From an uncultured Oscillospiraceae bacterium (GTDB lineage Bacteria; Bacillota; Clostridia; Oscillospirales; Oscillospiraceae), in contig CANRMY010000009.1 of the NCBI GenBank assembly GCA_947631845.1, positions 1-54,666 on the forward strand: a stretch of 54,666 nucleotides of DNA. Direction: 5' to 3'. This document shows, piece after piece, positions 1 through 54,666 of this stretch. Below the pieces are notes generated by a model. It saw only the letters and a program-made list of their open reading frames with translations, made no database searches and was not told the DNA's origin. Made by a program: the position numbers and the translations under genes. How positions within the stretch are numbered: the first letter of the stretch is position 1; each line of letters begins with the position of its first letter.

Positions 1-54
1 TACCACCTTATTTGCCATTTTTAGTCATTCATACGCTCGTTTATGCTGGGCGTG

Positions 55-93
55 AGGTGGTTTTTTGACAGACTGAGCCGTAATATTACGGCT
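55..93. repeat. T-run/TTGACA motif followed by an 18-bp palindrome
   Basis: A run TTTTTTGACAGACTG (61-75) matches the 3' tail of the structured element copy at 49963-50158. It is followed by a perfect palindrome AGCCGTAATATTACGGCT (76-93) and a T-rich stretch. This could be the 3' end of a further, cut-off element copy plus a terminator-like hairpin. Bases 94-211 hold nothing else I can name. Confidence 0.35.
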
Positions 94-211
94 ACGATTT
101 TTCTTCGGTTGCACATAATTATTTTATCACACTTTCTGGCAAACTGCAATAACTTTCACGAAAGAATATTGATTTTGTCCCGGACGCTCTGTTGAAAAGG
201 CAAAACGCAAA

Positions 212-245
212 CCCGCCCCGGCAGACGCCGGAGCGGGTCTCAGTC
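212..245 (-). terminator. terminator after trxB-like gene
   Basis: A GC-rich inverted repeat (212-237) lies just past the stop of the minus-strand reductase gene. On the minus strand it is followed by a T-rich stretch, as in an intrinsic terminator for the first operon. Confidence 0.6.
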
Positions 246-260
246 TATAACCGCGTTTTA

Positions 261-1115
261 TTATTTATCCGCCAGGTACTCCACCACGCTGTGGGCGGCG
301 ACGTTGCCCTCGCCCACGGCCTTGGCGTACTGGTAGGGGCGGCCTGTGCAATCCCCCGCCGCGAAGACGCCGGGGAGGTTCGTGGCCATGGCCCTGTCCA
401 CGGCGATGTGGCCGTTCTCCGTCTCGAGACCGGGAAAGAGCGTGGAGAGGGCCACGGACTCCCGGAGGATGAAAACCCCATCCACGGGGATCATATCACC
501 GGAGGCGGTGCGCACGCCGGTGACGCGCTCCTCGCCCAGGATGGCGGCGGGCGTCACGCCCAACATCGTCACGTTCGTCAGATCCGCCCCGCAGTCCTTG
601 TACCCGGCGAAGAGGACGGCGCTGCCGGAGAGGCCGGAGAGGTAGTCCGCCTCGTGCTCGAAGCGCCGGGAGCCCAGGACGATGGCGATCCTCCTGCCCC
701 GGTACAGCTCCCCGTCGCAGGTGGCGCAGTAGCTGACGCCCCGGCCCAGAAGCTCGCTCTCCCCCGGCAAAGTCTTCGTGTTGGCGGCTCCGGTGGTGAG
801 GATCAGGGTCTTGGCCTCGTAGAAGTCGTTATCCGCCATCACCGCAAATCCGCGCCTCATACGGCTGACGGAGTTGACCATCTGCTCCGTGATCTGGATG
901 CCCATGGCGTCTAAATGCCGCAGATACGCCTCCCGAAGCTGCGCCCCGGTGCCGTTGGGAAGGCCCGGATAGTTGCGCACAAGCTCCGCCTTTCCCACCT
1001 TGGCGCTCAGCTCCCGGCTTCCGAACCAGATAAAGCTCTTGCCAAGAATTTTCAGATTCAGCGCCGCCGACACCCCCGCCGGGCCGGCGCCGATGATGGC
1101 GGTATCGTATACCAT
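261..1115 (-). CDS. thioredoxin reductase-like flavoprotein, probably ferredoxin- rather than NADPH-linked
   Basis: The 284-residue protein belongs to the TrxB flavoprotein family and should reduce the thioredoxin encoded just upstream. The FAD site GAGPAG is at residues 9-14, the redox site CATCD at 130-134, and the second FAD motif FAAGDC at 251-256. The middle domain, where NADPH enzymes carry GxGxxA and an HRR motif, reads VLGSRRFEHEA, so the usual NADPH signatures are missing. Known clostridial ferredoxin-dependent flavin thioredoxin reductases lack the same motifs, so a ferredoxin donor is inferred. It is the last gene of a minus-strand operon, 13 bp after the thioredoxin gene. Family assignment is firm; the electron donor is inference. 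Confidence 0.88.
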   Translation of the reverse strand: MVYDTAIIGAGPAGVSAALNLKILGKSFIWFGSRELSAKVGKAELVRNYPGLPNGTGAQLREAYLRHLDAMGIQITEQMVNSVSRMRRGFAVMADNDFYEAKTLILTTGAANTKTLPGESELLGRGVSYCATCDGELYRGRRIAIVLGSRRFEHEADYLSGLSGSAVLFAGYKDCGADLTNVTMLGVTPAAILGEERVTGVRTASGDMIPVDGVFILRESVALSTLFPGLETENGHIAVDRAMATNLPGVFAAGDCTGRPYQYAKAVGEGNVAAHSVVEYLADK

Positions 1116-1128
1116 GTCGCTCCCCCGC

Positions 1129-1443
1129 TCAGCCGTAGTAATACTGACCGATCTTCTCCGTCAGCTCGTCGTAGTCTAAAAGCCCCACGACCCGCTCCTT
1201 CAGCTCGCCGTTCATGACAAACATCACCGTGGGGACGGCGTCGATGTGGTTGTCGGTGCCCAGGCGCGGGTAGGCGGAGGTGTTGACCTTCACGATGTTG
1301 ACGAAGGGCAGCTCGGCGGCGATGTCCTCCAGATACCTTGCCAGCACCTTGCAGGGGCCGCAGGAGTCGGAGAAAAAGTCCACGATCACGAAACCGTCCC
1401 GGTAAAGCGCGTCGTAGTTATCGTAATTCGCGTAATTGATCAT
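1129..1443 (-). CDS. trxA: thioredoxin
   Basis: A 104-residue single-domain thioredoxin, the normal length. It has the canonical CGPC active site at residues 28-31 and the cis-proline segment AVPTVMFV further on. It is a cytoplasmic dithiol reductant for proteins. The start ATG follows AGGAGCG. It sits between the reductase-like flavoprotein and the trigger-factor-like gene, so the three are probably co-transcribed. A second, more divergent thioredoxin with a CGAC site occurs in the parallel module at 37197-37511. Confidence 0.93.
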   Translation of the reverse strand: MINYANYDNYDALYRDGFVIVDFFSDSCGPCKVLARYLEDIAAELPFVNIVKVNTSAYPRLGTDNHIDAVPTVMFVMNGELKERVVGLLDYDELTEKIGQYYYG

Positions 1444-1477
1444 GTTGATCGCTCCTTATTTAAAATTCATGTGATAT

Positions 1478-2380
1478 TCAGAGGGTGATGCCTTCTTTAA
1501 GCCGCTGGAGGGCCAGCAATTCCAACCCGTCCATGTAGTTCCCGCCCACCTCGTTGAGCAGGTATTCCAGCGCCGGGTGGTCCCGGCGGGCCGCCTCCGG
1601 GGTCTGGCCCCGGTCGGTAAAGCGACTGAGGTACGTCTCATAGTCCTCCACGGTGGGGGCTTTGCCGCAGCGCTCCAGATCCGCCAGCCCTAAAAGGGCG
1701 CACTGGAGGGAGAAGGTTCCGGCGTTGGCCATGCTCTCCCGGATAGCCCGGGCCGTCTCCTCGTCCAGCTCCTCCGGGATGTGGAGATTTTTCTGGGTAA
1801 GGGCGTTGGCGAAGGCCACCTCCCCGTCGTCCAGTTCAAATTCCGATGCGTTGATAATGCCGTTGGCCAGGGCCGGGTAGGCCTCGTCGGCGGCATCCTC
1901 CAGCTCCCCCTCCAGCTGCTTTCCCCGGCAATAGGTCAGGATATCCGCGCCGGTACGGATGTAGGAAAGCCCACAGCGGGCCGCCAGCGCGTCGTCCGGC
2001 TCCGGCAGGCGCTCCCGGCGGACGGCCTCCACCGTCACGGCGACGCTCTGGCCCTTGACGGTCACCTCCCCGGTCTTCCCCACGGGCCAGCCCAGGAGGG
2101 CGTTTTCCAGCTCTTTGGAGAAGAGCCCCAATCCCGCCCGGAAGCTCACGTGCTCCCGGTCAAAGCGGGGATTTTCGGACTTGCAGGAGACAGTCACCGT
2201 GTCCCGCTCCCCCACCTCCGGGGCCGCCTCCGTCACGGCGAACCGGCGGAGAAAATTATCCAGGTCGCGCCTATACCGCCCCTCATCGGCCTGAAGATGG
2301 GGCGTAAGCTCCGATAAGTCCACGCTCCAGGGGTCGCCGGAGCGCAGAAGCTTTGATTTCAGCGTCAATTTTTCAGCCAT
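1478..2380 (-). CDS. trigger factor-like peptidyl-prolyl isomerase lacking the ribosome-binding domain
   Basis: This 300-residue protein resembles the central and C-terminal parts of trigger factor. Residues about 60-125 look like the FKBP-type isomerase domain, ending in a segment resembling the trigger factor sequence that leads into the chaperone arms. The rest is acidic and helical like those arms. Canonical trigger factor is about 430 residues and starts with a ribosome-binding domain, which is absent here, so it may hold a dedicated client rather than nascent chains. The start follows AAAGGAGGAACTT. It lies between thioredoxin and an ABC exporter and has a paralogue in the same relative position at 37508-38380. 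Homology is judged by eye; the client is unknown. Confidence 0.7.
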   Translation of the reverse strand: MAEKLTLKSKLLRSGDPWSVDLSELTPHLQADEGRYRRDLDNFLRRFAVTEAAPEVGERDTVTVSCKSENPRFDREHVSFRAGLGLFSKELENALLGWPVGKTGEVTVKGQSVAVTVEAVRRERLPEPDDALAARCGLSYIRTGADILTYCRGKQLEGELEDAADEAYPALANGIINASEFELDDGEVAFANALTQKNLHIPEELDEETARAIRESMANAGTFSLQCALLGLADLERCGKAPTVEDYETYLSRFTDRGQTPEAARRDHPALEYLLNEVGGNYMDGLELLALQRLKEGITL

Positions 2381-2394
2381 AAGTTCCTCCTTTT

Positions 2395-4128
2395 TTATAC
2401 CGCGGCCATCTGGCGGAAGAGGGCGCTGTCGCGCCGGACGGCGCCTAAGTCGCCGCTGGCCTCCACCCGGCCGTTATTCAAAACCACAATGTTGTCCGCT
2501 TTTTCGATAAGCTTCATGTCGTGGCTGACCAGGATCACGGTCTTCCCGGCCATAGCGTCCCGCAGGCTCTCCAAAACCTTCTCCTCGTTCACCGCGTCGA
2601 TGCCGCTAGTGGCCTCGTCCATGATGAGGTAGTCGGGCCGCCGCAGTAAGATCCGCGCCGCCGCCAGCCGCTGGAGCTCGCCGCCGGAAAACTTGCCGTC
2701 AAATTTAGAGAGGGGCTCGTCCAGCCCCTGGGGCCGTGCGCTGATAAAGTCGTCGGCCTGGGCCGTGCGGGCGCACTCCATGATCTCCCCGTCCGTGACC
2801 TCACGCGTAAGGCCGTAGGTCAGATTCTCCCGGACCGTCCCCTTCACCATCTGGTCCCCCTGGAAGAGATACCCGAGACGGGAGCGCCACTGGCTCAGAT
2901 CCACCGCGTCCAGCCTGTCGTCCCCCAACCGGATCTGGCCGGAATCGGGGTCGTCGAACCGCTCTAAGAGCTTGATGACCGTGGATTTGCCGCTGCCGTT
3001 CTCCCCCACGATGGCTGTCACGCGCCCGGCGGGGATGGTAAAGCTCACGTCCCGCAGAACGTCCGTGCCCTCCGTATAGGCGAAGCTCACGTTTTCAAAG
3101 ACGATGTCCTGGTTCTCCGCGGGGACGTTCTCCCCGCCCTCCAGCCGCTCGTCCTCCATCTCCGAGAGCCGCGCGATGGTGGAGCAGGAGCCGTGGGCCT
3201 GCTTTAAGAGCTGCCACACGGCGGTGATCATGAAGGTGTTGGACATGAAGAGCATGAAGTAGTTATAGAGATTCACCATCTGCACCTGCTTCATAGTCCC
3301 CGCCCGGACCATGGCCGTGGCCACAAGCAGCAGGATGATCTCGTTGAAATAGCTGGAGAAGGAGCCGATGGGGCCCTGGAAGATGAAGCGGTTCTCCCGG
3401 CGCACGTCGGCCCGGTACTTCTCCTGGCTGGCCCGGACGCCCTTCTCATATTCCTCGTCCTCGGTGCGGCAGGTCTTGATGTGCAGAAGGTTGGGCAGCC
3501 GTTCCCCGAAAAAGCTGGTGATGGCGGCGTAGGCCGCGTTGGTAATGCGCTCCATGGTGAACTGCATCTTGCCGCAGGCCCAGGAGGTCAAAATGGTGAT
3601 GGGGATGGCCGACAGCATAATGAGGGACAGGGATTTGTAGAGCTTATACATCTTGGCGAAGTTTGTGTAGATGCCGTAGACGATGGACCAGAACTGGATG
3701 AGCACCGCCAGGGCCGCGTAGGCCCCCGCCGTGTCCTGGGTAACGCGGGAGACGAACCGCTGGGGATCCTCCTTATCATAGACGGACATGGGAAGGTGGA
3801 TGAGCTTGCGCCAGACGGTGTGCTGGACGTTCCGGCGGGTTATCCGGCCGGTCAGCTCGTTGAAGCTCCCCTGAAATGCCTCCATGAAGCCGTAGAACAC
3901 CGTCATAATGAGATACCCTGCCAGCCAGCCGCCCTCGGTGACGGCGCCGGTCATGATATCGGAGGTGTAGGGCACCAGCCGCGACTCCGCCTCCTTCACC
4001 CCAAAGCTGAGGATAAAGACGACGATCAGCATGACCCAGGGGATCTTCACCCTGCGGTAGAATTTGAAGAGCGCCTTCCAGGAGGACTTGGCGTCCATTT
4101 TGTTGTCTTTTTTCACTTCTTTACGCAT
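2395..4128 (-). CDS. ABC exporter half-transporter (fused membrane and ATPase domains)
   Basis: A 577-residue fused ABC exporter subunit. The N-terminal half carries the membrane helices, starting around residue 30. The ATPase half has Walker A GENGSGKST near residue 376, signature FSGGELQRL near 480, Walker B YLIMDEATSGID near 504 and the H-loop VSHD. The ATG at 4128 overlaps the end of the preceding gene by 8 bp (ATGCGTAA), showing it was the second of a pair. Its partner is reduced to a 3' fragment. ABC pairs of this type usually form heterodimers, so this copy may no longer make a working transporter unless it can homodimerise. Substrate unknown. Confidence 0.9.
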   Translation of the reverse strand: MRKEVKKDNKMDAKSSWKALFKFYRRVKIPWVMLIVVFILSFGVKEAESRLVPYTSDIMTGAVTEGGWLAGYLIMTVFYGFMEAFQGSFNELTGRITRRNVQHTVWRKLIHLPMSVYDKEDPQRFVSRVTQDTAGAYAALAVLIQFWSIVYGIYTNFAKMYKLYKSLSLIMLSAIPITILTSWACGKMQFTMERITNAAYAAITSFFGERLPNLLHIKTCRTEDEEYEKGVRASQEKYRADVRRENRFIFQGPIGSFSSYFNEIILLLVATAMVRAGTMKQVQMVNLYNYFMLFMSNTFMITAVWQLLKQAHGSCSTIARLSEMEDERLEGGENVPAENQDIVFENVSFAYTEGTDVLRDVSFTIPAGRVTAIVGENGSGKSTVIKLLERFDDPDSGQIRLGDDRLDAVDLSQWRSRLGYLFQGDQMVKGTVRENLTYGLTREVTDGEIMECARTAQADDFISARPQGLDEPLSKFDGKFSGGELQRLAAARILLRRPDYLIMDEATSGIDAVNEEKVLESLRDAMAGKTVILVSHDMKLIEKADNIVVLNNGRVEASGDLGAVRRDSALFRQMAAV

Positions 4129-4243
4129 TTTCGGCGCCCTCCTCTCCGCTCATGAGCTTTGTATAGAAGGGACTCACGTCCCGAAGCTCCTCGGGCGCGC
4201 CCTCCGCCGTGACCTGACCGGCCTCCATGACCACCACGTGGCT
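4121..4243 (-). pseudogene. 3' remnant of a second ABC exporter subunit
   Basis: About 40 codons survive, encoding a segment that resembles the region after the H-loop of an ABC ATPase (HVVVMEAGQVTAEG, then a short acidic tail). Upstream of about 4243 the minus-strand reading frame loses any ABC similarity, and the plus strand becomes convincing coding sequence instead. The stop overlaps the start of the complete ABC gene, exactly as intact pairs do elsewhere in the window. It is therefore the tail of a heterodimer partner removed by a rearrangement or by an assembly join. Confidence 0.75.
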
Positions 4244-4439
4244 GGCGGCCCGTGAGGGCAAGCCGCTTTTGGCCGAGTTTTTTGAGACGGAGTACAACAG
4301 GATCATGTACATCACCTATAAGCTGGCGGGCTTTGAGGATCAGGAGGAAAACGGCAGCGCCCTTCTCCTGCGCTACGCCGGGGACGAGCCCATCCCCATG
4401 CCGGACTATCTGCGTGTCACCGAGTCCGGAGTGAAGTGA
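4244..4439 (+). pseudogene. 3' fragment of an unrecognised gene
   Basis: The plus strand encodes about 64 residues of well-formed protein (from about GKPLLAEFFETEYNR to a C-terminal DYLRVTESGVK) ending in TGA at 4437-4439. It has no plausible own start: upstream the frame runs into the reverse complement of the ABC remnant. It looks like the C-terminus of another gene joined head-to-head with the truncated ABC gene. I do not recognise the family. Confidence 0.5.
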
Positions 4440-4496
4440 CCCGGAGGACGCGGGCCGGACAAGTTTCGCAAACGCCGCTGAAAAAAGAAATAATAA

Positions 4497-4544
4497 GGGG
4501 CTGTGAGAAAGGAGCAGGTATATGCTCCGTTTTTCACAGCCCCC
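4497..4544. repeat. GGGGCTGTGA palindrome, copy 1
   Basis: A 48-bp inverted repeat with arms beginning GGGGCTGTGA and ending TCACAGCCCC, with an inner GGAGCA/TGCTCC stem around TATA. Copies lie at 6894-6940 and 42661-42704. The first two share the same inner stem and bracket the AT-rich island. It could act as a terminator or be a small mobile palindrome. Confidence 0.75.
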
Positions 4545-4879
4545 TTGATTTGGCCCTATAAAGGCCTTTTACCGGCAAGCGTCTCAAGACGCGCCGAATT
4601 TCCGTCACTTGCATCACTTGCTCCATGACCCGTAAACGGGTTTATCCGCTTGTTTGCGACGTGTCAGTATTTGTAGTATGGCTTTATAGCGACTCGCTTC
4701 GCTCGATACTTTTAGCTAAAGCTGTTTTTGCCCCCGGCTAAGCCGGGGGTCATGTGACACAACGGAAGAGAGCTACCAGCGGGTGTTGGCAGCTCTCTTT
4801 TCTTAATGCGGGACTTTTTTCACAGCCCCCTCTTTTTGGATAATGTCAATCTATATAAAACGGTCGAGTTAAGTGCATT
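4545..4879. other. non-coding stretch with hairpins at the island edge
   Basis: No credible gene. It holds a hairpin CCCCCGGCTAAGCCGGGGG (about 4731-4749), an inverted repeat AGAGAGCT...AGCTCTCT (about 4769-4799) followed by TTTTCTT, and near 4810-4830 a lone half-site TTTTTTCACAGCCCCC matching one arm of the GGGGCTGTGA palindrome. This suggests layered insertion of small palindromic repeats. Confidence 0.5.
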
Positions 4880-5200
4880 TTAAATGTAGTATCCAAACCG
4901 AATGTCCGCAGAGCCAGGGGTGCTATAGGTGCTTGCCCGAATCCCCCAAGAAGTCCCATTCCTCGTTCCCGCTAAATAAAGCCCCTCACCAGCAAGCATA
5001 TTTGTTCTGTATGCAATGCTGACGCCATTTGCATTGGAAAAACCGCAATTCCATTTGGCTCCGGGCAAGCTTTCAGCATAGACCGCATAATTAAGGCCAA
5101 TGGACGTGAAATTATAAAAGTTGGGCGTATTGGCTGTGGACGGGGGTGCGCTAAGAATAAGATTTGGGAATCTCCTCAGCAGGAAAAAGTTGCCACACTG
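4880..5200 (-). pseudogene. C-terminal part of the secreted repeat protein, out of frame
   Basis: About 105 open codons with no good start continue the minus-strand gene at 5176-5892 in another frame. The sequence is Gly/Ser/Tyr/Asn-rich (for example NGVSIAYRTNMLAG and GTSWGIRASTYSTPGS) and looks like a small extracellular beta domain ending FGYYI. Adding one T to the T5 run just before the upstream stop would join the two parts into one protein of about 335 residues. It is most simply the detached C-terminus of that protein. A sequencing error in the homopolymer is the main alternative. Confidence 0.6.
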
Positions 5201-5892
5201 TTAGGCACAGCAATCTCATCGGCAGCATTTTGTTTGTCGTCATCATCAGCAGACGGAACTTCCCAATCCGCAGGGAAAATATCATAAAAATCAGGCAGTT
5301 CCTGCATGGTGTTGGTGTTAAAATCAATCCCCCCAGCCGTTACACCATCGTTCTCAGCCAAATATGTCCAGCTTTGGTTAAAAATAGCGGCGTTTCGCGC
5401 AGCAAGGATTTTTTCTTTCATTACAGGTGTGGCAGAATCAATGTCCATATATGCGTATTCTACCGCAGCGGACACCTCACAGCTTTCGGCTTCAATCGGC
5501 ATACAATCAGCACACGGGACGTCCCAATCCGCAGGGAAAAGATCATAAAAGTCCGGAAGGTCATATGTGGTGTTAGTCTTGATATCAATAGCTTTGACCG
5601 TTACACCATCGCACTCGGCCAGATTAGTCCAACTCTGGCTGAAAATTATAGTGTTCCGTGCATCAAGGATTTTTTCCTGCATGACGGGCGTAGCGGAGTC
5701 GATGTCCATATACGCATACTCTGCCGCAGCCATGACTTCGTTACTCAGAGCAACCTCAGTGTTGCTCCACGCCTTGGAAAGCGGCACGTCGCTTTTTACC
5801 TGTATCGGAGCTTCAGCCGCAAAAGCCGGTGTGCAGCCCAGAACGACTGCAACAGCAAATACAATTGCCAACAACATTTTGAGTTTTTTCAT
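5176..5892 (-). CDS. secreted protein with a tandem internal duplication, probably frameshifted at its 3' end
   Basis: The 238-residue product starts with a signal peptide (MKKLKMLLAIVFAVAVVLG, then an AFA-AE type cleavage site; the GC after the hydrophobic core could also be a weak lipobox). Two units of about 70 residues follow at roughly 55-125 and 140-210. Each runs from AEYAYMDIDSATPVM or VEYAYMDIDSATPVM to DLPDFYD or ELPDFYD and FPADW. The frame stops at TGA right after a T5 run, and a long open C-terminal segment continues in another frame. The ATG follows AAGGAGGACAC, and a TTGACA-17-TAAAAT promoter lies at 5985-6013. It is AT-rich compared with neighbours and divergent from a PadR gene. 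Family not recognised. Confidence 0.7.
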   Translation of the reverse strand: MKKLKMLLAIVFAVAVVLGCTPAFAAEAPIQVKSDVPLSKAWSNTEVALSNEVMAAAEYAYMDIDSATPVMQEKILDARNTIIFSQSWTNLAECDGVTVKAIDIKTNTTYDLPDFYDLFPADWDVPCADCMPIEAESCEVSAAVEYAYMDIDSATPVMKEKILAARNAAIFNQSWTYLAENDGVTAGGIDFNTNTMQELPDFYDIFPADWEVPSADDDDKQNAADEIAVPNSVATFSC

Positions 5893-5984
5893 GTCAATGT
5901 GTCCTCCTTTTTTTGGTAGATGAATTTCAAACGTACAATGTGCGGGATGAAAGCTTGATTATCCCTCCTTTCTTTGATATCTCA

Positions 5985-6013
5985 ATTTTATATCATTCTC
6001 AAAAAATTGTCAA
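5985..6013 (-). promoter_or_regulatory. promoter of the secreted repeat protein
   Basis: On the minus strand TTGACA (6008-6013) is followed after 17 bases by TAAAAT (5985-5990), a good vegetative sigma promoter upstream of the gene starting at 5892. Confidence 0.6.
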
Positions 6014-6041
6014 TACTAAAAAATATAAATAAGATAAGATT

Positions 6042-6086
6042 CATAAGAAAAAAGTTGTTGTTCATTTAAAATTCTTATGCTATAAT
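6042..6086 (+). promoter_or_regulatory. padR promoter with inverted-repeat operator candidate
   Basis: TTGTTC (6058-6063) and TATAAT (6081-6086) are separated by 17 bases. An inverted repeat CATAAGAA (6042-6049) and TTCTTATG (6072-6079) brackets the -35 box and abuts the -10 box. This is where an autoregulatory PadR repressor would be expected to bind. Operator identity is inferred. Confidence 0.6.
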
Positions 6087-6124
6087 TATAAATATTGTTG
6101 ATCATAAAGAAAGGGACGTTCGAT

Positions 6125-6475
6125 ATGGAAGAAAATTTAAAAAAGGCCCTATCTGAAATGTTGGTACTTGCTTTGCTCCACGAAAGAGACCATTATGCAT
6201 TGGAACTGGCTCCCGAAATTATGGAACGAAGTAATGGAGCAATTGCAATTACATTTCCATACGCAATTCTTTATCGCATGATTGAGCAACAGTATATTTG
6301 CGAGCTTCCGAAACGCATTGCTCCTGATGGACGCAGGAGGCAGTATTTTGGTATAACGGACACGGGCCGAAATTATTTTCAAGAAATTTTTATGACATAT
6401 AAAGCCTTTACCGACGGAGTAAATAACTTGGTTAGTAGTGTACTTTCGATAGGGGAAGGAGGTGCCAATCAATGA
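6125..6475 (+). CDS. PadR family transcriptional regulator
   Basis: The 116-residue protein has the PadR winged-helix layout: a first helix MLVLALLHERDHYALELAPEI, a recognition region around FPYAILYRMIEQQYI, and the wing ending DGRRRQYFGITDTGRNYF. A short C-terminal dimer helix follows. The ATG at 6125 is preferred over upstream alternatives because AAGAAAGGGA precedes it. It overlaps the next gene by 4 bp (ATGA), the usual arrangement of PadR with a DUF1700/HAAS partner. It probably represses its own operon and perhaps the divergent secreted protein gene through the inverted repeat at 6042-6079. Confidence 0.9.
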   Translation: MEENLKKALSEMLVLALLHERDHYALELAPEIMERSNGAIAITFPYAILYRMIEQQYICELPKRIAPDGRRRQYFGITDTGRNYFQEIFMTYKAFTDGVNNLVSSVLSIGEGGANQ

Positions 6476-6879
6476 AGGAACGCTATCTTCATTCCGTTCG
6501 CCTTTTGCTCGACTGCTCTCCCGAAGAAAGAGAACGCCTTTTGTCACGGCTTAATTGTGCAATATCTTCTTACTTGGAAGATGTTTCCGATGCCACAGAA
6601 ATTGATTTGGTTACAAACTTCGGCACACCAGAAGATTGTGCAGCGCGTTTATTGGAAGAATGTACACCAACATCACTTGTGGCAGTACGTCAGAAGAAAA
6701 ATTGTCACCGCCGCATTATAATGACGGTGCTGACAATTCTTTTGACAATTGCTATAGGAGTGGCAGTCTTTCTTTGGGCGCATGGTGGACTAATGATTAT
6801 ACAAACAGGTAAAGTGCAAATCAATTCAGGAGCGTCAATTTTATCACCAGGCCAAATTACATACCATTATGTCGGTTAG
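6472..6879 (+). CDS. DUF1700/HAAS-like membrane protein
   Basis: A 135-residue protein coupled to PadR by ATGA overlap. The N-terminal 65 residues form an acidic helical domain (RLLLDCSPEERERLLSRL, then VTNFGTPEDCAARLLEE) typical of the HAAS/DUF1700 proteins found next to PadR genes. One membrane helix follows at about 82-102 (IIMTVLTILLTIAIGVAVFLW), then a short extracytoplasmic tail. Relatives in this family often carry a longer C-terminal domain, so this may be a short version. It may tether or modulate the regulator. Function is inferred from context. Confidence 0.65.
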   Translation: MKERYLHSVRLLLDCSPEERERLLSRLNCAISSYLEDVSDATEIDLVTNFGTPEDCAARLLEECTPTSLVAVRQKKNCHRRIIMTVLTILLTIAIGVAVFLWAHGGLMIIQTGKVQINSGASILSPGQITYHYVG

Positions 6880-6893
6880 AAGCAAATTATATA

Positions 6894-6940
6894 GGGGCTG
6901 TGAAAAATGAGCAGTTATATGCTCGGCCTTTCACAGCCCC
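6894..6940. repeat. GGGGCTGTGA palindrome, copy 2
   Basis: A 47-bp inverted repeat nearly identical to 4497-4544, including the inner GAGCAG/TGCTC stem. It starts 15 bp after the stop of the DUF1700-like gene and marks the right edge of the AT-rich island. It can also serve as that operon's terminator. Confidence 0.75.
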
Positions 6941-7188
6941 TTATGGGGCGCGGGGCGGTTTGGTTTTCGCGGCTCCTTAACCTCCCCTTCGCAAGGGGAG
7001 GTGGCCCCGCAGGGCCGGTGGGGTCGAGAGGTAGTCGAGATCGGCATTGCCGTTCTACGGGGATTGGCATTCGTCCGGGCTTCGACCCCTCAGTCAGCTT
7101 CGCTGACAGCTCCCCTTACGAAGGGGAGCATAAAGTAATTGACCTCCACCGGCGAAGCCGGTGGAGGTCAATTACTTTATGCTCTTTT
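6941..7188. repeat. composite intergenic repeat with several hairpins
   Basis: No gene. A perfect CCTCCCCTTCGCAAGGGGAGG palindrome at 6981-7001 is followed by GC-rich sequence and a segment (about 7081-7128) of the type CAGCTTCGCTGACAGC...CTTACGAAGGGGAG. I associate that pattern with dispersed repeats of gut Firmicutes. It ends in a 59-nt perfect hairpin at 7126-7184. Confidence 0.6.
7126..7184 (-). terminator. 59-nt perfect hairpin after the SPFH gene
   Basis: Two perfectly complementary arms of about 27 nt meet at a CGAA-type loop (GCATAAAGTAATTGACC... and its reverse complement). It lies 4 bp beyond the SPFH stop. On the minus strand no long T-run follows, so termination may be only part of its role. 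The length and perfection exceed an ordinary terminator. Confidence 0.6.
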
Positions 7189-8082
7189 TTACTTCTTGAC
7201 GGATTCCACGATGCCCTCGGCAAGGCCGGCGAGGCCCTGAATCTCGGAGGGGATGATGATCTTGGTGGCCTGGCCGTTGGCGGCGGCGGCAAAGGCCTCC
7301 AGGGCGCGGATCTTGATGACGGCGTCGGTGGGGCTGGCCTCGTTCAGGAGCTTCAGGCCCTCGGCGGTGGCCTCCTGGACCTTCAGGATGGCCTCGGCGC
7401 GGCCCTCGGCCTCCAGGATGGCGGCCTGCTTCTTGGCGTCGGCCCGGAGAATGGCGGACTCCTTCTCGCCCTCGGCGGAGAGGATGGCGGAGCGCTTCTC
7501 GCCCTCGGCCTTCAGGATCGCCTCGCGGCGCTCGCGCTCGGCCTTCATCTGCTTCTCCATGGCGGACTGGATCTCCTTGGGCGGCAGGATGTTCTTCAGC
7601 TCCACCCGGTTGACCTTAATGCCCCAGGGGTCGGTGGCCTCGTCCAGGATGACGCGCATCTTGGAGTTGATGATGTCGCGGGAGGTGAGGCACTGGTCCA
7701 GCTCCAAATCGCCGATGATATTACGCAGGGTGGTGGCGGACAGGTTCTCGATGGCGGTCATGGGGTTCTCGATGCCGTAGGTGTAGAGCTTGGGGTCGGT
7801 GATCTCGAAATAGACAACGGTGTCGATCTGCATGGTGACGTTGTCCTTGGTGATCACGGGCTGGGGCGGGAAATCCGCCACCTGCTCCTTCAGGGAGACG
7901 ATCTTGGCGACCCTCTCGATGAAGGGGACCTTGAAGTGCAGGCCCACGCTCCAGGTGGTGGAGTACGCGCCCAAGCGCTCGATGACGTACGCCTTGGCCT
8001 GCTGTACCACCCGGATGCTCCGGGCGATCACGACGATGACGATCAGGACGATCAGGATCAAAACAAATTCCAATGGACCCAT
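7189..8082 (-). CDS. SPFH/band-7 (stomatin-like) membrane protein
   Basis: A 297-residue SPFH-domain protein of the QmcA/stomatin type. It has one N-terminal membrane helix (about residues 4-22), the SPFH domain (about 25-180, with VVQQAKAYVIERLG and VYFEITDP), and a long Ala/Glu/Lys/Arg coiled coil (about 180-250) in which variants of AILxAEGE repeat. Such proteins oligomerise in the membrane and organise microdomains. The start follows GAGGAGGTAAACCT. The gene follows an NfeD-like gene, its standard partner. Confidence 0.9.
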   Translation of the reverse strand: MGPLEFVLILIVLIVIVVIARSIRVVQQAKAYVIERLGAYSTTWSVGLHFKVPFIERVAKIVSLKEQVADFPPQPVITKDNVTMQIDTVVYFEITDPKLYTYGIENPMTAIENLSATTLRNIIGDLELDQCLTSRDIINSKMRVILDEATDPWGIKVNRVELKNILPPKEIQSAMEKQMKAERERREAILKAEGEKRSAILSAEGEKESAILRADAKKQAAILEAEGRAEAILKVQEATAEGLKLLNEASPTDAVIKIRALEAFAAAANGQATKIIIPSEIQGLAGLAEGIVESVKK

Positions 8083-8128
8083 AGGTTTACCTCCTCATAT
8101 TTTATCCGCCCCAGGCGGTTCGGGTACA

Positions 8129-8569
8129 TCATTCCGCGTCCGCTGTCCGCGCCGCAGGCTCCACGATAAGCTTCACGCCCTGGATGGAATCTACGCGCAC
8201 GTACTCCCCCGCCGGGATGTTGACGCCGGTAAGGCTCCGGGCCGTCCACGTCTTTCCCTCGGCGGTGACCGCGCCGGTGCCGGCGATATTGTCGATGTCC
8301 TCGGTGACGGGGCAGATGACGCCCAGCACCCGGTCGGCGTTGGTGGGCTTTTTGCGCACCTGCAGGGCCCTCTTCGCGAAGGGCTTCAACGCCAGCAGAC
8401 TGAGGCCCGACACCGCCAGGAAAATCACGATCTGGAGGACGAACTTGGCCCCCAGCGCCGTGGCGATCAACGCCGCGCAGGCGCCAAAAGCAAACCAGAT
8501 GGACACAAGCCCCACCGTCGCCGCCTCAACGCCCAGGAAAATCAGCATGACGATGATCCAGAACAACAT
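8129..8569 (-). CDS. NfeD-like membrane protein
   Basis: A 146-residue short NfeD protein. Three hydrophobic helices in the first 80 residues (from MLFWIIVMLIFLGVE) are followed by a compact OB-fold-like domain (GAVTAEGKTWTARSL...VRVDSIQGVKLIVEP). The start at 8569 is chosen because AGAAAGGGGGAGACC precedes it. It is the first gene of a two-gene operon with the SPFH protein, and the two families typically act together in membrane organisation. Confidence 0.88.
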   Translation of the reverse strand: MLFWIIVMLIFLGVEAATVGLVSIWFAFGACAALIATALGAKFVLQIVIFLAVSGLSLLALKPFAKRALQVRKKPTNADRVLGVICPVTEDIDNIAGTGAVTAEGKTWTARSLTGVNIPAGEYVRVDSIQGVKLIVEPAARTADAE

Positions 8570-8691
8570 TCCGGTCTCCCCCTTTCTATAGATATTTGTA
8601 TTATAGCACATGTGGCGCGCAAAAGGAAGGTGTAGAATTTAAATTTTTTGACAATTTTCTCCGCGGGCAGAAATTTCCCCGCCGCCGCCCC

Positions 8692-8725
8692 TTCGACAGC
8701 CTTTTTACAATACGCGGGCTATACT
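8692..8725 (+). promoter_or_regulatory. Spo0A-type promoter of spoIIGA-sigE
   Basis: TTCGACA (8692-8698) is a perfect Spo0A box. It lies 22 bases upstream of a -10 element TATACT (8720-8725), counting from TTCGAC. The long spacing with an 0A box at the -35 position is the known design of the Bacillus spoIIG promoter, activated by phosphorylated Spo0A at the onset of sporulation. Confidence 0.7.
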
Positions 8726-8753
8726 GAGAACATTCCACACGGGGGGCGGGCGC

Positions 8754-9590
8754 GTGAAGGTCATCTATGCCGATGAGGTTTTTCTTCTCAATCTCCTGGT
8801 GGACTATCTGCTGCTCCTGGTCACGGCGCGGCTGGCGGGGTGCGCCGTCAGGCGCCGGCGGATCTGGGCGGCGGCGGCCGCCGGAGGGCTCTACGCCGTG
8901 GCCGCGGCGGTGGGAGGCCGGTTCCTCTCCTCCCTGGCCGTGAAGCTTTTGATGGGCGGACTAATGGCGGCGGCAGTCTTCGGCGTATCCGCCCGTCTGG
9001 CGCGGCTGGCCCTGCTCTTTTTCTCCCTGTCCGCCGCCTTCGCCGGGGCCGTTATGGCCGGGGCCATGATCCGGGGGGAGGGCGTAGGGAGCGCCTATGT
9101 GGGGGCCGTCAGCCCGGTCAGCCTGCTGGCGGCCTTCGCCGCCTTCTATGCGCTCTTTACCGCCGCATTCTCCTCCCTGGCCCGGCGGAAGCTCCGGGGC
9201 GGCACGGCCCCTCTCGCCCTCACCTGGGGCGGGCGGACGGTCACGGTGACGGCGCTTCTGGACACGGGCAACGCCCTGCGCACCCCCTCCGGCGGCCTGC
9301 CGGTGACGGTTTGCGCCCTGGAGGCGGTGGAGCCGCTGCTGCCCCGGGAGGCGGCGGCCATCCTGCGGCGGGAGGCGGACGTCTCCCAGGCGCTTCTGGC
9401 CCTGTCCCGGGCGGGGTTTTCCGGCTTCTTCCCCGTCCCCTACGCCGCCGTGGGAAATCCCGGCGGGATCCTGGCGGCCTTCCGGCCCGACGGGGCGCGG
9501 CTGGGCGGACGGGCGCTTGACTGCGCCGTGGCCATCGACCCCGCCGGCGCGGGCCAGGGCCAGGGCTATACCGCCATCGTGGGCGTATAA
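8754..9590 (+). CDS. spoIIGA: sigma-E processing peptidase SpoIIGA
   Basis: A 278-residue membrane aspartic peptidase that activates pro-sigma-E in the mother cell. The N-terminal half has about five hydrophobic helices beginning with VFLLNLLVDYLLLLVTARL. The C-terminal half has the catalytic motif LLDTGNALRTP around residue 170, matching the DTGN aspartate of the family. The GTG start at 8754 follows GGGGGGCGGGCGC. It is followed after 32 bp by its substrate gene sigE, the classic arrangement. Confidence 0.95.
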   Translation: MKVIYADEVFLLNLLVDYLLLLVTARLAGCAVRRRRIWAAAAAGGLYAVAAAVGGRFLSSLAVKLLMGGLMAAAVFGVSARLARLALLFFSLSAAFAGAVMAGAMIRGEGVGSAYVGAVSPVSLLAAFAAFYALFTAAFSSLARRKLRGGTAPLALTWGGRTVTVTALLDTGNALRTPSGGLPVTVCALEAVEPLLPREAAAILRREADVSQALLALSRAGFSGFFPVPYAAVGNPGGILAAFRPDGARLGGRALDCAVAIDPAGAGQGQGYTAIVGV

Positions 9591-9622
9591 CATATACTGT
9601 CCTTTAAGGAGAGGAGATCAAA

Positions 9623-10348
9623 ATGAACGAGCTTCTTTTGAAGATAACGCTTCTTCTGGCGAAGATGCGCTCCGCGCTCTTCCCGGAGGAGATCCACTAC
9701 ATAGGCGGCCCGGACTACTTGCCGCCGCCCCTGCCAAAGGAGGAGGAGCAGGAGGCGCTGACGGCGCTGTTGGCCGGCTCCCCCCAGGCCCGCGACAAGC
9801 TCATCGAGCACAATCTGCGGCTGGTGGTGTACATCGCGCGGCGGTTTGAAAACACTGGCGTCAACCTGGAGGACCTGATCTCTATTGGCGCCATCGGCCT
9901 CATCAAGGCCATCAGCACCTTTGACGGCGGCAAGAACATACGTCTGGCCACCTACGCCTCCCGGTGCATCGAAAACGAGATCCTCATGTATCTGCGGAAG
10001 GTGACGCCCCTCCGGGCGGAGGTGTCTCTCTCCGAGCCGCTGAACACCGACTGGGACGGCAACGAGCTGCTGCTCTCCGATATTCTGGGCACGGACAACG
10101 ACATGGTGATGCGGCCCTTAGAGGACGACGTGGACAGGCAGCTTCTCCGGGAGGCCCTGTCCCGGCTCTCCGACCGGGAGAAGACGCTGATCACCCTGCG
10201 CTACGGCCTGGCCGGGGGCCGGGAGCTCACCCAGAAGGAGGTGGCCGACAGGCTGGGCATCTCCCAGTCCTACATCAGCCGTCTGGAAAAGCGCATCATC
10301 CAACGGCTGAAAAGGGATATGTCCCGGAAGCTCAGCGACGTAGGATGA
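9623..10348 (+). CDS. sigE: RNA polymerase sporulation sigma factor E
   Basis: A 241-residue sigma-70 factor with an N-terminal pro-sequence ([16 protein letters not shown], then [10 protein letters not shown]) as in pro-sigma-E. Region 2 contains [16 protein letters not shown] and [10 protein letters not shown]...[15 protein letters not shown]. Region 4 contains [23 protein letters not shown]. It directs early mother-cell transcription after cleavage by SpoIIGA. The start follows AAGGAGAGGAGATC. In many sporeformers sigG follows directly; here repeats follow instead. Confidence 0.96.
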
Positions 10349-10412
10349 TCCTCCCGAGCGGGGTTATAAGGTGTCCGCCTTATAGGCGGACGGAGATTTG
10401 CTTTCTCCTCCT

Positions 10413-10765
10413 GCATTTCGTACAACGCACCCCGTACGGGCCGGACACCTGGCCGGCCCGCCTCGGTTAACCTCCTGGCTATAATCAATGCCGTACGGGC
10501 CGCCGCCCTCGGCGGCCCACGAATTCCTGCCGCATTTCGTACAACGCACCCCGTACGGGCCGGACACCCGGCCGGCCCGCCTCGGTTAACCTCCTGGCTA
10601 TAATCAACGCCGTACGGGCCGCCGCCCTCGGCGGCCCACAAATTCCTGCCGCATTTCGTACAACGCCCCCCGTACGGGCCGGACACCTGGCCGGCCCGCC
10701 CCGGTTAACCTCCTGGCTATAATCAACGCCGTACGGGCCGCCTTTTGGCGGCCCGTCTTTTTAAT
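10413..10765. repeat. three tandem 119-bp GC-rich repeats
   Basis: Three near-identical units begin GCATTTCGTACAACGC at 10413, 10532 and 10651, a 119-bp period. Each holds two palindromic hairpins (GGGCCGG...CCGGCCC and GGGCCGCC...GGCGGCCC) and a GGTTAACC...CTATAATCAA segment. The last unit ends in a variant hairpin (GGGCCGCCTTTTGGCGGCCC) followed by a T-rich stretch that could terminate sigE. A further copy lies at 12401-12493. Apparent reading frames across it are artefacts of the repeat. Bases 10766-10914 hold no gene. Confidence 0.9.
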
Positions 10766-10914
10766 ATGCCGCGGGGCCGCGTCCTCTTTCGAAAAATGCG
10801 GGTTGTTTTTTGCGGTCGGTCGTGGTAAAAATATTTCGAAATGTATGTGCAAATCAGCGCCGCCATGTTGTTATATAAGTGAGGCCTCAAAAAGAAACGA
10901 GAGGGGGTGCGCCG

Positions 10915-11373
10915 ATGGAGCGGGAAGCTGTGCTGGCGCTTTTTGACCGTTACGCGGATACGGTGTATCGCGCTGCCCTCGGTTATGTCCGTTCCCCGCA
11001 GGAAGCGGAGGACGTGGTGCAGACTGTATTTCTCAAGCTGCTGGAGGGCGACATTGCCGTTTACCCCGGTAAAGAGCGCGCGTTTTTGACGAAGGTTACG
11101 ATCAATCACTGCAAAAACCTTCTCCGCGCCGCCAGAAGGCATGAAACGGTCGAGCTGGAGGAAGCCGTTTCGTTGACACAGCCGGAGGATCGGGACCTGT
11201 TTCTGGCGATCATGGAGCTGCCCGAAAAGGTTAGGACCGTCGTTATCCTGCACTGTATCGAGGGCTACTCCTTTCGGGAAATCTCAGAATTTCTGCACAT
11301 CGGCGTCTCCGCCGTTTCCATGCGGCTGCGTCGGGCCAAAAGTATTCTAAAAAAGCAACTTGGGAGGGATTGA
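10915..11373 (+). CDS. ECF-type RNA polymerase sigma factor
   Basis: A 152-residue two-domain sigma factor. Region 2 is at about 5-60 (LFDRYADTVYRAALGYVRSPQEAEDVVQTVFLK) and region 4 at about 95-150 (PEKVRTVVILHCIEGYSFREISEFL...SAVSMRLRRAK). Its target is probably its own operon and some envelope or stress genes. The ATG at 10915 is chosen for the GAGAGGGGGTGCG ribosome site. It is followed after 1 bp by a membrane protein that is its likely anti-sigma factor. The pair is flanked by copies of the same long repeat on both sides. Confidence 0.9.
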   Translation: MEREAVLALFDRYADTVYRAALGYVRSPQEAEDVVQTVFLKLLEGDIAVYPGKERAFLTKVTINHCKNLLRAARRHETVELEEAVSLTQPEDRDLFLAIMELPEKVRTVVILHCIEGYSFREISEFLHIGVSAVSMRLRRAKSILKKQLGRD

Positions 11374-11374
11374 T

Positions 11375-12322
11375 ATGGAGCGAACTTTCAAACGCATTTC
11401 CGATGAACTGAAGCTGCCGCGGGAGAGCCGGGAGCGTATTCGTTCCCGGATTGCCTCCTGGCAAAAACAAACGGAGGACATTCCTGTGAGAAGACCGATC
11501 TTAAAATCTCGCGTGCCGTTGATCGCTGTCGCCGTTGTTGTGGCGATGGCATTGACGCTGACCGTCGCCGCCGCGGCGGTACACCTGTTCAGAAATGACA
11601 TCATTGTGCCCGGCGTGGATGACATTCCCCTGCTTTCAAGTGAAAACGGCGACCTCGGAGCTTTTGTTGTCGGCGGCCCCGGAGGGCACCCGCCCGCCGC
11701 TTTGGAGGAAATGACAAAATCCGCCCGGTTTAAATCGGACGATTGGGATCTGGGCGAACGCATTAACGGCGGAGTCGTTTCCGAATACCTTCGGTGGGAC
11801 TCCGTAGAGGTCCTGAGCCGTGATCCCGCTCTCCGCATCCGTCGCGTTGGGCGGGAGGATGGCGCGGAGAAAATGGAGTATACCGCCGAAAACCCCGCCA
11901 ATCTTCTTGGCACGCTCACCGGCCGCGTTACCTTTGATTTGAAAGGGATGGACGAGCAGTATGATCACGTTCCGAACGCCAACCTGTCCTTTGTGGTGTC
12001 AGACGCAAAGGGCGATTATGTCAGCGAGTATTATAACGCCCTTTACGCGAAGAAGGACGGCGGCGGATATATCGATTTCACCGTTTACTGCACCGCGCAA
12101 GCCGATTATTTCGGCCAAACATATATCATCGACGGCAGCTTTGAAACCGCCTATTATTACACGTCCGCCGATGGTTATGAGTTCCTGATTGAAACGGACA
12201 ACGGAAGCGTTTGGGCGGAGTGCCGCACCGGCCGCGCCAATGTCAACCTGCATGGCGCGTATGTGACCGCGGACGAGGTGGAGGACATTCTTGATACTCT
12301 TTCTCTGACCATCAACGGGTAA
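11375..12322 (+). CDS. probable membrane anti-sigma factor
   Basis: A 315-residue protein adjacent to the ECF sigma gene. A cytoplasmic N-terminus of about 45 residues (ERTFKRISDELKLPRESRERI) precedes one membrane helix at about 49-68 (VPLIAVAVVVAMALTLTVAAA) and a large extracytoplasmic domain rich in Tyr, Asp and Gly. This layout fits transmembrane anti-sigma factors whose outer domain senses a signal. The ATG follows GGGAGGGATTG. I do not recognise the outer domain; the anti-sigma role rests on topology and context. Confidence 0.65.
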   Translation: MERTFKRISDELKLPRESRERIRSRIASWQKQTEDIPVRRPILKSRVPLIAVAVVVAMALTLTVAAAAVHLFRNDIIVPGVDDIPLLSSENGDLGAFVVGGPGGHPPAALEEMTKSARFKSDDWDLGERINGGVVSEYLRWDSVEVLSRDPALRIRRVGREDGAEKMEYTAENPANLLGTLTGRVTFDLKGMDEQYDHVPNANLSFVVSDAKGDYVSEYYNALYAKKDGGGYIDFTVYCTAQADYFGQTYIIDGSFETAYYYTSADGYEFLIETDNGSVWAECRTGRANVNLHGAYVTADEVEDILDTLSLTING

Positions 12323-12400
12323 GACGTCTTACAGAAAAAGCATGGGCCGCCTCTCCAGGCGGCCCCACCTTATCATCCAATTCCGTGAAAACCTCCCCAC

Positions 12401-12493
12401 AACGCCGTACGGGCCGCCGCCCTCGGCGGCCCACGAATTCCTGCTGCATTTCGTACAACGCACCCCGTACGGGCCGGACACCCGGCCGGCCCG
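12401..12493. repeat. fourth copy of the 119-bp repeat family
   Basis: This 93-bp stretch matches the junction between units of the 10413-10765 array almost base for base, from AACGCCGTACGGGCC through GAATTCCTG and CATTTCGTACAACGC to GGCCGGCCCG. It lies just downstream of the ECF/anti-sigma operon. Confidence 0.85.
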
Positions 12494-13022
12494 TGTATCG
12501 AATTTCCGGGAATCTTTCAATCAACCTTGTAGGGGCCGCCTCTCCAGGCGGCCCGCAAATATAATACGCGGCGGAGCCGCAACCTTTTTGGGTGGGCGAT
12601 GTGGGAATTCGAAGGGACGGGCCGCCTGGAGAGGCGGCCCCTACGGCGTTGATGGGGAGAATTTTGGGAAATACGATGATGCGTCGGGGCGGCCGGGGAC
12701 GGCCGCCCCGACGGCGTATATCGAAATACGTTCGGGAAGTCGACACACGGGCCGGCCAGGTGTCCGGCCCGTACGGGAACAGAAACGGTGTTTTCGAACG
12801 CCACACGATCACAGCCGCACCAGCGCGGCCCTCGTCGGAGCAGGAGCTTTGGCGAGCGCCGGGGTGAGCGGCCAAGCGGGTTAGACGCTGGTCAATTCAT
12901 TTATGTCCGCGCGGATATGAATGGGACCATAGCCCCCGACTACCACCGCGGCAGCCGTCCCGCCGTAATAAAGCTTGGGCCCGGTTCACCACCAGGCCCA
13001 AAAGCTGCTTTTCTCCTCTTTG

Positions 13023-13064
13023 TTACTTTCTTCTCTTTTGTCAACACAAAAGAGGAGAAAGTAA
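13023..13064 (-). terminator. long hairpin downstream of the phosphodiesterase gene
   Basis: Two 19-nt arms (TTACTTTCTTCTCTTTTGT and a complement with one mismatch) enclose a 4-nt CAAC loop. A second small palindrome CCGCCCTTATAAGGGCGG follows at about 13072-13089. The pair lies between the end of the phosphodiesterase gene and the repeat block and may end its transcript. Confidence 0.5.
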
Positions 13065-13104
13065 GTTTTCCCCGCCCTTATAAGGGCGGAATCCCTCGCG
13101 GAGC

Positions 13105-13566
13105 CTACGCTCTTTTGGCCTCGTAGGTCATTTCGCCGTTTTCAATGGTGATGACCCCGTAGGCCCGCGCCCCGCAGCCCACGGCGCCGGGATTGGCGAT
13201 CAGGGCGCCGTCCAGCCAGGCGGAGAAGGCCTCGTGGGTGTGGCCGAAGAGGATGGCGTCGGCGCGGGCGGTGAGGCCGGTGTTGACGAGGCCGGCCAGG
13301 CCCGTTTTCACCCCGTACCTGTGGCCGTGGGTGATGAAAAACCGCTTTCCCGCCAGGGTGAATTGGAGGGTGACGTCGCTTGTGGAGCCGAAATCGCAGT
13401 TGCCGGGGACGGAGGCCACGGGGATACGCGGAAAGAGCCGCCGCAGCTCGTCGGCGTCCGGTTCCACGTCGCCCAGATGGATGATCTGGTCCGGTAACTC
13501 CGCCGTCACGGCGTCCACCATAGGCTGGACAAAGCGGTGGGAGTCGGCAAAAACGAGTATCTTCAT
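13105..13566 (-). CDS. YfcE/MJ0936-type metallophosphoesterase
   Basis: A 153-residue calcineurin-like phosphoesterase. The metal-binding motifs are FADSHR (residues 6-11), HLGDVE, PGNCD, THGHRYG and GHTHE, and AxxNPGAVG closes the fold. Such enzymes hydrolyse phosphodiesters in the cytoplasm; the natural substrate is usually unknown. The ATG at 13566 is preferred, after GGGAAGGGGATTTG. It is transcribed away from the three small genes that start at 13630. Confidence 0.9.
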   Translation of the reverse strand: MKILVFADSHRFVQPMVDAVTAELPDQIIHLGDVEPDADELRRLFPRIPVASVPGNCDFGSTSDVTLQFTLAGKRFFITHGHRYGVKTGLAGLVNTGLTARADAILFGHTHEAFSAWLDGALIANPGAVGCGARAYGVITIENGEMTYEAKRA

Positions 13567-13629
13567 AGGTGACAAATCCCCTTCCCGGTGAATATACTGG
13601 TTTGAAAGCGAAAATCGAGGTGTATTGAC

Positions 13630-13896
13630 ATGGAGAACAAACTTGACCGCCTGTCCCGTGATTTCCTCTCAGGCTCCGAGGGAAAGAGGCTCTCCGGCAA
13701 AAAGGCGGACATCGAGCGTATCGCCGCCTCCGCCGACGGGGAGCGGGTCAGGACCATGCTGGAGGCCGGCGGCTTCGAGGACGCGGTACGGCGGGGCGAC
13801 ACCAACGCTCTGCGCGCCTCCCTGGAGCAGGTCATGAAGACGGAATCCGGCGCCAGACTTGTGAAAAACCTCAAGGCGCTGATGGATAAAAAGTAA
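13630..13896 (+). CDS. small hypothetical protein, first of three
   Basis: An 88-residue, charged, apparently all-helical soluble protein (MENKLDRLSRDFLSGSEGKRL...LVKNLKALMDKK). There is no signal or membrane segment. It starts after GAGGTGTATTGAC and is followed 12 bp later by another small gene with good spacing, suggesting an operon. I do not recognise the family. Confidence 0.7.
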   Translation: MENKLDRLSRDFLSGSEGKRLSGKKADIERIAASADGERVRTMLEAGGFEDAVRRGDTNALRASLEQVMKTESGARLVKNLKALMDKK

Positions 13897-13908
13897 GGGG
13901 GTGAGCCC

Positions 13909-14289
13909 ATGGGCGATTTTGAGGAGATGCTGGGCTCCATCCTCTCCTCCCCCAAGGACATGGAGAAGATCATGGGCCTGGCCCGGGAGCTGTCGGGCGG
14001 GGGCTCGGAGGCCGCGCCCGAGCCGGAGCGGAAGCCGGAGCCGGAGGCGGCCTCGTCCATCCCCGGTCTCGGGGACGTAAGCCCCAAGCTGCTGGCCGCC
14101 CTGGGCAAGATCCTGGGCGGCCTCAATGCCTCCGGGGACGGCAAGGCGGCGCTGATCGCGTCCATGAAGCCCTATGTGCGGCCCGAACGGCGGGAGGCGC
14201 TGGACCGTGCCCTGAAGATCGCCAAAATCGCCCGGGCGGCCCGTCTGGTCATGGGTGAGCTGGGGGGTGATCTGGATATCGGACTATAG
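13909..14289 (+). CDS. small hypothetical protein, second of three
   Basis: A 126-residue protein with an N-terminal helix (FEEMLGSILSSPKDMEKIMG), a Pro/Glu-rich linker (about 38-50), and a C-terminal helical half (LLAALGKILGGLNASGDGKAAL...PYVRPERREALDRALKIAKIARAARLV). The start ATG follows AAGGGGGTGAGCCC. It overlaps the start of the third gene. The C-terminal pattern of short amphipathic helices suggests assembly or scaffolding, but this is a guess. Confidence 0.7.
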   Translation: MGDFEEMLGSILSSPKDMEKIMGLARELSGGGSEAAPEPERKPEPEAASSIPGLGDVSPKLLAALGKILGGLNASGDGKAALIASMKPYVRPERREALDRALKIAKIARAARLVMGELGGDLDIGL

Positions 14290-14617
14290 GCGCGGCCAGC
14301 CGGACTGGTATTACCGCCAGAACGCGCGGCCCCGGCCGCCAAAAGGAGCGCCCCACGGCGTCTCCGCCCCTCCCCCGCCGCCTCCCGGCGACGCGCCGGG
14401 GCGCCAGGGCCCACAGCGGCCCGGAAGCGCGCCCCCGCCAAAAAAAGGCGGCCTTGCCGGCGCGCTGGAGCAGGTACTGCCGGAGGGTCTGGATCCCGGC
14501 GACCTCTTTCTGGCGGCTATGCTGCTCTTCCTCTACTCGGAGAGCAAGGATGAGGATTTTCTCATCATCCTGATCGTGGTGGGGATCTCCCTCTTTCACA
14601 AGGATAAAGACGAATAA
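14267..14617 (+). CDS. small hypothetical protein, third of three, proline-rich with hydrophobic tail
   Basis: About 116 residues. The first half is basic and aromatic (ISDYRRGQPDWYYRQNARPRP), then a run of six prolines and a Pro/Gly/Ala linker. The second half holds GLAGALEQVLPEGLDPGDLF and two short hydrophobic stretches ending ISLFHKDKDE. GTG at 14267 or GTG at 14255 could be the start; both lie inside the previous gene, implying coupled translation. Function unknown; possibly a membrane-associated partner of the two preceding proteins. Confidence 0.6.
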   Translation: MIWISDYRRGQPDWYYRQNARPRPPKGAPHGVSAPPPPPPGDAPGRQGPQRPGSAPPPKKGGLAGALEQVLPEGLDPGDLFLAAMLLFLYSESKDEDFLIILIVVGISLFHKDKDE

Positions 14618-14625
14618 CCGCACAA

Positions 14626-14661
14626 ACAGGGAGGCGGCGCCTCCCTGTCCTTTTTATTTTT
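14626..14661. terminator. bidirectional terminator between convergent genes
   Basis: Inverted repeat ACAGGGAGGCG...CGCCTCCCTGT (14626-14648) followed on the plus strand by CCTTTTTATTTTT. It separates the three small plus-strand genes from the convergent wecA-like gene. Confidence 0.8.
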
Positions 14662-15808
14662 GTTCCGATTCCCCATCCTGGGCTCCGGGTCCCTCCGGGG
14701 ACTCCGAACCGGCGGGCGCGGCGTTCTCGCTCTCCGCCCTCTGCTCCTCCTGAAGCTTCTCCTTATGGGTGTCGTAGCTGCGCAGAAGGGCGATCCCGAT
14801 GATGATCGCCACGCAGGAGGCGAAGGCCAGGATCAGCGCCTTCATGGCCCCAGTGGTGGTGATGAGCACCGCGGACAGGCCCAGCACGGCGGAGATGGAG
14901 TAGAGCACCGCCACGGACTGCTTCTGGGAAAGGCCCATGTCGATGAGCCTGTGGTGAAAATGTCCCCGGTCGGGGCTCATGGGGTTCTGGCCCTTCAGGA
15001 TCCGGCGGATGATGGCAAAGCAGGTGTCGAAGATGGGCAGAGCCAGGGCCAGCAGAGGGACGGTGAAGGAGATGATGGTGTAAAATTTGAAGAGGCCGAT
15101 CACCGATATGGTGGACAGCACATACCCCAGAAGCAGGGCCCCGGTGTCGCCCATGAAGATCTTGGCGGGGTTCAGGTTATAGGGGATGAAGCCCAGGCAC
15201 GCGCCCAGAATGGCCGCCAGAAGGACGGTCACATTCACCTGGCCCCACACCATGGAGATGACCAGGAAGGTCAGGGAGGAGATGGCGGACACGCCGCAGG
15301 CCAGGCCGTCCAGGCCATCGATAAGGTTGATGGAGTTGGTGATGCCGACGATCCAGAAGATGGTAATTGGGACAGACCACACACCGAAGCTTATGAATTG
15401 GTTCTCGCTCCAGAAAAATGGGTTGGCGATAAACTCAAACCGCACCCCGAAGGCCACCGCCACCCCGGCGGCGGCGATCTGCACCGCAAATTTCAGCAGC
15501 GCCGGAAGCGGCACGATATCGTCGATAGCGCCCATGGTGACGATAATGACGGAGCCTAAGAGGATGCCCTGCACCTGTCTGTCCAGGTCGGCAAAGAGCA
15601 CCACCGCCACCAGGAATCCCAAAAAGATGGCAAGGCCGCCCTGCCGGGGGATGGGGTGATCGTGCATACGCCGGTTGTCCTTGGGCACGTCCACCGCGCC
15701 CACCTTCACCGCGAAGGAGCGGACCAGCGGCGTCATGGCAAAGCAAACCAGGAGCGCCACACCCAGCGCCAGCCCGATCTTCAGCAAATCGTCCAATGCT
15801 ATGTTCAT
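14654..15808 (-). CDS. undecaprenyl-phosphate sugar-1-phosphate transferase (WecA/TagO family)
   Basis: A 384-residue polytopic enzyme of the MraY/WecA family. It transfers a sugar-1-phosphate, usually GlcNAc-1-P, from a UDP-sugar to undecaprenyl phosphate to start cell-wall polymer synthesis. Visible family motifs are AIDDIVPLPALLKF, NSINLIDGLDGLA, NPAKIFMGDTGALLLG and the HFHHRL histidine motif on a cytoplasmic loop. About ten membrane helices are followed by a Glu/Pro-rich tail of about 40 residues. It follows trpS by 27 bp on the same strand. Confidence 0.92.
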   Translation of the reverse strand: MNIALDDLLKIGLALGVALLVCFAMTPLVRSFAVKVGAVDVPKDNRRMHDHPIPRQGGLAIFLGFLVAVVLFADLDRQVQGILLGSVIIVTMGAIDDIVPLPALLKFAVQIAAAGVAVAFGVRFEFIANPFFWSENQFISFGVWSVPITIFWIVGITNSINLIDGLDGLACGVSAISSLTFLVISMVWGQVNVTVLLAAILGACLGFIPYNLNPAKIFMGDTGALLLGYVLSTISVIGLFKFYTIISFTVPLLALALPIFDTCFAIIRRILKGQNPMSPDRGHFHHRLIDMGLSQKQSVAVLYSISAVLGLSAVLITTTGAMKALILAFASCVAIIIGIALLRSYDTHKEKLQEEQRAESENAAPAGSESPEGPGAQDGESEQK

Positions 15809-15835
15809 ATCTCGATCCCTCTGTGTGTCTTTCCC

Positions 15836-16849
15836 TTACCGCTGAAGAAAGCCCACCTTTTTATACACCTTGCGAAGCGTCTTCTCGGCCACATAGGAGG
15901 CCTTCTCCGCGCCGGCGCGGTAGACCGATTCCAGATACGCCTTGTCCTTCAAAAGCCGCTCCGTCTCCTCCCGGATGGGCCGGAGCGTCTCGATGACCGC
16001 CTCGCCCACCGCGGGCTTGAACGCGCCGTAGCCGCAGCCTTCAAACTCCCGCTCGATCTCATCGCAGCTCTTGCCGGTGACGGCGGCGTAGATGGTCATG
16101 AGGTTGGAGACGCCGGGCTTGTTCTCCGGGTCGTAACGGACGCAGCGCTCCGTGTCGGAGTCGGTGACGGCCCGTTTGAATTTCCGGGCGATATCCTCGG
16201 GCTTATCAAGGAGATACACGCACCCGTCGGGGATGGACTTTGACATCTTCGACTCCGGCATATTGAGGCTCATGATCCTGGCGCCCACCTTGGCGATATA
16301 CGGCTCCGGCATCTTGAACACCTCGCCGTAGATGCCGTTGAAGCGCTGGACGATGTTCCGGCACAGCTCCACATGCTGGCGCTGGTCCTCCCCCACCGGC
16401 ACGAAGTCCGGCTGATAGAGCAGGATGTCCGCAGCCATCAGGCACGGATAGGTGAAAAGCCCGCCGTTGACGTTCTCCTGGTGCTTGGCGGATTTGTCCT
16501 TAAACTGGGTCATGCGGGAAAGCTCCCCGAACATGGCATAGCAGTTGAGCACCCAGCCCAGCTCCGTGTGCTGGTGGACGTGGGACTGGATGAAGAGGGT
16601 ACACTTCTCCGGGTCCAGGCCGCAGGCGATGTAGTTGGCCAGCAGCGTCAGCGTCTGCCTTCTCAGGGCCGCCGGGTCCTGCCGCACGGTGATGGTGTGC
16701 AGGTCGGCCAGGAAGAAGTAGCAGTCAAAGTCCTCGATCATCTGGGGCCAATGCCGGAGCGGCCCCAGATAGTTGCCCAGATGCAGCGCGCCGCTGGGCT
16801 GGATGCCGGACAGCATCACTTTTTTCGGTGTGTTTTCTGTGTTTTCCAT
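15836..16849 (-). CDS. trpS: tryptophanyl-tRNA synthetase
   Basis: A 337-residue class I synthetase that charges tRNA-Trp. The HIGH-like motif is within GIQPSGALHLGNYLG near the N-terminus and the KMSKS loop reads SKMSKSIP. The start at 16849 (MENTENTPKKVML) is preferred because AGAGGAAAAACC precedes it; the longer upstream extension has no similarity to the family. Length is normal. It sits between an aminotransferase and a wecA-like gene; only 25 bp separate it from the aminotransferase, leaving no space for a T-box. Confidence 0.95.
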   Translation of the reverse strand: MENTENTPKKVMLSGIQPSGALHLGNYLGPLRHWPQMIEDFDCYFFLADLHTITVRQDPAALRRQTLTLLANYIACGLDPEKCTLFIQSHVHQHTELGWVLNCYAMFGELSRMTQFKDKSAKHQENVNGGLFTYPCLMAADILLYQPDFVPVGEDQRQHVELCRNIVQRFNGIYGEVFKMPEPYIAKVGARIMSLNMPESKMSKSIPDGCVYLLDKPEDIARKFKRAVTDSDTERCVRYDPENKPGVSNLMTIYAAVTGKSCDEIEREFEGCGYGAFKPAVGEAVIETLRPIREETERLLKDKAYLESVYRAGAEKASYVAEKTLRKVYKKVGFLQR

Positions 16850-16874
16850 GGTTTTTCCTCTTGATTCATTATTT

Positions 16875-18062
16875 TTAGAGCCCGTATTCCGCCGCCAGCT
16901 TTTTAAACGCGGGGAGGGAGCGGACGATCCTGTCATAGCTTACGCAGTAGGCGACGCGCACATACCCCGGACAGGCGAAGGAGGTTCCCGGCACCACCAG
17001 AATGTTATACTTCTTGGCCCTTTCGGAAAATTCCCTGTCGTCCCCCGGCGTCTTCATCCACATGTAAAAGGCCCCGTCCGGGTAGACGCAGGTGAAGCCG
17101 GCCTCCGTCAGTCCCTCGTAGAGTGTCCGGCGGTTTCTGTCGTAGGCGGCCACGTCGGTCCGCTCGTCCAGGCACTCCGCCACCACCCTCTGCTGAAGGG
17201 AGGGGGCGTTGACAAAGCCCAGGATCCGGTTGGCGATTACCGCCGCGTCAAAGATGAGCCGCGCGTCGTCGCACGCCGGGGGGACGACCACATAGCCGAT
17301 GCGCTCCCCCGGCAGGGACAGGGACTTGGACCAGGAATAGCCCACCAGGGTGTTGCGGTAATAGTTCGTCAGATACGGCACCTCTTTGCCGTCGTAGGCC
17401 AGCTCCCGGTAGGGCTCGTCGGAGATGAGGTAGATGGGCGTTCCCAGCTCGGCCTGCTTCTCCTCCAGCACCGCCGCGATGGCCCGGACGGTCTGCTCCG
17501 TATAGATGACGCCGGTGGGGTTGTTGGGGTTATTGAGAAGGAGGGCCTTTGTCTTGGGCGTGATGGCCGCCCGGAGCGCCTCCGGGTCCGGCTGGAAATT
17601 GCCCTCGATGTTGGCGGGAATGGCCTTTAAAACGCCGTCAAAGTTGGAGACGTAGTTGCCGTACTCCAGAAAATAGGGCGCGAACACCAGCACCTCGTCC
17701 CCGGGGTTTAAGAGGGTCTTGAGGATCACGTTGAGCCCCCCGGCGGCCCCCACGGTCATGAGGATGTTGTCCCCGGTAAAGTCCGTGCCAAAGCGGCTGT
17801 TCAGGGACGCGGCCACCTTGGCCCGCACCTCCGGGTACCCGGCGTTGGACATGTAGCCGTGCAACTCCATGGGATCCGTCTCGGAGGCGATGCGGACGAT
17901 CTCCTCCCGTACCTTCTCCGGCGCGGGAATGTTGGGGTTGCCCAGGGAGAAATCGTACACGTTCTCCTGTCCGAACCGGGCGGCCATACGCGCCCCTTCC
18001 TCAAACATCGCCCGAATGGCGCTCCCGCCCTCGGTCATCCTGATCATCTTCGCGGAAATCAT
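16875..18062 (-). CDS. PLP-dependent aminotransferase, aspartate aminotransferase family (class I/II)
   Basis: A 395-residue aminotransferase. The substrate-binding motif NNPNNPTGVIY and the PLP lysine in YSWSKSLSLPGERIGYV are clear, with a conserved Arg-containing segment near the C-terminus (CPGYVRVAYC). The ATG at 18062 follows GGGGGTGCC and is preferred over upstream starts that add a poor extension. It is first in a minus-strand operon with trpS and wecA-like. The amino donor and acceptor cannot be told from sequence alone. Confidence 0.9.
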   Translation of the reverse strand: MISAKMIRMTEGGSAIRAMFEEGARMAARFGQENVYDFSLGNPNIPAPEKVREEIVRIASETDPMELHGYMSNAGYPEVRAKVAASLNSRFGTDFTGDNILMTVGAAGGLNVILKTLLNPGDEVLVFAPYFLEYGNYVSNFDGVLKAIPANIEGNFQPDPEALRAAITPKTKALLLNNPNNPTGVIYTEQTVRAIAAVLEEKQAELGTPIYLISDEPYRELAYDGKEVPYLTNYYRNTLVGYSWSKSLSLPGERIGYVVVPPACDDARLIFDAAVIANRILGFVNAPSLQQRVVAECLDERTDVAAYDRNRRTLYEGLTEAGFTCVYPDGAFYMWMKTPGDDREFSERAKKYNILVVPGTSFACPGYVRVAYCVSYDRIVRSLPAFKKLAAEYGL

Positions 18063-18164
18063 ACACGGCACCCCCGTACAGTCACAATTGGGTGTATTGT
18101 ACCACATCATCCTGATTTTTTCAACTCCCCCGCGCTTTTTTTCGCCGCGCCGGGGATATTTTGT

Positions 18165-18193
18165 TGAAAAAGAGGCTTGAATGTCGTATAATA
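18165..18193 (+). promoter_or_regulatory. promoter of the leader-RNHCP transcript
   Basis: TTGAAA (18165-18170), a 17-bp spacer and TATAAT (18188-18193): a near-consensus vegetative promoter giving a 5' leader of about 145 nt before the RNHCP start. Confidence 0.75.
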
Positions 18194-18248
18194 GATCCAT
18201 AAACGCGCAAAGCGTTTAAATCTTACTCTGATAAGGAGATCAAAAAAT

Positions 18249-18278
18249 ATGACGAGTAGAAATGTGCTTGCGGCATAA
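18249..18278 (+). CDS. 9-residue leader peptide MTSRNVLAA
   Basis: ATG ACG AGT AGA AAT GTG CTT GCG GCA TAA forms a complete mini-ORF with a strong ribosome site AAGGAGATC 6 bases upstream. It lies in the 5' leader of the RNHCP gene and is followed by alternative hairpins that can sequester or free that gene's ribosome site. The strong initiation signal and position argue for a regulatory leader whose translation status controls the next gene. Confidence 0.65.
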   Translation: MTSRNVLAA

Positions 18279-18336
18279 CCGGGAGGTTTGTCGCAAAAAT
18301 ACAAGCCTCCGAAGACATATATTCACTTCAGGAGGT
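18268..18336 (+). promoter_or_regulatory. candidate translation attenuator for the RNHCP gene
   Basis: Three possible pairings were found by eye. TTGCG (18268-18272, within the leader ORF) pairs with CGCAA (18292-18296). GGAGGTTTGT (18282-18291) pairs with ACAAGCCTCC (18301-18310). CCTCCGAAG (18306-18314) pairs with CTTCaGGAGG (18326-18335), the Shine-Dalgarno of the next gene. The second and third share CCTCC and exclude each other, and the first is incompatible with the second. A ribosome paused on the leader would block the first, favour the second and expose the Shine-Dalgarno, as in erm-type attenuators. Energies were not computed. Confidence 0.55.
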
Positions 18337-18343
18337 CGTTCCC

Positions 18344-18766
18344 GTGAACAGGGAAAATAAGAAAAAATCGTTCGAAAAAGGCTATTACACATCTCACCCC
18401 TGCCAGGAGAGCTTTACCTGCCAGGTCTGCGGGCGTCCGGTGACGCCGGAGGGGGCCGGCACGGCGCACAGGAACCACTGCCCCTACTGTCTCTCCAGCA
18501 AGCATCTGGACACGGAGCCCGGCGACCGGTCCGCCGCGTGCGGCGGGACTATGGAGCCCATCGCCGTCTGGGTGCGCAAGGGCGGCGAGTGGGCGCTGAT
18601 CCACCGGTGCCGCGTCTGCGGAGCCCTCAGCTCCAATCGTATCGCCGCCGACGATAACCCGGTGAAACTCCTGAGCCTGGCCATGAAGCCCGTCTCCTCT
18701 CCCCCATTCCCCCTTGAGCGGATCGCGGAGCTGACGGAGCTTTTGGCGAGAGAGAAAAAGACTTAA
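18344..18766 (+). CDS. RNHCP domain zinc-ribbon protein
   Basis: A 140-residue protein with paired Cys motifs: FTCQVCG (N-terminal knuckle), HRNHCPYCL (the family-defining RNHCP motif) and a third pair CRVCG in the C-terminal half. An AACGGTMEPIAVWV segment lies between. It probably binds zinc; the family's function is not established. The GTG start at 18344 has CAGGAGGTCG 8 bases upstream. It has its own promoter, a leader ORF and alternative hairpins, which points to control by translation or antibiotic stress. A strong terminator follows. Confidence 0.85.
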   Translation: MNRENKKKSFEKGYYTSHPCQESFTCQVCGRPVTPEGAGTAHRNHCPYCLSSKHLDTEPGDRSAACGGTMEPIAVWVRKGGEWALIHRCRVCGALSSNRIAADDNPVKLLSLAMKPVSSPPFPLERIAELTELLAREKKT

Positions 18767-18770
18767 ACAC

Positions 18771-18806
18771 GCAATCATCGCCGCCCCAGCGGGCGGCGAT
18801 GATTGC
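18771..18806 (+). terminator. hairpin after the RNHCP gene
   Basis: GCAATCATCGCCGCC and its exact complement enclose a short CCAGCG loop. The 15-bp GC-rich stem starts 4 bp after the stop. There is no clear T-run, so termination strength is uncertain. Confidence 0.55.
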
Positions 18807-18842
18807 CCACAGCGGCCCTCTCGCTTTAAGGATTTCTGCCTG

Positions 18843-18871
18843 TTGAAAAAAGGGCCCGGTCATGGTAGAAT
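18843..18871 (+). promoter_or_regulatory. promoter of the hicB-like gene
   Basis: TTGAAA (18843-18848) and TAGAAT (18866-18871) with a 17-bp spacer, 55 bp upstream of the start. Confidence 0.6.
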
Positions 18872-18926
18872 TGATCCAATAATAAGGAGTAAACCTTGTC
18901 ACGGAGCTGAAGGAGGCGGATCTGAT

Positions 18927-19265
18927 ATGACAAAAACCATGACCTATAAGGGCTACACCGGCTCCGTTGAGCGTTCCGAGGAGGACGGTATTTTCTTCGG
19001 TAAGGTGCTCGGCATACGCTCCCTGCTTCTCTATGAGGGAAACACCGCCGAGGAGCTCGAGGCGGATTTTCACGAATTTGTGGACGATTACCTCCAAACC
19101 TGTAAGGAAAACGGAGTAGAGCCGGAAAAGCCGTTCCAATCCCCGATTTTCGTGAACGTATCTCCCGACATCTACAAAAAGGCTTCCCTTTACGCCCTTG
19201 AACACAGTCTCCCCATTGATTCTCTGATCGATCAGGCCATCGCCAACTTCGTCGCCGCCGGGTGA
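18927..19265 (+). CDS. HicB family antitoxin-like protein, without adjacent HicA
   Basis: A 112-residue HicB-type protein. The partial RNase-H-like fold is at about 1-65 (MTYKGYTGSVERSEEDGIFFGKV, then YEGNTAEELEADFHEFVDDYL). The C-terminal ribbon-helix-helix-like segment reads FVNVSPDIYKKASLYALEHSL and IDSLIDQAIANFV. The ATG follows GAAGGAGGCGG. No HicA-like gene lies on either side: the gene has its own promoter and is followed by a terminator. It is therefore a solitary HicB, perhaps a regulator rather than an antitoxin. Confidence 0.85.
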   Translation: MTKTMTYKGYTGSVERSEEDGIFFGKVLGIRSLLLYEGNTAEELEADFHEFVDDYLQTCKENGVEPEKPFQSPIFVNVSPDIYKKASLYALEHSLPIDSLIDQAIANFVAAG

Positions 19266-19284
19266 CGCTGTCATGCAAAAAGGT

Positions 19285-19316
19285 ATTCGCCGCGCGTTTT
19301 CAAACGCGCGGCGAAT
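19285..19316 (+). terminator. terminator after the hicB-like gene
   Basis: ATTCGCCGCGCGTTT and its complement flank a short CA-containing loop 20 bp after the stop codon. Confidence 0.65.
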
Positions 19317-19322
19317 TAGACT

Positions 19323-19515
19323 GTCTAAAAAGCCCTGACGGGCGTTTTAGACAAGGGGAACGTGCGGGTGCTTTTCACTGAATTTTGCGAAATTCAGTGA
19401 AAAGCACCCTGCTGTCGCCCTGCGCGCACCCCGAAGGGGTACACTTGGGCGGCAAAAGGAATTTTTTCCGACGCGCATGTCGCCGGAAAAAATATCAAAT
19501 TTGAGTTTTTTGACA
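19323..19515 (+). ncRNA. structured four-hairpin element, copy 1
   Basis: Four consecutive hairpins are visible. H1 19323-19352 has a TGAC loop. The linker AAGGGGAACGTGCGGG follows. H2 is 19367-19408. The linker CCTGCTG follows. H3 is 19414-19453, with outer stem GTCGCCC/GGGCGGC and inner CCCC-GAA-GGGG. CAAAAGG precedes H4 19462-19492, with T6/A6 stem ends and loop around GCATG. It ends TTTTTTGACA. Two more copies share linkers and loops but have different, still paired stems. It lies between the HicB-like gene and the 19647 gene; a separate hairpin follows at 19521-19544. RNA versus DNA role is not decided. Confidence 0.65.
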
Positions 19516-19580
19516 AGCTGCGGCGCGGTCAATAGACCGCGCCGTTCTTTATGTTCCCATATAGAGCAGCCATCTGTTTA

Positions 19581-19609
19581 TTGACATCCGCCCTCGGCGG
19601 GGGTATCAT
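19581..19609 (+). promoter_or_regulatory. promoter of the 432-residue membrane protein gene
   Basis: Consensus TTGACA (19581-19586), 17-bp spacer, TATCAT (19604-19609), 37 bp before the start at 19647. Confidence 0.7.
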
Positions 19610-19646
19610 TAGGGGTAGAAATTTACGTGAATACGGGGGCTTTGTG

Positions 19647-20945
19647 ATGCAAGAGGAATATTTGGAGGAGCTGGAGAGCATGCGGGAGGGCTTGGCGAGA
19701 GCCCGGTTCGGCAGCTTCCTCATAATCCCCTTTCGGATGCCAAAGGCGGAATCGGACCACTGGCGGCTTTCGGAGCTGGGAGAATTTTCCCCCATCGAGA
19801 CCTCGGACATCTCCGAGGCCATCAAGCGAAGTCTGCGGCGGGGCGTCATGGAGCGGTGGACCATATCGGACGTGACGCTTTTAGACCGCTTCTTTCCCCA
19901 TGCCCAGGGGAAGGTGTCGCTGGCGGTGGGCTGCGGGGGTACCGATCTGCCCTTCCGGCTGGGGCCCTCCTATATCTATACCTTTATGACCGGTGTGGTG
20001 TTTTTCTGCCTGGGGATCGAATATGAGGACATCCGGGTGCTGGAGGCCGTCACAAACCTGGGCTTTTCCGAGAACCGCGCCACCTATTGCTGGGCCGACG
20101 GCGCGGGGGTCCATCCCTTCTCCCTGGCAGACAAGCTGACGGAGCTCATGGCTTTGTGCGGCGCGGAACCCTTTTTCCCGGACTCCGATCTCTTTCTGGA
20201 GAGCTTCATCTTTGATCTTGCCGTGGTACCGGAGCGGTTTCGGTATCTGAAAAGCCTCAAGGCGCTGACCTTCAACCTTCACCAGCTGCTCCCCCTGGGC
20301 GTGTCCATGACAGACGAGTCGGAGGAGGACGTCTGTTGGGCCTACTCCGTGAAGGACCAGGAGTCCGGCACCTACCGCTGGGGCTGCTGCGTCACCAGCC
20401 AGACCGTCAACTATGTATTCGCAAACCCCGCGCTGGACCTGGAGGCGGAGTTCCTCTCCCAGGCCGAGGATGGGCTCCCCCTTGTGCTTTTGGCGCTCTG
20501 TCAGAAATACAGCTGTCTCTATTTTACAGAGCTCCTGGCAAGCGCCGACAAGCGGGATCTTCGGGGGCTCCGGACCCTGAACCGCCGGATGCTGGAGTTC
20601 CGGGCCTATGGCACCGTCCACCCCGCCCACATCTCACGCTGGTACAATGTGCGGCAGATCTACAGCTATCTTATGAAGATCAATGGCGTTGAAGAGGCTG
20701 TCGGTGACATCCGGGACAAGCTGGGGATCCTGGAGGAACACCGAAAGGAGCGGGAATCCGGCGTCTCCGAGGCCGTGATGGGGCTCATCACCATCTTCGG
20801 GATCGTCTCCATCCTGGCCTCCCTCCTGACCATCGCACAGATCCTCTCCGGCGGCAGTGCCACTTACTGGATTCTGACCGTCATCGCCACCCTCGTCATC
20901 GCGTTAGTGGCCGCCATCGCCGTGGTCTGGAGAAAGAGGCAGTAG
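19647..20945 (+). CDS. hypothetical protein with two C-terminal membrane helices
   Basis: A 432-residue protein with a large soluble N-terminal part, then a charged helical linker (VGDIRDKLGILEEHRKERESG) and two closely spaced membrane helices at about 374-398 and 404-427 ending WRKRQ. The layout of a cytoplasmic domain, long helix and two terminal helices recalls CorA-type channels, but I see no GMN-like signature between the helices. The ATG at 19647 follows GGGGGCTTTGTG and is preferred over the frame extension upstream because the promoter lies in between. Function unknown. Confidence 0.7.
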   Translation: MQEEYLEELESMREGLARARFGSFLIIPFRMPKAESDHWRLSELGEFSPIETSDISEAIKRSLRRGVMERWTISDVTLLDRFFPHAQGKVSLAVGCGGTDLPFRLGPSYIYTFMTGVVFFCLGIEYEDIRVLEAVTNLGFSENRATYCWADGAGVHPFSLADKLTELMALCGAEPFFPDSDLFLESFIFDLAVVPERFRYLKSLKALTFNLHQLLPLGVSMTDESEEDVCWAYSVKDQESGTYRWGCCVTSQTVNYVFANPALDLEAEFLSQAEDGLPLVLLALCQKYSCLYFTELLASADKRDLRGLRTLNRRMLEFRAYGTVHPAHISRWYNVRQIYSYLMKINGVEEAVGDIRDKLGILEEHRKERESGVSEAVMGLITIFGIVSILASLLTIAQILSGGSATYWILTVIATLVIALVAAIAVVWRKRQ

Positions 20946-20994
20946 CCTTCGATTCCTTTTGTTTCACGCAAGCGCGCTTGCTGAACAGCAAAAA

Positions 20995-21030
20995 GGCTTT
21001 CGGATTTTACAGGATCCGAAAGCCTTTTTT
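20995..21030. terminator. bidirectional terminator before purF
   Basis: GGCTTTCGGAT (20995-21005) and ATCCGAAAGCC (21014-21024) flanked by A-run and T-run. It serves the convergent membrane protein gene and the purine operon. Confidence 0.88.
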
Positions 21031-21075
21031 GTGCGTTTTCCCATGTGAGATGCCCGTCAGGGCTTTTCGGGCTTT

Positions 21076-22506
21076 TCACGCGTTTTCGGGTTTTTCGAAC
21101 ATATCCCGCTTTGTCTCCTCCGGGAGCCGTGTCTTGTACTCCCCGGTGAAGCAGGCGGTGCAGAAGCCCCGGTTTTCCAGCCCCGGCAGGGCGGTCAGGT
21201 GTTCAATGCCCAGGTATCCCAGGCTGTCCGCGCCGATGAGCTGGCAGATCTCCGGGACGGTGTATTTGCAGGCGATGAGGTTCTCCCGGGAGTCGATATC
21301 CACCCCGTAATAGCAGGGGTTCAAAAACGGCGGCGCGGTGACGCGCACATGGACCTGGGTGGCCCCGGCCTCCCGCAAAATCGCCACGGTGCGGGCGATG
21401 GTGGTGGAGCGGACGATGGAGTCGTCCACCAGCACCACGCGCTTGCCCTCCACCGTCTCCCGGACGGCGTTGAGCTTGATGCGCACCCCCTGTTCCCGGG
21501 ACTTCTGGCCGGGGCTGATGAAGGTGCGGCCAATGTACTTGTTCTTGATCAGGCCGATATCGTAGGGGATACCGCTCTCCTGGGAGTAGCCGATGGCCCC
21601 GTCGGTGCCGGAGTCGGGGACACCGATGACGATGTCCGCCTCCACCGGGTAGTCCCGGGCCAGGAATCTCCCGGCCCGCAGACGGGCGTGGTGGATGGAC
21701 GCGCCGTAGATGCGGGAGTCGGGCCGGGAGAAGTAGATATACTCAAAGATGCACATGGCCTCCGGGGCCTTGCCGCAGTTGTCCCGGATGGAGTGTACAC
21801 CGGTGCCGTCAAAGACCACCACCTCGCCGGGCTCGATGTCTCGGATGTACTCGGCGGAGACGGAGCTCAAAGCGCAGGTCTCGGAGGCGATGATGTAGTC
21901 CCCGTGGCCGTTGCGGCCGTAGCACAGGGGCCGGAAGCCGTTCTTGTCCCGGACGGCGATGAGCTTGTCCTCCAGCATCAAAATCAGCGAATACGCCCCC
22001 TTGAGCCGGTTCATAGCCCGCAAAACCGCGTCCTCGGGGGTGTACGTCTCCAGCCGCTCCTGGGTCAGGACGTAGGAGATGATCTCCGTGTCCGAGGTGG
22101 TGTGGAAGATGGCCCCCCGGCTCTCCAGCTCGTGGCGGAGCTGGGCGGCGTTGGTCAGGTTCCCGTTGTGGACGGTGGCCAGCGCCCCGGTGAAGTGGCT
22201 CACCACGATGGGCTGGGCGTTCTCGCGCCCCGAATTGCCCGTGGTGCCGTAGCGCACATGGCCGATGGCCATGCTCCCCTCCCCCAGCTCATTGAGCCGC
22301 GCCGGGGTGAAGACCTCGCTGACCAGCCCCAGATCCTTCACCGTGTTGAACTGGCCCCGGTCGCAGACGGTGATCCCGCAGCTCTCCTGCCCCCGGTGCT
22401 GGAGGGCGTAAAGGCCGTAATATACCGTATTTCCCACATGAAAAGGATTTGCGGCGTATATCCCAAATACGCCGCACTCCTCATGGATATGGTCAAAAAT
22501 ATCCAT
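21076..22506 (-). CDS. purF: amidophosphoribosyltransferase
   Basis: A 476-residue enzyme for the first committed step of purine synthesis: PRPP plus glutamine to phosphoribosylamine. The N-terminal glutaminase begins with an 10-residue propeptide and Cys11 (HEECGVFGIYA). RYGTTG and VHNGNLTNA are glutaminase motifs. The C-terminal PRPP site reads VVLVDDSIVRSTT. A Cys-rich end (GFCTACFTGEY) fits the Bacillus-type Fe-S enzyme. It is the last gene of the purB-purA-kinase-purC-purF run. Confidence 0.97.
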   Translation of the reverse strand: MDIFDHIHEECGVFGIYAANPFHVGNTVYYGLYALQHRGQESCGITVCDRGQFNTVKDLGLVSEVFTPARLNELGEGSMAIGHVRYGTTGNSGRENAQPIVVSHFTGALATVHNGNLTNAAQLRHELESRGAIFHTTSDTEIISYVLTQERLETYTPEDAVLRAMNRLKGAYSLILMLEDKLIAVRDKNGFRPLCYGRNGHGDYIIASETCALSSVSAEYIRDIEPGEVVVFDGTGVHSIRDNCGKAPEAMCIFEYIYFSRPDSRIYGASIHHARLRAGRFLARDYPVEADIVIGVPDSGTDGAIGYSQESGIPYDIGLIKNKYIGRTFISPGQKSREQGVRIKLNAVRETVEGKRVVLVDDSIVRSTTIARTVAILREAGATQVHVRVTAPPFLNPCYYGVDIDSRENLIACKYTVPEICQLIGADSLGYLGIEHLTALPGLENRGFCTACFTGEYKTRLPEETKRDMFEKPENA

Positions 22507-22570
22507 AAACTATGATCCCTTCTGCCCCATTGCAAAAATTATCAAGTTGTGCGGAGCAAATAAAGATGTT

Positions 22571-23284
22571 TTACTCGGCTAAACCAAGCCTCTTCATCAT
22601 TTCATGGTACGCGTTTTCCACGTTGCCCAGATCCCGGCGGAAGCGGTCCTTGTCCAGCTTCTCGTTTGTTTTCACGTCCCAGAAGCGGCAGGTGTCGGGG
22701 CTGATCTCGTCGGCCAGGACGATCTCACCGTTCGCGGTCTTGCCAAACTCCAGCTTGAAGTCCACCAGGGTCACGCCGCAGGAGAGCATCTCGGCCTTGA
22801 GGAAGTCGTTGACGGCGAAGGCGTACTTCTTGATAAGCTCGATCTCCTCCCAGGTGGCCAGCTTCAACGCCACGGCATGGTAGGCGTTGAGGAGGGGGTC
22901 GTGGAGGTCGTCGTTTTTATAGCTGAATTCGATGGTGGGCGCGTCAAAGACGATCCCCTCGGGCACGCCGTACTTCTTGGAGAAGGACCCGGCGGACACG
23001 TTGCGGATGATGACCTCCAGGGGCACGATGCTGACCTTCTTCACCAGGGTGTCCCGGTCGGAGAGCTCCTCCACCAGGTGGGTGGGTACGCCGGCGGCCT
23101 CCAGCTTCTTCATGAGGAAGTTAGTCATCCGGTTGTTGATGGAGCCCTTGCCCGTGATGGTGCCCTTTTTCAGGCCGTCAAAGGCGGTGGCGTCGTCCTT
23201 GTAGCTGACGATGACAAGGTTCGCATCGTCGGTGGCGAAGACCTTCTTGGCCTTGCCCTCATAGAGCTGTTCGCGCTTTTCCAT
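22571..23284 (-). CDS. purC: SAICAR synthetase
   Basis: A 237-residue phosphoribosylaminoimidazole-succinocarboxamide synthase, normal length. The N-terminal YEGKAKKVF, the central LVEELSDRD and PLEVIIRNVSAGSF, and the LVDFKLEFG...DEISPDTCR stretch are the family hallmarks. It ligates aspartate to CAIR using ATP. It follows the P-loop kinase gene by 2 bp and precedes purF by 64 bp, so it is in the same operon. Confidence 0.97.
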   Translation of the reverse strand: MEKREQLYEGKAKKVFATDDANLVIVSYKDDATAFDGLKKGTITGKGSINNRMTNFLMKKLEAAGVPTHLVEELSDRDTLVKKVSIVPLEVIIRNVSAGSFSKKYGVPEGIVFDAPTIEFSYKNDDLHDPLLNAYHAVALKLATWEEIELIKKYAFAVNDFLKAEMLSCGVTLVDFKLEFGKTANGEIVLADEISPDTCRFWDVKTNEKLDKDRFRRDLGNVENAYHEMMKRLGLAE

Positions 23285-23286
23285 GT

Positions 23287-23979
23287 TTATAAAACCTCCT
23301 GGGTTTGATTTGTCAGTTTAAAATGCTCCGCCAGCGCCAAAAGCATTTCCTCTCTTGTATCCCGCTCAAAATCCCGGCGGGTATAGGTCCAAAAGCCCGT
23401 GTGTTCCCAGTCCGTATCCAGGGGCGGGCGATAGGTGAGCCAGGATCTGAAGTTCTCCATGGCCGCCTCCGGGTCGGGGCAGAGATTGATCTGCTCCAGC
23501 ATGAATTTCTTGTCCGGGTCGTCCCGGTCAAAAAACCTCCCGGCGGTGATGTCCGGCGGGTCGGTGAGGAGGATCGCCACGTGGTCGTAGTCGGAGATTT
23601 CCCGAAGGATGTCCGGCGGGATGTTGGTGTCCGCCACGATCTTCTTCCCCGACGCGGAGAGCCTGACAAGCTCCAGGATCTCGATTTCCGCGCACTCCCG
23701 GGCTGTCGCCCGCGTCCAACGCCAGTGTTCCTCAGCCGTCTGGCTCAGCCACTCCCGCCAGCCGGACATGGTGTCAAAATAGGAGAGCGCCGGCTGCTTC
23801 CATCGGGAGAGCCTGTCCCGTGGAAAGACATCGCTATAGTTCTCCCCGCAGCCGATCATGTCAAAGCGCTGGGAGAGCATCCTCACCATGGTGGACTTCC
23901 CGGCATAGCTGTGGCCGTTGATGAAGTAGACGTTTTGAAGATAGTATTTTATGATGTTGTCACTGATGCCGATCTTCAT
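23287..23979 (-). CDS. P-loop kinase-like protein embedded in the purine operon
   Basis: A 230-residue protein with a Walker A motif GHSYAGKST at residues 22-30, preceded by a beta strand YFINGHSY. A possible switch or Walker B strand KKIVADTNIP and a lid-like Arg/Asp-rich part (GRFFDRDDPDKKF) follow. It resembles small nucleoside/nucleotide or shikimate-type kinases. It lies between purA (6 bp upstream) and purC (2 bp downstream), so it is co-expressed with purine synthesis. Substrate unknown. Confidence 0.65.
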   Translation of the reverse strand: MKIGISDNIIKYYLQNVYFINGHSYAGKSTMVRMLSQRFDMIGCGENYSDVFPRDRLSRWKQPALSYFDTMSGWREWLSQTAEEHWRWTRATARECAEIEILELVRLSASGKKIVADTNIPPDILREISDYDHVAILLTDPPDITAGRFFDRDDPDKKFMLEQINLCPDPEAAMENFRSWLTYRPPLDTDWEHTGFWTYTRRDFERDTREEMLLALAEHFKLTNQTQEVL

Positions 23980-23985
23980 CGCGTC

Positions 23986-25257
23986 TTACAGCTCAAAATA
24001 CTCGTCTCTCCCGGCGCCGACGGAGACGTACTTGATGTGGGTGTCGGTGGACTCGGCGATAAAGTTGACGTAGTCCCGGGCCTCGCGGGGAAGCTCCTCG
24101 AAGGAGCGGCAGGCGGAGATATCGCATTTCCAGCCGGGGAGATACTCGACGACCGGCTTCGCGGCCTCCAGCTCGTCCCCGGTGGGGAAATAGTTCACGA
24201 TCTTCCCGTTCACCTCGTAGTGGGTGACCACGGGGATCCTGTCCATGTAGGAGAGCACGTCCAGCTTCGTCAGAGCGATCTCCGTCGCGCCCTGCACCAG
24301 GCACCCGTACCGGGAGGCCACCACGTCGAAGCCGCCCACCCTCCGGGGACGGCCCGTGGCCGCGCCGTACTCGCCGCCGGCCTCGCGGAGGGCCTCGGCC
24401 TCCGCGCCGAACATCTCACAGGTGAAGGGGCCGGCGCCCACGCAGCTGGAGTAGGCCTTCATGATGCCCACGACGCTGTCCAAACGCTTTGCCGGGATGC
24501 CCGCGCCGATGGGCGCGTAGGCGGCGATGGTGCTGGAGCTGGAGGTATACGGATAAATGCCGAAATCGATATCCCGGAGAGCGCCAAGCTGAGCCTCAAA
24601 CATCACGGACTTGCCGGAAGCGATGGCGTCGGTGAGATAGCTTGTGGTATCCTTCACGTAGTCGCGGAGGGGGAAGCCGTAGGTCTCAAGCCATTTATAC
24701 ATCTCCTCCGGGTCGATGGGCTCGTGCTGATAGCCGCCGGCCACGGTCAGGTTCTTCCACTCACACAGATCGGCCACATGGGCTCTGAGGCTTTCAGGGT
24801 GGAAAAGGTCGCCCATGCGGACGGTCTTTTTCATGTATTTGTCGGCGTAGACCGGGGCGATGCCGCGGCGGGTGGAGCCGTAGGCCTTGCCGCCCAGACG
24901 CTCCTCCTCGATGATATCCATCATCTTGTGGTAGGGCATACAGACGGTGGCCCGGTCGGAGATGACCAGATGCTCCGGCGTGATCTCAATGCCCTTTTCC
25001 CGCAGCCGCGCCATCTCGTTTGTCAGGTGCTCCAGGTCGATGACCATGCCGGGGCCCATGACGTTCACCGTCTCGTCCCGCAAAATCCCGGAGGGCAGCA
25101 GGTTCAGGATAAACTTGCCCTTCTCGTTGATGACGGTGTGGCCGGCGTTGTTGCCGCCCTGATAGCGGATGACGATGTCATAACGGGAGCTCAAGAGGTC
25201 CACCATGCGGCCCTTGCCCTCGTCTCCCCAGTTGATACCAACAACAGCAGTTAACAT
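23986..25257 (-). CDS. purA: adenylosuccinate synthetase
   Basis: A 423-residue enzyme converting IMP, GTP and aspartate to adenylosuccinate. The N-terminal GTP-binding NWGDEGKGRMVD and the GGNNAGHT motif are present, as is the TGRPRRVGGFDVV segment. Length matches the family. It lies directly after purB and before the P-loop kinase on the minus strand. Confidence 0.97.
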   Translation of the reverse strand: MLTAVVGINWGDEGKGRMVDLLSSRYDIVIRYQGGNNAGHTVINEKGKFILNLLPSGILRDETVNVMGPGMVIDLEHLTNEMARLREKGIEITPEHLVISDRATVCMPYHKMMDIIEEERLGGKAYGSTRRGIAPVYADKYMKKTVRMGDLFHPESLRAHVADLCEWKNLTVAGGYQHEPIDPEEMYKWLETYGFPLRDYVKDTTSYLTDAIASGKSVMFEAQLGALRDIDFGIYPYTSSSSTIAAYAPIGAGIPAKRLDSVVGIMKAYSSCVGAGPFTCEMFGAEAEALREAGGEYGAATGRPRRVGGFDVVASRYGCLVQGATEIALTKLDVLSYMDRIPVVTHYEVNGKIVNYFPTGDELEAAKPVVEYLPGWKCDISACRSFEELPREARDYVNFIAESTDTHIKYVSVGAGRDEYFEL

Positions 25258-25269
25258 AACAACTTCTCC

Positions 25270-26700
25270 TTATACCCGCACCTGGGCGTCCAGTCCTAAA
25301 AGCGCGGCGTTTTCTTCCAGTACGGGGGCCGCCACGGACGCGAGGAACTCCTCCGTCTGCTCTGGGGCGCGGCCCACAAATTTGCGGATGTTCAAAACGT
25401 CCTTCAGGCTCTCCTCCGTCAGGCCGAACCGCTCATCCTTCAATAAGAGCTCCAGCAGATTGTTGTCCCCGCCCTCCAGCTTCACCCTGGCGGCGGCGAT
25501 CTGGGAATACTGGCGGATGGCCTCGTGAAGCTCCTGCCTGTCCCCGCCCCGGGCCACGGCGTCCATCAGGATATTCTCGCTGGCCATGAAGGGAAGCTCC
25601 TCCATAAGGTGCTTTTCCATGACCTTGGGATAAATTTTCCCGTTCCGGATCACGTTGATGATCAGCGTCAAAATGGCGTCCACGCCCAAAAACGCCTCCG
25701 GGATGGAGATGCGCCGGTTGGCGGAGTCGTCCAGCGTCCGTTCCAGCCACTGGGCGGCGGCGGTGTCGCCGGCGTTTTTGGCGTCATTGAGGATGTACCG
25801 GGCTAAACTGACCACCCGCTCGCACCGCATGGGGTTGCGCTTGTAGGCCATGGCGGAGGAGCCGATCTGGTTCGTCTCAAAGGGCTCGTCAAACTCCTTC
25901 ATGTGGGCCAGGAGCCGTATATCCGTGGCCATCTTGGCACAGCTTACGGCGATATCCGCCAGCACGTTCAGCACATAGGCGTCCACCTTGCGGGAGTAGG
26001 TCTGGCCGGAGACGGGCATACAGGCCGTAAAGCCCATCTTCTCCGCGATCTTCGCCTCCAGAGCCTTCACCTTCTCGTGATCGCCCCGGAAAAGCTCCAA
26101 AAAGCTGGCCCCGGTGCCGGTGGTGCCCTTGCACCCCAAAAGCTTCAGGTGGGACAGCTCAAAATCCAGCCGCTCTAAGTCCATGCACAGATCCTGGGTC
26201 CACAGCGTAGCCCGCTTGCCCACGGTGGTGGGCTGGGCGGCCTGGAAGTGGGTGTAGGCCAGGGTGGGCACGTCCTTGTGGGCCTTGGCAAAGTCGGAAA
26301 GGGCCGCGATGGCGTTCACCAACAGCTTCTTTATTTGCAAAAGGCCGTCGCGCATCTGGATGATGTCGGTGTTGTCCCCCACATAGCAGCTGGTGGCCCC
26401 CAGGTGGATGATGGGCTTGGCCTTGGGGCAGGCGTCCCCGAAGGTGTGGACGTGGGCCATCACGTCGTGGCGGAGCTTGTGCTCGTACCGGTCGGCCAGG
26501 TCGTAGTCAATGTCGGTGATATGCTGCCGCATCTCGTCGATCTGCTCCTGGGTGACGGGCAGGCCCAGCTCCTTCTCGCTCTCCGCCAGGGCGATCCACA
26601 GCCGACGCCAGGTGGAAAATTTAAAGTCTGGGGAGAAGATGTACTGCATCTCGCGGGAGGCGTAGCGGCTGCACAGGGGGTTTTCATAGCGGTCTTTCAT
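25270..26700 (-). CDS. purB: adenylosuccinate lyase
   Basis: A 476-residue fumarase/aspartase-superfamily lyase acting twice in purine synthesis. The signature loop SSAMAYKRNPM is clear, and the THFQAAQPTTVGKRA and GTTGTGASF segments fit this group. It is the first gene of the purine run, starting after CCGAAAGGACCGATACGCCT. Its 5' region carries a structured element copy and a GC-rich hairpin but no recognisable purine riboswitch. Confidence 0.96.
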   Translation of the reverse strand: MKDRYENPLCSRYASREMQYIFSPDFKFSTWRRLWIALAESEKELGLPVTQEQIDEMRQHITDIDYDLADRYEHKLRHDVMAHVHTFGDACPKAKPIIHLGATSCYVGDNTDIIQMRDGLLQIKKLLVNAIAALSDFAKAHKDVPTLAYTHFQAAQPTTVGKRATLWTQDLCMDLERLDFELSHLKLLGCKGTTGTGASFLELFRGDHEKVKALEAKIAEKMGFTACMPVSGQTYSRKVDAYVLNVLADIAVSCAKMATDIRLLAHMKEFDEPFETNQIGSSAMAYKRNPMRCERVVSLARYILNDAKNAGDTAAAQWLERTLDDSANRRISIPEAFLGVDAILTLIINVIRNGKIYPKVMEKHLMEELPFMASENILMDAVARGGDRQELHEAIRQYSQIAAARVKLEGGDNNLLELLLKDERFGLTEESLKDVLNIRKFVGRAPEQTEEFLASVAAPVLEENAALLGLDAQVRV

Positions 26701-26722
26701 AGGCGTATCGGTCCTTTCGGAG

Positions 26723-26764
26723 GGTGTCTGCGCGGGCGGCCAAGAGAGGCCGCCCCTACGGCAT
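26723..26764. repeat. GC-rich palindrome of the GGGCGGCC family
   Basis: GGGCGGCC...GGCCGCCC followed by CCTACGGC, related to the hairpins in the 12323-13100 block. It abuts the tail of the structured element copy at 26771 and may have truncated it. Confidence 0.6.
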
Positions 26765-26770
26765 CTGAAT

Positions 26771-26952
26771 TCAATATTTTTTCCGGCGGCATGTACGTCG
26801 GAAAAAATCCCTTTTGTTTTGCGGAGTGTGCGGCCCCGCGGGCCGTGCGCGGAGCAAAACAGCAGGAAGATTCGGCGTGAATTCCGCAGAATTCACGGCG
26901 GGTCTTCCGCACGTTCCCCTTGGCATTTGAAGCCCGTCAGGGCTTCAAAGCC
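26771..26952 (-). ncRNA. structured four-hairpin element, copy 2 (minus strand)
   Basis: Read on the minus strand it starts 4 bp after the glmS stop. H1 (26932-26952) has a GAAGCCC-TGAC-GGGCTTC tip, then AAGGGGAACGTGCGG. H2 is about 26867-26896. CCTGCTG follows. H3 (26816-26860) has outer stem GTTTTGC/GCAAAAC. CAAAAGGGA precedes H4 (26777-26807), with T6/A6 ends and loop TACATG. Stems differ from the other copies but remain paired; the final TTTTTTGACA tail is missing. It lies between glmS and purB, in the direction of both. Confidence 0.65.
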
Positions 26953-26955
26953 AGG

Positions 26956-28776
26956 TTACTCTACAGTAACGGATTTCGCCAAATTCTTGGGCTTGTCGAT
27001 ATCGCAGCCCCGCTCCTTGGCCACGTAGTAGGCGAAGAGCTGCAGGGGGACGATCTGGGCGATGGGGTTGAAGACCGGCTCCGTGCGGGGGACAAAGATC
27101 ACGTCGTCGGCCTTGGAGAGGATCTTCCGGTCTCCCTCCAGCGCCACGGCCAGCACCTCCGCGCCCCGGGCCTTGACCTCCTCGATGTTGGACATGGTCT
27201 TGTCGAACAGGGGCTCGTAGCAGGCCAGGGTCACCACCAGGCTCCCCTGCTCCACAAGGGCGATGGTGCCGTGCTTCAGCTCCCCGGCGGCGTAGGCCTC
27301 GGCGAAGATGTAGCTGATCTCCTTCAGCTTCAACGCGCCCTCCATGCAGACGGCGTAGTCCAGATTCCGGCCGATAAAGTAGATGTCGTTATACTTGCAA
27401 AGCTTCTTGGCCAGCTTATGGATGTTGCGGTTTAAGTCGATGGCCCGCTGGATCTGGCCCGGCATCTCGTGCAGGGCCTCCACCAGTCTGTCATACCGGG
27501 CCTTCTCCATAAGGCCTAGCCGGTCTGAAAGCCAGATAGCCAGCATGTCAAGGACCGCCACCTGGGTGGTGTAGCCCTTGGTGGTGGCCACGGCGATCTC
27601 CGGCCCGGCCCAGGTGTAGATCACGTGATCGGCCAGCTTGGCGATGGTGCTCCCCACCACGTTGACGATAGCCAGCGTCCTGGCGCCCCGGGCCTTGCAC
27701 TCCCGCATGGCGGCGATGGTGTCCGCCGTCTCGCCGGACTGGGAGATCACGATCAGCAGGGTATGTTCGTCGATGATGGGGTTGCGATAGCGAAGCTCGC
27801 TGGCCAGCTCCACGGCCACGGGGATCCGGCAAAGCTCCTCTAAGATATACCGGCCCACCTGTCCGGCGTACCCGGCGGAGCCGCAGGCGGTGATGATGAT
27901 GCGGTTGATGCTGTGAAGCTCCCCGTCCGTCAGGTCGAAGTTCTCAAACTCGATCCTGCCGTCCTTGATCCGGGGTTCCACGGTGGCCTTGAAGCAGGCG
28001 GGCTGCTCCATGATCTCCTTGAGCATGAAATGCTCGTAACCGCCCTTCTCGGCGGCCTCCACATCCCAGGCCACCTTGGAAACGGGCTTGTCAATGGCGC
28101 GGCCCCGGACATCGTAGACGGTGATGGACTCCGGCGTGAGCTCGGCAAATTCCCCGTCGTCCAGGTAGATGACGTTCTTGGTGTGGGGCACCAGGGCCGC
28201 CACGTCGGAGGCGAAGTAGTTCTCCCCCACGCCCAGGCCCAAAATCAGCGGGCTCTGCTCCCGGACGGCGAAAAGCCGGCCGTCGGCGCAGACGATCCCC
28301 AGGGAGTAGGAGCCCTCCAGTCTGGCCGCCGTCTTCATGACGGCCCTTTTGGCATCGCCGTCATAGTAGTATTCCAAAAGGTGCGCCACCACCTCTGTGT
28401 CGGTGTCGGAGGCGAAGGTATACCCCTTTTTCGTCAGCTCCTGCCGCAGCAGGGCGTAATTTTCGATGATGCCGTTGTGTACCACGGCAAACCGCCCGTC
28501 GGAGGACGTGTGGGGGTGGGCGTTCACGTCGTTGGGTGCGCCGTGGGTGGCCCAGCGGGTGTGGCCCACGCCGATCTGCCCCCGGATATCCGCCCCGTCG
28601 TGGGTCATCTCGGAGAGGTTTTTCACATATCCCTTGACCTTCGCCACGTTGATGGCCGCGCCGTCGGACACGGCCACGCCGGCGGAGTCATATCCTCTGT
28701 ATTCAAGCCGCCGAAGGCCGTCGATGAGGACAGGCGCGGCCTGACGCGAACCGGTAAAACCAACGATTCCGCACAT
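26956..28776 (-). CDS. glmS: glucosamine-fructose-6-phosphate aminotransferase
   Basis: A 606-residue enzyme making glucosamine-6-phosphate from fructose-6-phosphate and glutamine. The catalytic Cys2 follows the initiator (MCGIVGFTG). HTRWATHG and VHNGIIENY mark the glutaminase half, two SIS domains form the isomerase half (ACGSAGYAG, VISQSGETADT), and the C-terminus ends AKSVTVE. The gene lies 71 bp after pyrG. A glmS ribozyme would need more room than this and none is seen. Confidence 0.97.
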   Translation of the reverse strand: MCGIVGFTGSRQAAPVLIDGLRRLEYRGYDSAGVAVSDGAAINVAKVKGYVKNLSEMTHDGADIRGQIGVGHTRWATHGAPNDVNAHPHTSSDGRFAVVHNGIIENYALLRQELTKKGYTFASDTDTEVVAHLLEYYYDGDAKRAVMKTAARLEGSYSLGIVCADGRLFAVREQSPLILGLGVGENYFASDVAALVPHTKNVIYLDDGEFAELTPESITVYDVRGRAIDKPVSKVAWDVEAAEKGGYEHFMLKEIMEQPACFKATVEPRIKDGRIEFENFDLTDGELHSINRIIITACGSAGYAGQVGRYILEELCRIPVAVELASELRYRNPIIDEHTLLIVISQSGETADTIAAMRECKARGARTLAIVNVVGSTIAKLADHVIYTWAGPEIAVATTKGYTTQVAVLDMLAIWLSDRLGLMEKARYDRLVEALHEMPGQIQRAIDLNRNIHKLAKKLCKYNDIYFIGRNLDYAVCMEGALKLKEISYIFAEAYAAGELKHGTIALVEQGSLVVTLACYEPLFDKTMSNIEEVKARGAEVLAVALEGDRKILSKADDVIFVPRTEPVFNPIAQIVPLQLFAYYVAKERGCDIDKPKNLAKSVTVE

Positions 28777-28847
28777 AAGAACACTTCCTTTCCGGCTCCC
28801 CTGGGGGGAGTCAGCACAGGCCGGCAGGGCGTCCGGCCCTTACGATG

Positions 28848-30452
28848 TCACTGCCGCTTATTCAGGGAGGCTTCGATGAAGCCCAGGAACAGCGGATGGG
28901 CCTTATTGGGCCGGCTCTTGAACTCCGGGTGGAACTGGACGCCCACGTAAAAGTCGAAGCCCGGATACTCCACCGTCTCCACCAGCCTGCCGTCCGGGCT
29001 CATGCCGGAAAAGCTCATGCCGCCGGATTCAAAATCCATATAATACTCGTTGTTGAACTCATACCGGTGGCGGTGGCGCTCCAGGATGCGCTGGGTCCTG
29101 TAGCACCGCTCCATGGTGGTGTTCATGCGGATGTGGCAGGGCCACGCGCCCAGGCGCAGAGTGCCGCCCTTGTCGATGTCGTCGTGCTGACCGGGCATGA
29201 AGTCGATGACCTTGTGGGCGCTTTGCTCGTCAAATTCCCGGGAGTTGGCGTCCCGCCAGCCCAGGACGTTCCGGGCAAACTCGATGCACATGATCTGCAT
29301 CCCCAGGCAGATGCCGAAATACGGCGTCCTGGTCTCCCGGGCGTAGCGGGCGGCCAGGATCATGCCCTCGATGCCCCGGCTCCCGAAGCCGCCGGGGACG
29401 ATGATGCCGTCCAGCCGGCCAAAAAGCTCTTGATAATTCTCCTCCGTCACCGTCTCGGAGTCGATCCACTCGATGTCCACCTTCGCCCCCAGGGCGAAGC
29501 CCGCGTGGCGCAGAGCCTCGGAGACGGACAGATACGCGTCGTGGAGCTGGACATATTTGCCCACAAGGCCGATGGTGACGGTCTCGTGGAGATTCTTGAT
29601 GCGCTCCACCATCTCCCGCCACTCCCCCAGCTCCGGCGCGGGGGTGTCCAGCTTCAGCTCCCGGCAGACCACGTCGGAGAAGTGCTCCTCCTCCAGCATC
29701 AGCGGGGCCTCGTACAGCACCGGCAGGGTCACGTTCTCGATGACGCAGTCGGGCTTCACGTTGCAGAAATGGGCGATCTTCTGGAAGATCCCCTCGTCCT
29801 CGATGGGCTCGTCGCACCGAAGGACGATGATATCCGGGTTGATGCCCATGCCCTGCAGCTCCTTGACGGAGTGCTGGGTGGGCTTGGACTTGTGCTCGCC
29901 GCTGGCCTTCAGATACGGCACCAGCGTCACATGGATAAAGAGGCGGTTATCATACCCCACCTCCAGGCCCACCTGGCGGATGGCCTCCAGGAAGGGCTGG
30001 GACTCGATGTCGCCGGCGGTGCCGCCGATCTCGGTGATGACCACGTCGGCGCTCGTCTTTTTGCCCACGGAGTAGATAAACTCCTTGATGGCGTCGGTGA
30101 TGTGGGGGATGACCTGGACGGTATGGCCCAGGTACTCGCCCCGGCGCTCCCGGCCGATGACGCTGCCGTAGACCTTGCCGGTGGTCAGGTTGGAGAATTT
30201 GTTCAGGTCCTCGTCGATGAACCGCTCGTAGTGGCCCAGATCCAGATCCGTCTCCGCCCCGTCCTCGGTCACGTAGACCTCCCCGTGCTGATAGGGGCTC
30301 ATGGTGCCGGGATCCACGTTGATGTAGGGGTCAAGCTTCTGGGCGGCCACCTTCAGGCCCCTGGCCTTCAGAAGGCGCCCCAGAGACGCGGCGGTGATGC
30401 CCTTTCCCAGGCCCGAGACAACGCCGCCTGTGACAAAGATATATTTACTCAT
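28848..30452 (-). CDS. pyrG: CTP synthase
   Basis: A 534-residue enzyme converting UTP to CTP with ATP and glutamine. The N-terminal synthetase begins [16 protein letters not shown]; the glutaminase has [10 protein letters not shown] with the nucleophilic Cys and HPEF near the end. The ATG at 30452 follows GAGGAAAGGGATC and matches family length; a longer upstream frame crosses the promoter. The promoter is TTGCAT-17-TATAAT at 30553-30581 on the minus strand. Confidence 0.97.
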
Positions 30453-30552
30453 TTTCTGATCCCTTTCCTCTCTCTCAAGAATCGGGGAACGTTCCGACGG
30501 TGAAGTCAGACCATCGGCCCGTCCTTCCACCATCGGAAACACAACATGTGTT

Positions 30553-30581
30553 ATTATATATGAAAGAAGCCCACAATGCAA
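30553..30581 (-). promoter_or_regulatory. pyrG promoter
   Basis: On the minus strand TTGCAT (30576-30581), 17-bp spacer, TATAAT (30553-30558). The leader of about 95 nt can fold TTCCGATGGTG...CACCGTCGGAA into a hairpin but has no T-run, and the likely start is not a G-run as in Bacillus pyrG. Confidence 0.65.
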
Positions 30582-30636
30582 GCCGTTTATCTACCGTTTT
30601 TTCGGCGGATTCAAACCCGCTTGTGGGCGTTTTTGA

Positions 30637-31893
30637 CTAAAGCTCAGCCGCCCGCCGGGCTTCTTCCAGAATATAGAGGGACCCCAGGGCGCAGACGGTC
30701 CCCTCCGGGCCGGTCTCCTTCAGCGCCCTGCGCACCGCGCCGGCAATGGTGGGCATGGGGACGGCCTGGCCGCCGCGCGCCGCGATCATCTCCGCCAGCT
30801 TTTCCGCCGGAAGCGCCCGGGGGGCGGGCGGGGCCACGCAGTAAAAGCGCTCCGCCACGGGCAGGAGCCGCTCTAAAATGCCCGCCACGTCCTTGTCCGC
30901 CATGACCCCCAGGACGAAGGTGAAGCGCCTCCCCGGCCACAGGTCCGTAAGGCTTTTGACCGTGGCCTCCACCGCCGGGGGGTTATGGCCGCCGTCGATG
31001 AGGAAATCCGGGCGGCGGCGCAAAAGCTCGAACCGGCCCGGCCAGGAGGCCGCCTCCAGTCCGGCCCGTATGGCGTCGTCCGGCACGCTCCACCCGCGCG
31101 CTCTCAGCGCCCGCAGGGCCGTAACGGCCAGAGCGGCGTTGCCGGGCTGGTAGGAGCCGGCCAGACGGATCCTCAGCCCCCGAAGGCCGTCAAAATCAAA
31201 GGTGATGCCCTCCGGCGAGCGGGCCAGGATCCGCAGAGAGGCCAGATCCACCGGTGTAAAGGACGCGCCCAGCGCCCGGCACCGATCCGAAAGGACGCCG
31301 CCGGGATCCCCCGCCGCCACAGCCGTGCCGTGGGGCTTCAGGATGCCCGCCTTCACGGCGGCGATCTCCTCCACGGTATTGCCCAGGTACTGGGTGTGGT
31401 CCAGGCCGATGGCGGTAAAGACGCTGACCTCGCTTTTCTCGATGACGTTGGTGGCGTCGTGGACGCCGCCCATACCCACCTCCAAAACGGCGATATCGCA
31501 GCGCGCCTTCGCGAAATACGTAAGCCCGAGGAGGGTCACCAGCTCAAACTCCGCCACCCGGTCCTCAAACTCGCCCAGAACGGCCCGGACGCGCGCCGTG
31601 ACGGCGGCCAGCTCCTCATCCGGAATATCCGTACCGTTCACCCGGATCCGCTCGTTGAACCGGCGCACATAGGGGGAGGTGAAAAGCCCGGTCCTATAGC
31701 CGCACTTCTCCAAAACGGAGGCGATCAGGGCCGAGACGGAGCCCTTGCCGTTGGTGCCGGCAACGTGGACGTAGGGCACGCGCCTGTCGGGCGCGCCCAG
31801 CCGGTCCAAAATCGTCCTCATTCTCACAAGATCCGGCCCCCCGTGGCGGCGGGAGTGGATAAAGTCCAGCGCTTCCGGATAGGTCACGGCCAT
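30637..31893 (-). CDS. folC: folylpolyglutamate synthase/dihydrofolate synthase
   Basis: A 418-residue Mur-ligase-family enzyme that adds glutamate to folates. The ATP loop VAGTNGKGSVSAL, the metal-binding LEVGMGGVHDATNVI, the SVFTAIGLDHTQYLG motif and FLIDGGHNP in the second domain are typical. The ATG at 31893 follows GGAAAGGGGCG. It is upstream of pyrG on the same strand but pyrG has its own promoter. Confidence 0.94.
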   Translation of the reverse strand: MAVTYPEALDFIHSRRHGGPDLVRMRTILDRLGAPDRRVPYVHVAGTNGKGSVSALIASVLEKCGYRTGLFTSPYVRRFNERIRVNGTDIPDEELAAVTARVRAVLGEFEDRVAEFELVTLLGLTYFAKARCDIAVLEVGMGGVHDATNVIEKSEVSVFTAIGLDHTQYLGNTVEEIAAVKAGILKPHGTAVAAGDPGGVLSDRCRALGASFTPVDLASLRILARSPEGITFDFDGLRGLRIRLAGSYQPGNAALAVTALRALRARGWSVPDDAIRAGLEAASWPGRFELLRRRPDFLIDGGHNPPAVEATVKSLTDLWPGRRFTFVLGVMADKDVAGILERLLPVAERFYCVAPPAPRALPAEKLAEMIAARGGQAVPMPTIAGAVRRALKETGPEGTVCALGSLYILEEARRAAEL

Positions 31894-31965
31894 CGCCCCT
31901 TTCCAATGACTTTCCAATGAAAAGGTATACCTTTTTCGGGCGTCTGTCAATGAAAAATAAATTGT

Positions 31966-31994
31966 TTGCCTTTTTTCATGTTTTGGAGTATAAT
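31966..31994 (+). promoter_or_regulatory. promoter of bofA
   Basis: TTGCCT (31966-31971), 17-bp spacer, TATAAT (31989-31994), 32 bp before the bofA start, which has GGGAGG as ribosome site. Confidence 0.6.
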
Positions 31995-32026
31995 AACCGC
32001 GTTATGTTAATTTACGGGAGGTACTT

Positions 32027-32353
32027 ATGGATCTGACACTTATGGGAGAGGCCGCCGGGGAGCTGATCGAGGAGGTGGGCGAGCTCACAGGGCTCGACCC
32101 GAAGATGGCTGCCGTGGCCGTCTTTGTTCTGGTGCTCCTGGCGGTATTCCTGTTCACCAAGCCCATCCGGTGGTTCCTGAAGCTGCTCATCAACACAGGC
32201 ATCGGCTTCGCGGCGCTGTGGTTGCTGAACACCTTCGGGGCGCAGTTCGGCCTTCAGCTGGCCATGAACTGGCCAAACGCGGTAGTCACCGGCGTCTTTG
32301 GCATCCCCGGCGTGGCGGTGCTGCTGGTCCTTCGGTGGGCAGGCCTGATGTGA
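32027..32353 (+). CDS. bofA: BofA-family pro-sigma-K processing inhibitor
   Basis: A 108-residue small membrane protein. The C-terminal 55 residues (LKLLINTGIGFAALWLLN, then NWPNAVVTGVFGIPGVAVLLVL) carry the BofA family pattern of two hydrophobic segments separated by a polar loop. An extra hydrophobic helix lies at about 28-44. In Bacillus BofA restrains the SpoIVFB protease so sigma-K is released on time. The sigK gene is in the same window (48753-49451), supporting the role. Here it is followed by an SDR gene at 8 bp. Confidence 0.88.
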   Translation: MDLTLMGEAAGELIEEVGELTGLDPKMAAVAVFVLVLLAVFLFTKPIRWFLKLLINTGIGFAALWLLNTFGAQFGLQLAMNWPNAVVTGVFGIPGVAVLLVLRWAGLM

Positions 32354-32361
32354 GGCGCGGT

Positions 32362-33066
32362 ATGAGAAAAGCGCTGATTTCCGGGGCCTCCCGGGGCATA
32401 GGCGCCGCCTGCGCCAGAGCGCTGGCCGTCGGGGGCTTCCACGTGGCGGTGAATTACCACAAAAGCCGCCGGGAGGCCGAGGCGCTGGCCCGCGCCCTGG
32501 GCGGCACGGCCATCGGGGCGGACGTATCCGACCGGGAGGCGGTGGCCCGGATGTTCCGGGAGGCCGGGGACGTGGACGCGCTGGTGTGCAACGCCGGCGT
32601 CGCCCTGCAAAAGCTCTTCACCGACACCACGCCCGAGGATTGGCGGCGTCTTTTCGCCGTCAACGTGGACGGGGCGTACAACCTGATCCAAGCCGCCCTG
32701 CCCCACATGATCCACGAAAAATACGGGCGGATCGTGGTGATCTCCTCCGTCTGGGGCGTCCACGGGGCCAGCTGCGAGGCGGCCTACTCCGCCTCCAAGG
32801 CGGCGCTGATCGGCCTGACCCGCGCCCTGGCCAAGGAGCTGGGGCCCAGCGGCATCACGGTCAACTGCGTGTGCCCCGGCGTCATCGACACGGACATGAA
32901 CGCCCATCTGGACAGGGCCACCCTGGACGGCCTTGCCGACGACACCCCCCTCTGCCGTCTGGGCACGCCGGAGGACGTGGCGGAGACGGTGGCCTTCCTC
33001 TGCTCCGACCGGACCGGCTTTGTCACCGGCCAGATCATCGGCGTGGACGGCGGCTTTGGGATCTGA
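32362..33066 (+). CDS. short-chain dehydrogenase, 3-oxoacyl-ACP reductase (FabG) type
   Basis: A 234-residue classical SDR. The NADP(H) motif SGASRGIG is at residues 7-14, NAG lies in VCNAGVALQ, and the catalytic Ser and YxxxK are in VVISSVWG and AYSASKAA. PGVIDTDM and the C-terminal GQIIGVDGGF fit FabG-like reductases. The ATG at 32362 follows TGAGGCGCGG. No other fatty-acid genes are adjacent, so the precise substrate is uncertain. Confidence 0.88.
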   Translation: MRKALISGASRGIGAACARALAVGGFHVAVNYHKSRREAEALARALGGTAIGADVSDREAVARMFREAGDVDALVCNAGVALQKLFTDTTPEDWRRLFAVNVDGAYNLIQAALPHMIHEKYGRIVVISSVWGVHGASCEAAYSASKAALIGLTRALAKELGPSGITVNCVCPGVIDTDMNAHLDRATLDGLADDTPLCRLGTPEDVAETVAFLCSDRTGFVTGQIIGVDGGFGI

Positions 33067-33145
33067 TTGCGAAGTAATTATATCATAACATTATTATATT
33101 GTCAAGTATAAAAATAATTAATTTTTTGTGAACAAAAAAAACAGA

Positions 33146-33186
33146 GCCCCGGCTGGTCCGAAGACGTGACCGGCCGGGGCCTTTTC
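33146..33186. terminator. bidirectional terminator between SDR and LacI genes
   Basis: GCCCCGGC...GCCGGGGC hairpin (33146-33180) flanked by A8 on the left and CTTTT on the right, between two convergent genes. Confidence 0.82.
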
Positions 33187-33209
33187 GGTGTAAGGGTCGT
33201 TATTCTGTA

Positions 33210-34229
33210 TTATGTCGTCTCCCGCGTGATGACGGTGGAGGCGATGCGGATGACCTGGTTGGCCCGCGACTGCCCGTCGATCCGATCCAAAAGAAGCGCG
33301 GTGAGGCGCTTGCCCAGGGCGGTCTTGTTGACGTTGACGGTGCTCAGGGGCGGGACTGTTTTCTTCGACTCGGCCACGTTGTCAAAGCCCAGCACCCTCA
33401 CCTGCCCCGGCACATCCGCGCCCCGGTGTTTGAGGGCCTCCAGCAGAGCCGTGGCAATGGTGTCGTTGGCCGCCACAAAGCACTCCGGCAGGGAAGGAAG
33501 CTTTCCAAGGGCCTCCTCCAGGGCCGTGGCGTCATAGGGGATGGCGGCGGTGTCCAGGATCGACCGGCTCAGATCCACCGGCAGGCCGGCCAGGAAAAGC
33601 GCCTCCCGCATCCCGGCAAAGCGCTCATAGAAGGAGAGGCAGTGGCGGTATTCCCCCACAAAGCCGAAGGTGCGGACGCCCTGCTCCCGTATGAGCTTTA
33701 AGCAGAAGCGGGCGATCACGTCCCGGCTCTCCGGCAGGACGATGTCGTAGCTCCCCCTGATCTCCTCGTCCACCACCGGGAAATCCAGGAAGATCACGGG
33801 GCAGTCGAATTTCAGCAGCTCCGAGATGTAGCCGGCCTCAAAAAACTCGATGCACAGGATGCCCTGGATGCTGGCCTGGGAGAGGTATTTTTTGAACCGC
33901 TCAAAGCTCTCGGGGCTTGTGACGCAAAACTGTATAAGGTCGATGTTTTGGCCCGCCAGGCTCTCCTCAACGCCCCGGAGGACGTTGACATAATAGTTGA
34001 TGTTCATCAGATGCTGGGAGGACAGGAGAATGAACCGGGTGGGGCCGTCGCTCCTGGGCGCGGCGGCGGCGGCCAGTCCGTACCCCCGGTAGCCCATGGC
34101 GATGGCGGCGTTCAGCACCGCTTCACGGGTCTTTTCCGGCACATAGCGGCCGTTGAGGACCTTGGAGACGGTGTTTCGGGACAGACCCAGGGCATCGGCG
34201 ATATCCTGAACGGTGACGGAGTTGTTCAT
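33210..34229 (-). CDS. LacI family transcriptional regulator
   Basis: A 339-residue repressor. The helix-turn-helix is at residues 3-25 (VTVQDIADALGLSRNTVSKVL), the hinge follows, and a periplasmic-binding-protein-like sensor ends with RANQVIRIASTVI. The ATG at 34229 follows AAAGGAGCGCC. It is divergent from the GH32 lipoprotein gene, and a palindrome TGTGCGTTTGCACA lies between them. It therefore most likely controls fructan or sucrose breakdown in response to a sugar. Confidence 0.92.
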   Translation of the reverse strand: MNNSVTVQDIADALGLSRNTVSKVLNGRYVPEKTREAVLNAAIAMGYRGYGLAAAAAPRSDGPTRFILLSSQHLMNINYYVNVLRGVEESLAGQNIDLIQFCVTSPESFERFKKYLSQASIQGILCIEFFEAGYISELLKFDCPVIFLDFPVVDEEIRGSYDIVLPESRDVIARFCLKLIREQGVRTFGFVGEYRHCLSFYERFAGMREALFLAGLPVDLSRSILDTAAIPYDATALEEALGKLPSLPECFVAANDTIATALLEALKHRGADVPGQVRVLGFDNVAESKKTVPPLSTVNVNKTALGKRLTALLLDRIDGQSRANQVIRIASTVITRETT

Positions 34230-34287
34230 GGCGCTCCTTTCCGGCATGTAAAAGTGAGGCGCGGAAATGCACAAATTTTATTGTCTG

Positions 34288-34304
34288 AATTGTGCGTTTG
34301 CACA
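34288..34304. promoter_or_regulatory. LacI-type operator candidate
   Basis: The imperfect palindrome TTGTGCGTTTGCACAT lies between divergent lacI-like and GH32 genes, 27 bp upstream of the GH32 -35 box. A related half-site ATGCACAAATT is at about 34267-34277. Confidence 0.5.
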
Positions 34305-34330
34305 TTTATTAAAAAGGCCCGGAGAATTGG

Positions 34331-34360
34331 TTGACAGCTCTCTACGGTCTATTTTATACT
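34331..34360 (+). promoter_or_regulatory. promoter of the GH32 gene
   Basis: TTGACA (34331-34336), 18-bp spacer, TATACT (34355-34360), about 80 bp before the start codon. Confidence 0.7.
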
Positions 34361-34442
34361 GAATATAGACGGTTTTCAAGAGCTTTTTTGTAAAAAATGT
34401 GAAAAAGCGGGAAAACCGCGATTTTTTCGGGAGGGTAACAAT

Positions 34443-36869
34443 ATGAGGAAAAACTGTTTCGCGCTCTTACTGATTTTCACCCTTTGCCTGTCGCTGGCGC
34501 TGGCGTCCTGCGGCGGGAAGGACAGGGACGACACCTCGGACGGGGATCTGCCCGTTTCCGACCTCCCGGAGCACTGGTCGCGGGAGGGCGACAGCCTTGT
34601 GTTCGACGGCGAGGAGTGGGAGAGCTGGTATCTGACCGGCAAGGAGCTCAAGGATGAGGACTTCACCTACTCCGCCCGGGTGAGCTTCTCCGACGCCAAC
34701 TCAGGTCTCGCGGCGCTGGTATTCCAGTGCAACGACAGCCATTCCAGCTGTTATGTGGCCAGCGTCAGCGCCCTGAGCAACCGGGCGGAGCTTTATAAGC
34801 TGGAAAACGGCGCCCAGGTCCAGATCGGCGTGGAGGGCGGCGTGGAGGAGAGCGATTCCTATCGCCTCCAGGTGACCATGATCGACAGCCACATCGCCTA
34901 CTTTGTGAACGACATTCTGGTGGGCAGTACCGCCGACTATACGGTTGCCTCCGACGTGGGCCAGAGCAGCGCGCTCCTCTCCGGCGGGATCGGCCTCTAC
35001 GCCGGGGACAGCCAGGTGAGCTTTGACAACGTCCAATGCACCCTCTACGGCGAGGGCGAGGCCCCGGCCATCGAGAGCCTGACCCTGGAGGCCGTCAACG
35101 GCAGTGTGGAGGACGGCGGCAACATGATCGAAAACGGCTGGTATGTCTACCAGCAGTACGTCTCCAACGACTGCGAGTCCGTGAACATCGCCGCCGAGAC
35201 GCCGGAGGGCGTGGAGACCCTGGTCCTCTCCGCCGAGGGGACGGAGGTCACCGGCCCCGCCGCCCTGCGCGTGGGCCAGAACAACTTCCAGATCCTCACC
35301 CGCGCCGCCGGGGAGGATGGGGAGAGCCACGACATGCTGTCCTACCGGCTGAACATCATCCGCCGGGGCGAGGGCTACTATGAGGAGCCCTACCGGCCCG
35401 TCTACCACTACTCCGTCAAGGAGGGCTGGGGCAACGATCCCAACGGCCTTACCTACTTCAACGGCGTCTGGCATCAGTTCTATCAGTTCTACCCCTCCGG
35501 CACCGACTGGGGCACCATGCACTGGGTCCACGCCACCAGCACCGATCTTGTCCACTGGGAGGAGAAGGGCATCGCCTTCTATCCCAACGAGTACGGCACC
35601 ATGTTCTCCGGCTGCGCCGTGCTGGACAAGGACAACGTCTCCGGTCTCTTTGACGGTGACGGCGGCGTTATCGTGTACATCACCGCCAACGGCAACGGCC
35701 AGAGGATCATCGCCGCCTACAGCGAGGACGGCGACAACTGGCAGTATTACCGCGGGAAGGACGCGGACGGAAAGCTGAACGGCCAGGACGTGCTCATCGA
35801 CTGGCAGAACGACCCGGTGAAGGATATGGCCTTCCGGGATCCCAAGGTGTTCAAATACCAGGACAAGTGGTTTATGGTCATCGCCGGCGGCCTTCTGCGC
35901 ATCTACTCCAGCGAGGATCTGATACACTGGACCGTGGAATCCACCTACACCGGCACCCCCGGCGAGCATGAGAATACCGCGAATCTGCGGGTGGAGACCG
36001 AGTGCCCGGATCTGGTGCGCCTCCCCATCCAGGGCGAGGACGGCTATAAGTGGGTGCTCAGCTACGGCGGACGCCGCTATCAGGTGGGCGATTTCACCGA
36101 CAAGAACGGAAAGTGGGAATTTATCGCCGAATCCGACGTGATGCCCATGAACTTCGGCAACGACTCCTATGCCGCCATGACCTACTATCTGGGGGATTCC
36201 TTCAACGCTGACACCCAGGACCGGGTCATCGAGCTGAACTGGATGAACTCCTGGGACTACTGCAACCGGGTGGACGACCTGAGCTCCAACACCCGCTTCA
36301 ACGGCGTCTACAATCTGAACCTGGAGATGTCCCTGGTCCGGGACAGGGACGGGGCGCTGAAGCTCTGCCAGAAGCCTGTGGCGGAGTACGCCGAGACCGT
36401 CTTCCCCGCGGAGAACACCGCCCTTGATACCACCGTCACCGTGCCCGCCGGTGAGACTGCGGCCCTGGACTATACCGGCGACGCCTACCGGATGGACGTG
36501 ACCGTGACCCCCGGCGATGGGACCACCAAGGCCGGCGTGTGGGTCAGGTACGACGGGGAGCGGGGCGTATCCGTGGAGTATGACTTTACCACCGACACCC
36601 TCAGCGTGGACAGGAGCTCCCTGGGCGGCTTCTCCGCCTCCATCCGATTCTCCGAGACTGTCACCGAAAAGCGGGACGACGGCTCAGTGACCCTGCACAT
36701 CTATGTGGATAAGGCCAGCGTGGAGGTGTTTTCCGGCGGCTATACCGCGGCAGGTGCGGCTCTGATCTATCCGAATCTGGAGACAAACACCGGCGCAGCC
36801 CTGTCCTCCGAGGGCGGCCAGGCGGATTTCGCCGTCACCGTCGTCAACGCCAACAACATGTGGGCGTGA
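34443..36869 (+). CDS. exported GH32 family glycosidase (levanase/inulinase type) lipoprotein
   Basis: An 808-residue lipoprotein: signal peptide with lipobox LALASCGG near residue 22. Residues about 35-200 look like a jelly-roll carbohydrate-binding or LamG-like domain (SARVSFSDANSGLAALVFQ). A linker domain follows. The GH32 five-bladed propeller starts near 320 with nucleophile motif WGNDPNG, then FRDPKVF near 465 and the acid/base ETECPD near 520. The last about 170 residues form the GH32 C-terminal beta-sandwich. It should cut fructans or sucrose outside the cell. Start ATG follows GGGAGGGTAACAAT. No sugar transporter is adjacent. Confidence 0.93.
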   Translation: MRKNCFALLLIFTLCLSLALASCGGKDRDDTSDGDLPVSDLPEHWSREGDSLVFDGEEWESWYLTGKELKDEDFTYSARVSFSDANSGLAALVFQCNDSHSSCYVASVSALSNRAELYKLENGAQVQIGVEGGVEESDSYRLQVTMIDSHIAYFVNDILVGSTADYTVASDVGQSSALLSGGIGLYAGDSQVSFDNVQCTLYGEGEAPAIESLTLEAVNGSVEDGGNMIENGWYVYQQYVSNDCESVNIAAETPEGVETLVLSAEGTEVTGPAALRVGQNNFQILTRAAGEDGESHDMLSYRLNIIRRGEGYYEEPYRPVYHYSVKEGWGNDPNGLTYFNGVWHQFYQFYPSGTDWGTMHWVHATSTDLVHWEEKGIAFYPNEYGTMFSGCAVLDKDNVSGLFDGDGGVIVYITANGNGQRIIAAYSEDGDNWQYYRGKDADGKLNGQDVLIDWQNDPVKDMAFRDPKVFKYQDKWFMVIAGGLLRIYSSEDLIHWTVESTYTGTPGEHENTANLRVETECPDLVRLPIQGEDGYKWVLSYGGRRYQVGDFTDKNGKWEFIAESDVMPMNFGNDSYAAMTYYLGDSFNADTQDRVIELNWMNSWDYCNRVDDLSSNTRFNGVYNLNLEMSLVRDRDGALKLCQKPVAEYAETVFPAENTALDTTVTVPAGETAALDYTGDAYRMDVTVTPGDGTTKAGVWVRYDGERGVSVEYDFTTDTLSVDRSSLGGFSASIRFSETVTEKRDDGSVTLHIYVDKASVEVFSGGYTAAGAALIYPNLETNTGAALSSEGGQADFAVTVVNANNMWA

Positions 36870-36938
36870 TCAGCTGACAACCGGCGCAGGATTCTACATT
36901 CTAACGCAAGATTTCCCCCTTGACTTATGTGCATAAAA

Positions 36939-36974
36939 CAACGCCCCCGGACAGCTGTCCGGGGGATGTTGTTT
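36939..36974. terminator. terminator between GH32 and FTR-like genes
   Basis: Perfect 22-nt palindrome CCCCCGGACAGCTGTCCGGG(GG) at 36944-36965, extended by AAC/GTT, between convergent genes. Confidence 0.8.
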
Positions 36975-36983
36975 TGGTATGAC

Positions 36984-37184
36984 TTATTTTTCCTTGTAGT
37001 AAAGCTTGCAGTGGCAGTAGCCCTCAAAATCCGGGTCGGCGCACTGGGCCTTGAACTCCTGGCAGACACACTTATACTCGGGCTTGCGCTCGGTGCGGCA
37101 GGGGCAGTAGCCGCCGGTGCGCTTCAACCCCTCGCGGATCTTGCGCACTACCTCCGGGTCTTCATTTACACGGATCCTTCCCAT
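36984..37184 (-). CDS. ferredoxin-thioredoxin reductase catalytic chain-like Fe-S protein
   Basis: A 66-residue protein with the paired Cys motifs of the FTR catalytic chain: CPC at 27-29, CVC at 39-41 and CHC at 57-59, plus Cys48. In plant-type FTR, four of these ligate a 4Fe-4S cluster and two form the active disulfide that reduces thioredoxin with electrons from ferredoxin. This version is much shorter than chloroplast FTR and no variable chain is present. It is downstream of a thioredoxin gene by 12 bp, its likely substrate. Confidence 0.85.
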   Translation of the reverse strand: MGRIRVNEDPEVVRKIREGLKRTGGYCPCRTERKPEYKCVCQEFKAQCADPDFEGYCHCKLYYKEK

Positions 37185-37196
37185 GGTTTCGCCTCC

Positions 37197-37511
37197 TCAC
37201 TCATAGAGCATGACCGCGATCTGCCGGTTCAGCTCCTCCCGGTCCATGCTCCCCTCGATGCGGTGTACCTCTTGGCCGTTCCGGAAAAAGAGCAGGGTGG
37301 GCATGGCGTCGATGCCGAAGCGCTCGGCGATGTCCCACTCATGGGTGATGTTGATCTCCACAAACCGGATCCCCGCCAGATCCGCGGCGGCCTCCTGATA
37401 GACGGGCTCCAGCATGACGCAGGCCCCGCAGAAGTCGCCGTAGCAGTCCACCACGGCGTATTCGGTGTCGATGAGACTGTCAAAGGTCTTGGCTGTTGCC
37501 TCCTGGATCAT
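37197..37511 (-). CDS. thioredoxin-like protein with CGAC active site
   Basis: A 104-residue thioredoxin fold. The active site in CYGDFCGACVMLEP reads C-G-A-C rather than C-G-P-C; the cis-Pro segment DAMPTLLFFRNG is present. The changed second residue should alter redox potential. The ATG at 37511 overlaps the end of the trigger-factor-like gene by 4 bp and follows GGAGGAAGCG. It is presumably reduced by the FTR-like protein encoded next. Confidence 0.9.
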   Translation of the reverse strand: MIQEATAKTFDSLIDTEYAVVDCYGDFCGACVMLEPVYQEAAADLAGIRFVEINITHEWDIAERFGIDAMPTLLFFRNGQEVHRIEGSMDREELNRQIAVMLYE

Positions 37512-38380
37512 TTCGCTTCCTCCAATCTCTTCAGCGCGATGTCGTAAAGGATCTCCCACATTTTGGAGTCCATAAAGCTCTCCTCCGCCTGCTCGCCGGT
37601 AACGCCGTTGTCGGCGTAGAGCTTCCGCTCCTCTTCCCCGAAGGCGACGCCGCGCCCGGCACAGAAGGCGCGACTGACGGCCAGGGCTAAAAACTGCGGC
37701 CGGAGCTGGGTCTTGAAGTTCTCCAGCACCTCCTCGTCCGTCAGAAAGTCCGTCCCCTCCTCGGGAACATGGGGGTCGATGCCCTCCGCCTCGTACATTT
37801 TCAGCATCTCCTGGGCGGCGTTTTCCGTCCAGGCCTCCTGCTCCGCCTCGTCCACCTCATAGGCGCTTCTGGCGATCAGCTCCTCCCGGAGGGACGCGGA
37901 CAGGTGCTTGGCGGAGAGGGAGCGGTTCTGCTCCTCGGTCTTATTTTTGATGTACACCCGGTAGCTCTCCACGGTGTCCACGCCGTCGATGTGCTCGCCT
38001 TGGATGAGCTTATCGTCGATCTTGGCCGGGGCGCGGCGGACGATTTTTTTCACCGTGAGGACGGCGGGCGCGCCGCCCAGCTCCGTCTCCACCGTGGCGC
38101 CGGGAGCGGCGCCGAGCACGGCCTTTTCCGCCGCCTCCGCCCCGGGCATATGCCGGCCCGGATAGACAAGGACGGTCCGACCGGCGTATTTCCCGCCGGC
38201 GGCGCAGAAGACCGTATCCCCTGTCTGAGCCTCCCGCTCCTCCGTCTCCGCGGCGTGCCGGAGGGCCAGGGAATCCAGAAGGCCGTCAACGGCGGCCTCG
38301 TCCACATGCCAGTCCGGGAGATCCTCCGGCGTGGGGATCTGATCCACGTCAAAGAGTTTCGTCACTTTCGTTTTCATCAT
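37508..38380 (-). CDS. trigger factor-like peptidyl-prolyl isomerase, second paralogue
   Basis: A 290-residue protein with the same plan as the one at 1478-2380: a short N-terminal segment, an FKBP-like region (about 50-118, with GDTVFCAAGGKYAGRTVLVYPG and AVLTVKKIVRR), then a Glu/Ala-rich helical C-terminal part. The ribosome-binding domain of true trigger factor is missing. Its start overlaps the stop of the ABC gene (ATGATG after AAGGAGGCAGT; either ATG fits). It is translationally coupled to the thioredoxin downstream, so chaperone, thioredoxin and exporter should be made together. Client unknown. Confidence 0.7.
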   Translation of the reverse strand: MMKTKVTKLFDVDQIPTPEDLPDWHVDEAAVDGLLDSLALRHAAETEEREAQTGDTVFCAAGGKYAGRTVLVYPGRHMPGAEAAEKAVLGAAPGATVETELGGAPAVLTVKKIVRRAPAKIDDKLIQGEHIDGVDTVESYRVYIKNKTEEQNRSLSAKHLSASLREELIARSAYEVDEAEQEAWTENAAQEMLKMYEAEGIDPHVPEEGTDFLTDEEVLENFKTQLRPQFLALAVSRAFCAGRGVAFGEEERKLYADNGVTGEQAEESFMDSKMWEILYDIALKRLEEAK

Positions 38381-40086
38381 ACTGCCTCCTTTTCGCCGCG
38401 ACGGGCGAAGGTCTGATAATAGGCGTTGGTCCGGAGCAGCTCCTCCGGCGTGCCCATGCCCACGATATGGCCGTTGTCCATGACGATGACCTGATCCGCG
38501 GCCAGGGTGGCTCGGAAGCTGTGGGCGATCATCACGGTGGTGCGGCCCTCCATCAGGCGGTCAAGCGCGGTGGATACCTCATCCTCGCACTTGGCGTCCA
38601 GGTTGCTGGTGGCCTCGTCCAGGAGAAGATACCGGGGCGCGCGGACGATGGCCCTGGCAATGGCCAGGCACTGGCGCTGTCCGCCGGAGAAATTGGTCCC
38701 GCCGGGGCCCACCTCCGCGTCCAGCCCGCCCGGAGTCTCCGTGATGAAGTCGTAGGCGTTGGCCAGCCTCGCGGCCTCATAGAGCTCTTCGTCACTCACT
38801 TCCCGGTCCAGGCCGTAGGTCAGGTTCTCCCGCACGGTGCCGGACATGAGCGGCGTGTCCTGGGCCACGATGGCCAGCGCCCGCCGCCAGGATTCCAGGC
38901 TGTAGTCCTCCACATCCCGGTCCCCAAAGAGGATGCGGCCATCGTCGGGCTTGTACATCCGCTCCAGCAGCTTCAGTACAGTGGATTTACCCGCGCCGTT
39001 GGTGCCCACGATGGCCGTGACCTTGCCCCGAGGCAAACGGCAGGAAATATCGGACAGCACCGGCACGTCCTTATAGGCGAAGGAGACGTTCTCCAGAACG
39101 ATGTCCTCCTCGCCGTCAACGGCCTGGCCGCCGCCTGTCTCATCCGCCTGCTCCAGCAGCTGGGACACCTTCTTCAGGGCGCCGTTGGCGCCGACGATGG
39201 AGCCGAAGGCCATGAACAGGTTGGACAGGTGGATCGACACCATGGACGAGAAGCCGTAGAAGACGATCAGCGTCCCCACGCTCAGCGTCCCTTCGGCCAC
39301 CATCCTGCCGCCGGCCACAAAGGAGATGGCCAGGGACAGGCATCCCAGGGCCTGGATGCTGATGGCGATGTAGCCCACGGTGCTCTGGGAGTAGAGGTCG
39401 GTCCAGTATTGGCGCTTGAAGATGGCCCTGGACTTGTCCTTTTCAACTCCCTCGGTGCCCAGAGCCCGGATGAGCCGCAGATTGTGGACGTGCTCGGTCA
39501 TGTAGCCCACGGTCTTGGCGGAGGCCCTGGTCCCTAAGAGGGAGGAGTGGTAGGAGAGAATGGAATAGATCGCGCCGATGCCGACGGTGCAGGGGATGAT
39601 CAGCAGCGACCAGGTAGCAAGGCCGGTGTGGAATTTGAAAAGCTGGGTGAACGCCGTCACCGTGGCGTAGACCGTGGTGATGCAGCTGATGCCCACGGTG
39701 ATGTAGGTGCTGGCGGAGCCGGGATCCGACGTGACACGGCTCACCAGGTCGTTGGCGCTCTCGGTGTCGTAGTAGCACAGGGGCAGGCGCATCAGCTTGT
39801 CCCAGATCTTCACGCGCACCCCCGCGCCGATCTTCTGATCCACCAGGCCGCCGTAATACGTCTCCAGCACGGTGGCGGCCACGGTGAGGGCCAGGTTCAC
39901 CGCGTAGCGGACAAGCCTTTGCCCGTCTATGGCGTTCTGGCTGGCGTCGATGATGGAAGCCGTCAGCTCCACGCTGGCAAGCCCCAGAGTCACCTCGATC
40001 ACCGACACGGTCAGGAGCACGAGCATGGAGATCCAGGGCAGTCTCACGCCCCGGAAGATATTGACGTAGCGTTTGATCGCCTTCAT
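38377..40086 (-). CDS. ABC exporter half-transporter, second of a pair
   Basis: A 569-residue fused ABC exporter subunit: membrane domain with about six helices in the first 320 residues, then ATPase with Walker A GTNGAGKST, signature FSGGQRQCLAIARAI, Walker B YLLLDEATSNLD and H-loop AHS. It overlaps the other subunit by ATGA at its start and the trigger-factor-like gene at its end. The pair very likely forms a heterodimeric exporter. By context the cargo could be a thiol compound or a peptide; this is unproven. Confidence 0.92.
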   Translation of the reverse strand: MKAIKRYVNIFRGVRLPWISMLVLLTVSVIEVTLGLASVELTASIIDASQNAIDGQRLVRYAVNLALTVAATVLETYYGGLVDQKIGAGVRVKIWDKLMRLPLCYYDTESANDLVSRVTSDPGSASTYITVGISCITTVYATVTAFTQLFKFHTGLATWSLLIIPCTVGIGAIYSILSYHSSLLGTRASAKTVGYMTEHVHNLRLIRALGTEGVEKDKSRAIFKRQYWTDLYSQSTVGYIAISIQALGCLSLAISFVAGGRMVAEGTLSVGTLIVFYGFSSMVSIHLSNLFMAFGSIVGANGALKKVSQLLEQADETGGGQAVDGEEDIVLENVSFAYKDVPVLSDISCRLPRGKVTAIVGTNGAGKSTVLKLLERMYKPDDGRILFGDRDVEDYSLESWRRALAIVAQDTPLMSGTVRENLTYGLDREVSDEELYEAARLANAYDFITETPGGLDAEVGPGGTNFSGGQRQCLAIARAIVRAPRYLLLDEATSNLDAKCEDEVSTALDRLMEGRTTVMIAHSFRATLAADQVIVMDNGHIVGMGTPEELLRTNAYYQTFARRGEKEAV

Positions 40087-41837
40087 GCCTCCGCCTCCCT
40101 CTCTCTGGCCTGGGCGGCCACCATCTCGCCAAACAGCGGGCAGGCGGCCATCAGGCTGTCGTAGGTCCCCTGCCCCACCAGCTCCCCGTCCTCCAGGACC
40201 ACGATCTTATCCACACTGCGGGTCAGGTTCAGATCGTGGGTGACCATGATGATGGTCTTGCCGGAGAAGGTAGTGAGCACAGCGTCCTGGACCCCCCTGG
40301 CCGTCTGGGCGTCCAGGGCCGAGGTGGGCTCGTCCAGCAGAAGCACGTCCGCGCCCCGCAGGAACTCCCGGGCCAGCACCAGCCGCTGGACCTGCCCGCC
40401 GGACAGGGAGCCGCCAGAGGGCGCGATGGGCGTATCCAGCCCCTGGGGCTGTTTTTCGATGTAGTCGGCTATGCCCGTGACCCGGGCGGCCTCCAGGATC
40501 TCCCCGTCCGTGACCTCACGGCCCACGCCGTAGGTCAGCGCCTCGCGCACGGTGCCGCTGAAGATCTCGGGCCGCTGCTGGACATAGGAGAAGCACCGCC
40601 GGTAGGCGTCCAGGGGCATCCTGCCGATGTCCACGCCTCCCAGGGTGATCTGGCCGCCGTCCGGGCGGTAGAAGCGCTCCAAAAGGTTCAGGGACGTGGT
40701 CTTGCCGCTGCCGCACAGGCCCACGATGGCCACGGTCTGGCCCTCCGGCACTGTGAAGGACACATCCCGGAGCGCCGGCTTGTCGCCGTAGGAGAATGTG
40801 ACGGAGTCAAAGGCCACGTCCCGCCCCGTCTCGGGGATGGGCTCGTCGCCGGGGGCCTCCAGGTCCTCCTCCGGGGCGTCGTAGATCTTGGCCGCGCGGC
40901 AGAGGGCCGCCTTGACCATCTTGATGGCCAGCCACTCGTTGACCACATGGGACATGGTGTTGGTCAGCTCCTGGCTGAAGAGGAAGAACGCCACCCACTG
41001 GGTCATGTTGATCTTCTTCTGCTGGAGAAGCACCACGCCCAGCACAATGAGCAGGAACTGCTGGATAAAGTCGATGACCTGGATCATGGCCGAGGAGGCG
41101 GCGCCCACCTTGACCTCCTTCATGTTGGCCCGGGCCAGCTTATTCACCGTCCGCCGGCCGTTCTCCCGTTCGCTCTTTTCGTTGGTGAAGGTCTTGATGA
41201 GGGGCAGATTCCGCACCCGCTCCGCAAGATACCCGGTGAGGCCGCCGATCTCCTCGTAGATGCCGGCCTCCGCCTTGTAGAAGATCTTGCCCACGATGAG
41301 GGAGTATACGTACTTGATGGGCACAAAGGCGACGATGCCCACCACTAAAAGCCAGTGGTAGTTGCCGATGGTCCTGGTGGCCCGGTAGACGTAGTAGAGC
41401 TCCGGGATCAGGTAGATCATCAGATAGGTGGTCTGGTCGATGCCGTAGGAGATATCGCTGGTGACGGCGCTCATCAGCTCCGCCGGGTCGTTGCCGTCAT
41501 AGAAGGACATATGGACCCGGAGCATCTTCCCCCACAGGTTGTCGCGGGCCCGCTTCACCGCCAGGCACGACGCCTGGGCAAAGAGCAGGTTCCAGACGGT
41601 CAGCACCACCGCGTAGGACACGTAGTAGAAGATGGTATCCCGCATGGCCGAGGCCTCCAGGCTCCCGCCCAGCAGCGACGCGGTGGAGGTGGGGATCCGA
41701 ATGAGCAGCTCGTTCTGAACGAGGTTCACCGCGAAGGCCAACGCCACCCAGAGCCACGGGATGTGCGAGCGCTTGACCACCTGAAAGACGCTTTTCCAGC
41801 GTACCTCCGGGTTTCGCTCCCTTTTCTTTATTTTCAT
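40083..41837 (-). CDS. ABC exporter half-transporter, first of a pair
   Basis: A 584-residue fused subunit. A basic N-terminus is followed by the membrane domain and an ATPase with Walker A GLCGSGKTT, signature LSGGQVQRLVLAREF, Walker B VLLLDEPTSALD and H-loop THD. Helical part and ATPase differ clearly from the partner at 38377-40086, as in heterodimers where one ATP site may be degenerate. The N-terminal layout resembles the ABC gene at 2395-4128, suggesting the two modules share ancestry. Confidence 0.92.
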   Translation of the reverse strand: MKIKKRERNPEVRWKSVFQVVKRSHIPWLWVALAFAVNLVQNELLIRIPTSTASLLGGSLEASAMRDTIFYYVSYAVVLTVWNLLFAQASCLAVKRARDNLWGKMLRVHMSFYDGNDPAELMSAVTSDISYGIDQTTYLMIYLIPELYYVYRATRTIGNYHWLLVVGIVAFVPIKYVYSLIVGKIFYKAEAGIYEEIGGLTGYLAERVRNLPLIKTFTNEKSERENGRRTVNKLARANMKEVKVGAASSAMIQVIDFIQQFLLIVLGVVLLQQKKINMTQWVAFFLFSQELTNTMSHVVNEWLAIKMVKAALCRAAKIYDAPEEDLEAPGDEPIPETGRDVAFDSVTFSYGDKPALRDVSFTVPEGQTVAIVGLCGSGKTTSLNLLERFYRPDGGQITLGGVDIGRMPLDAYRRCFSYVQQRPEIFSGTVREALTYGVGREVTDGEILEAARVTGIADYIEKQPQGLDTPIAPSGGSLSGGQVQRLVLAREFLRGADVLLLDEPTSALDAQTARGVQDAVLTTFSGKTIIMVTHDLNLTRSVDKIVVLEDGELVGQGTYDSLMAACPLFGEMVAAQAREREAEA

Positions 41838-41896
41838 GATTCACTTCCCCCCTGAAAGGAAAGCGCCGCAGACGGAGGCGGCGCCTTTACTTGGAC

Positions 41897-42469
41897 TTAC
41901 TCCGCGGCCACCACGTCAATGAGATAGCCGCTGTAGATATCCGCGTCGAATTGGGCGTAGGTGGCGGCGTCCGCGTCGGCGTCAAGGCCGATGCCGTACC
42001 CGGCGAACTGGAGGATGGTGCCCTCCACCATCTCCTGGTCGTAGGAGAGAATGATCATAGAGGGGTCGTCCCCGTAAAGGGTGAAGTTCATATCGGAGCC
42101 GGCCATCTCCACAAAGGCGTCGTACATGGCCTTGGCGTTCTCGGCGGTGTCGCAGATGTAGATGTCGTCCTGCCGGACAGCCTTGCTGTCCTTGGCGTAG
42201 GTCAGGTGGTACTCCTTCTGGATGCCGTACTCCAAAAACTCGCTGAGGAGGGCGTTCTCGTCGTCGGGATTCACGTCCACCTGGCACAGATACAGGGTGT
42301 CGTAGTCCACGTCGGGAAGCTTATAGGTCCTCTGGCCGTCCAGCAGGCTGATGGCGTCGGTCTTATCACTGCCCTTGTCGGAGCCGCCGCCGGAGAACAG
42401 CCCGCACCCGGTCAGCGCCACTGTCAGCGCCAGCACCATGGCGACGCAGACTTTCATGCCTTTTTTCAT
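41897..42469 (-). CDS. lipoprotein, DUF4358-like
   Basis: A 190-residue lipoprotein: basic start MKKGMKVCVAMVLAL, lipobox VALTGC near residue 21, then a Gly/Ser/Lys/Asp linker. A compact acidic domain follows, with paired segments (DDIYICDTAENAKAMYDAFVEM, then SMIILSYDQEMVEGTILQF) of the kind seen in DUF4358 proteins. The ATG at 42469 follows AGAGGGAATAAC. It is the first gene of the second redox/ABC module, 59 bp before the ABC pair, and could be a substrate-binding or accessory lipoprotein. Confidence 0.65.
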   Translation of the reverse strand: MKKGMKVCVAMVLALTVALTGCGLFSGGGSDKGSDKTDAISLLDGQRTYKLPDVDYDTLYLCQVDVNPDDENALLSEFLEYGIQKEYHLTYAKDSKAVRQDDIYICDTAENAKAMYDAFVEMAGSDMNFTLYGDDPSMIILSYDQEMVEGTILQFAGYGIGLDADADAATYAQFDADIYSGYLIDVVAAE

Positions 42470-42660
42470 TGTTATTCCCTCTTTTCTGAAATATTTGACC
42501 ACTTTGAAAAAGTAAGTCATTTTCTTTTCTATATTACCAGTCATGACAAAGAATGTCAATAAAAACCGTGAGATTTACACGATTTTCCGCTAATTTATGC
42601 CGTTTTTGCGGAAAGCGGCCCGCAACACCGGCGGCGCGGCCGCGCACCCTGTACGGAAAA

Positions 42661-42704
42661 GGGGCTGTGAAAAGCCGGGCGATCCCCGTTTTTTTCACAG
42701 CCCC
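42661..42704 (-). repeat. GGGGCTGTGA palindrome, copy 3
   Basis: A 44-bp inverted repeat with the same outer arms as copies at 4497 and 6894 but a different inner stem (CGGGcGATCCCCG). It lies 22 bp past the end of the ABC gene at 42727 and on the minus strand is followed by TTTTCC, so it probably acts as that operon's terminator. Confidence 0.75.
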
Positions 42705-42726
42705 TGTATTCGGTTTTTTGAAAGGC

Positions 42727-44622
42727 TTACGCTTTTCCCTCCAGCTGTCTCTGCTGCTCGTGGAACTGCAGGGTGTAGAGCCGGTAATAGCGGCCCTTTT
42801 TGTGCAGCAGCTCCTGATGGGTCCCCTGTTCCCGGATCACGCCGTGGGACAGGAGAATGATGTTGTCGGAGTGCTGAATGGTGCTGAGGCGGTGGGCCAC
42901 GATCAGCATGGTGCCGATGTTCTTCATCTTCTCTAAGGAGTCTTGAATGAGGATCTCCGTCTCCGTGTCGATGTTGGCGGTGGCCTCGTCCAGGATCATC
43001 ACCTCCGGCCGGTGCAGGATGGTGCGGGCGAAGCTGAGAAGCTGGCGCTGGCCGGCGGAGAAGTTGTTGCCTCGCTCCCTGACCACCTCGTCAAGGCCGC
43101 CGTCCAGCTTATTGATGAAGTGGTCGGCGTTGACGTACCGGCAGGCCTGCCAGATCTCGTCGTCGGTGAAGGAGTCCTCCCGCAGGACGATGTTGGACCG
43201 GATGGTGCCGGAGAACAGGAACACGTCCTGGAGCATCTGGCCGAAGTGGCGGCGCAGAGAGGCGATCTTGATGTGCCTGATGTCGATGCCGTCGATGAGG
43301 ATCTGGCCCTTCTGGATATCGTAGTTGCGGCAGATGAGGCTGAGGATGGTGGTCTTGCCGGAGCCGGTGGCGCCCACGAAGGCCACGGTCTCCTTTGGCT
43401 TCACGTGGAAGCTCACGCCCTTCAGCACCCACTCGCCGGGGACATAGGCAAACCAGACATCTTTAAACTCGATGTCGCCCTCGATGTGGTCCAGCTCGAT
43501 GGCGTCCGGCTCGTCCGTCAGCTCCGGCTCCAGGTCGAAGATGGCGAAGATCTTCTCCGCCGAGGCGAAGGCGGACTGGAGCTGGTTGAACTGCTCGGCC
43601 AGGGTCTGGATGGGGTTGAAGAACTTGGAGATATACATATAGAAGGTGACCAGCGTGCCGCTCTCGATGGTCTGGCCCAAAAAGACGGTATTCCGGATGT
43701 ATCCCCGGCCGCACAGATAGAGAAGGCAAAGCACGGAGCTGATGTACAGCATGTACACCATGGGCCGGAAGATGCCGAAGACCAGCGTCATGTTGCGCCG
43801 GGCGATGCGCAGACCGTTGGATTTCTCCAGAAACTCCTCCATCTTGGCGTCCTCCCGGTTGAAGATCTGGGTGATCTTGATGCCGGAGAGGTTTTCGCTG
43901 AGGTAGGTGTTGATGTCGGTGGTCCTGTCCTTCACCGTGCGGAACACCCGGCGGGTGAAGACCCGGAAGATGACGGTGAACAGCACTAAAAACGGGATGA
44001 AGCACAGCACCATCAGCGTCAGCTCCAGGTTCAAAATCAGCATGGCCGCCAGCACGCCCACGATGACGAAGACGTTGCGGATCATGTTCACCAGGATGTT
44101 GGTGAACATCATGGAGATGGCGTTGGTGTCGTTGGTGACGCGGGTCACCAGCTTCCCCACGGGGATCTGGTTCAGCTGGTTGTGGGAAAGGCTTTCGATG
44201 TGGGTGAACAGATCCTGGCGCAGAGCGGAGAGGATCTTCTGGCCCGTCTTTTGCAGGACGATGGACTGGAAATAGGTGCTGATCATGGAGACGATCAGGA
44301 TGCTGGCGTAGAGGCCCACGCGGACGAACAGCTCCCGGAGCTCAAAGTCGTCCTTGATGACCGTCTCGATGTCGCCCACCAGGATGGGGGAGATGATGTC
44401 GTAGGCGATGGACACCATCATCATCAGGAGCACCGCCAGGAAGCTCTTCCAGTAGGGCTTGGCATAGGGCAGCATACGGGCCATGATCTCCCCGTCCGGC
44501 ACGTTCCGGTCGAAGGTGACGGCGGCCTTTTTGTGCTTCAGCGTGGCGTAGGCGGCGATGAACAGCAGGGAGAACACCCCCACCACGGCACCCACGATGT
44601 ACAGCGGCGCGAACTCACTCAT
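42727..44622 (-). CDS. ABC exporter half-transporter, second of the BmrCD-like pair
   Basis: A 631-residue fused ABC exporter subunit, longer than its partner because of an extra N-terminal hydrophobic helix (LYIVGAVVGVFSLLFIAAY). Walker A reads GATGSGKTT, signature FSAGQRQLLSFARTI, Walker B VMILDEATANID and the H-loop AHR. The start at 44622 lies inside the previous gene and follows GGGAGGCGAGC. Heterodimeric multidrug-type exporter is the best guess; substrate unknown. Confidence 0.92.
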   Translation of the reverse strand: MSEFAPLYIVGAVVGVFSLLFIAAYATLKHKKAAVTFDRNVPDGEIMARMLPYAKPYWKSFLAVLLMMMVSIAYDIISPILVGDIETVIKDDFELRELFVRVGLYASILIVSMISTYFQSIVLQKTGQKILSALRQDLFTHIESLSHNQLNQIPVGKLVTRVTNDTNAISMMFTNILVNMIRNVFVIVGVLAAMLILNLELTLMVLCFIPFLVLFTVIFRVFTRRVFRTVKDRTTDINTYLSENLSGIKITQIFNREDAKMEEFLEKSNGLRIARRNMTLVFGIFRPMVYMLYISSVLCLLYLCGRGYIRNTVFLGQTIESGTLVTFYMYISKFFNPIQTLAEQFNQLQSAFASAEKIFAIFDLEPELTDEPDAIELDHIEGDIEFKDVWFAYVPGEWVLKGVSFHVKPKETVAFVGATGSGKTTILSLICRNYDIQKGQILIDGIDIRHIKIASLRRHFGQMLQDVFLFSGTIRSNIVLREDSFTDDEIWQACRYVNADHFINKLDGGLDEVVRERGNNFSAGQRQLLSFARTILHRPEVMILDEATANIDTETEILIQDSLEKMKNIGTMLIVAHRLSTIQHSDNIILLSHGVIREQGTHQELLHKKGRYYRLYTLQFHEQQRQLEGKA

Positions 44623-46396
44623 GATGCTCGCCTCCCTCCTCCTCAAGCTTCTGGAGATCCACCATGTGCTTGTACGCCGGGCAGGAGGCGATCAGCTCCT
44701 CGTGGCTGCCCACGGCCGCCAGCTCCCCGTCCTCCAGATAGAGGATCTTGTCCATCCGTTCGATGGTGGAGATGCGGTGGGCGATGAGGATGGTGGTCTT
44801 CCCCTCCCGGGTCTTTTTCAGATTTTCCAAAATGGTCTTCTCCGTACTGGTATCCACGGCGGAGACGGAGTCGTCCAAAATCAGGATGGGCGCGTCCTTC
44901 AAAAGGGCCCGGGCGATGGAGATCCGCTGCTTCTGTCCGCCGGAGACGGTGACGCCGCGCTCGCCCAGCACCGTCTCATACCCCTCCGAAAACTCCCGGA
45001 TGTTGTCGTCCACGTCGGAGAGGACGGCGGCCTCGACCACCTTCTCCATATCGGGCTTGCCGTTGGTAAAGGCGATGTTCCGGGCGATGGTGTCGGAGAA
45101 GAGGAAGTTGTCCTGGGGCACATAGGCGCAGGCGGCCCGCACATCGTGGATCTTCACGCCGTTCACGTCGTGCCCGTCCACAAAAACGGTGCTGTCGGGC
45201 ACGTTGTAGGTGCGCAGGATAAGGTCCACCAGCGTGGTCTTGCCCGCTCCCGTGCGGCCCACCACGCCCACGCTCTCCCCCGCGCGGATCCGGAAGGAGA
45301 CATCCTTCAAAACGTCATACTCCCCGCCGGGGTAACGGAAGGTCAGGTGCTTGAATTCGATATCGCCCCGGACATCCCGAAGCTCCGCCACGCCCTCCCG
45401 GTCGATCACGTCCTGCTTGGCGTTCAACAGCTCGCTGACGCGCTTCAGGGACGCCTTGCCGCGGCTCGTCATATCGATGAGCTCGGAGACGGCCATGATG
45501 GGCCAGACGATGGCGTTGAAATAGCCTATGTACTCCACCAGCTGTCCGGCGTTGAACACCTTCTCATGGACCAGCCAGCCGCCGTAGCCCAGCACCACGC
45601 AGATGACCGACTCCACAAAGAGCGTCACCAGAATGTGCAGCAGCACCGAGGCGCGGGTAAAGTCCACATTGGCCTTCTCATTCTCCTGATTGAGCTTTTT
45701 GAAGGCCCACAGCTCCTTGGCCTCCTTGACGAAGGCCTTGATGACGGCGATGCCGGAGAAGGACTCCTGGGAGAAGTCGGAGAGCTTGGAAAACGCCGCC
45801 TGGCGGATGTCCCACTTCTTCTCCATATAACGGCCCACCACGGTGCTGATGCCGAAGAGGAACACCATGGGGATCAGGGAGAAGAGGGTCAGCGTCCTGT
45901 CCATATTGAACATCTTGAAAATGGACAGGATGCCCAGCATCAGCGCGTCGGCCAGCATCAGAAGCCCGTTGCCGTAGCAGTCCTGGATGGTGTCCAGGTC
46001 GTTGGTGAAGAGGCTCATCAGATCCCCCACCTTGTGGACCTGATAGTACTGCTGGGACAGATCCTTGCAGTGGTCAAACATGCTGTTGCGGATCTCCGCC
46101 TCCACCCGCACGGCGGAGCCGAAGAAGCAGATGCGCCACAAAAACCGCCCGAAGACCATGCTGATGACCACCACCAGCATGGGCAGGCAGATCTCGTCCA
46201 GCAAAAAGTCCATGTCGAAGGGGCGCATGACGCCGTCCAGCATCACCTGGCCGTCGTTCATGCCGTTGACCACCATCTGATAGAGTCTGGGCACCACCAG
46301 CTGCATGTAGTCCACCACGCCCAGCGCCAGCAGGCCCAGCAGCAGGAGCGGCCCGTATTTGATGTAATATTTGTTGATGTGCTTTCCGAATATCAT
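44615..46396 (-). CDS. ABC exporter half-transporter, first of the BmrCD-like pair
   Basis: A 593-residue fused subunit. Six membrane helices precede the ATPase with Walker A GRTGAGKTT, signature VSGGQKQRISIARAL, and Walker B ILILDDSVSAVDT. There Asp replaces the usual catalytic Glu after the Walker B aspartate, typical of the non-catalytic site in heterodimers such as BmrCD or TM287/288. The gene is coupled by overlap to its partner. There is no adjacent regulator. Confidence 0.93.
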   Translation of the reverse strand: MIFGKHINKYYIKYGPLLLLGLLALGVVDYMQLVVPRLYQMVVNGMNDGQVMLDGVMRPFDMDFLLDEICLPMLVVVISMVFGRFLWRICFFGSAVRVEAEIRNSMFDHCKDLSQQYYQVHKVGDLMSLFTNDLDTIQDCYGNGLLMLADALMLGILSIFKMFNMDRTLTLFSLIPMVFLFGISTVVGRYMEKKWDIRQAAFSKLSDFSQESFSGIAVIKAFVKEAKELWAFKKLNQENEKANVDFTRASVLLHILVTLFVESVICVVLGYGGWLVHEKVFNAGQLVEYIGYFNAIVWPIMAVSELIDMTSRGKASLKRVSELLNAKQDVIDREGVAELRDVRGDIEFKHLTFRYPGGEYDVLKDVSFRIRAGESVGVVGRTGAGKTTLVDLILRTYNVPDSTVFVDGHDVNGVKIHDVRAACAYVPQDNFLFSDTIARNIAFTNGKPDMEKVVEAAVLSDVDDNIREFSEGYETVLGERGVTVSGGQKQRISIARALLKDAPILILDDSVSAVDTSTEKTILENLKKTREGKTTILIAHRISTIERMDKILYLEDGELAAVGSHEELIASCPAYKHMVDLQKLEEEGGEHHE

Positions 46397-46591
46397 TTCC
46401 TGTCCCTCAACGTAAATGTCCTTCTCTTGCTCTTACAGAAAAAGTCCCCCACAGGAATTCCGCAACCCCCAAATTCCGCAGGGATTTGTATTATAGCATA
46501 ATCAAATGCGCTTTTCCACACTTTTTTCAAAAAAATATTTGCGTTTCTTGCTGAAAAACCGTATAACTACGGTATAATTTTCAGGCAAAAG

Positions 46592-46621
46592 GCCGCCTCC
46601 CGGTTTTCGCCGGGAGGCGGC
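46592..46621 (-). terminator. terminator after the serpin gene
   Basis: GCCGCCTCCCGG and its exact complement with a TTTTCG loop, 22 bp after the serpin stop; on the minus strand TTTTGCC follows. Confidence 0.8.
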
Positions 46622-46642
46622 ACAGTTCTTTATCCTTTTGTC

Positions 46643-48103
46643 TTAAGGTTTGTTGACGATCCCGGCGAAAACGGGGACGCCGTTGTTCGTGACCGTAAAG
46701 AGGAAGGGCCGGTCAAAGGTGATGTCCACCTCGTCGTCGGGAGGTTCGGCGGAGCCGCTCATCGCCGCCACCGTGTAGGCCGCGCCCACACAGCCCTCCT
46801 CGTCGATGCTCACCCGGGCCGCGTGGAGGATCTGAGAGAGGAAGACGTTGTTCTCCGGCGTGATGCTCTCCCCCATGACGGGTGAAAAATCGGCCTTGAC
46901 CGGGTCGAACACCTCCGTGACCCCCAGGGCCTTCAGCTTCGGCCCGATCTCGCCGTTCTCCGTCACGTCGAATTTGGGCAGGGACAGGTTGACCTTCAGA
47001 TATTTGCTCCCCACCGCGTCCCTGTCCACCGTGTCCGTGAGATAGCTCACGGCGGCGGGGTCGGCCAAGATCTCCTCTATGCTGACACCCTCATCCGGGA
47101 GAAGCAGCCGCATGGTGCCGCCGTACTCAAAGTCTTGCCTCACGGCGGAGAATTTGTCCGACCAGGAGTACCACGCGTCGGAGCTGTTGTGCATGAATTC
47201 ACACGCCGTATCCCCGGCGGGGGCGTGGAACACACCGGTATCCGTTCTTTTGGGGTTGAAGCCGGCATCCCACTTGTCCTTGAAAAGCACCGTCGTGGCC
47301 AGGGCCAGGGCGGTATCCGCGTCCAGATCCACCCCGTTCGCCGCGTCCTCTAAAAGCCCGCCGGTGTGGGCGTTCAGCCATTTTTGCAAAAAGCCGTTAT
47401 AGTCGCCGCCGCCCATCTCCCCCCGGTAGGAGGATGCGTAGTAGCTCTCCGCCAAACGCTCTAAGGGCGCTGTCACATAGTCTACGTCGTCCCGGAGCCA
47501 CACCGAGGCGGCCAGACCCAGGGTGTAGCTGCCGTCGTCGTTGTAGAGGGCGTTCCAAACCCGGTTGGCCTGGGCCCGCAGAGCCTCCACGCTGTCCGCG
47601 CCCAGGACGTCCAAAATCTCCTGCCGGCTCGTCCCCTCGGTGATCTCCGACAGCATCCCCAGCGCCAGGTAGACGCTCACCGGCGAGCAGACGGTGTTGC
47701 CGTCCCCGGCGCCCGTCAAAAGCGCCGGCACCAGCCTGCGCTCCCAGACCGCCAGGGCGTCCCACTCCTCCTGGGTCAGCTGCCGCGCCAAGAGAGCCTC
47801 CAGCCAGGCGTCAAACTGCTCCTCGTCCATTTCCAGGGTGAGGTCGTCTATCTCCGGGTACCGGGGACGGTCCGGGTACCGGGCCTCCGCCAACGTCGCC
47901 GCCTCCCTGCCGGAGGGGGTGGGGCCGCCGGGATCCGCACCCCGCCGCCCCGCCAGCGCCGCCACGCTCCCGGCAAGGACCGCCACCGCCAGCACAGCCG
48001 CCAGGGCGGCGGGCCAGCGTTTTCTCTTCTTTGTCTTCTTCGCGTTGTCTATCAGGTCGTCACGGATATTTGTGACGCCGTCGTACAGATCTTCAGGCTT
48101 CAT
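46643..48103 (-). CDS. membrane-anchored serpin, probable anti-sigma partner
   Basis: A 486-residue protein. A cytoplasmic N-terminus of about 35 residues (EDLYDGVTNIRDDLIDNAKK) precedes one membrane helix (about 40-60, PAALAAVLAVAVLAGSVAALA). A linker and a full serpin domain (about 120-486) follow: NTVCSPVSVYLALGML, TTVLFKDKW, the hinge DEEGCVGAAYTVAAMSG before the reactive loop, and FDRPFLFTV plus PVFAGIVNKP at the end. The small residues of the hinge suggest an inhibitory serpin. The ATG at 48103 follows GAAGGAGGAATTTACC and lies inside the sigma gene, so translation is coupled. Topology and coupling suggest an anti-sigma role for the N-terminus. Confidence 0.9.
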   Translation of the reverse strand: MKPEDLYDGVTNIRDDLIDNAKKTKKRKRWPAALAAVLAVAVLAGSVAALAGRRGADPGGPTPSGREAATLAEARYPDRPRYPEIDDLTLEMDEEQFDAWLEALLARQLTQEEWDALAVWERRLVPALLTGAGDGNTVCSPVSVYLALGMLSEITEGTSRQEILDVLGADSVEALRAQANRVWNALYNDDGSYTLGLAASVWLRDDVDYVTAPLERLAESYYASSYRGEMGGGDYNGFLQKWLNAHTGGLLEDAANGVDLDADTALALATTVLFKDKWDAGFNPKRTDTGVFHAPAGDTACEFMHNSSDAWYSWSDKFSAVRQDFEYGGTMRLLLPDEGVSIEEILADPAAVSYLTDTVDRDAVGSKYLKVNLSLPKFDVTENGEIGPKLKALGVTEVFDPVKADFSPVMGESITPENNVFLSQILHAARVSIDEEGCVGAAYTVAAMSGSAEPPDDEVDITFDRPFLFTVTNNGVPVFAGIVNKP

Positions 48104-48656
48104 TGGTAAATTCCTCCTTCTCCAGGATCTCCCGCAGGGAAAGGCGCAGACGCCGGAGCCGCTGGGCGAGGGTGTTGGCCCGCTCCCCCGCGTCCCGGGC
48201 CAGCTCCTCCAGGCTCTCCCCGTAGAAATACCGGCGGACAAACAGCGCCCGGTCCCGCTCCGGGAGGGTATCCAGCCAGCGGGAGATGACGCGTCCCAGC
48301 TCCCGGCCCTCCATCTCCCGCTCCACGTCCGCCCCCGAGGGGATGGCCTCCGCAAGCTCGTCAAGCTGGGTCTCCAGGGCCGCGTACCGCTTTTCCGCCC
48401 TGTTTTTCCGGAACCGGGAGACGGCCAGGTTCCGCGTCAGCCGCCCTAAAAACGCCTTCAGGGATTCCGGGCTCTCCGGCGGGATGGCGTTCCAGGCGGC
48501 CAGATACGTGTCCGTGACGCACTCCTCCGCGTCCCGCCGGTCGTCCAAAAGGCGGGAGGCCAGGGCGGAGACAAACCCGCCGTATTTGGCTCTCGTCTCC
48601 CCGATGGCGCTCTCGTCCCGGTCAAAATAGAGCTTCACGATCCGGCTGTCCTCCAC
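48093..48656 (-). CDS. ECF-type RNA polymerase sigma factor upstream of the serpin
   Basis: A 187-residue sigma factor. Region 2 spans about 10-75 (LYFDRDESAIGETRAKYGGFV, then DAEECVTDTYLAAWNAI); region 4 is at about 125-180 (LPERDRALFVRRYFYGESLEELARDAGERANTLAQRLRRLR). A GTG start at 48656 follows GAGAGGGGGTGGG. The last 11 bp overlap the serpin gene. It likely controls its own operon and genes that respond to the serpin's signal. Confidence 0.9.
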   Translation of the reverse strand: MEDSRIVKLYFDRDESAIGETRAKYGGFVSALASRLLDDRRDAEECVTDTYLAAWNAIPPESPESLKAFLGRLTRNLAVSRFRKNRAEKRYAALETQLDELAEAIPSGADVEREMEGRELGRVISRWLDTLPERDRALFVRRYFYGESLEELARDAGERANTLAQRLRRLRLSLREILEKEEFTNEA

Positions 48657-48752
48657 GCGCCCACCCCCTCTCGTTTGTTTGACGGCCCGTCACCCTTCAA
48701 GTCGCAAATCGGGGACGGATATGACAGATTTTTATGATTTTTTCGGTCTCCC

Positions 48753-49451
48753 CTAAAAATCCCCCTCGGCCTCCAGGAGCGTCCTCAGCTTATCCAGCGC
48801 CTTTTTCTCGATGCGGGAGATATAGGAGCGGGAGATGCCCAGCTTCTCCGCCGTCTGCTTCTGGGTCAGGCGCGGCCCGCCCAGAAGACCGTAGCGCAGC
48901 GTCACCACCTGCCGTTCCCGGGGCTCCAGGCCGTTCTCCACAAAATACCGCAGCCGCCCGTAGACCTCCTGGGAGCTGAGCCGCTCAAAGACGTCGTCCT
49001 CGGCGCAGATGACGTCCATCAGGGAGAGGTTGCCCCCGTCCCCGTCCGCGTCGATGGAGTCGGACAGGGAAAGATCCCCGGCGCTCTTGCGCTGGCTTCT
49101 GAAAAACATCAGGATCTCGTTCTCGATGCACCGGCTGGCGTAGGTGGCCAGCCTTACGCCCTTGTCCGGCTTGTAGGTGGAGATGCCCTTGATGAGGCCG
49201 ATGGTGCCGATGGAGATGAGGTCGTCCTGGTCCCTGGTCCTGGTGTAATATTTCTTCACGATGTGCGCCACCAGGCGCAGATTGTGCTCGATAAGCGTGT
49301 TCCGGGCCTCCTGGTCCCCGGCGGCGGCCCGCTCCAGACACTCCCGCTCCCGCGCCTCCGAGAGGGCCTTGGGGAAGGAGCCGGCGGGGTTGGTCACCCG
49401 CAGAAGCAGGAAGGGATAGCTGAGAAGTGAGGCGAAAGCAATAGACAGCAA
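48753..49451 (-). CDS. sigK: RNA polymerase sporulation sigma factor K
   Basis: A 232-residue sigma factor of late mother-cell development. The hydrophobic N-terminus (IAFASLLSYPFLLLRV) is a pro-sequence followed by GSFPKALS. Region 2 reads [20 protein letters not shown] and GLIKGIST; region 4 reads LTQKQTAEKLGISRSYISRIEKKALDKL. The gene is uninterrupted here, with no skin-type element. TTG start at 49451 follows GGTGAAATAAC. BofA, the inhibitor of its activation, is encoded at 32027-32353. Confidence 0.93.
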   Translation of the reverse strand: MLSIAFASLLSYPFLLLRVTNPAGSFPKALSEARERECLERAAAGDQEARNTLIEHNLRLVAHIVKKYYTRTRDQDDLISIGTIGLIKGISTYKPDKGVRLATYASRCIENEILMFFRSQRKSAGDLSLSDSIDADGDGGNLSLMDVICAEDDVFERLSSQEVYGRLRYFVENGLEPRERQVVTLRYGLLGGPRLTQKQTAEKLGISRSYISRIEKKALDKLRTLLEAEGDF

Positions 49452-49931
49452 GTTATTTCACCACCGATCGATAATTCCTGCCTACTATATTCCGCCCGGA
49501 TTTGTCCCTATTCCCCCTTTTTCCGGCCCGCTGCCCCCCGTCCGGGGGGGCAAATACTTTTCCACGCTGTAGTATTATTCGAATATCCCTGTAAATCACC
49601 ACGCCGCGTCTTTTTCGTCTCTTATGAGGCAAATTTAACTTTAAAGCACGAAAGAGGCCGGCTTTTTCCCTGAAATGAGGAAATTTTTTTAATTTTTCGT
49701 CAGTTTTTTTAAGGAAAACTCTTGAAATATTTTAATAAATATGTTAATCTATCATTGGTTGAAGGGGTTTTTTCATCACGCAATGCAAAGCAATCCCTTT
49801 TTCCCGATTTATTTGCCCGCGCCAAGGCACTTTTGTGCCGTCACTCTTATGGAGGGGAGCCCCATGCCAAGAGCGGCGGGACGGGTATCTTTGATGCCCG
49901 TCCCGGGGGCGTCTCTCCGCATCTCACCCCT
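49452..49931. other. intergenic region upstream of sigK without a gene
   Basis: About 480 bp, AT-rich from 49560 to 49800, with no convincing gene on either strand. I could not assign a sigma-E promoter for sigK with confidence. Confidence 0.5.
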
Positions 49932-49960
49932 CTCCCCCGGCTTTGCCGGGGGAGTTTTTT
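49932..49960 (+). terminator. hairpin with T-run before structured element copy 3
   Basis: CTCCCCCGG-CTTTG-CCGGGGGAG followed by TTTTTT. It looks like an intrinsic terminator on the plus strand, although no plus-strand gene precedes it. Confidence 0.65.
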
Positions 49961-49962
49961 AT

Positions 49963-50158
49963 GTCGGGCAAAGGCCTGACGGCCTTTGCCCGACAAGGGG
50001 AACGTGCGGGTAAATGACGCAAAATTAGAATTTTGTGCCATTTATCCTGCTGTCTTGCTGCGCGACCAGTTTGAGAACTGGTCACTTGCAAGACAAAAGG
50101 GATTTTTTGCAAGGCACATGTCCTTGCAAAAAATATTCAACTTGTTTTTTGACAGACT
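49963..50158 (+). ncRNA. structured four-hairpin element, copy 3
   Basis: H1 (49963-49994) is a perfect GTCGGGCAAAGGCC stem with TGAC loop. AAGGGGAACGTGCGGG follows. H2 is 50011-50044 (TAAATG.../...CATTTA). CCTGCT follows. H3 (50052-50094) has outer stem GTCTTGC/GCAAGAC and inner ACCAGTT/AACTGGT. CAAAAGGGA precedes H4 (50103-50133), TTTTTTGCAAGG/CCTTGCAAAAAA with a loop ending ACATG. It ends TTTTTTGACAGACTG. It lies upstream of the PAP2 gene and is the best-paired of the copies. Confidence 0.7.
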
Positions 50159-50231
50159 GTTTCCCCCGGCCCGACCGGGGTCAGCGACCGGTTATTTTCC
50201 AGAATTTTATCAAAATTTAAGGTTTCCCTTC

Positions 50232-50260
50232 TTTACCTGGCCGGAAATTCATGCTATACT
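50232..50260 (+). promoter_or_regulatory. promoter of the phospholipid operon
   Basis: TTTACC (50232-50237), 17-bp spacer, TATACT (50255-50260), 54 bp before the PAP2 gene start. Confidence 0.6.
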
Positions 50261-50314
50261 GGTGGTCGCGGATACTGTTCTGTCCGCTTTCCGTTTCACG
50301 AAAGGTGGATTCCC

Positions 50315-50971
50315 TTGCGAGATCTGATTCCCCGATACGCCCGCCGGCCCCTGGTCCTGATGCTTCTCTATAACTGCTGTGTTTATTGGCTGACCCGGTC
50401 CTTGACCGCCGGGGCCGTCCATCACGACCTCACCGTGGGGCTCGACCGGGCCATCCCCTTTGCGCCCCCCTTTATTATCATCTACATTTTGGCCTATGTC
50501 CAGTGGGTGGCGGGGTATATTGTCATCGCCCGGGACTCCCCGGAGCGGTGCTTCCGGGTGATCTCCGGGGAGATGCTGACGAAAACCGCGTGTCTCCTCT
50601 TTTTCCTGTTCCTCCCCACCGTCATGACGCGGCCGGAGGTGACGGGGACCGACATTTTCTCCCGGATCACCGGCCTCATATACGCCCTGGATTCCCCCGA
50701 CAATCTCTTTCCCTCCATCCACTGCGTGGAATCGTGGATCTGCTTCCGCGGCATCTTGGGCGCGAAGACCGCCGGGCGCTGGTACAAGCTCTCCATGCTG
50801 GTCTTCTCGCTCCTTGTCTTCGCCTCCACGCTGCTGGTCAAGCAGCATGTTTTTGTGGATGTGATCTCCGGCGTCGCCCTGGCGGAGCTGGGGCAGCGGC
50901 TTGCCCGCCGCTTTGACACGGGCCGGATTTTTCAGCGCTCCGGCGCGGGGAGGGGGCGTACAGTCTCATGA
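50315..50971 (+). CDS. PAP2 family phosphatase-like membrane protein
   Basis: A 218-residue membrane protein with about five or six helices. The PAP2 motifs are partly kept: FPSIHCVESW corresponds to the PSxH motif and KQHVFVDVISG to the SxxxxxHxxxD motif; the first KxxxxxxRP motif is unclear. Such enzymes dephosphorylate lipid phosphates or inositol/phosphatidate analogues. A TTG start follows CGAAAGGTGGATTCCC. It overlaps the next gene by 4 bp and leads a four-gene lipid operon. Confidence 0.85.
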   Translation: MRDLIPRYARRPLVLMLLYNCCVYWLTRSLTAGAVHHDLTVGLDRAIPFAPPFIIIYILAYVQWVAGYIVIARDSPERCFRVISGEMLTKTACLLFFLFLPTVMTRPEVTGTDIFSRITGLIYALDSPDNLFPSIHCVESWICFRGILGAKTAGRWYKLSMLVFSLLVFASTLLVKQHVFVDVISGVALAELGQRLARRFDTGRIFQRSGAGRGRTVS

Positions 50972-52017
50972 ACGACACCGGTAAATCGCCCCGCTCCAAG
51001 CTCTGGTGGTCCCTGCTCTTCTTCGCCATCGCGGGCTTCAGCGTCTATTTCATCGTCTCACGGAGCCGGGATTTCACCCTGGCCTCCTTCTCGGAATTCA
51101 TACGCCGCGCCGACCCTCTCTGGCTCCTGTGCGCCCCGCTCGCCATGCTTGTCTACATCGTCAGCGAGGGCGAGGCGGTGCGGACCGCCGTGACGGCCTT
51201 CGGCTTTCGTCCCAATCACCGGCAGGCGTTCATTTACGCCGCGTCGGATATCTATTTCTCCGCCATCACCCCCTCCGCCACAGGCGGCCAGCCCGCCTGC
51301 GCCTGGTTCATGATGAAGGACGGCATCCCGGTGCTCATCTCCACAGTGGCCCTGCTCATCAACCTCACCATGTACACCGCCTCCATCCTGGTGCTGGGCC
51401 TGGCGGCTCTGGTGACCCAGCCCCAGGTGCTGGGCTCCTTCGGCGGCCTTTCCAAACTCCTGATCGCCGTGGGCTTCGCGGCCCAGGCGGCGCTGGCGGG
51501 CTTTTTCCTCCTGCTTCTGTACAGGGAAAAGCTTCTCCACCGGATCTGCTCCGGGGCCATCCATCTGGCCTGCAAGCTCCGGCTTATCCGCCACGAGGAG
51601 CGCCGGCAGGAGGCCCTGGACGAGCACATGGAGACGTATCTGCGGGGCGCGAAAATGGGACTGGCGCATAAAAAGGCACTGGTGCGCGTCTTTTTCCTCA
51701 ATCTTCTCCAGCGGTTCTCGGTGCTGTGCGTGCCGTTCTTCCTGTGTCTGGCCTCCGGCGGCGGCTTTGTCAGGGCCGCCAGGGTCTGGGCCGTCCAGTG
51801 CTTTACCGTGCTGGGCGCCACCTTCGTCCCCATCCCCGGCGGCATGGGCGTGTCGGACTATCTGATGCTGGACGGCTTCGGCAGCTTTCTCTCCCCGGCG
51901 GATCTGGTGGATTTTGAGCTTCTCACCCGCGCGCTCTCCTTTTACATGTGCGTGGTGTTCTGTGGGATCGCGACGCTGGTCAAATTTATACTGTTAAAAA
52001 AGAGGGACAAAGCATGA
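50968..52017 (+). CDS. lysylphosphatidylglycerol synthetase/flippase-like membrane protein
   Basis: A 349-residue polytopic protein of the family that includes the MprF N-terminal flippase domain. About eight helices are visible, with family-like segments SDIYFSAITPSATGGQPA and FVPIPGGMGVSDYLML. The soluble synthetase domain of MprF is absent. It may flip a lipid across the membrane. Start ATG overlaps the PAP2 stop by ATGA; its own stop overlaps pssA. It is in an operon for phosphatidylserine and phosphatidylethanolamine synthesis. Confidence 0.87.
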   Translation: MNDTGKSPRSKLWWSLLFFAIAGFSVYFIVSRSRDFTLASFSEFIRRADPLWLLCAPLAMLVYIVSEGEAVRTAVTAFGFRPNHRQAFIYAASDIYFSAITPSATGGQPACAWFMMKDGIPVLISTVALLINLTMYTASILVLGLAALVTQPQVLGSFGGLSKLLIAVGFAAQAALAGFFLLLLYREKLLHRICSGAIHLACKLRLIRHEERRQEALDEHMETYLRGAKMGLAHKKALVRVFFLNLLQRFSVLCVPFFLCLASGGGFVRAARVWAVQCFTVLGATFVPIPGGMGVSDYLMLDGFGSFLSPADLVDFELLTRALSFYMCVVFCGIATLVKFILLKKRDKA

Positions 52018-52703
52018 TCGGATTTTATGACTACACGGTGATCCTCACCTATCTGAGCCTGCTCTCGGCCTGCGCGGGGATCATCGTCTCCCTGGCCGGG
52101 CCGGGGCATCCCTACATAGGCACCTTCTTCCTCCTGGTCTGTGGCCTGTGCGACGCCTTTGACGGCAAGGTGGCCAGACGCAAGAAGGACCGGACCGACG
52201 CGGAGAAGGCCTTCGGCATCCAGATCGACTCCCTCTCAGACCTTGTGGCCTTCGGCGTCCTGCCGGTGGCCATCGGCGCCGCCATGCTGCGCTGGTCCCC
52301 CATCATGCTCTGGGTCCGGGACAACACCCCCGGCCCAGTCTACGCCGCGGTCAACGTGGCGCTGATGGCCATCCTGATCCTCTTCGCCCTGGCCGCGCTC
52401 ATACGTCTGGCGTACTTCAACGTCACCGAGGAGGAGCGCCAACGGGTGGAGGGCGGCGTCAGAAAATATTACCAGGGCATGCCCGTCACCACCGTGTCCC
52501 TGATCTTCCCCTTCATCCAGCTTCTCCAGTACATCATCCCCGCCGACGTGACCATGATGTACTTCGCCACCGCCGTGCTCTGCGGCTTCGCCTTCCTGGT
52601 CCCCGTCCAGATCCGCAAGCCGGGCCTCCGGGGCATTTTGCTGATGGTGGCCATCGGCGCGGTGGAATTTTCCCTGATGCTGTTGGGGAGGCTCCTGAAA
52701 TGA
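52014..52703 (+). CDS. pssA: CDP-diacylglycerol-serine O-phosphatidyltransferase
   Basis: A 229-residue membrane enzyme making phosphatidylserine from CDP-diacylglycerol and serine. The CDP-alcohol phosphotransferase motif appears as DAFDGKVARRKK and later FGIQIDSLSDLVAFG; the spacer between DG..AR and G...D...D is a few residues longer than in many relatives. About six helices. It overlaps the upstream flippase-like gene and the downstream psd by 4 bp each, giving tight coupling. Confidence 0.93.
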   Translation: MIGFYDYTVILTYLSLLSACAGIIVSLAGPGHPYIGTFFLLVCGLCDAFDGKVARRKKDRTDAEKAFGIQIDSLSDLVAFGVLPVAIGAAMLRWSPIMLWVRDNTPGPVYAAVNVALMAILILFALAALIRLAYFNVTEEERQRVEGGVRKYYQGMPVTTVSLIFPFIQLLQYIIPADVTMMYFATAVLCGFAFLVPVQIRKPGLRGILLMVAIGAVEFSLMLLGRLLK

Positions 52704-53512
52704 CGGCCCTGGGCTTCCTCTACGGCACGGTTCCCGGGCGGCTGTGTCTGAAGGCCCTGACACGCCCCGGCCTTTCCCGGGCCGTGGGCCGTTTTCTGGA
52801 CGCCCCCGCGTCAAAATTTCTCATCGGCCCCTTTGTGAAAAGGGCGAAGATCGACCTGTCCCAGTTCGAATCCGACGGCTTCACCTGCTTCAACGACTGC
52901 TTCTCCCGGCGGATCAAGGACGGGAAACGGCCCGTGGACGCCGCCCCCGGCGCCCTGATCTCCCCCTGCGACGGGCTTTTGACGGTCTATGACATCGCGG
53001 CGGACACGGTTTTTCCGGTCAAGCAGTCCTCCTACACCCTGCGGGAGCTTCTGGGCGGCGACCCCGTCTCTCACCTCTTTGAAAACGGTACGGCCCTGAT
53101 CTTCCGGCTGTGCGTGGACGATTACCACCGGTACTGCTATGTGGATTCCGGCGTAAAAGGTGAAAACATCCGCCTCCCCGGCGTCCTCCACACGGTCCGT
53201 CCCCTGGCGCTGGAGCGCGTGCCCGTGTTCGTCCAAAATACCCGGGAGTACACGGTCATCGACTCGGCCGCCTTCGGTCCCCTTGTCCAAATGGAGGTGG
53301 GGGCGCTGCTGGTGGGGCAGATCAAAAACCATCAGGGCCCCGGCCCCGTCACCCGGGGCGTGGAAAAGGGCATGTTCCTCTACGGCGGCAGTACGGTCAT
53401 CGTCCTTCTGGGGCCGGGCCGCGCCGTTCTGGATCCGCTCTATCTCGACCACTCCCGCCGGGGGATCGAAACCCCGGTGCGGTATGGCCAGCGGATCGGC
53501 GACGCCACGTGA
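52700..53512 (+). CDS. psd: phosphatidylserine decarboxylase proenzyme
   Basis: A 270-residue proenzyme converting phosphatidylserine to phosphatidylethanolamine. The autocleavage site that yields the pyruvoyl group is the GGST in FLYGGSTVIVLL near residue 233. DDYHRYCY carries the conserved His region, and SPCDG lies in the first third. With pssA just upstream the pair forms the full PS to PE pathway. A terminator follows at 53573-53600. Confidence 0.95.
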   Translation: MTALGFLYGTVPGRLCLKALTRPGLSRAVGRFLDAPASKFLIGPFVKRAKIDLSQFESDGFTCFNDCFSRRIKDGKRPVDAAPGALISPCDGLLTVYDIAADTVFPVKQSSYTLRELLGGDPVSHLFENGTALIFRLCVDDYHRYCYVDSGVKGENIRLPGVLHTVRPLALERVPVFVQNTREYTVIDSAAFGPLVQMEVGALLVGQIKNHQGPGPVTRGVEKGMFLYGGSTVIVLLGPGRAVLDPLYLDHSRRGIETPVRYGQRIGDAT

Positions 53513-53572
53513 CTTTATAAGACTGCGCGTCCCCCCCTGTCAAAAAAGCCCGCCGGAGCATTTCCGGCAGTC

Positions 53573-53600
53573 CCCGCGGCCTTACGCCGCGGCTTTTTTC
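53573..53600 (+). terminator. terminator of the phospholipid operon
   Basis: CCGCGGC-CTTAC-GCCGCGG followed by CTTTTTTC, 60 bp after the psd stop. Confidence 0.88.
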
Positions 53601-53670
53601 TTGCTTTCAGGAAAGCCTTATGATATACTACATAAATAGTGATATTTTGCGGTCATTGGGAGGATCACAG

Positions 53671-54666
53671 ATGCACAGAGAGAGAAGCAAGCGGTGGGCG
53701 GGGCTCCTGGCGGCCCTGGCCCTGTCAGTATCCCTTGCCGGCCCCGCGCTGGCCGCCGGCGGCACGATCCCGGCGGACCGTCTGGCGGCGGGAGAGGCGG
53801 CGGCGCGGGCCCTTTATGACATGGGCCTTCTCCACGGCACCGGCGTGGACGAGGGCGGTTCGCCTGTTTTCAGTCTGGAGGCCGTGGGCAACAGGGCCGA
53901 CTCCCTGACCATGCTGGTGCGCCTTCTGGGCGGCGAGCCGGAGGCCCTGAGCGCCAACTACACCCATCCCTTCGGGGACTCCTACGGCTGGATGAGCCCC
54001 TATGTGGGCTACGCCTACGTCTACGGCATCACCAACGGCACCTCCCCAGGCCCCGAGGGCGTCTACGGGGCGGGCACCTTCTCCCCCGCCGAAAACATCC
54101 CCTGCCGGGACTTCGTCACCTGGATCCTCCGCGCCCTGGGCTACGCCAACGTGGACTGGGCCTCCCCCTGGGCGCTGGCGCGGGAGGTGGGCCTCTCCTA
54201 CCCGGAGAGCGACGTCTTTTACCGGGCCGACATGGCGGTGACGGCCCTCTCCGCCCTGGACTGCCGGACGGTCAACGGGATCTCCCTCCGCCAGCGGCTC
54301 ATCAGCTCCGGCGTGATCCCCGACGACTCCCCGGCGGAGACGCCCGCCCCGCCGGAGGAGCTTCCGGACGACCTGCCCGACGACCCCACCGACGACCAGC
54401 ACAACTATGAGGGCGAAGACCTGCCCGACGGGCCCGTTGACGACGATACCCAGCCCATCCGCTTCACCCCCGGCCCGGTCTACGACTACGTCACCGGCGT
54501 CACAGTGGGCGATCTCTCTTATCTCCCCTCCGCTCTCGCCCAGGCGGCCAGGGGCCGCGCGCCCTCTATCGTGGTCAGCACCCCCTCCGGCAAGGCCATA
54601 GAATACGCCGCGAACCTCCCGGCGTGGGAGGCGGCGCTTTACGATATGAGCGACGTGACCGGCGCC
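53671..54666 (+). CDS. exported S-layer homology domain-like protein (5' part, runs off the window)
   Basis: Open for 332 codons to the window end. The signal peptide is MHRERSKRWAGLLAALALS...AGPALA-AG. Three repeated segments of SLH type follow: AAARALYDMGLLHGTG...NRADSLTMLVRLLGG; NYTHPFGDSYGWMSPYVGYAYVYGITNGT...SPAENIPCRDFVTWILRALGY; and a weaker one around DVFYRADMAVTALSALD. A Pro/Asp/Glu-rich linker (about 210-255) leads to an unknown domain. SLH repeats anchor proteins to cell-wall polysaccharide. Start ATG follows GGGAGGATCAC. Confidence 0.85.
   Translation, partial: MHRERSKRWAGLLAALALSVSLAGPALAAGGTIPADRLAAGEAAARALYDMGLLHGTGVDEGGSPVFSLEAVGNRADSLTMLVRLLGGEPEALSANYTHPFGDSYGWMSPYVGYAYVYGITNGTSPGPEGVYGAGTFSPAENIPCRDFVTWILRALGYANVDWASPWALAREVGLSYPESDVFYRADMAVTALSALDCRTVNGISLRQRLISSGVIPDDSPAETPAPPEELPDDLPDDPTDDQHNYEGEDLPDGPVDDDTQPIRFTPGPVYDYVTGVTVGDLSYLPSALAQAARGRAPSIVVSTPSGKAIEYAANLPAWEAALYDMSDVTGA

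Follow-up and report, generated by a model that had tools for sequence, protein, structure and literature searches.

Insertion sequences of the IS1182 family that attack stem-loops have been described in Staphylococcus, where IS1272 and TnSha1 are reported, in the parts of the sources drawn on here, to use stem-loop targets without a sequence consensus, several of them confirmed terminators (PMC4923244, PMC5678879). IS1272 deletes the stem-loop that it attacks, and in the same parts duplication of the whole stem is only proposed, as pathway b of the model (PMC5678879). The YPAL or RU-2 element of Yersinia is described, in the relevant passage, as about 168 bp long and intergenic, with internal inverted repeats and duplications of 3-26 bp; its targets span or adjoin dyad symmetry, and empty sites are known (PMC2229807). 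BOX, RUP and SPRITE of pneumococcus, CIR of Caulobacter and other MITEs appear in the excerpts as short repeats that form stem-loops once transcribed; CIR has two arms and a linker, and SPRITE is terminator-like (PMC10969869, PMC2229807). For IS1549 and IS1634 the excerpt used gives long duplications that vary between 8 and 514 bp (PMC2266710).

The DNA analysed here, referred to as the window, is a stretch of 54,666 nt from an uncultured gut bacterium of the Oscillospiraceae, and carries three dispersed copies of an element with four hairpins (H1-H4). The preferred reading, with a probability of roughly 0.8, is that of a miniature non-autonomous element which a DDE transposase of the IS1182 family moves in trans and joins at the feet of stem-loops, and which is internally kept paired as DNA. 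It resembles IS1272 and TnSha1 in its stem-loop targets and in a transposase family of the same name. Unlike the element, these encode their transposase, and in the cited parts they delete or replace the stem-loop with no duplication, whereas the whole stem-loop was found duplicated in 31 copies here instead of being replaced in the IS1272 manner. IS1549 and IS1634 share the long, variable duplications but have a transposase of another family. YPAL, compared by description and not by sequence, is enterobacterial, with no IS1182 partner named and apparently one hairpin system in the passage cited, against four hairpins and linkers here. For BOX, RUP, SPRITE and CIR, compared by description only, the excerpts describe no whole-hairpin duplication of the kind seen here. 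A limited literature search found no published description of the element itself.

The three copies and their family

The copies had been recognised by a sequence-only reading as one recurring skeleton, and its loops, linkers and quoted H3 stem sequences all proved correct on recheck, as did the places of the copies, H1-H4 spanning 19322-19493 (+), 26953-26776 (-) and 49962-50134 (+). The right terminal repeats beyond H4 in copies 1 and 3 had been invisible to that reading.

19286..19315, strand not given: hairpin adjoining copy 1 on the left
19316..19520, +: copy 1, whole element (197 bits)
19322-19353, +: copy 1, left end with H1
19354 onwards, +: copy 1, linker
19366-19409, +: copy 1, H2
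19414-19453, +: copy 1, H3
19461-19493, +: copy 1, H4
19506-19520, +: copy 1, right terminal repeat
19521..19544, strand not given: hairpin adjoining copy 1 on the right
25270-26700, -: purB-like gene on one side of copy 2
26734..26759, -: hairpin of GTAGGGGCGG type on the downstream side of copy 2
26764..26955, -: copy 2, approximate ends (186 bits)
26953-26921, -: copy 2, H1
26907-26866, -: copy 2, H2
26860-26816, -: copy 2, H3
26808-26776, -: copy 2, H4
26956-28776, -: glmS-like gene on the other side of copy 2
49934..49960, +: terminator-like hairpin with T-run, adjoining copy 3 on the left
49961..50159, +: copy 3, whole element (171 bits)
49962-49995, +: copy 3, H1
50008-50047, +: copy 3, H2
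50052-50094, +: copy 3, H3
50102-50134, +: copy 3, H4
50145-50159, +: copy 3, right terminal repeat

None of the three copies in the window has a clear target duplication at its flanks; the two hairpins beside copy 1 differ in sequence, and no direct repeat is claimed for them. The stem of the GTAGGGGCGG-type hairpin that follows copy 2 is a different one in sister genomes. A GTAG-type repeat had 4 matches in the window against 2.1 expected, which is not above chance.

The same genome holds 51 family matches above 100 bits (about 50 copies), and the family was found in 31 of the 34 genomes of the genus. The copies fall into size classes of about 90 nt (H1 and H4 only), 183 nt and about 285 nt (with an enlarged H3), none with room for a transposase gene. 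Cousins in other genera keep the linkers, the H3 loop and the H4 tip, and differ in their stems. A search for solo H1 elements gave 22 rows at 11 places, mostly H1 of known copies; plasmids and phages searched with copy 1 gave no match, and viral contigs no exact match to one 22-base H4 pattern.

MITEs have no transposase gene, measure a few hundred bp at most and share terminal repeats with an autonomous element; target duplications and empty sites are further marks. The present family is a non-autonomous mobile element of this type (a MITE), being small and devoid of a transposase gene, ending as an insertion sequence does, and having both duplications and empty sites.

Terminal repeats in common with an IS1182-family insertion sequence

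The right end of the element matches the terminal repeat found in an IS1182-family insertion sequence (IS) of 1.5 kb. Its pattern, TTTTTTGACARNCTG, was counted 80 times in the genome, 59 of them exact, against 4 for the control, and marks both the ends of elements and the termini of ISs; the left end matches the IS more loosely (GAGACTGTCG against CAGTCTGTCA, by eye). One such terminus opens the window:

1..75, +: terminus of an IS1182-family IS, the contig ending inside the IS
76-93: hairpin directly after this terminus

All 11 IS termini looked at adjoin a hairpin (by eye). In relatives, three complete ISs were inspected (L243, L245, L247), and each of them sits between two copies of a hairpin. 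Two transposases scanned matched the IS1182 model NF033551 at 372 and 381 bits (cut-off 270). An IS1634-type system, first suspected because of its long variable duplications, was rejected, since the transposase reaches 381 bits with the IS1182 model and only 33.5 bits with that of IS1634. Matches to PF13751 were found in 14 of the 34 genomes of the genus, and nine genomes with at least 39 elements gave none. The genome under study yielded only a C-terminal transposase fragment at a contig end, below the cut-off, and no match to PF01609; complete ISs are found in relatives. This patchy presence of the transposase weighs against the preferred reading.

Hairpin targets and their duplication

Removal of copies with short or repeated flanks left 97 of 102, and the right end was recognised in 73 of these. 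Direct repeats of 12-84 nt stand at both ends of 37 of the 73, compared with none in 144 mispaired flank controls; a clear duplication is missing in the other 36, which counts against the preferred reading. In 31 of the 37 the repeat is a single hairpin, reaching from foot to foot over at least 85% of its length; 31 are more stable than 99% of shuffles. The IS copies are likewise inserted at stem-loops. The element lands on hairpins near gene ends, often duplicating the whole hairpin. T-runs beside the 37 repeats showed no significant bias, as 13 pointed the same way as the element, 7 the other way, and 17 were undecided.

The longest repeat (84 nt, locus L045) is not a simple hairpin. Its target is present once in five sister genomes (G001, G002, G018, G012 and G010), and at these empty sites the two flanks overlap by 62-76 nt. 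The comparison of copies lacking a duplication with empty sites covers copy 2, whose orthologous site is empty in G001, holds H1 and H4 only in G002, and H3 and H4 in G018. Target duplications and empty sites in sister genomes, both named by the sequence-only reading as ways to check its proposal, were found. It had offered a structured ncRNA or a miniature mobile element as alternatives, with selection acting on the structure of RNA or of single-stranded DNA, and the second alternative is upheld by the duplications, the empty sites and the IS1182-family ends.

Terminator hairpins carry an A-run on the 5' side and a T-run on the 3' side. H1 resembles one, and the copies adjoin terminator-like hairpins, as would be expected if they were terminator arrays spread by recombination, with no transposition. 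This is very improbable given the fixed ends, the duplications at both ends and the empty sites, the duplications and the empty L045 sites bearing on those copies that have a duplication; H4 has its T-run 5' and its A-run 3', the wrong way round for a terminator.

In the preferred reading, the IS1182-family transposase would recognise the terminal repeats, as the common ends suggest, and the element would be joined at the feet of a stem-loop, often a terminator-like one. Repair would then copy the entire stem-loop to both sides, in keeping with the duplications at about half of the testable copies. With a target hairpin at a gene end and one hairpin left on each side, insertion may be nearly harmless, so that about 50 copies per genome could be tolerated. 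The duplications are natural cases, backed by controls and empty sites, in which an IS1182-type system doubles its entire stem-loop target; the part of the source cited has this outcome only as a pathway of a model (PMC5678879). Dozens of insertions are available for studying the way in which a DDE transposase recognises hairpins and cleaves at the foot of the stem.

Pairing within the element

Across 98 distinct copies, in an alignment fitted to the structure, standard pairs fill 96.9% of the 5065 pair cells, against a mean of 83.4% after shuffling, and both sides change in 39 of 52 pairs. Covariation, assessed by pair counts against shuffled and slid controls, was 0.352, compared with 0.111 after shuffling and 0.035-0.088 when the partners were displaced by 1-3 columns. 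An unfitted alignment of 24 copies picked for diversity showed compensatory change in 31 of 52 pairs. The larger alignment (A5) was held to 100 chosen loci, 32 of the 80 loci of one set and 14 of L001-L056 being omitted as long, truncated, duplicate or doubtful forms. The compensatory change first noticed in four hairpins with conserved linkers is real, and the signal lies far above chance. At the copy 2 site in sister genomes, pairs change in H4, and the outer stem of H3 is replaced yet paired.

Mismatches in 4968 stem cells, counted with one doubtful apical H4 pair omitted, were 48 G·U, 92 A·C and 64 other, corresponding to 28 distinct G·U and 30 distinct A·C cases. On the tree, departures from Watson-Crick pairing led to G·U 50 times, to A·C 67 times and to others 50 times. 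The acceptor stems of 18 of the 22 distinct tRNA genes at the same loci, a small control, gave 8 G·U and no A·C. Since the stems, unlike the tRNA acceptor stems, show no G·U preference, absent on the annotated strand in every class of copies, pairing is probably kept at the DNA level, and this test lends no support to the RNA alternative of the sequence-only reading. A functional RNA from the opposite strand, where the A·C cells and a conserved A·C in H4 would read as G·U, is conceivable. The cell counts favour it (92 against 48), but it was not adopted because the distinct cases, 28 against 30, are balanced. When an intergenic element is present in many copies, strong covariation is not by itself a sign of RNA, and counting G·U against A·C offers an easy test of candidate ncRNA families.

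Template switching between the arms of a quasi-palindrome can restore a perfect palindrome (quasi-palindrome correction). The pairing may be a functionless product of this process, with linkers kept by recent descent only, a possibility of some substance although the odds lean against it. It accords with the lack of a G·U preference among mismatches and with the 247 direct exchanges between Watson-Crick pairs, which outnumber the 167 changes to a mismatch of any kind. Recent descent is insufficient, however, because cousins from outside the genus still have the motifs of H3, the H4 tip and the linker although their stems differ.

In the preferred reading, the internal inverted-repeat array with its conserved linkers would be kept paired as DNA, either because the hairpins have a role when single-stranded or cruciform, for example in transposition, or because template switching copies one arm onto the other, two options inseparable here. 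A rather doubtful extension is that transposition machinery or a host factor reads the array as folded single-stranded or cruciform DNA, the stems being free in sequence and bound to pair, the linkers and H4 tip read by sequence. If true, this would be a DDE transposon system for which folded DNA matters twice, in the target and within the element itself, and which has been maintained in several families of a single bacterial order.

The whole window gave no Rfam match at the gathering score, and permissive scans of copy 3 and five loci only rows below family cut-offs; the match to a catalogued clostridial RNA motif that the sequence-only reading could not exclude was not found there. A role as RNA is kept alive by orientation. 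Among 69 loci with enough flank, genes being taken as the longest ORFs within 400 nt and not as called genes, copies between tandem genes lie in the sense of those genes in 31 cases against 8. The ratio was 24 to 3 for copies with no detected duplication, a class that includes those whose right end was not recognised, and 7 to 5 for those with one. This would suit a functional RNA that a mobile element carries or from which it was recruited, transcribed together with the upstream gene, its hairpins stabilising or processing the mRNA and sense copies being kept. The conservation of the linkers, the H3 loop and the H4 tip, which reaches cousins in other genera, would suit it too; YPAL, a published small element, is said in the passage cited to affect upstream transcripts (PMC2229807). 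Such an RNA nevertheless appears unlikely, given the lack of G·U preference and of an Rfam match, the loss of H2-H3 at copy 2 in one sister genome and the absence of the element from another.

The contrast in orientation between copies with and without a duplication has p = 0.08. The orientation bias of the copies without one is a feature that the transposon model does not predict.

Copies in the window and in related genomes

The three look-alike stretches first described from the sequence alone were all present on inspection, with the anatomy claimed for them:

About 19316-19520, + strand: element, copy 1
About 26955-26764, - strand: element, copy 2
About 49961-50159, + strand: element, copy 3

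Each copy runs in the order H1, linker AAGGGGAACGTGCGG, H2, CCTGCTG, a two-part H3, CAAAAGG and H4 with its T6/A6 arms. Copies 1 and 3 terminate in TTTTTTGACARNCTG, an end that copy 2 does not have. Comparison of the flanks gave no clear direct repeat around any of the three. Copy 1 is placed exactly between two differing hairpins; copy 2 has a glmS-like gene on one side and a purB-like gene on the other, both named by inference from their Pfam domains. In the sister genomes the copy 2 site is empty in G001; G002 has only H1 and H4 there, and G018 has H3 and H4, the outer stem of H3 differing in sequence yet paired. A hairpin of the form GTAGGGGCGG...CCGCCC adjoins copy 2 (26734-26759, - strand), and its stem varies among G000, G002 and G018 while mostly still pairing. 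The window also carries a bacterial serpin gene at 46643-48364 on the - strand (PF00079, E 6e-53).

A 16-base linker pattern with up to two mismatches found 56 matches in the 2.59-Mb genome, a few of which are not elements, against six for the reversed control. A covariance model of the kind envisaged by the sequence-only reading was built from 24 copies, and its search recovered the family across genomes of the genus. In the own genome it gave 113 matches at E <= 0.01; 51 exceeded 100 bits, and the remainder include antisense matches on H2 and partial copies. When 60 genomes were searched, scoring up to 44 candidates in each, 32 had matches: one belongs to another family, and the other 31 are among the 34 of the genus, which include the own genome. 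Among 245 genomes of the order, with at most 10 candidates scored in each, 27 matched at E <= 1e-4, spread over 15 of 126 genera; outside the genus the matches scored weakly (about 30 to 71 bits). Named genomes were also scanned with a 27-base H4 pattern, and the matches listed (80 of 105) all came from uncultured Oscillospiraceae MAGs of a 'Lapin' series.

Pairing and mismatches in the stems

Compensatory stem change, as claimed from the three copies, was also evident in larger alignments. In the 183-nt class, 98 distinct copies gave standard pairs in 96.9% of 5065 cells. Both-sided changes were seen in 39 of 52 pairs, and covariation was 0.352, compared with 0.111 when shuffled and at most 0.088 with slid partners, in this alignment fitted to the structure; an unfitted alignment of 24 copies showed compensatory change in 31 of the 52.

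Pairing under selection in an RNA would be expected to tolerate G·U but not A·C. With one doubtful apical H4 pair set aside, there were 4764 Watson-Crick cells in the stems of the 98 copies, against 48 of G·U, 92 of A·C and 64 of other types, with a similar mismatch profile in copies with and without a flanking duplication. Tree-based counts over all 52 pairs gave 247 changes from one Watson-Crick pair to another; of the departures from Watson-Crick, 50 led to G·U, 67 led to A·C, and the remaining 50 to other mismatches. Acceptor stems of tRNA genes from the same loci (18 of 22 genes) held 116 Watson-Crick, eight G·U, no A·C and two other pairs. The excess of A·C over G·U cells is what a functional RNA from the opposite strand would give, as A·C there becomes G·U; however, counted as distinct pair-and-type cases (28 G·U, 30 A·C and 35 other) the mismatches do not support such an RNA. 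Within the H4 stem of most copies an A (96/98) stands opposite a C (83/98; T in 14/98). The same opposition is present in cousins, the related, divergent elements within the genus or in other genera, and the other strand would read G·U or A-U. The simplest reading is that the stems are maintained as DNA palindromes, either because the folded DNA matters or because the arms correct each other.

Duplicated hairpins and a probable IS1182-family partner

The right end (the terminal repeat beyond H4) was recognised in 73 copies, of which 37 have direct repeats, 12 to 84 nt long, on both sides; none of 144 mispaired flanks reached the scores of the true ones. In 31 of the 37, at least 85% of the repeat is taken up by one hairpin of 6 bp or more, so the duplicated unit is usually the stem-loop itself; 31 of 37 also fold better than 99% of shuffles. 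The 84-nt repeat of locus L045 is exceptional in including an apparent gene start. The L045 flanks join, overlapping by 62 to 76 nt, in five sister genomes (G001, G002, G018, G012 and G010), which indicates that the target is there once. Both features named for checking were found, duplications at 37 of 73 copies and empty sites for L045 and copy 2. At L014 (1235-1559) a 183-nt form and an H1+H4 form lie in tandem around a common hairpin.

Many contigs of the own genome terminate in the end of a repeated insertion sequence (IS). Positions 1-75 of the window are an IS1182-family terminus, the contig starting inside the IS, and a hairpin (76-93) follows directly; by eye, a hairpin adjoins all 11 IS termini examined. 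Complete copies in relatives are about 1.5 kb long with terminal repeats like CAGTCTGTCAAAAAAC, and two copies of a hairpin enclose each of the three inspected (L243, L245 and L247). The L243 and L245 transposases scored 372 and 381 bits against the IS1182 model NF033551 (cut-off 270), that of L245 having domains PF13751, PF05598 and PF01609. The own genome has only a C-terminal transposase fragment at a contig end, scoring under the curated cut-off. PF13751 was found in 14 of 34 genus genomes, and nine genomes with at least 39 elements had no match to it. This absence counts against a simple partnership of element and IS, and may be caused by repeat collapse in MAGs. An IS1182-type partner is likely.

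Of the two readings offered from the sequence alone, a mobile element is strongly supported by the duplications, the empty sites and the ends shared with an IS1182-family IS, and an RNA is disfavoured by the lack of G·U preference. What is special to the element is its insertion at hairpin feet with duplication of the whole hairpin, and its conserved array of palindromes. IS1272, also of the IS1182 family, is described as targeting stem-loops, several of them terminators, and as removing the target stem-loop with no duplication (PMC4923244; PMC5678879), whereas the present element often duplicates it whole. Duplication of the whole stem-loop is only a proposed pathway in the model outlined in PMC5678879; in the present data it is seen many times over. 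Among published small elements met, YPAL of Yersinia comes closest, with duplications of 3-26 bp at or beside dyad symmetry (PMC2229807). IS1182 has no occurrence in the main text of a 2024 review of prokaryotic MITEs (PMC10969869).

Size forms, gene orientation and cousins

Five of 11 long forms (about 285 nt) scored for flanking duplication; in L161, L152 and L130 a hairpin repeat adjoins the end, in L179 the repeat is 30 nt away and in L202 it is non-adjacent. Long forms (L023, L031, L161, L138 and others) carry about 100 extra nt in H3, with an additional common folded domain, and in L161 each strand folds far more stably than its shuffled versions (z -9.4 and -11.9). Hairpin duplication was found at none of eight H1+H4-only forms, the single scoring one being a terminal-repeat match in a set whose control was not clean (3/24). 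The difference from 37 of 73 gives p = 0.007, between sets obtained by different search methods. It fits either movement that depends on H2-H3 or an older age of these copies.

Where copies are placed between tandem genes, those with a duplication run seven with and five against gene direction (six to three with longer ORFs), compared with 24 and three for those with no detected duplication (19 to two; p = 0.08 for the contrast). A transcript-level role for the element is possible given this orientation bias.

In cousins most stems differ, but H3, the tip of H4 and the linkers close by are conserved. Flanking duplication scored in three of 15 within the genus (control 0/45) and three of 14 in other genera (control 0/42), L100 being the clearest between duplicated hairpins; some of the other scoring repeats are separated from the modelled core by 28 to 95 nt or form no hairpin. 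Genome G042, from a different family of the order, carries a cousin family (L102, L107, L111 and L252-L271), with 58 model matches and no match to PF13751. Members of this cousin family show hypervariable inverted repeats between which the spacers are conserved, as well as an additional hairpin that precedes CTCTGCGAGGC.
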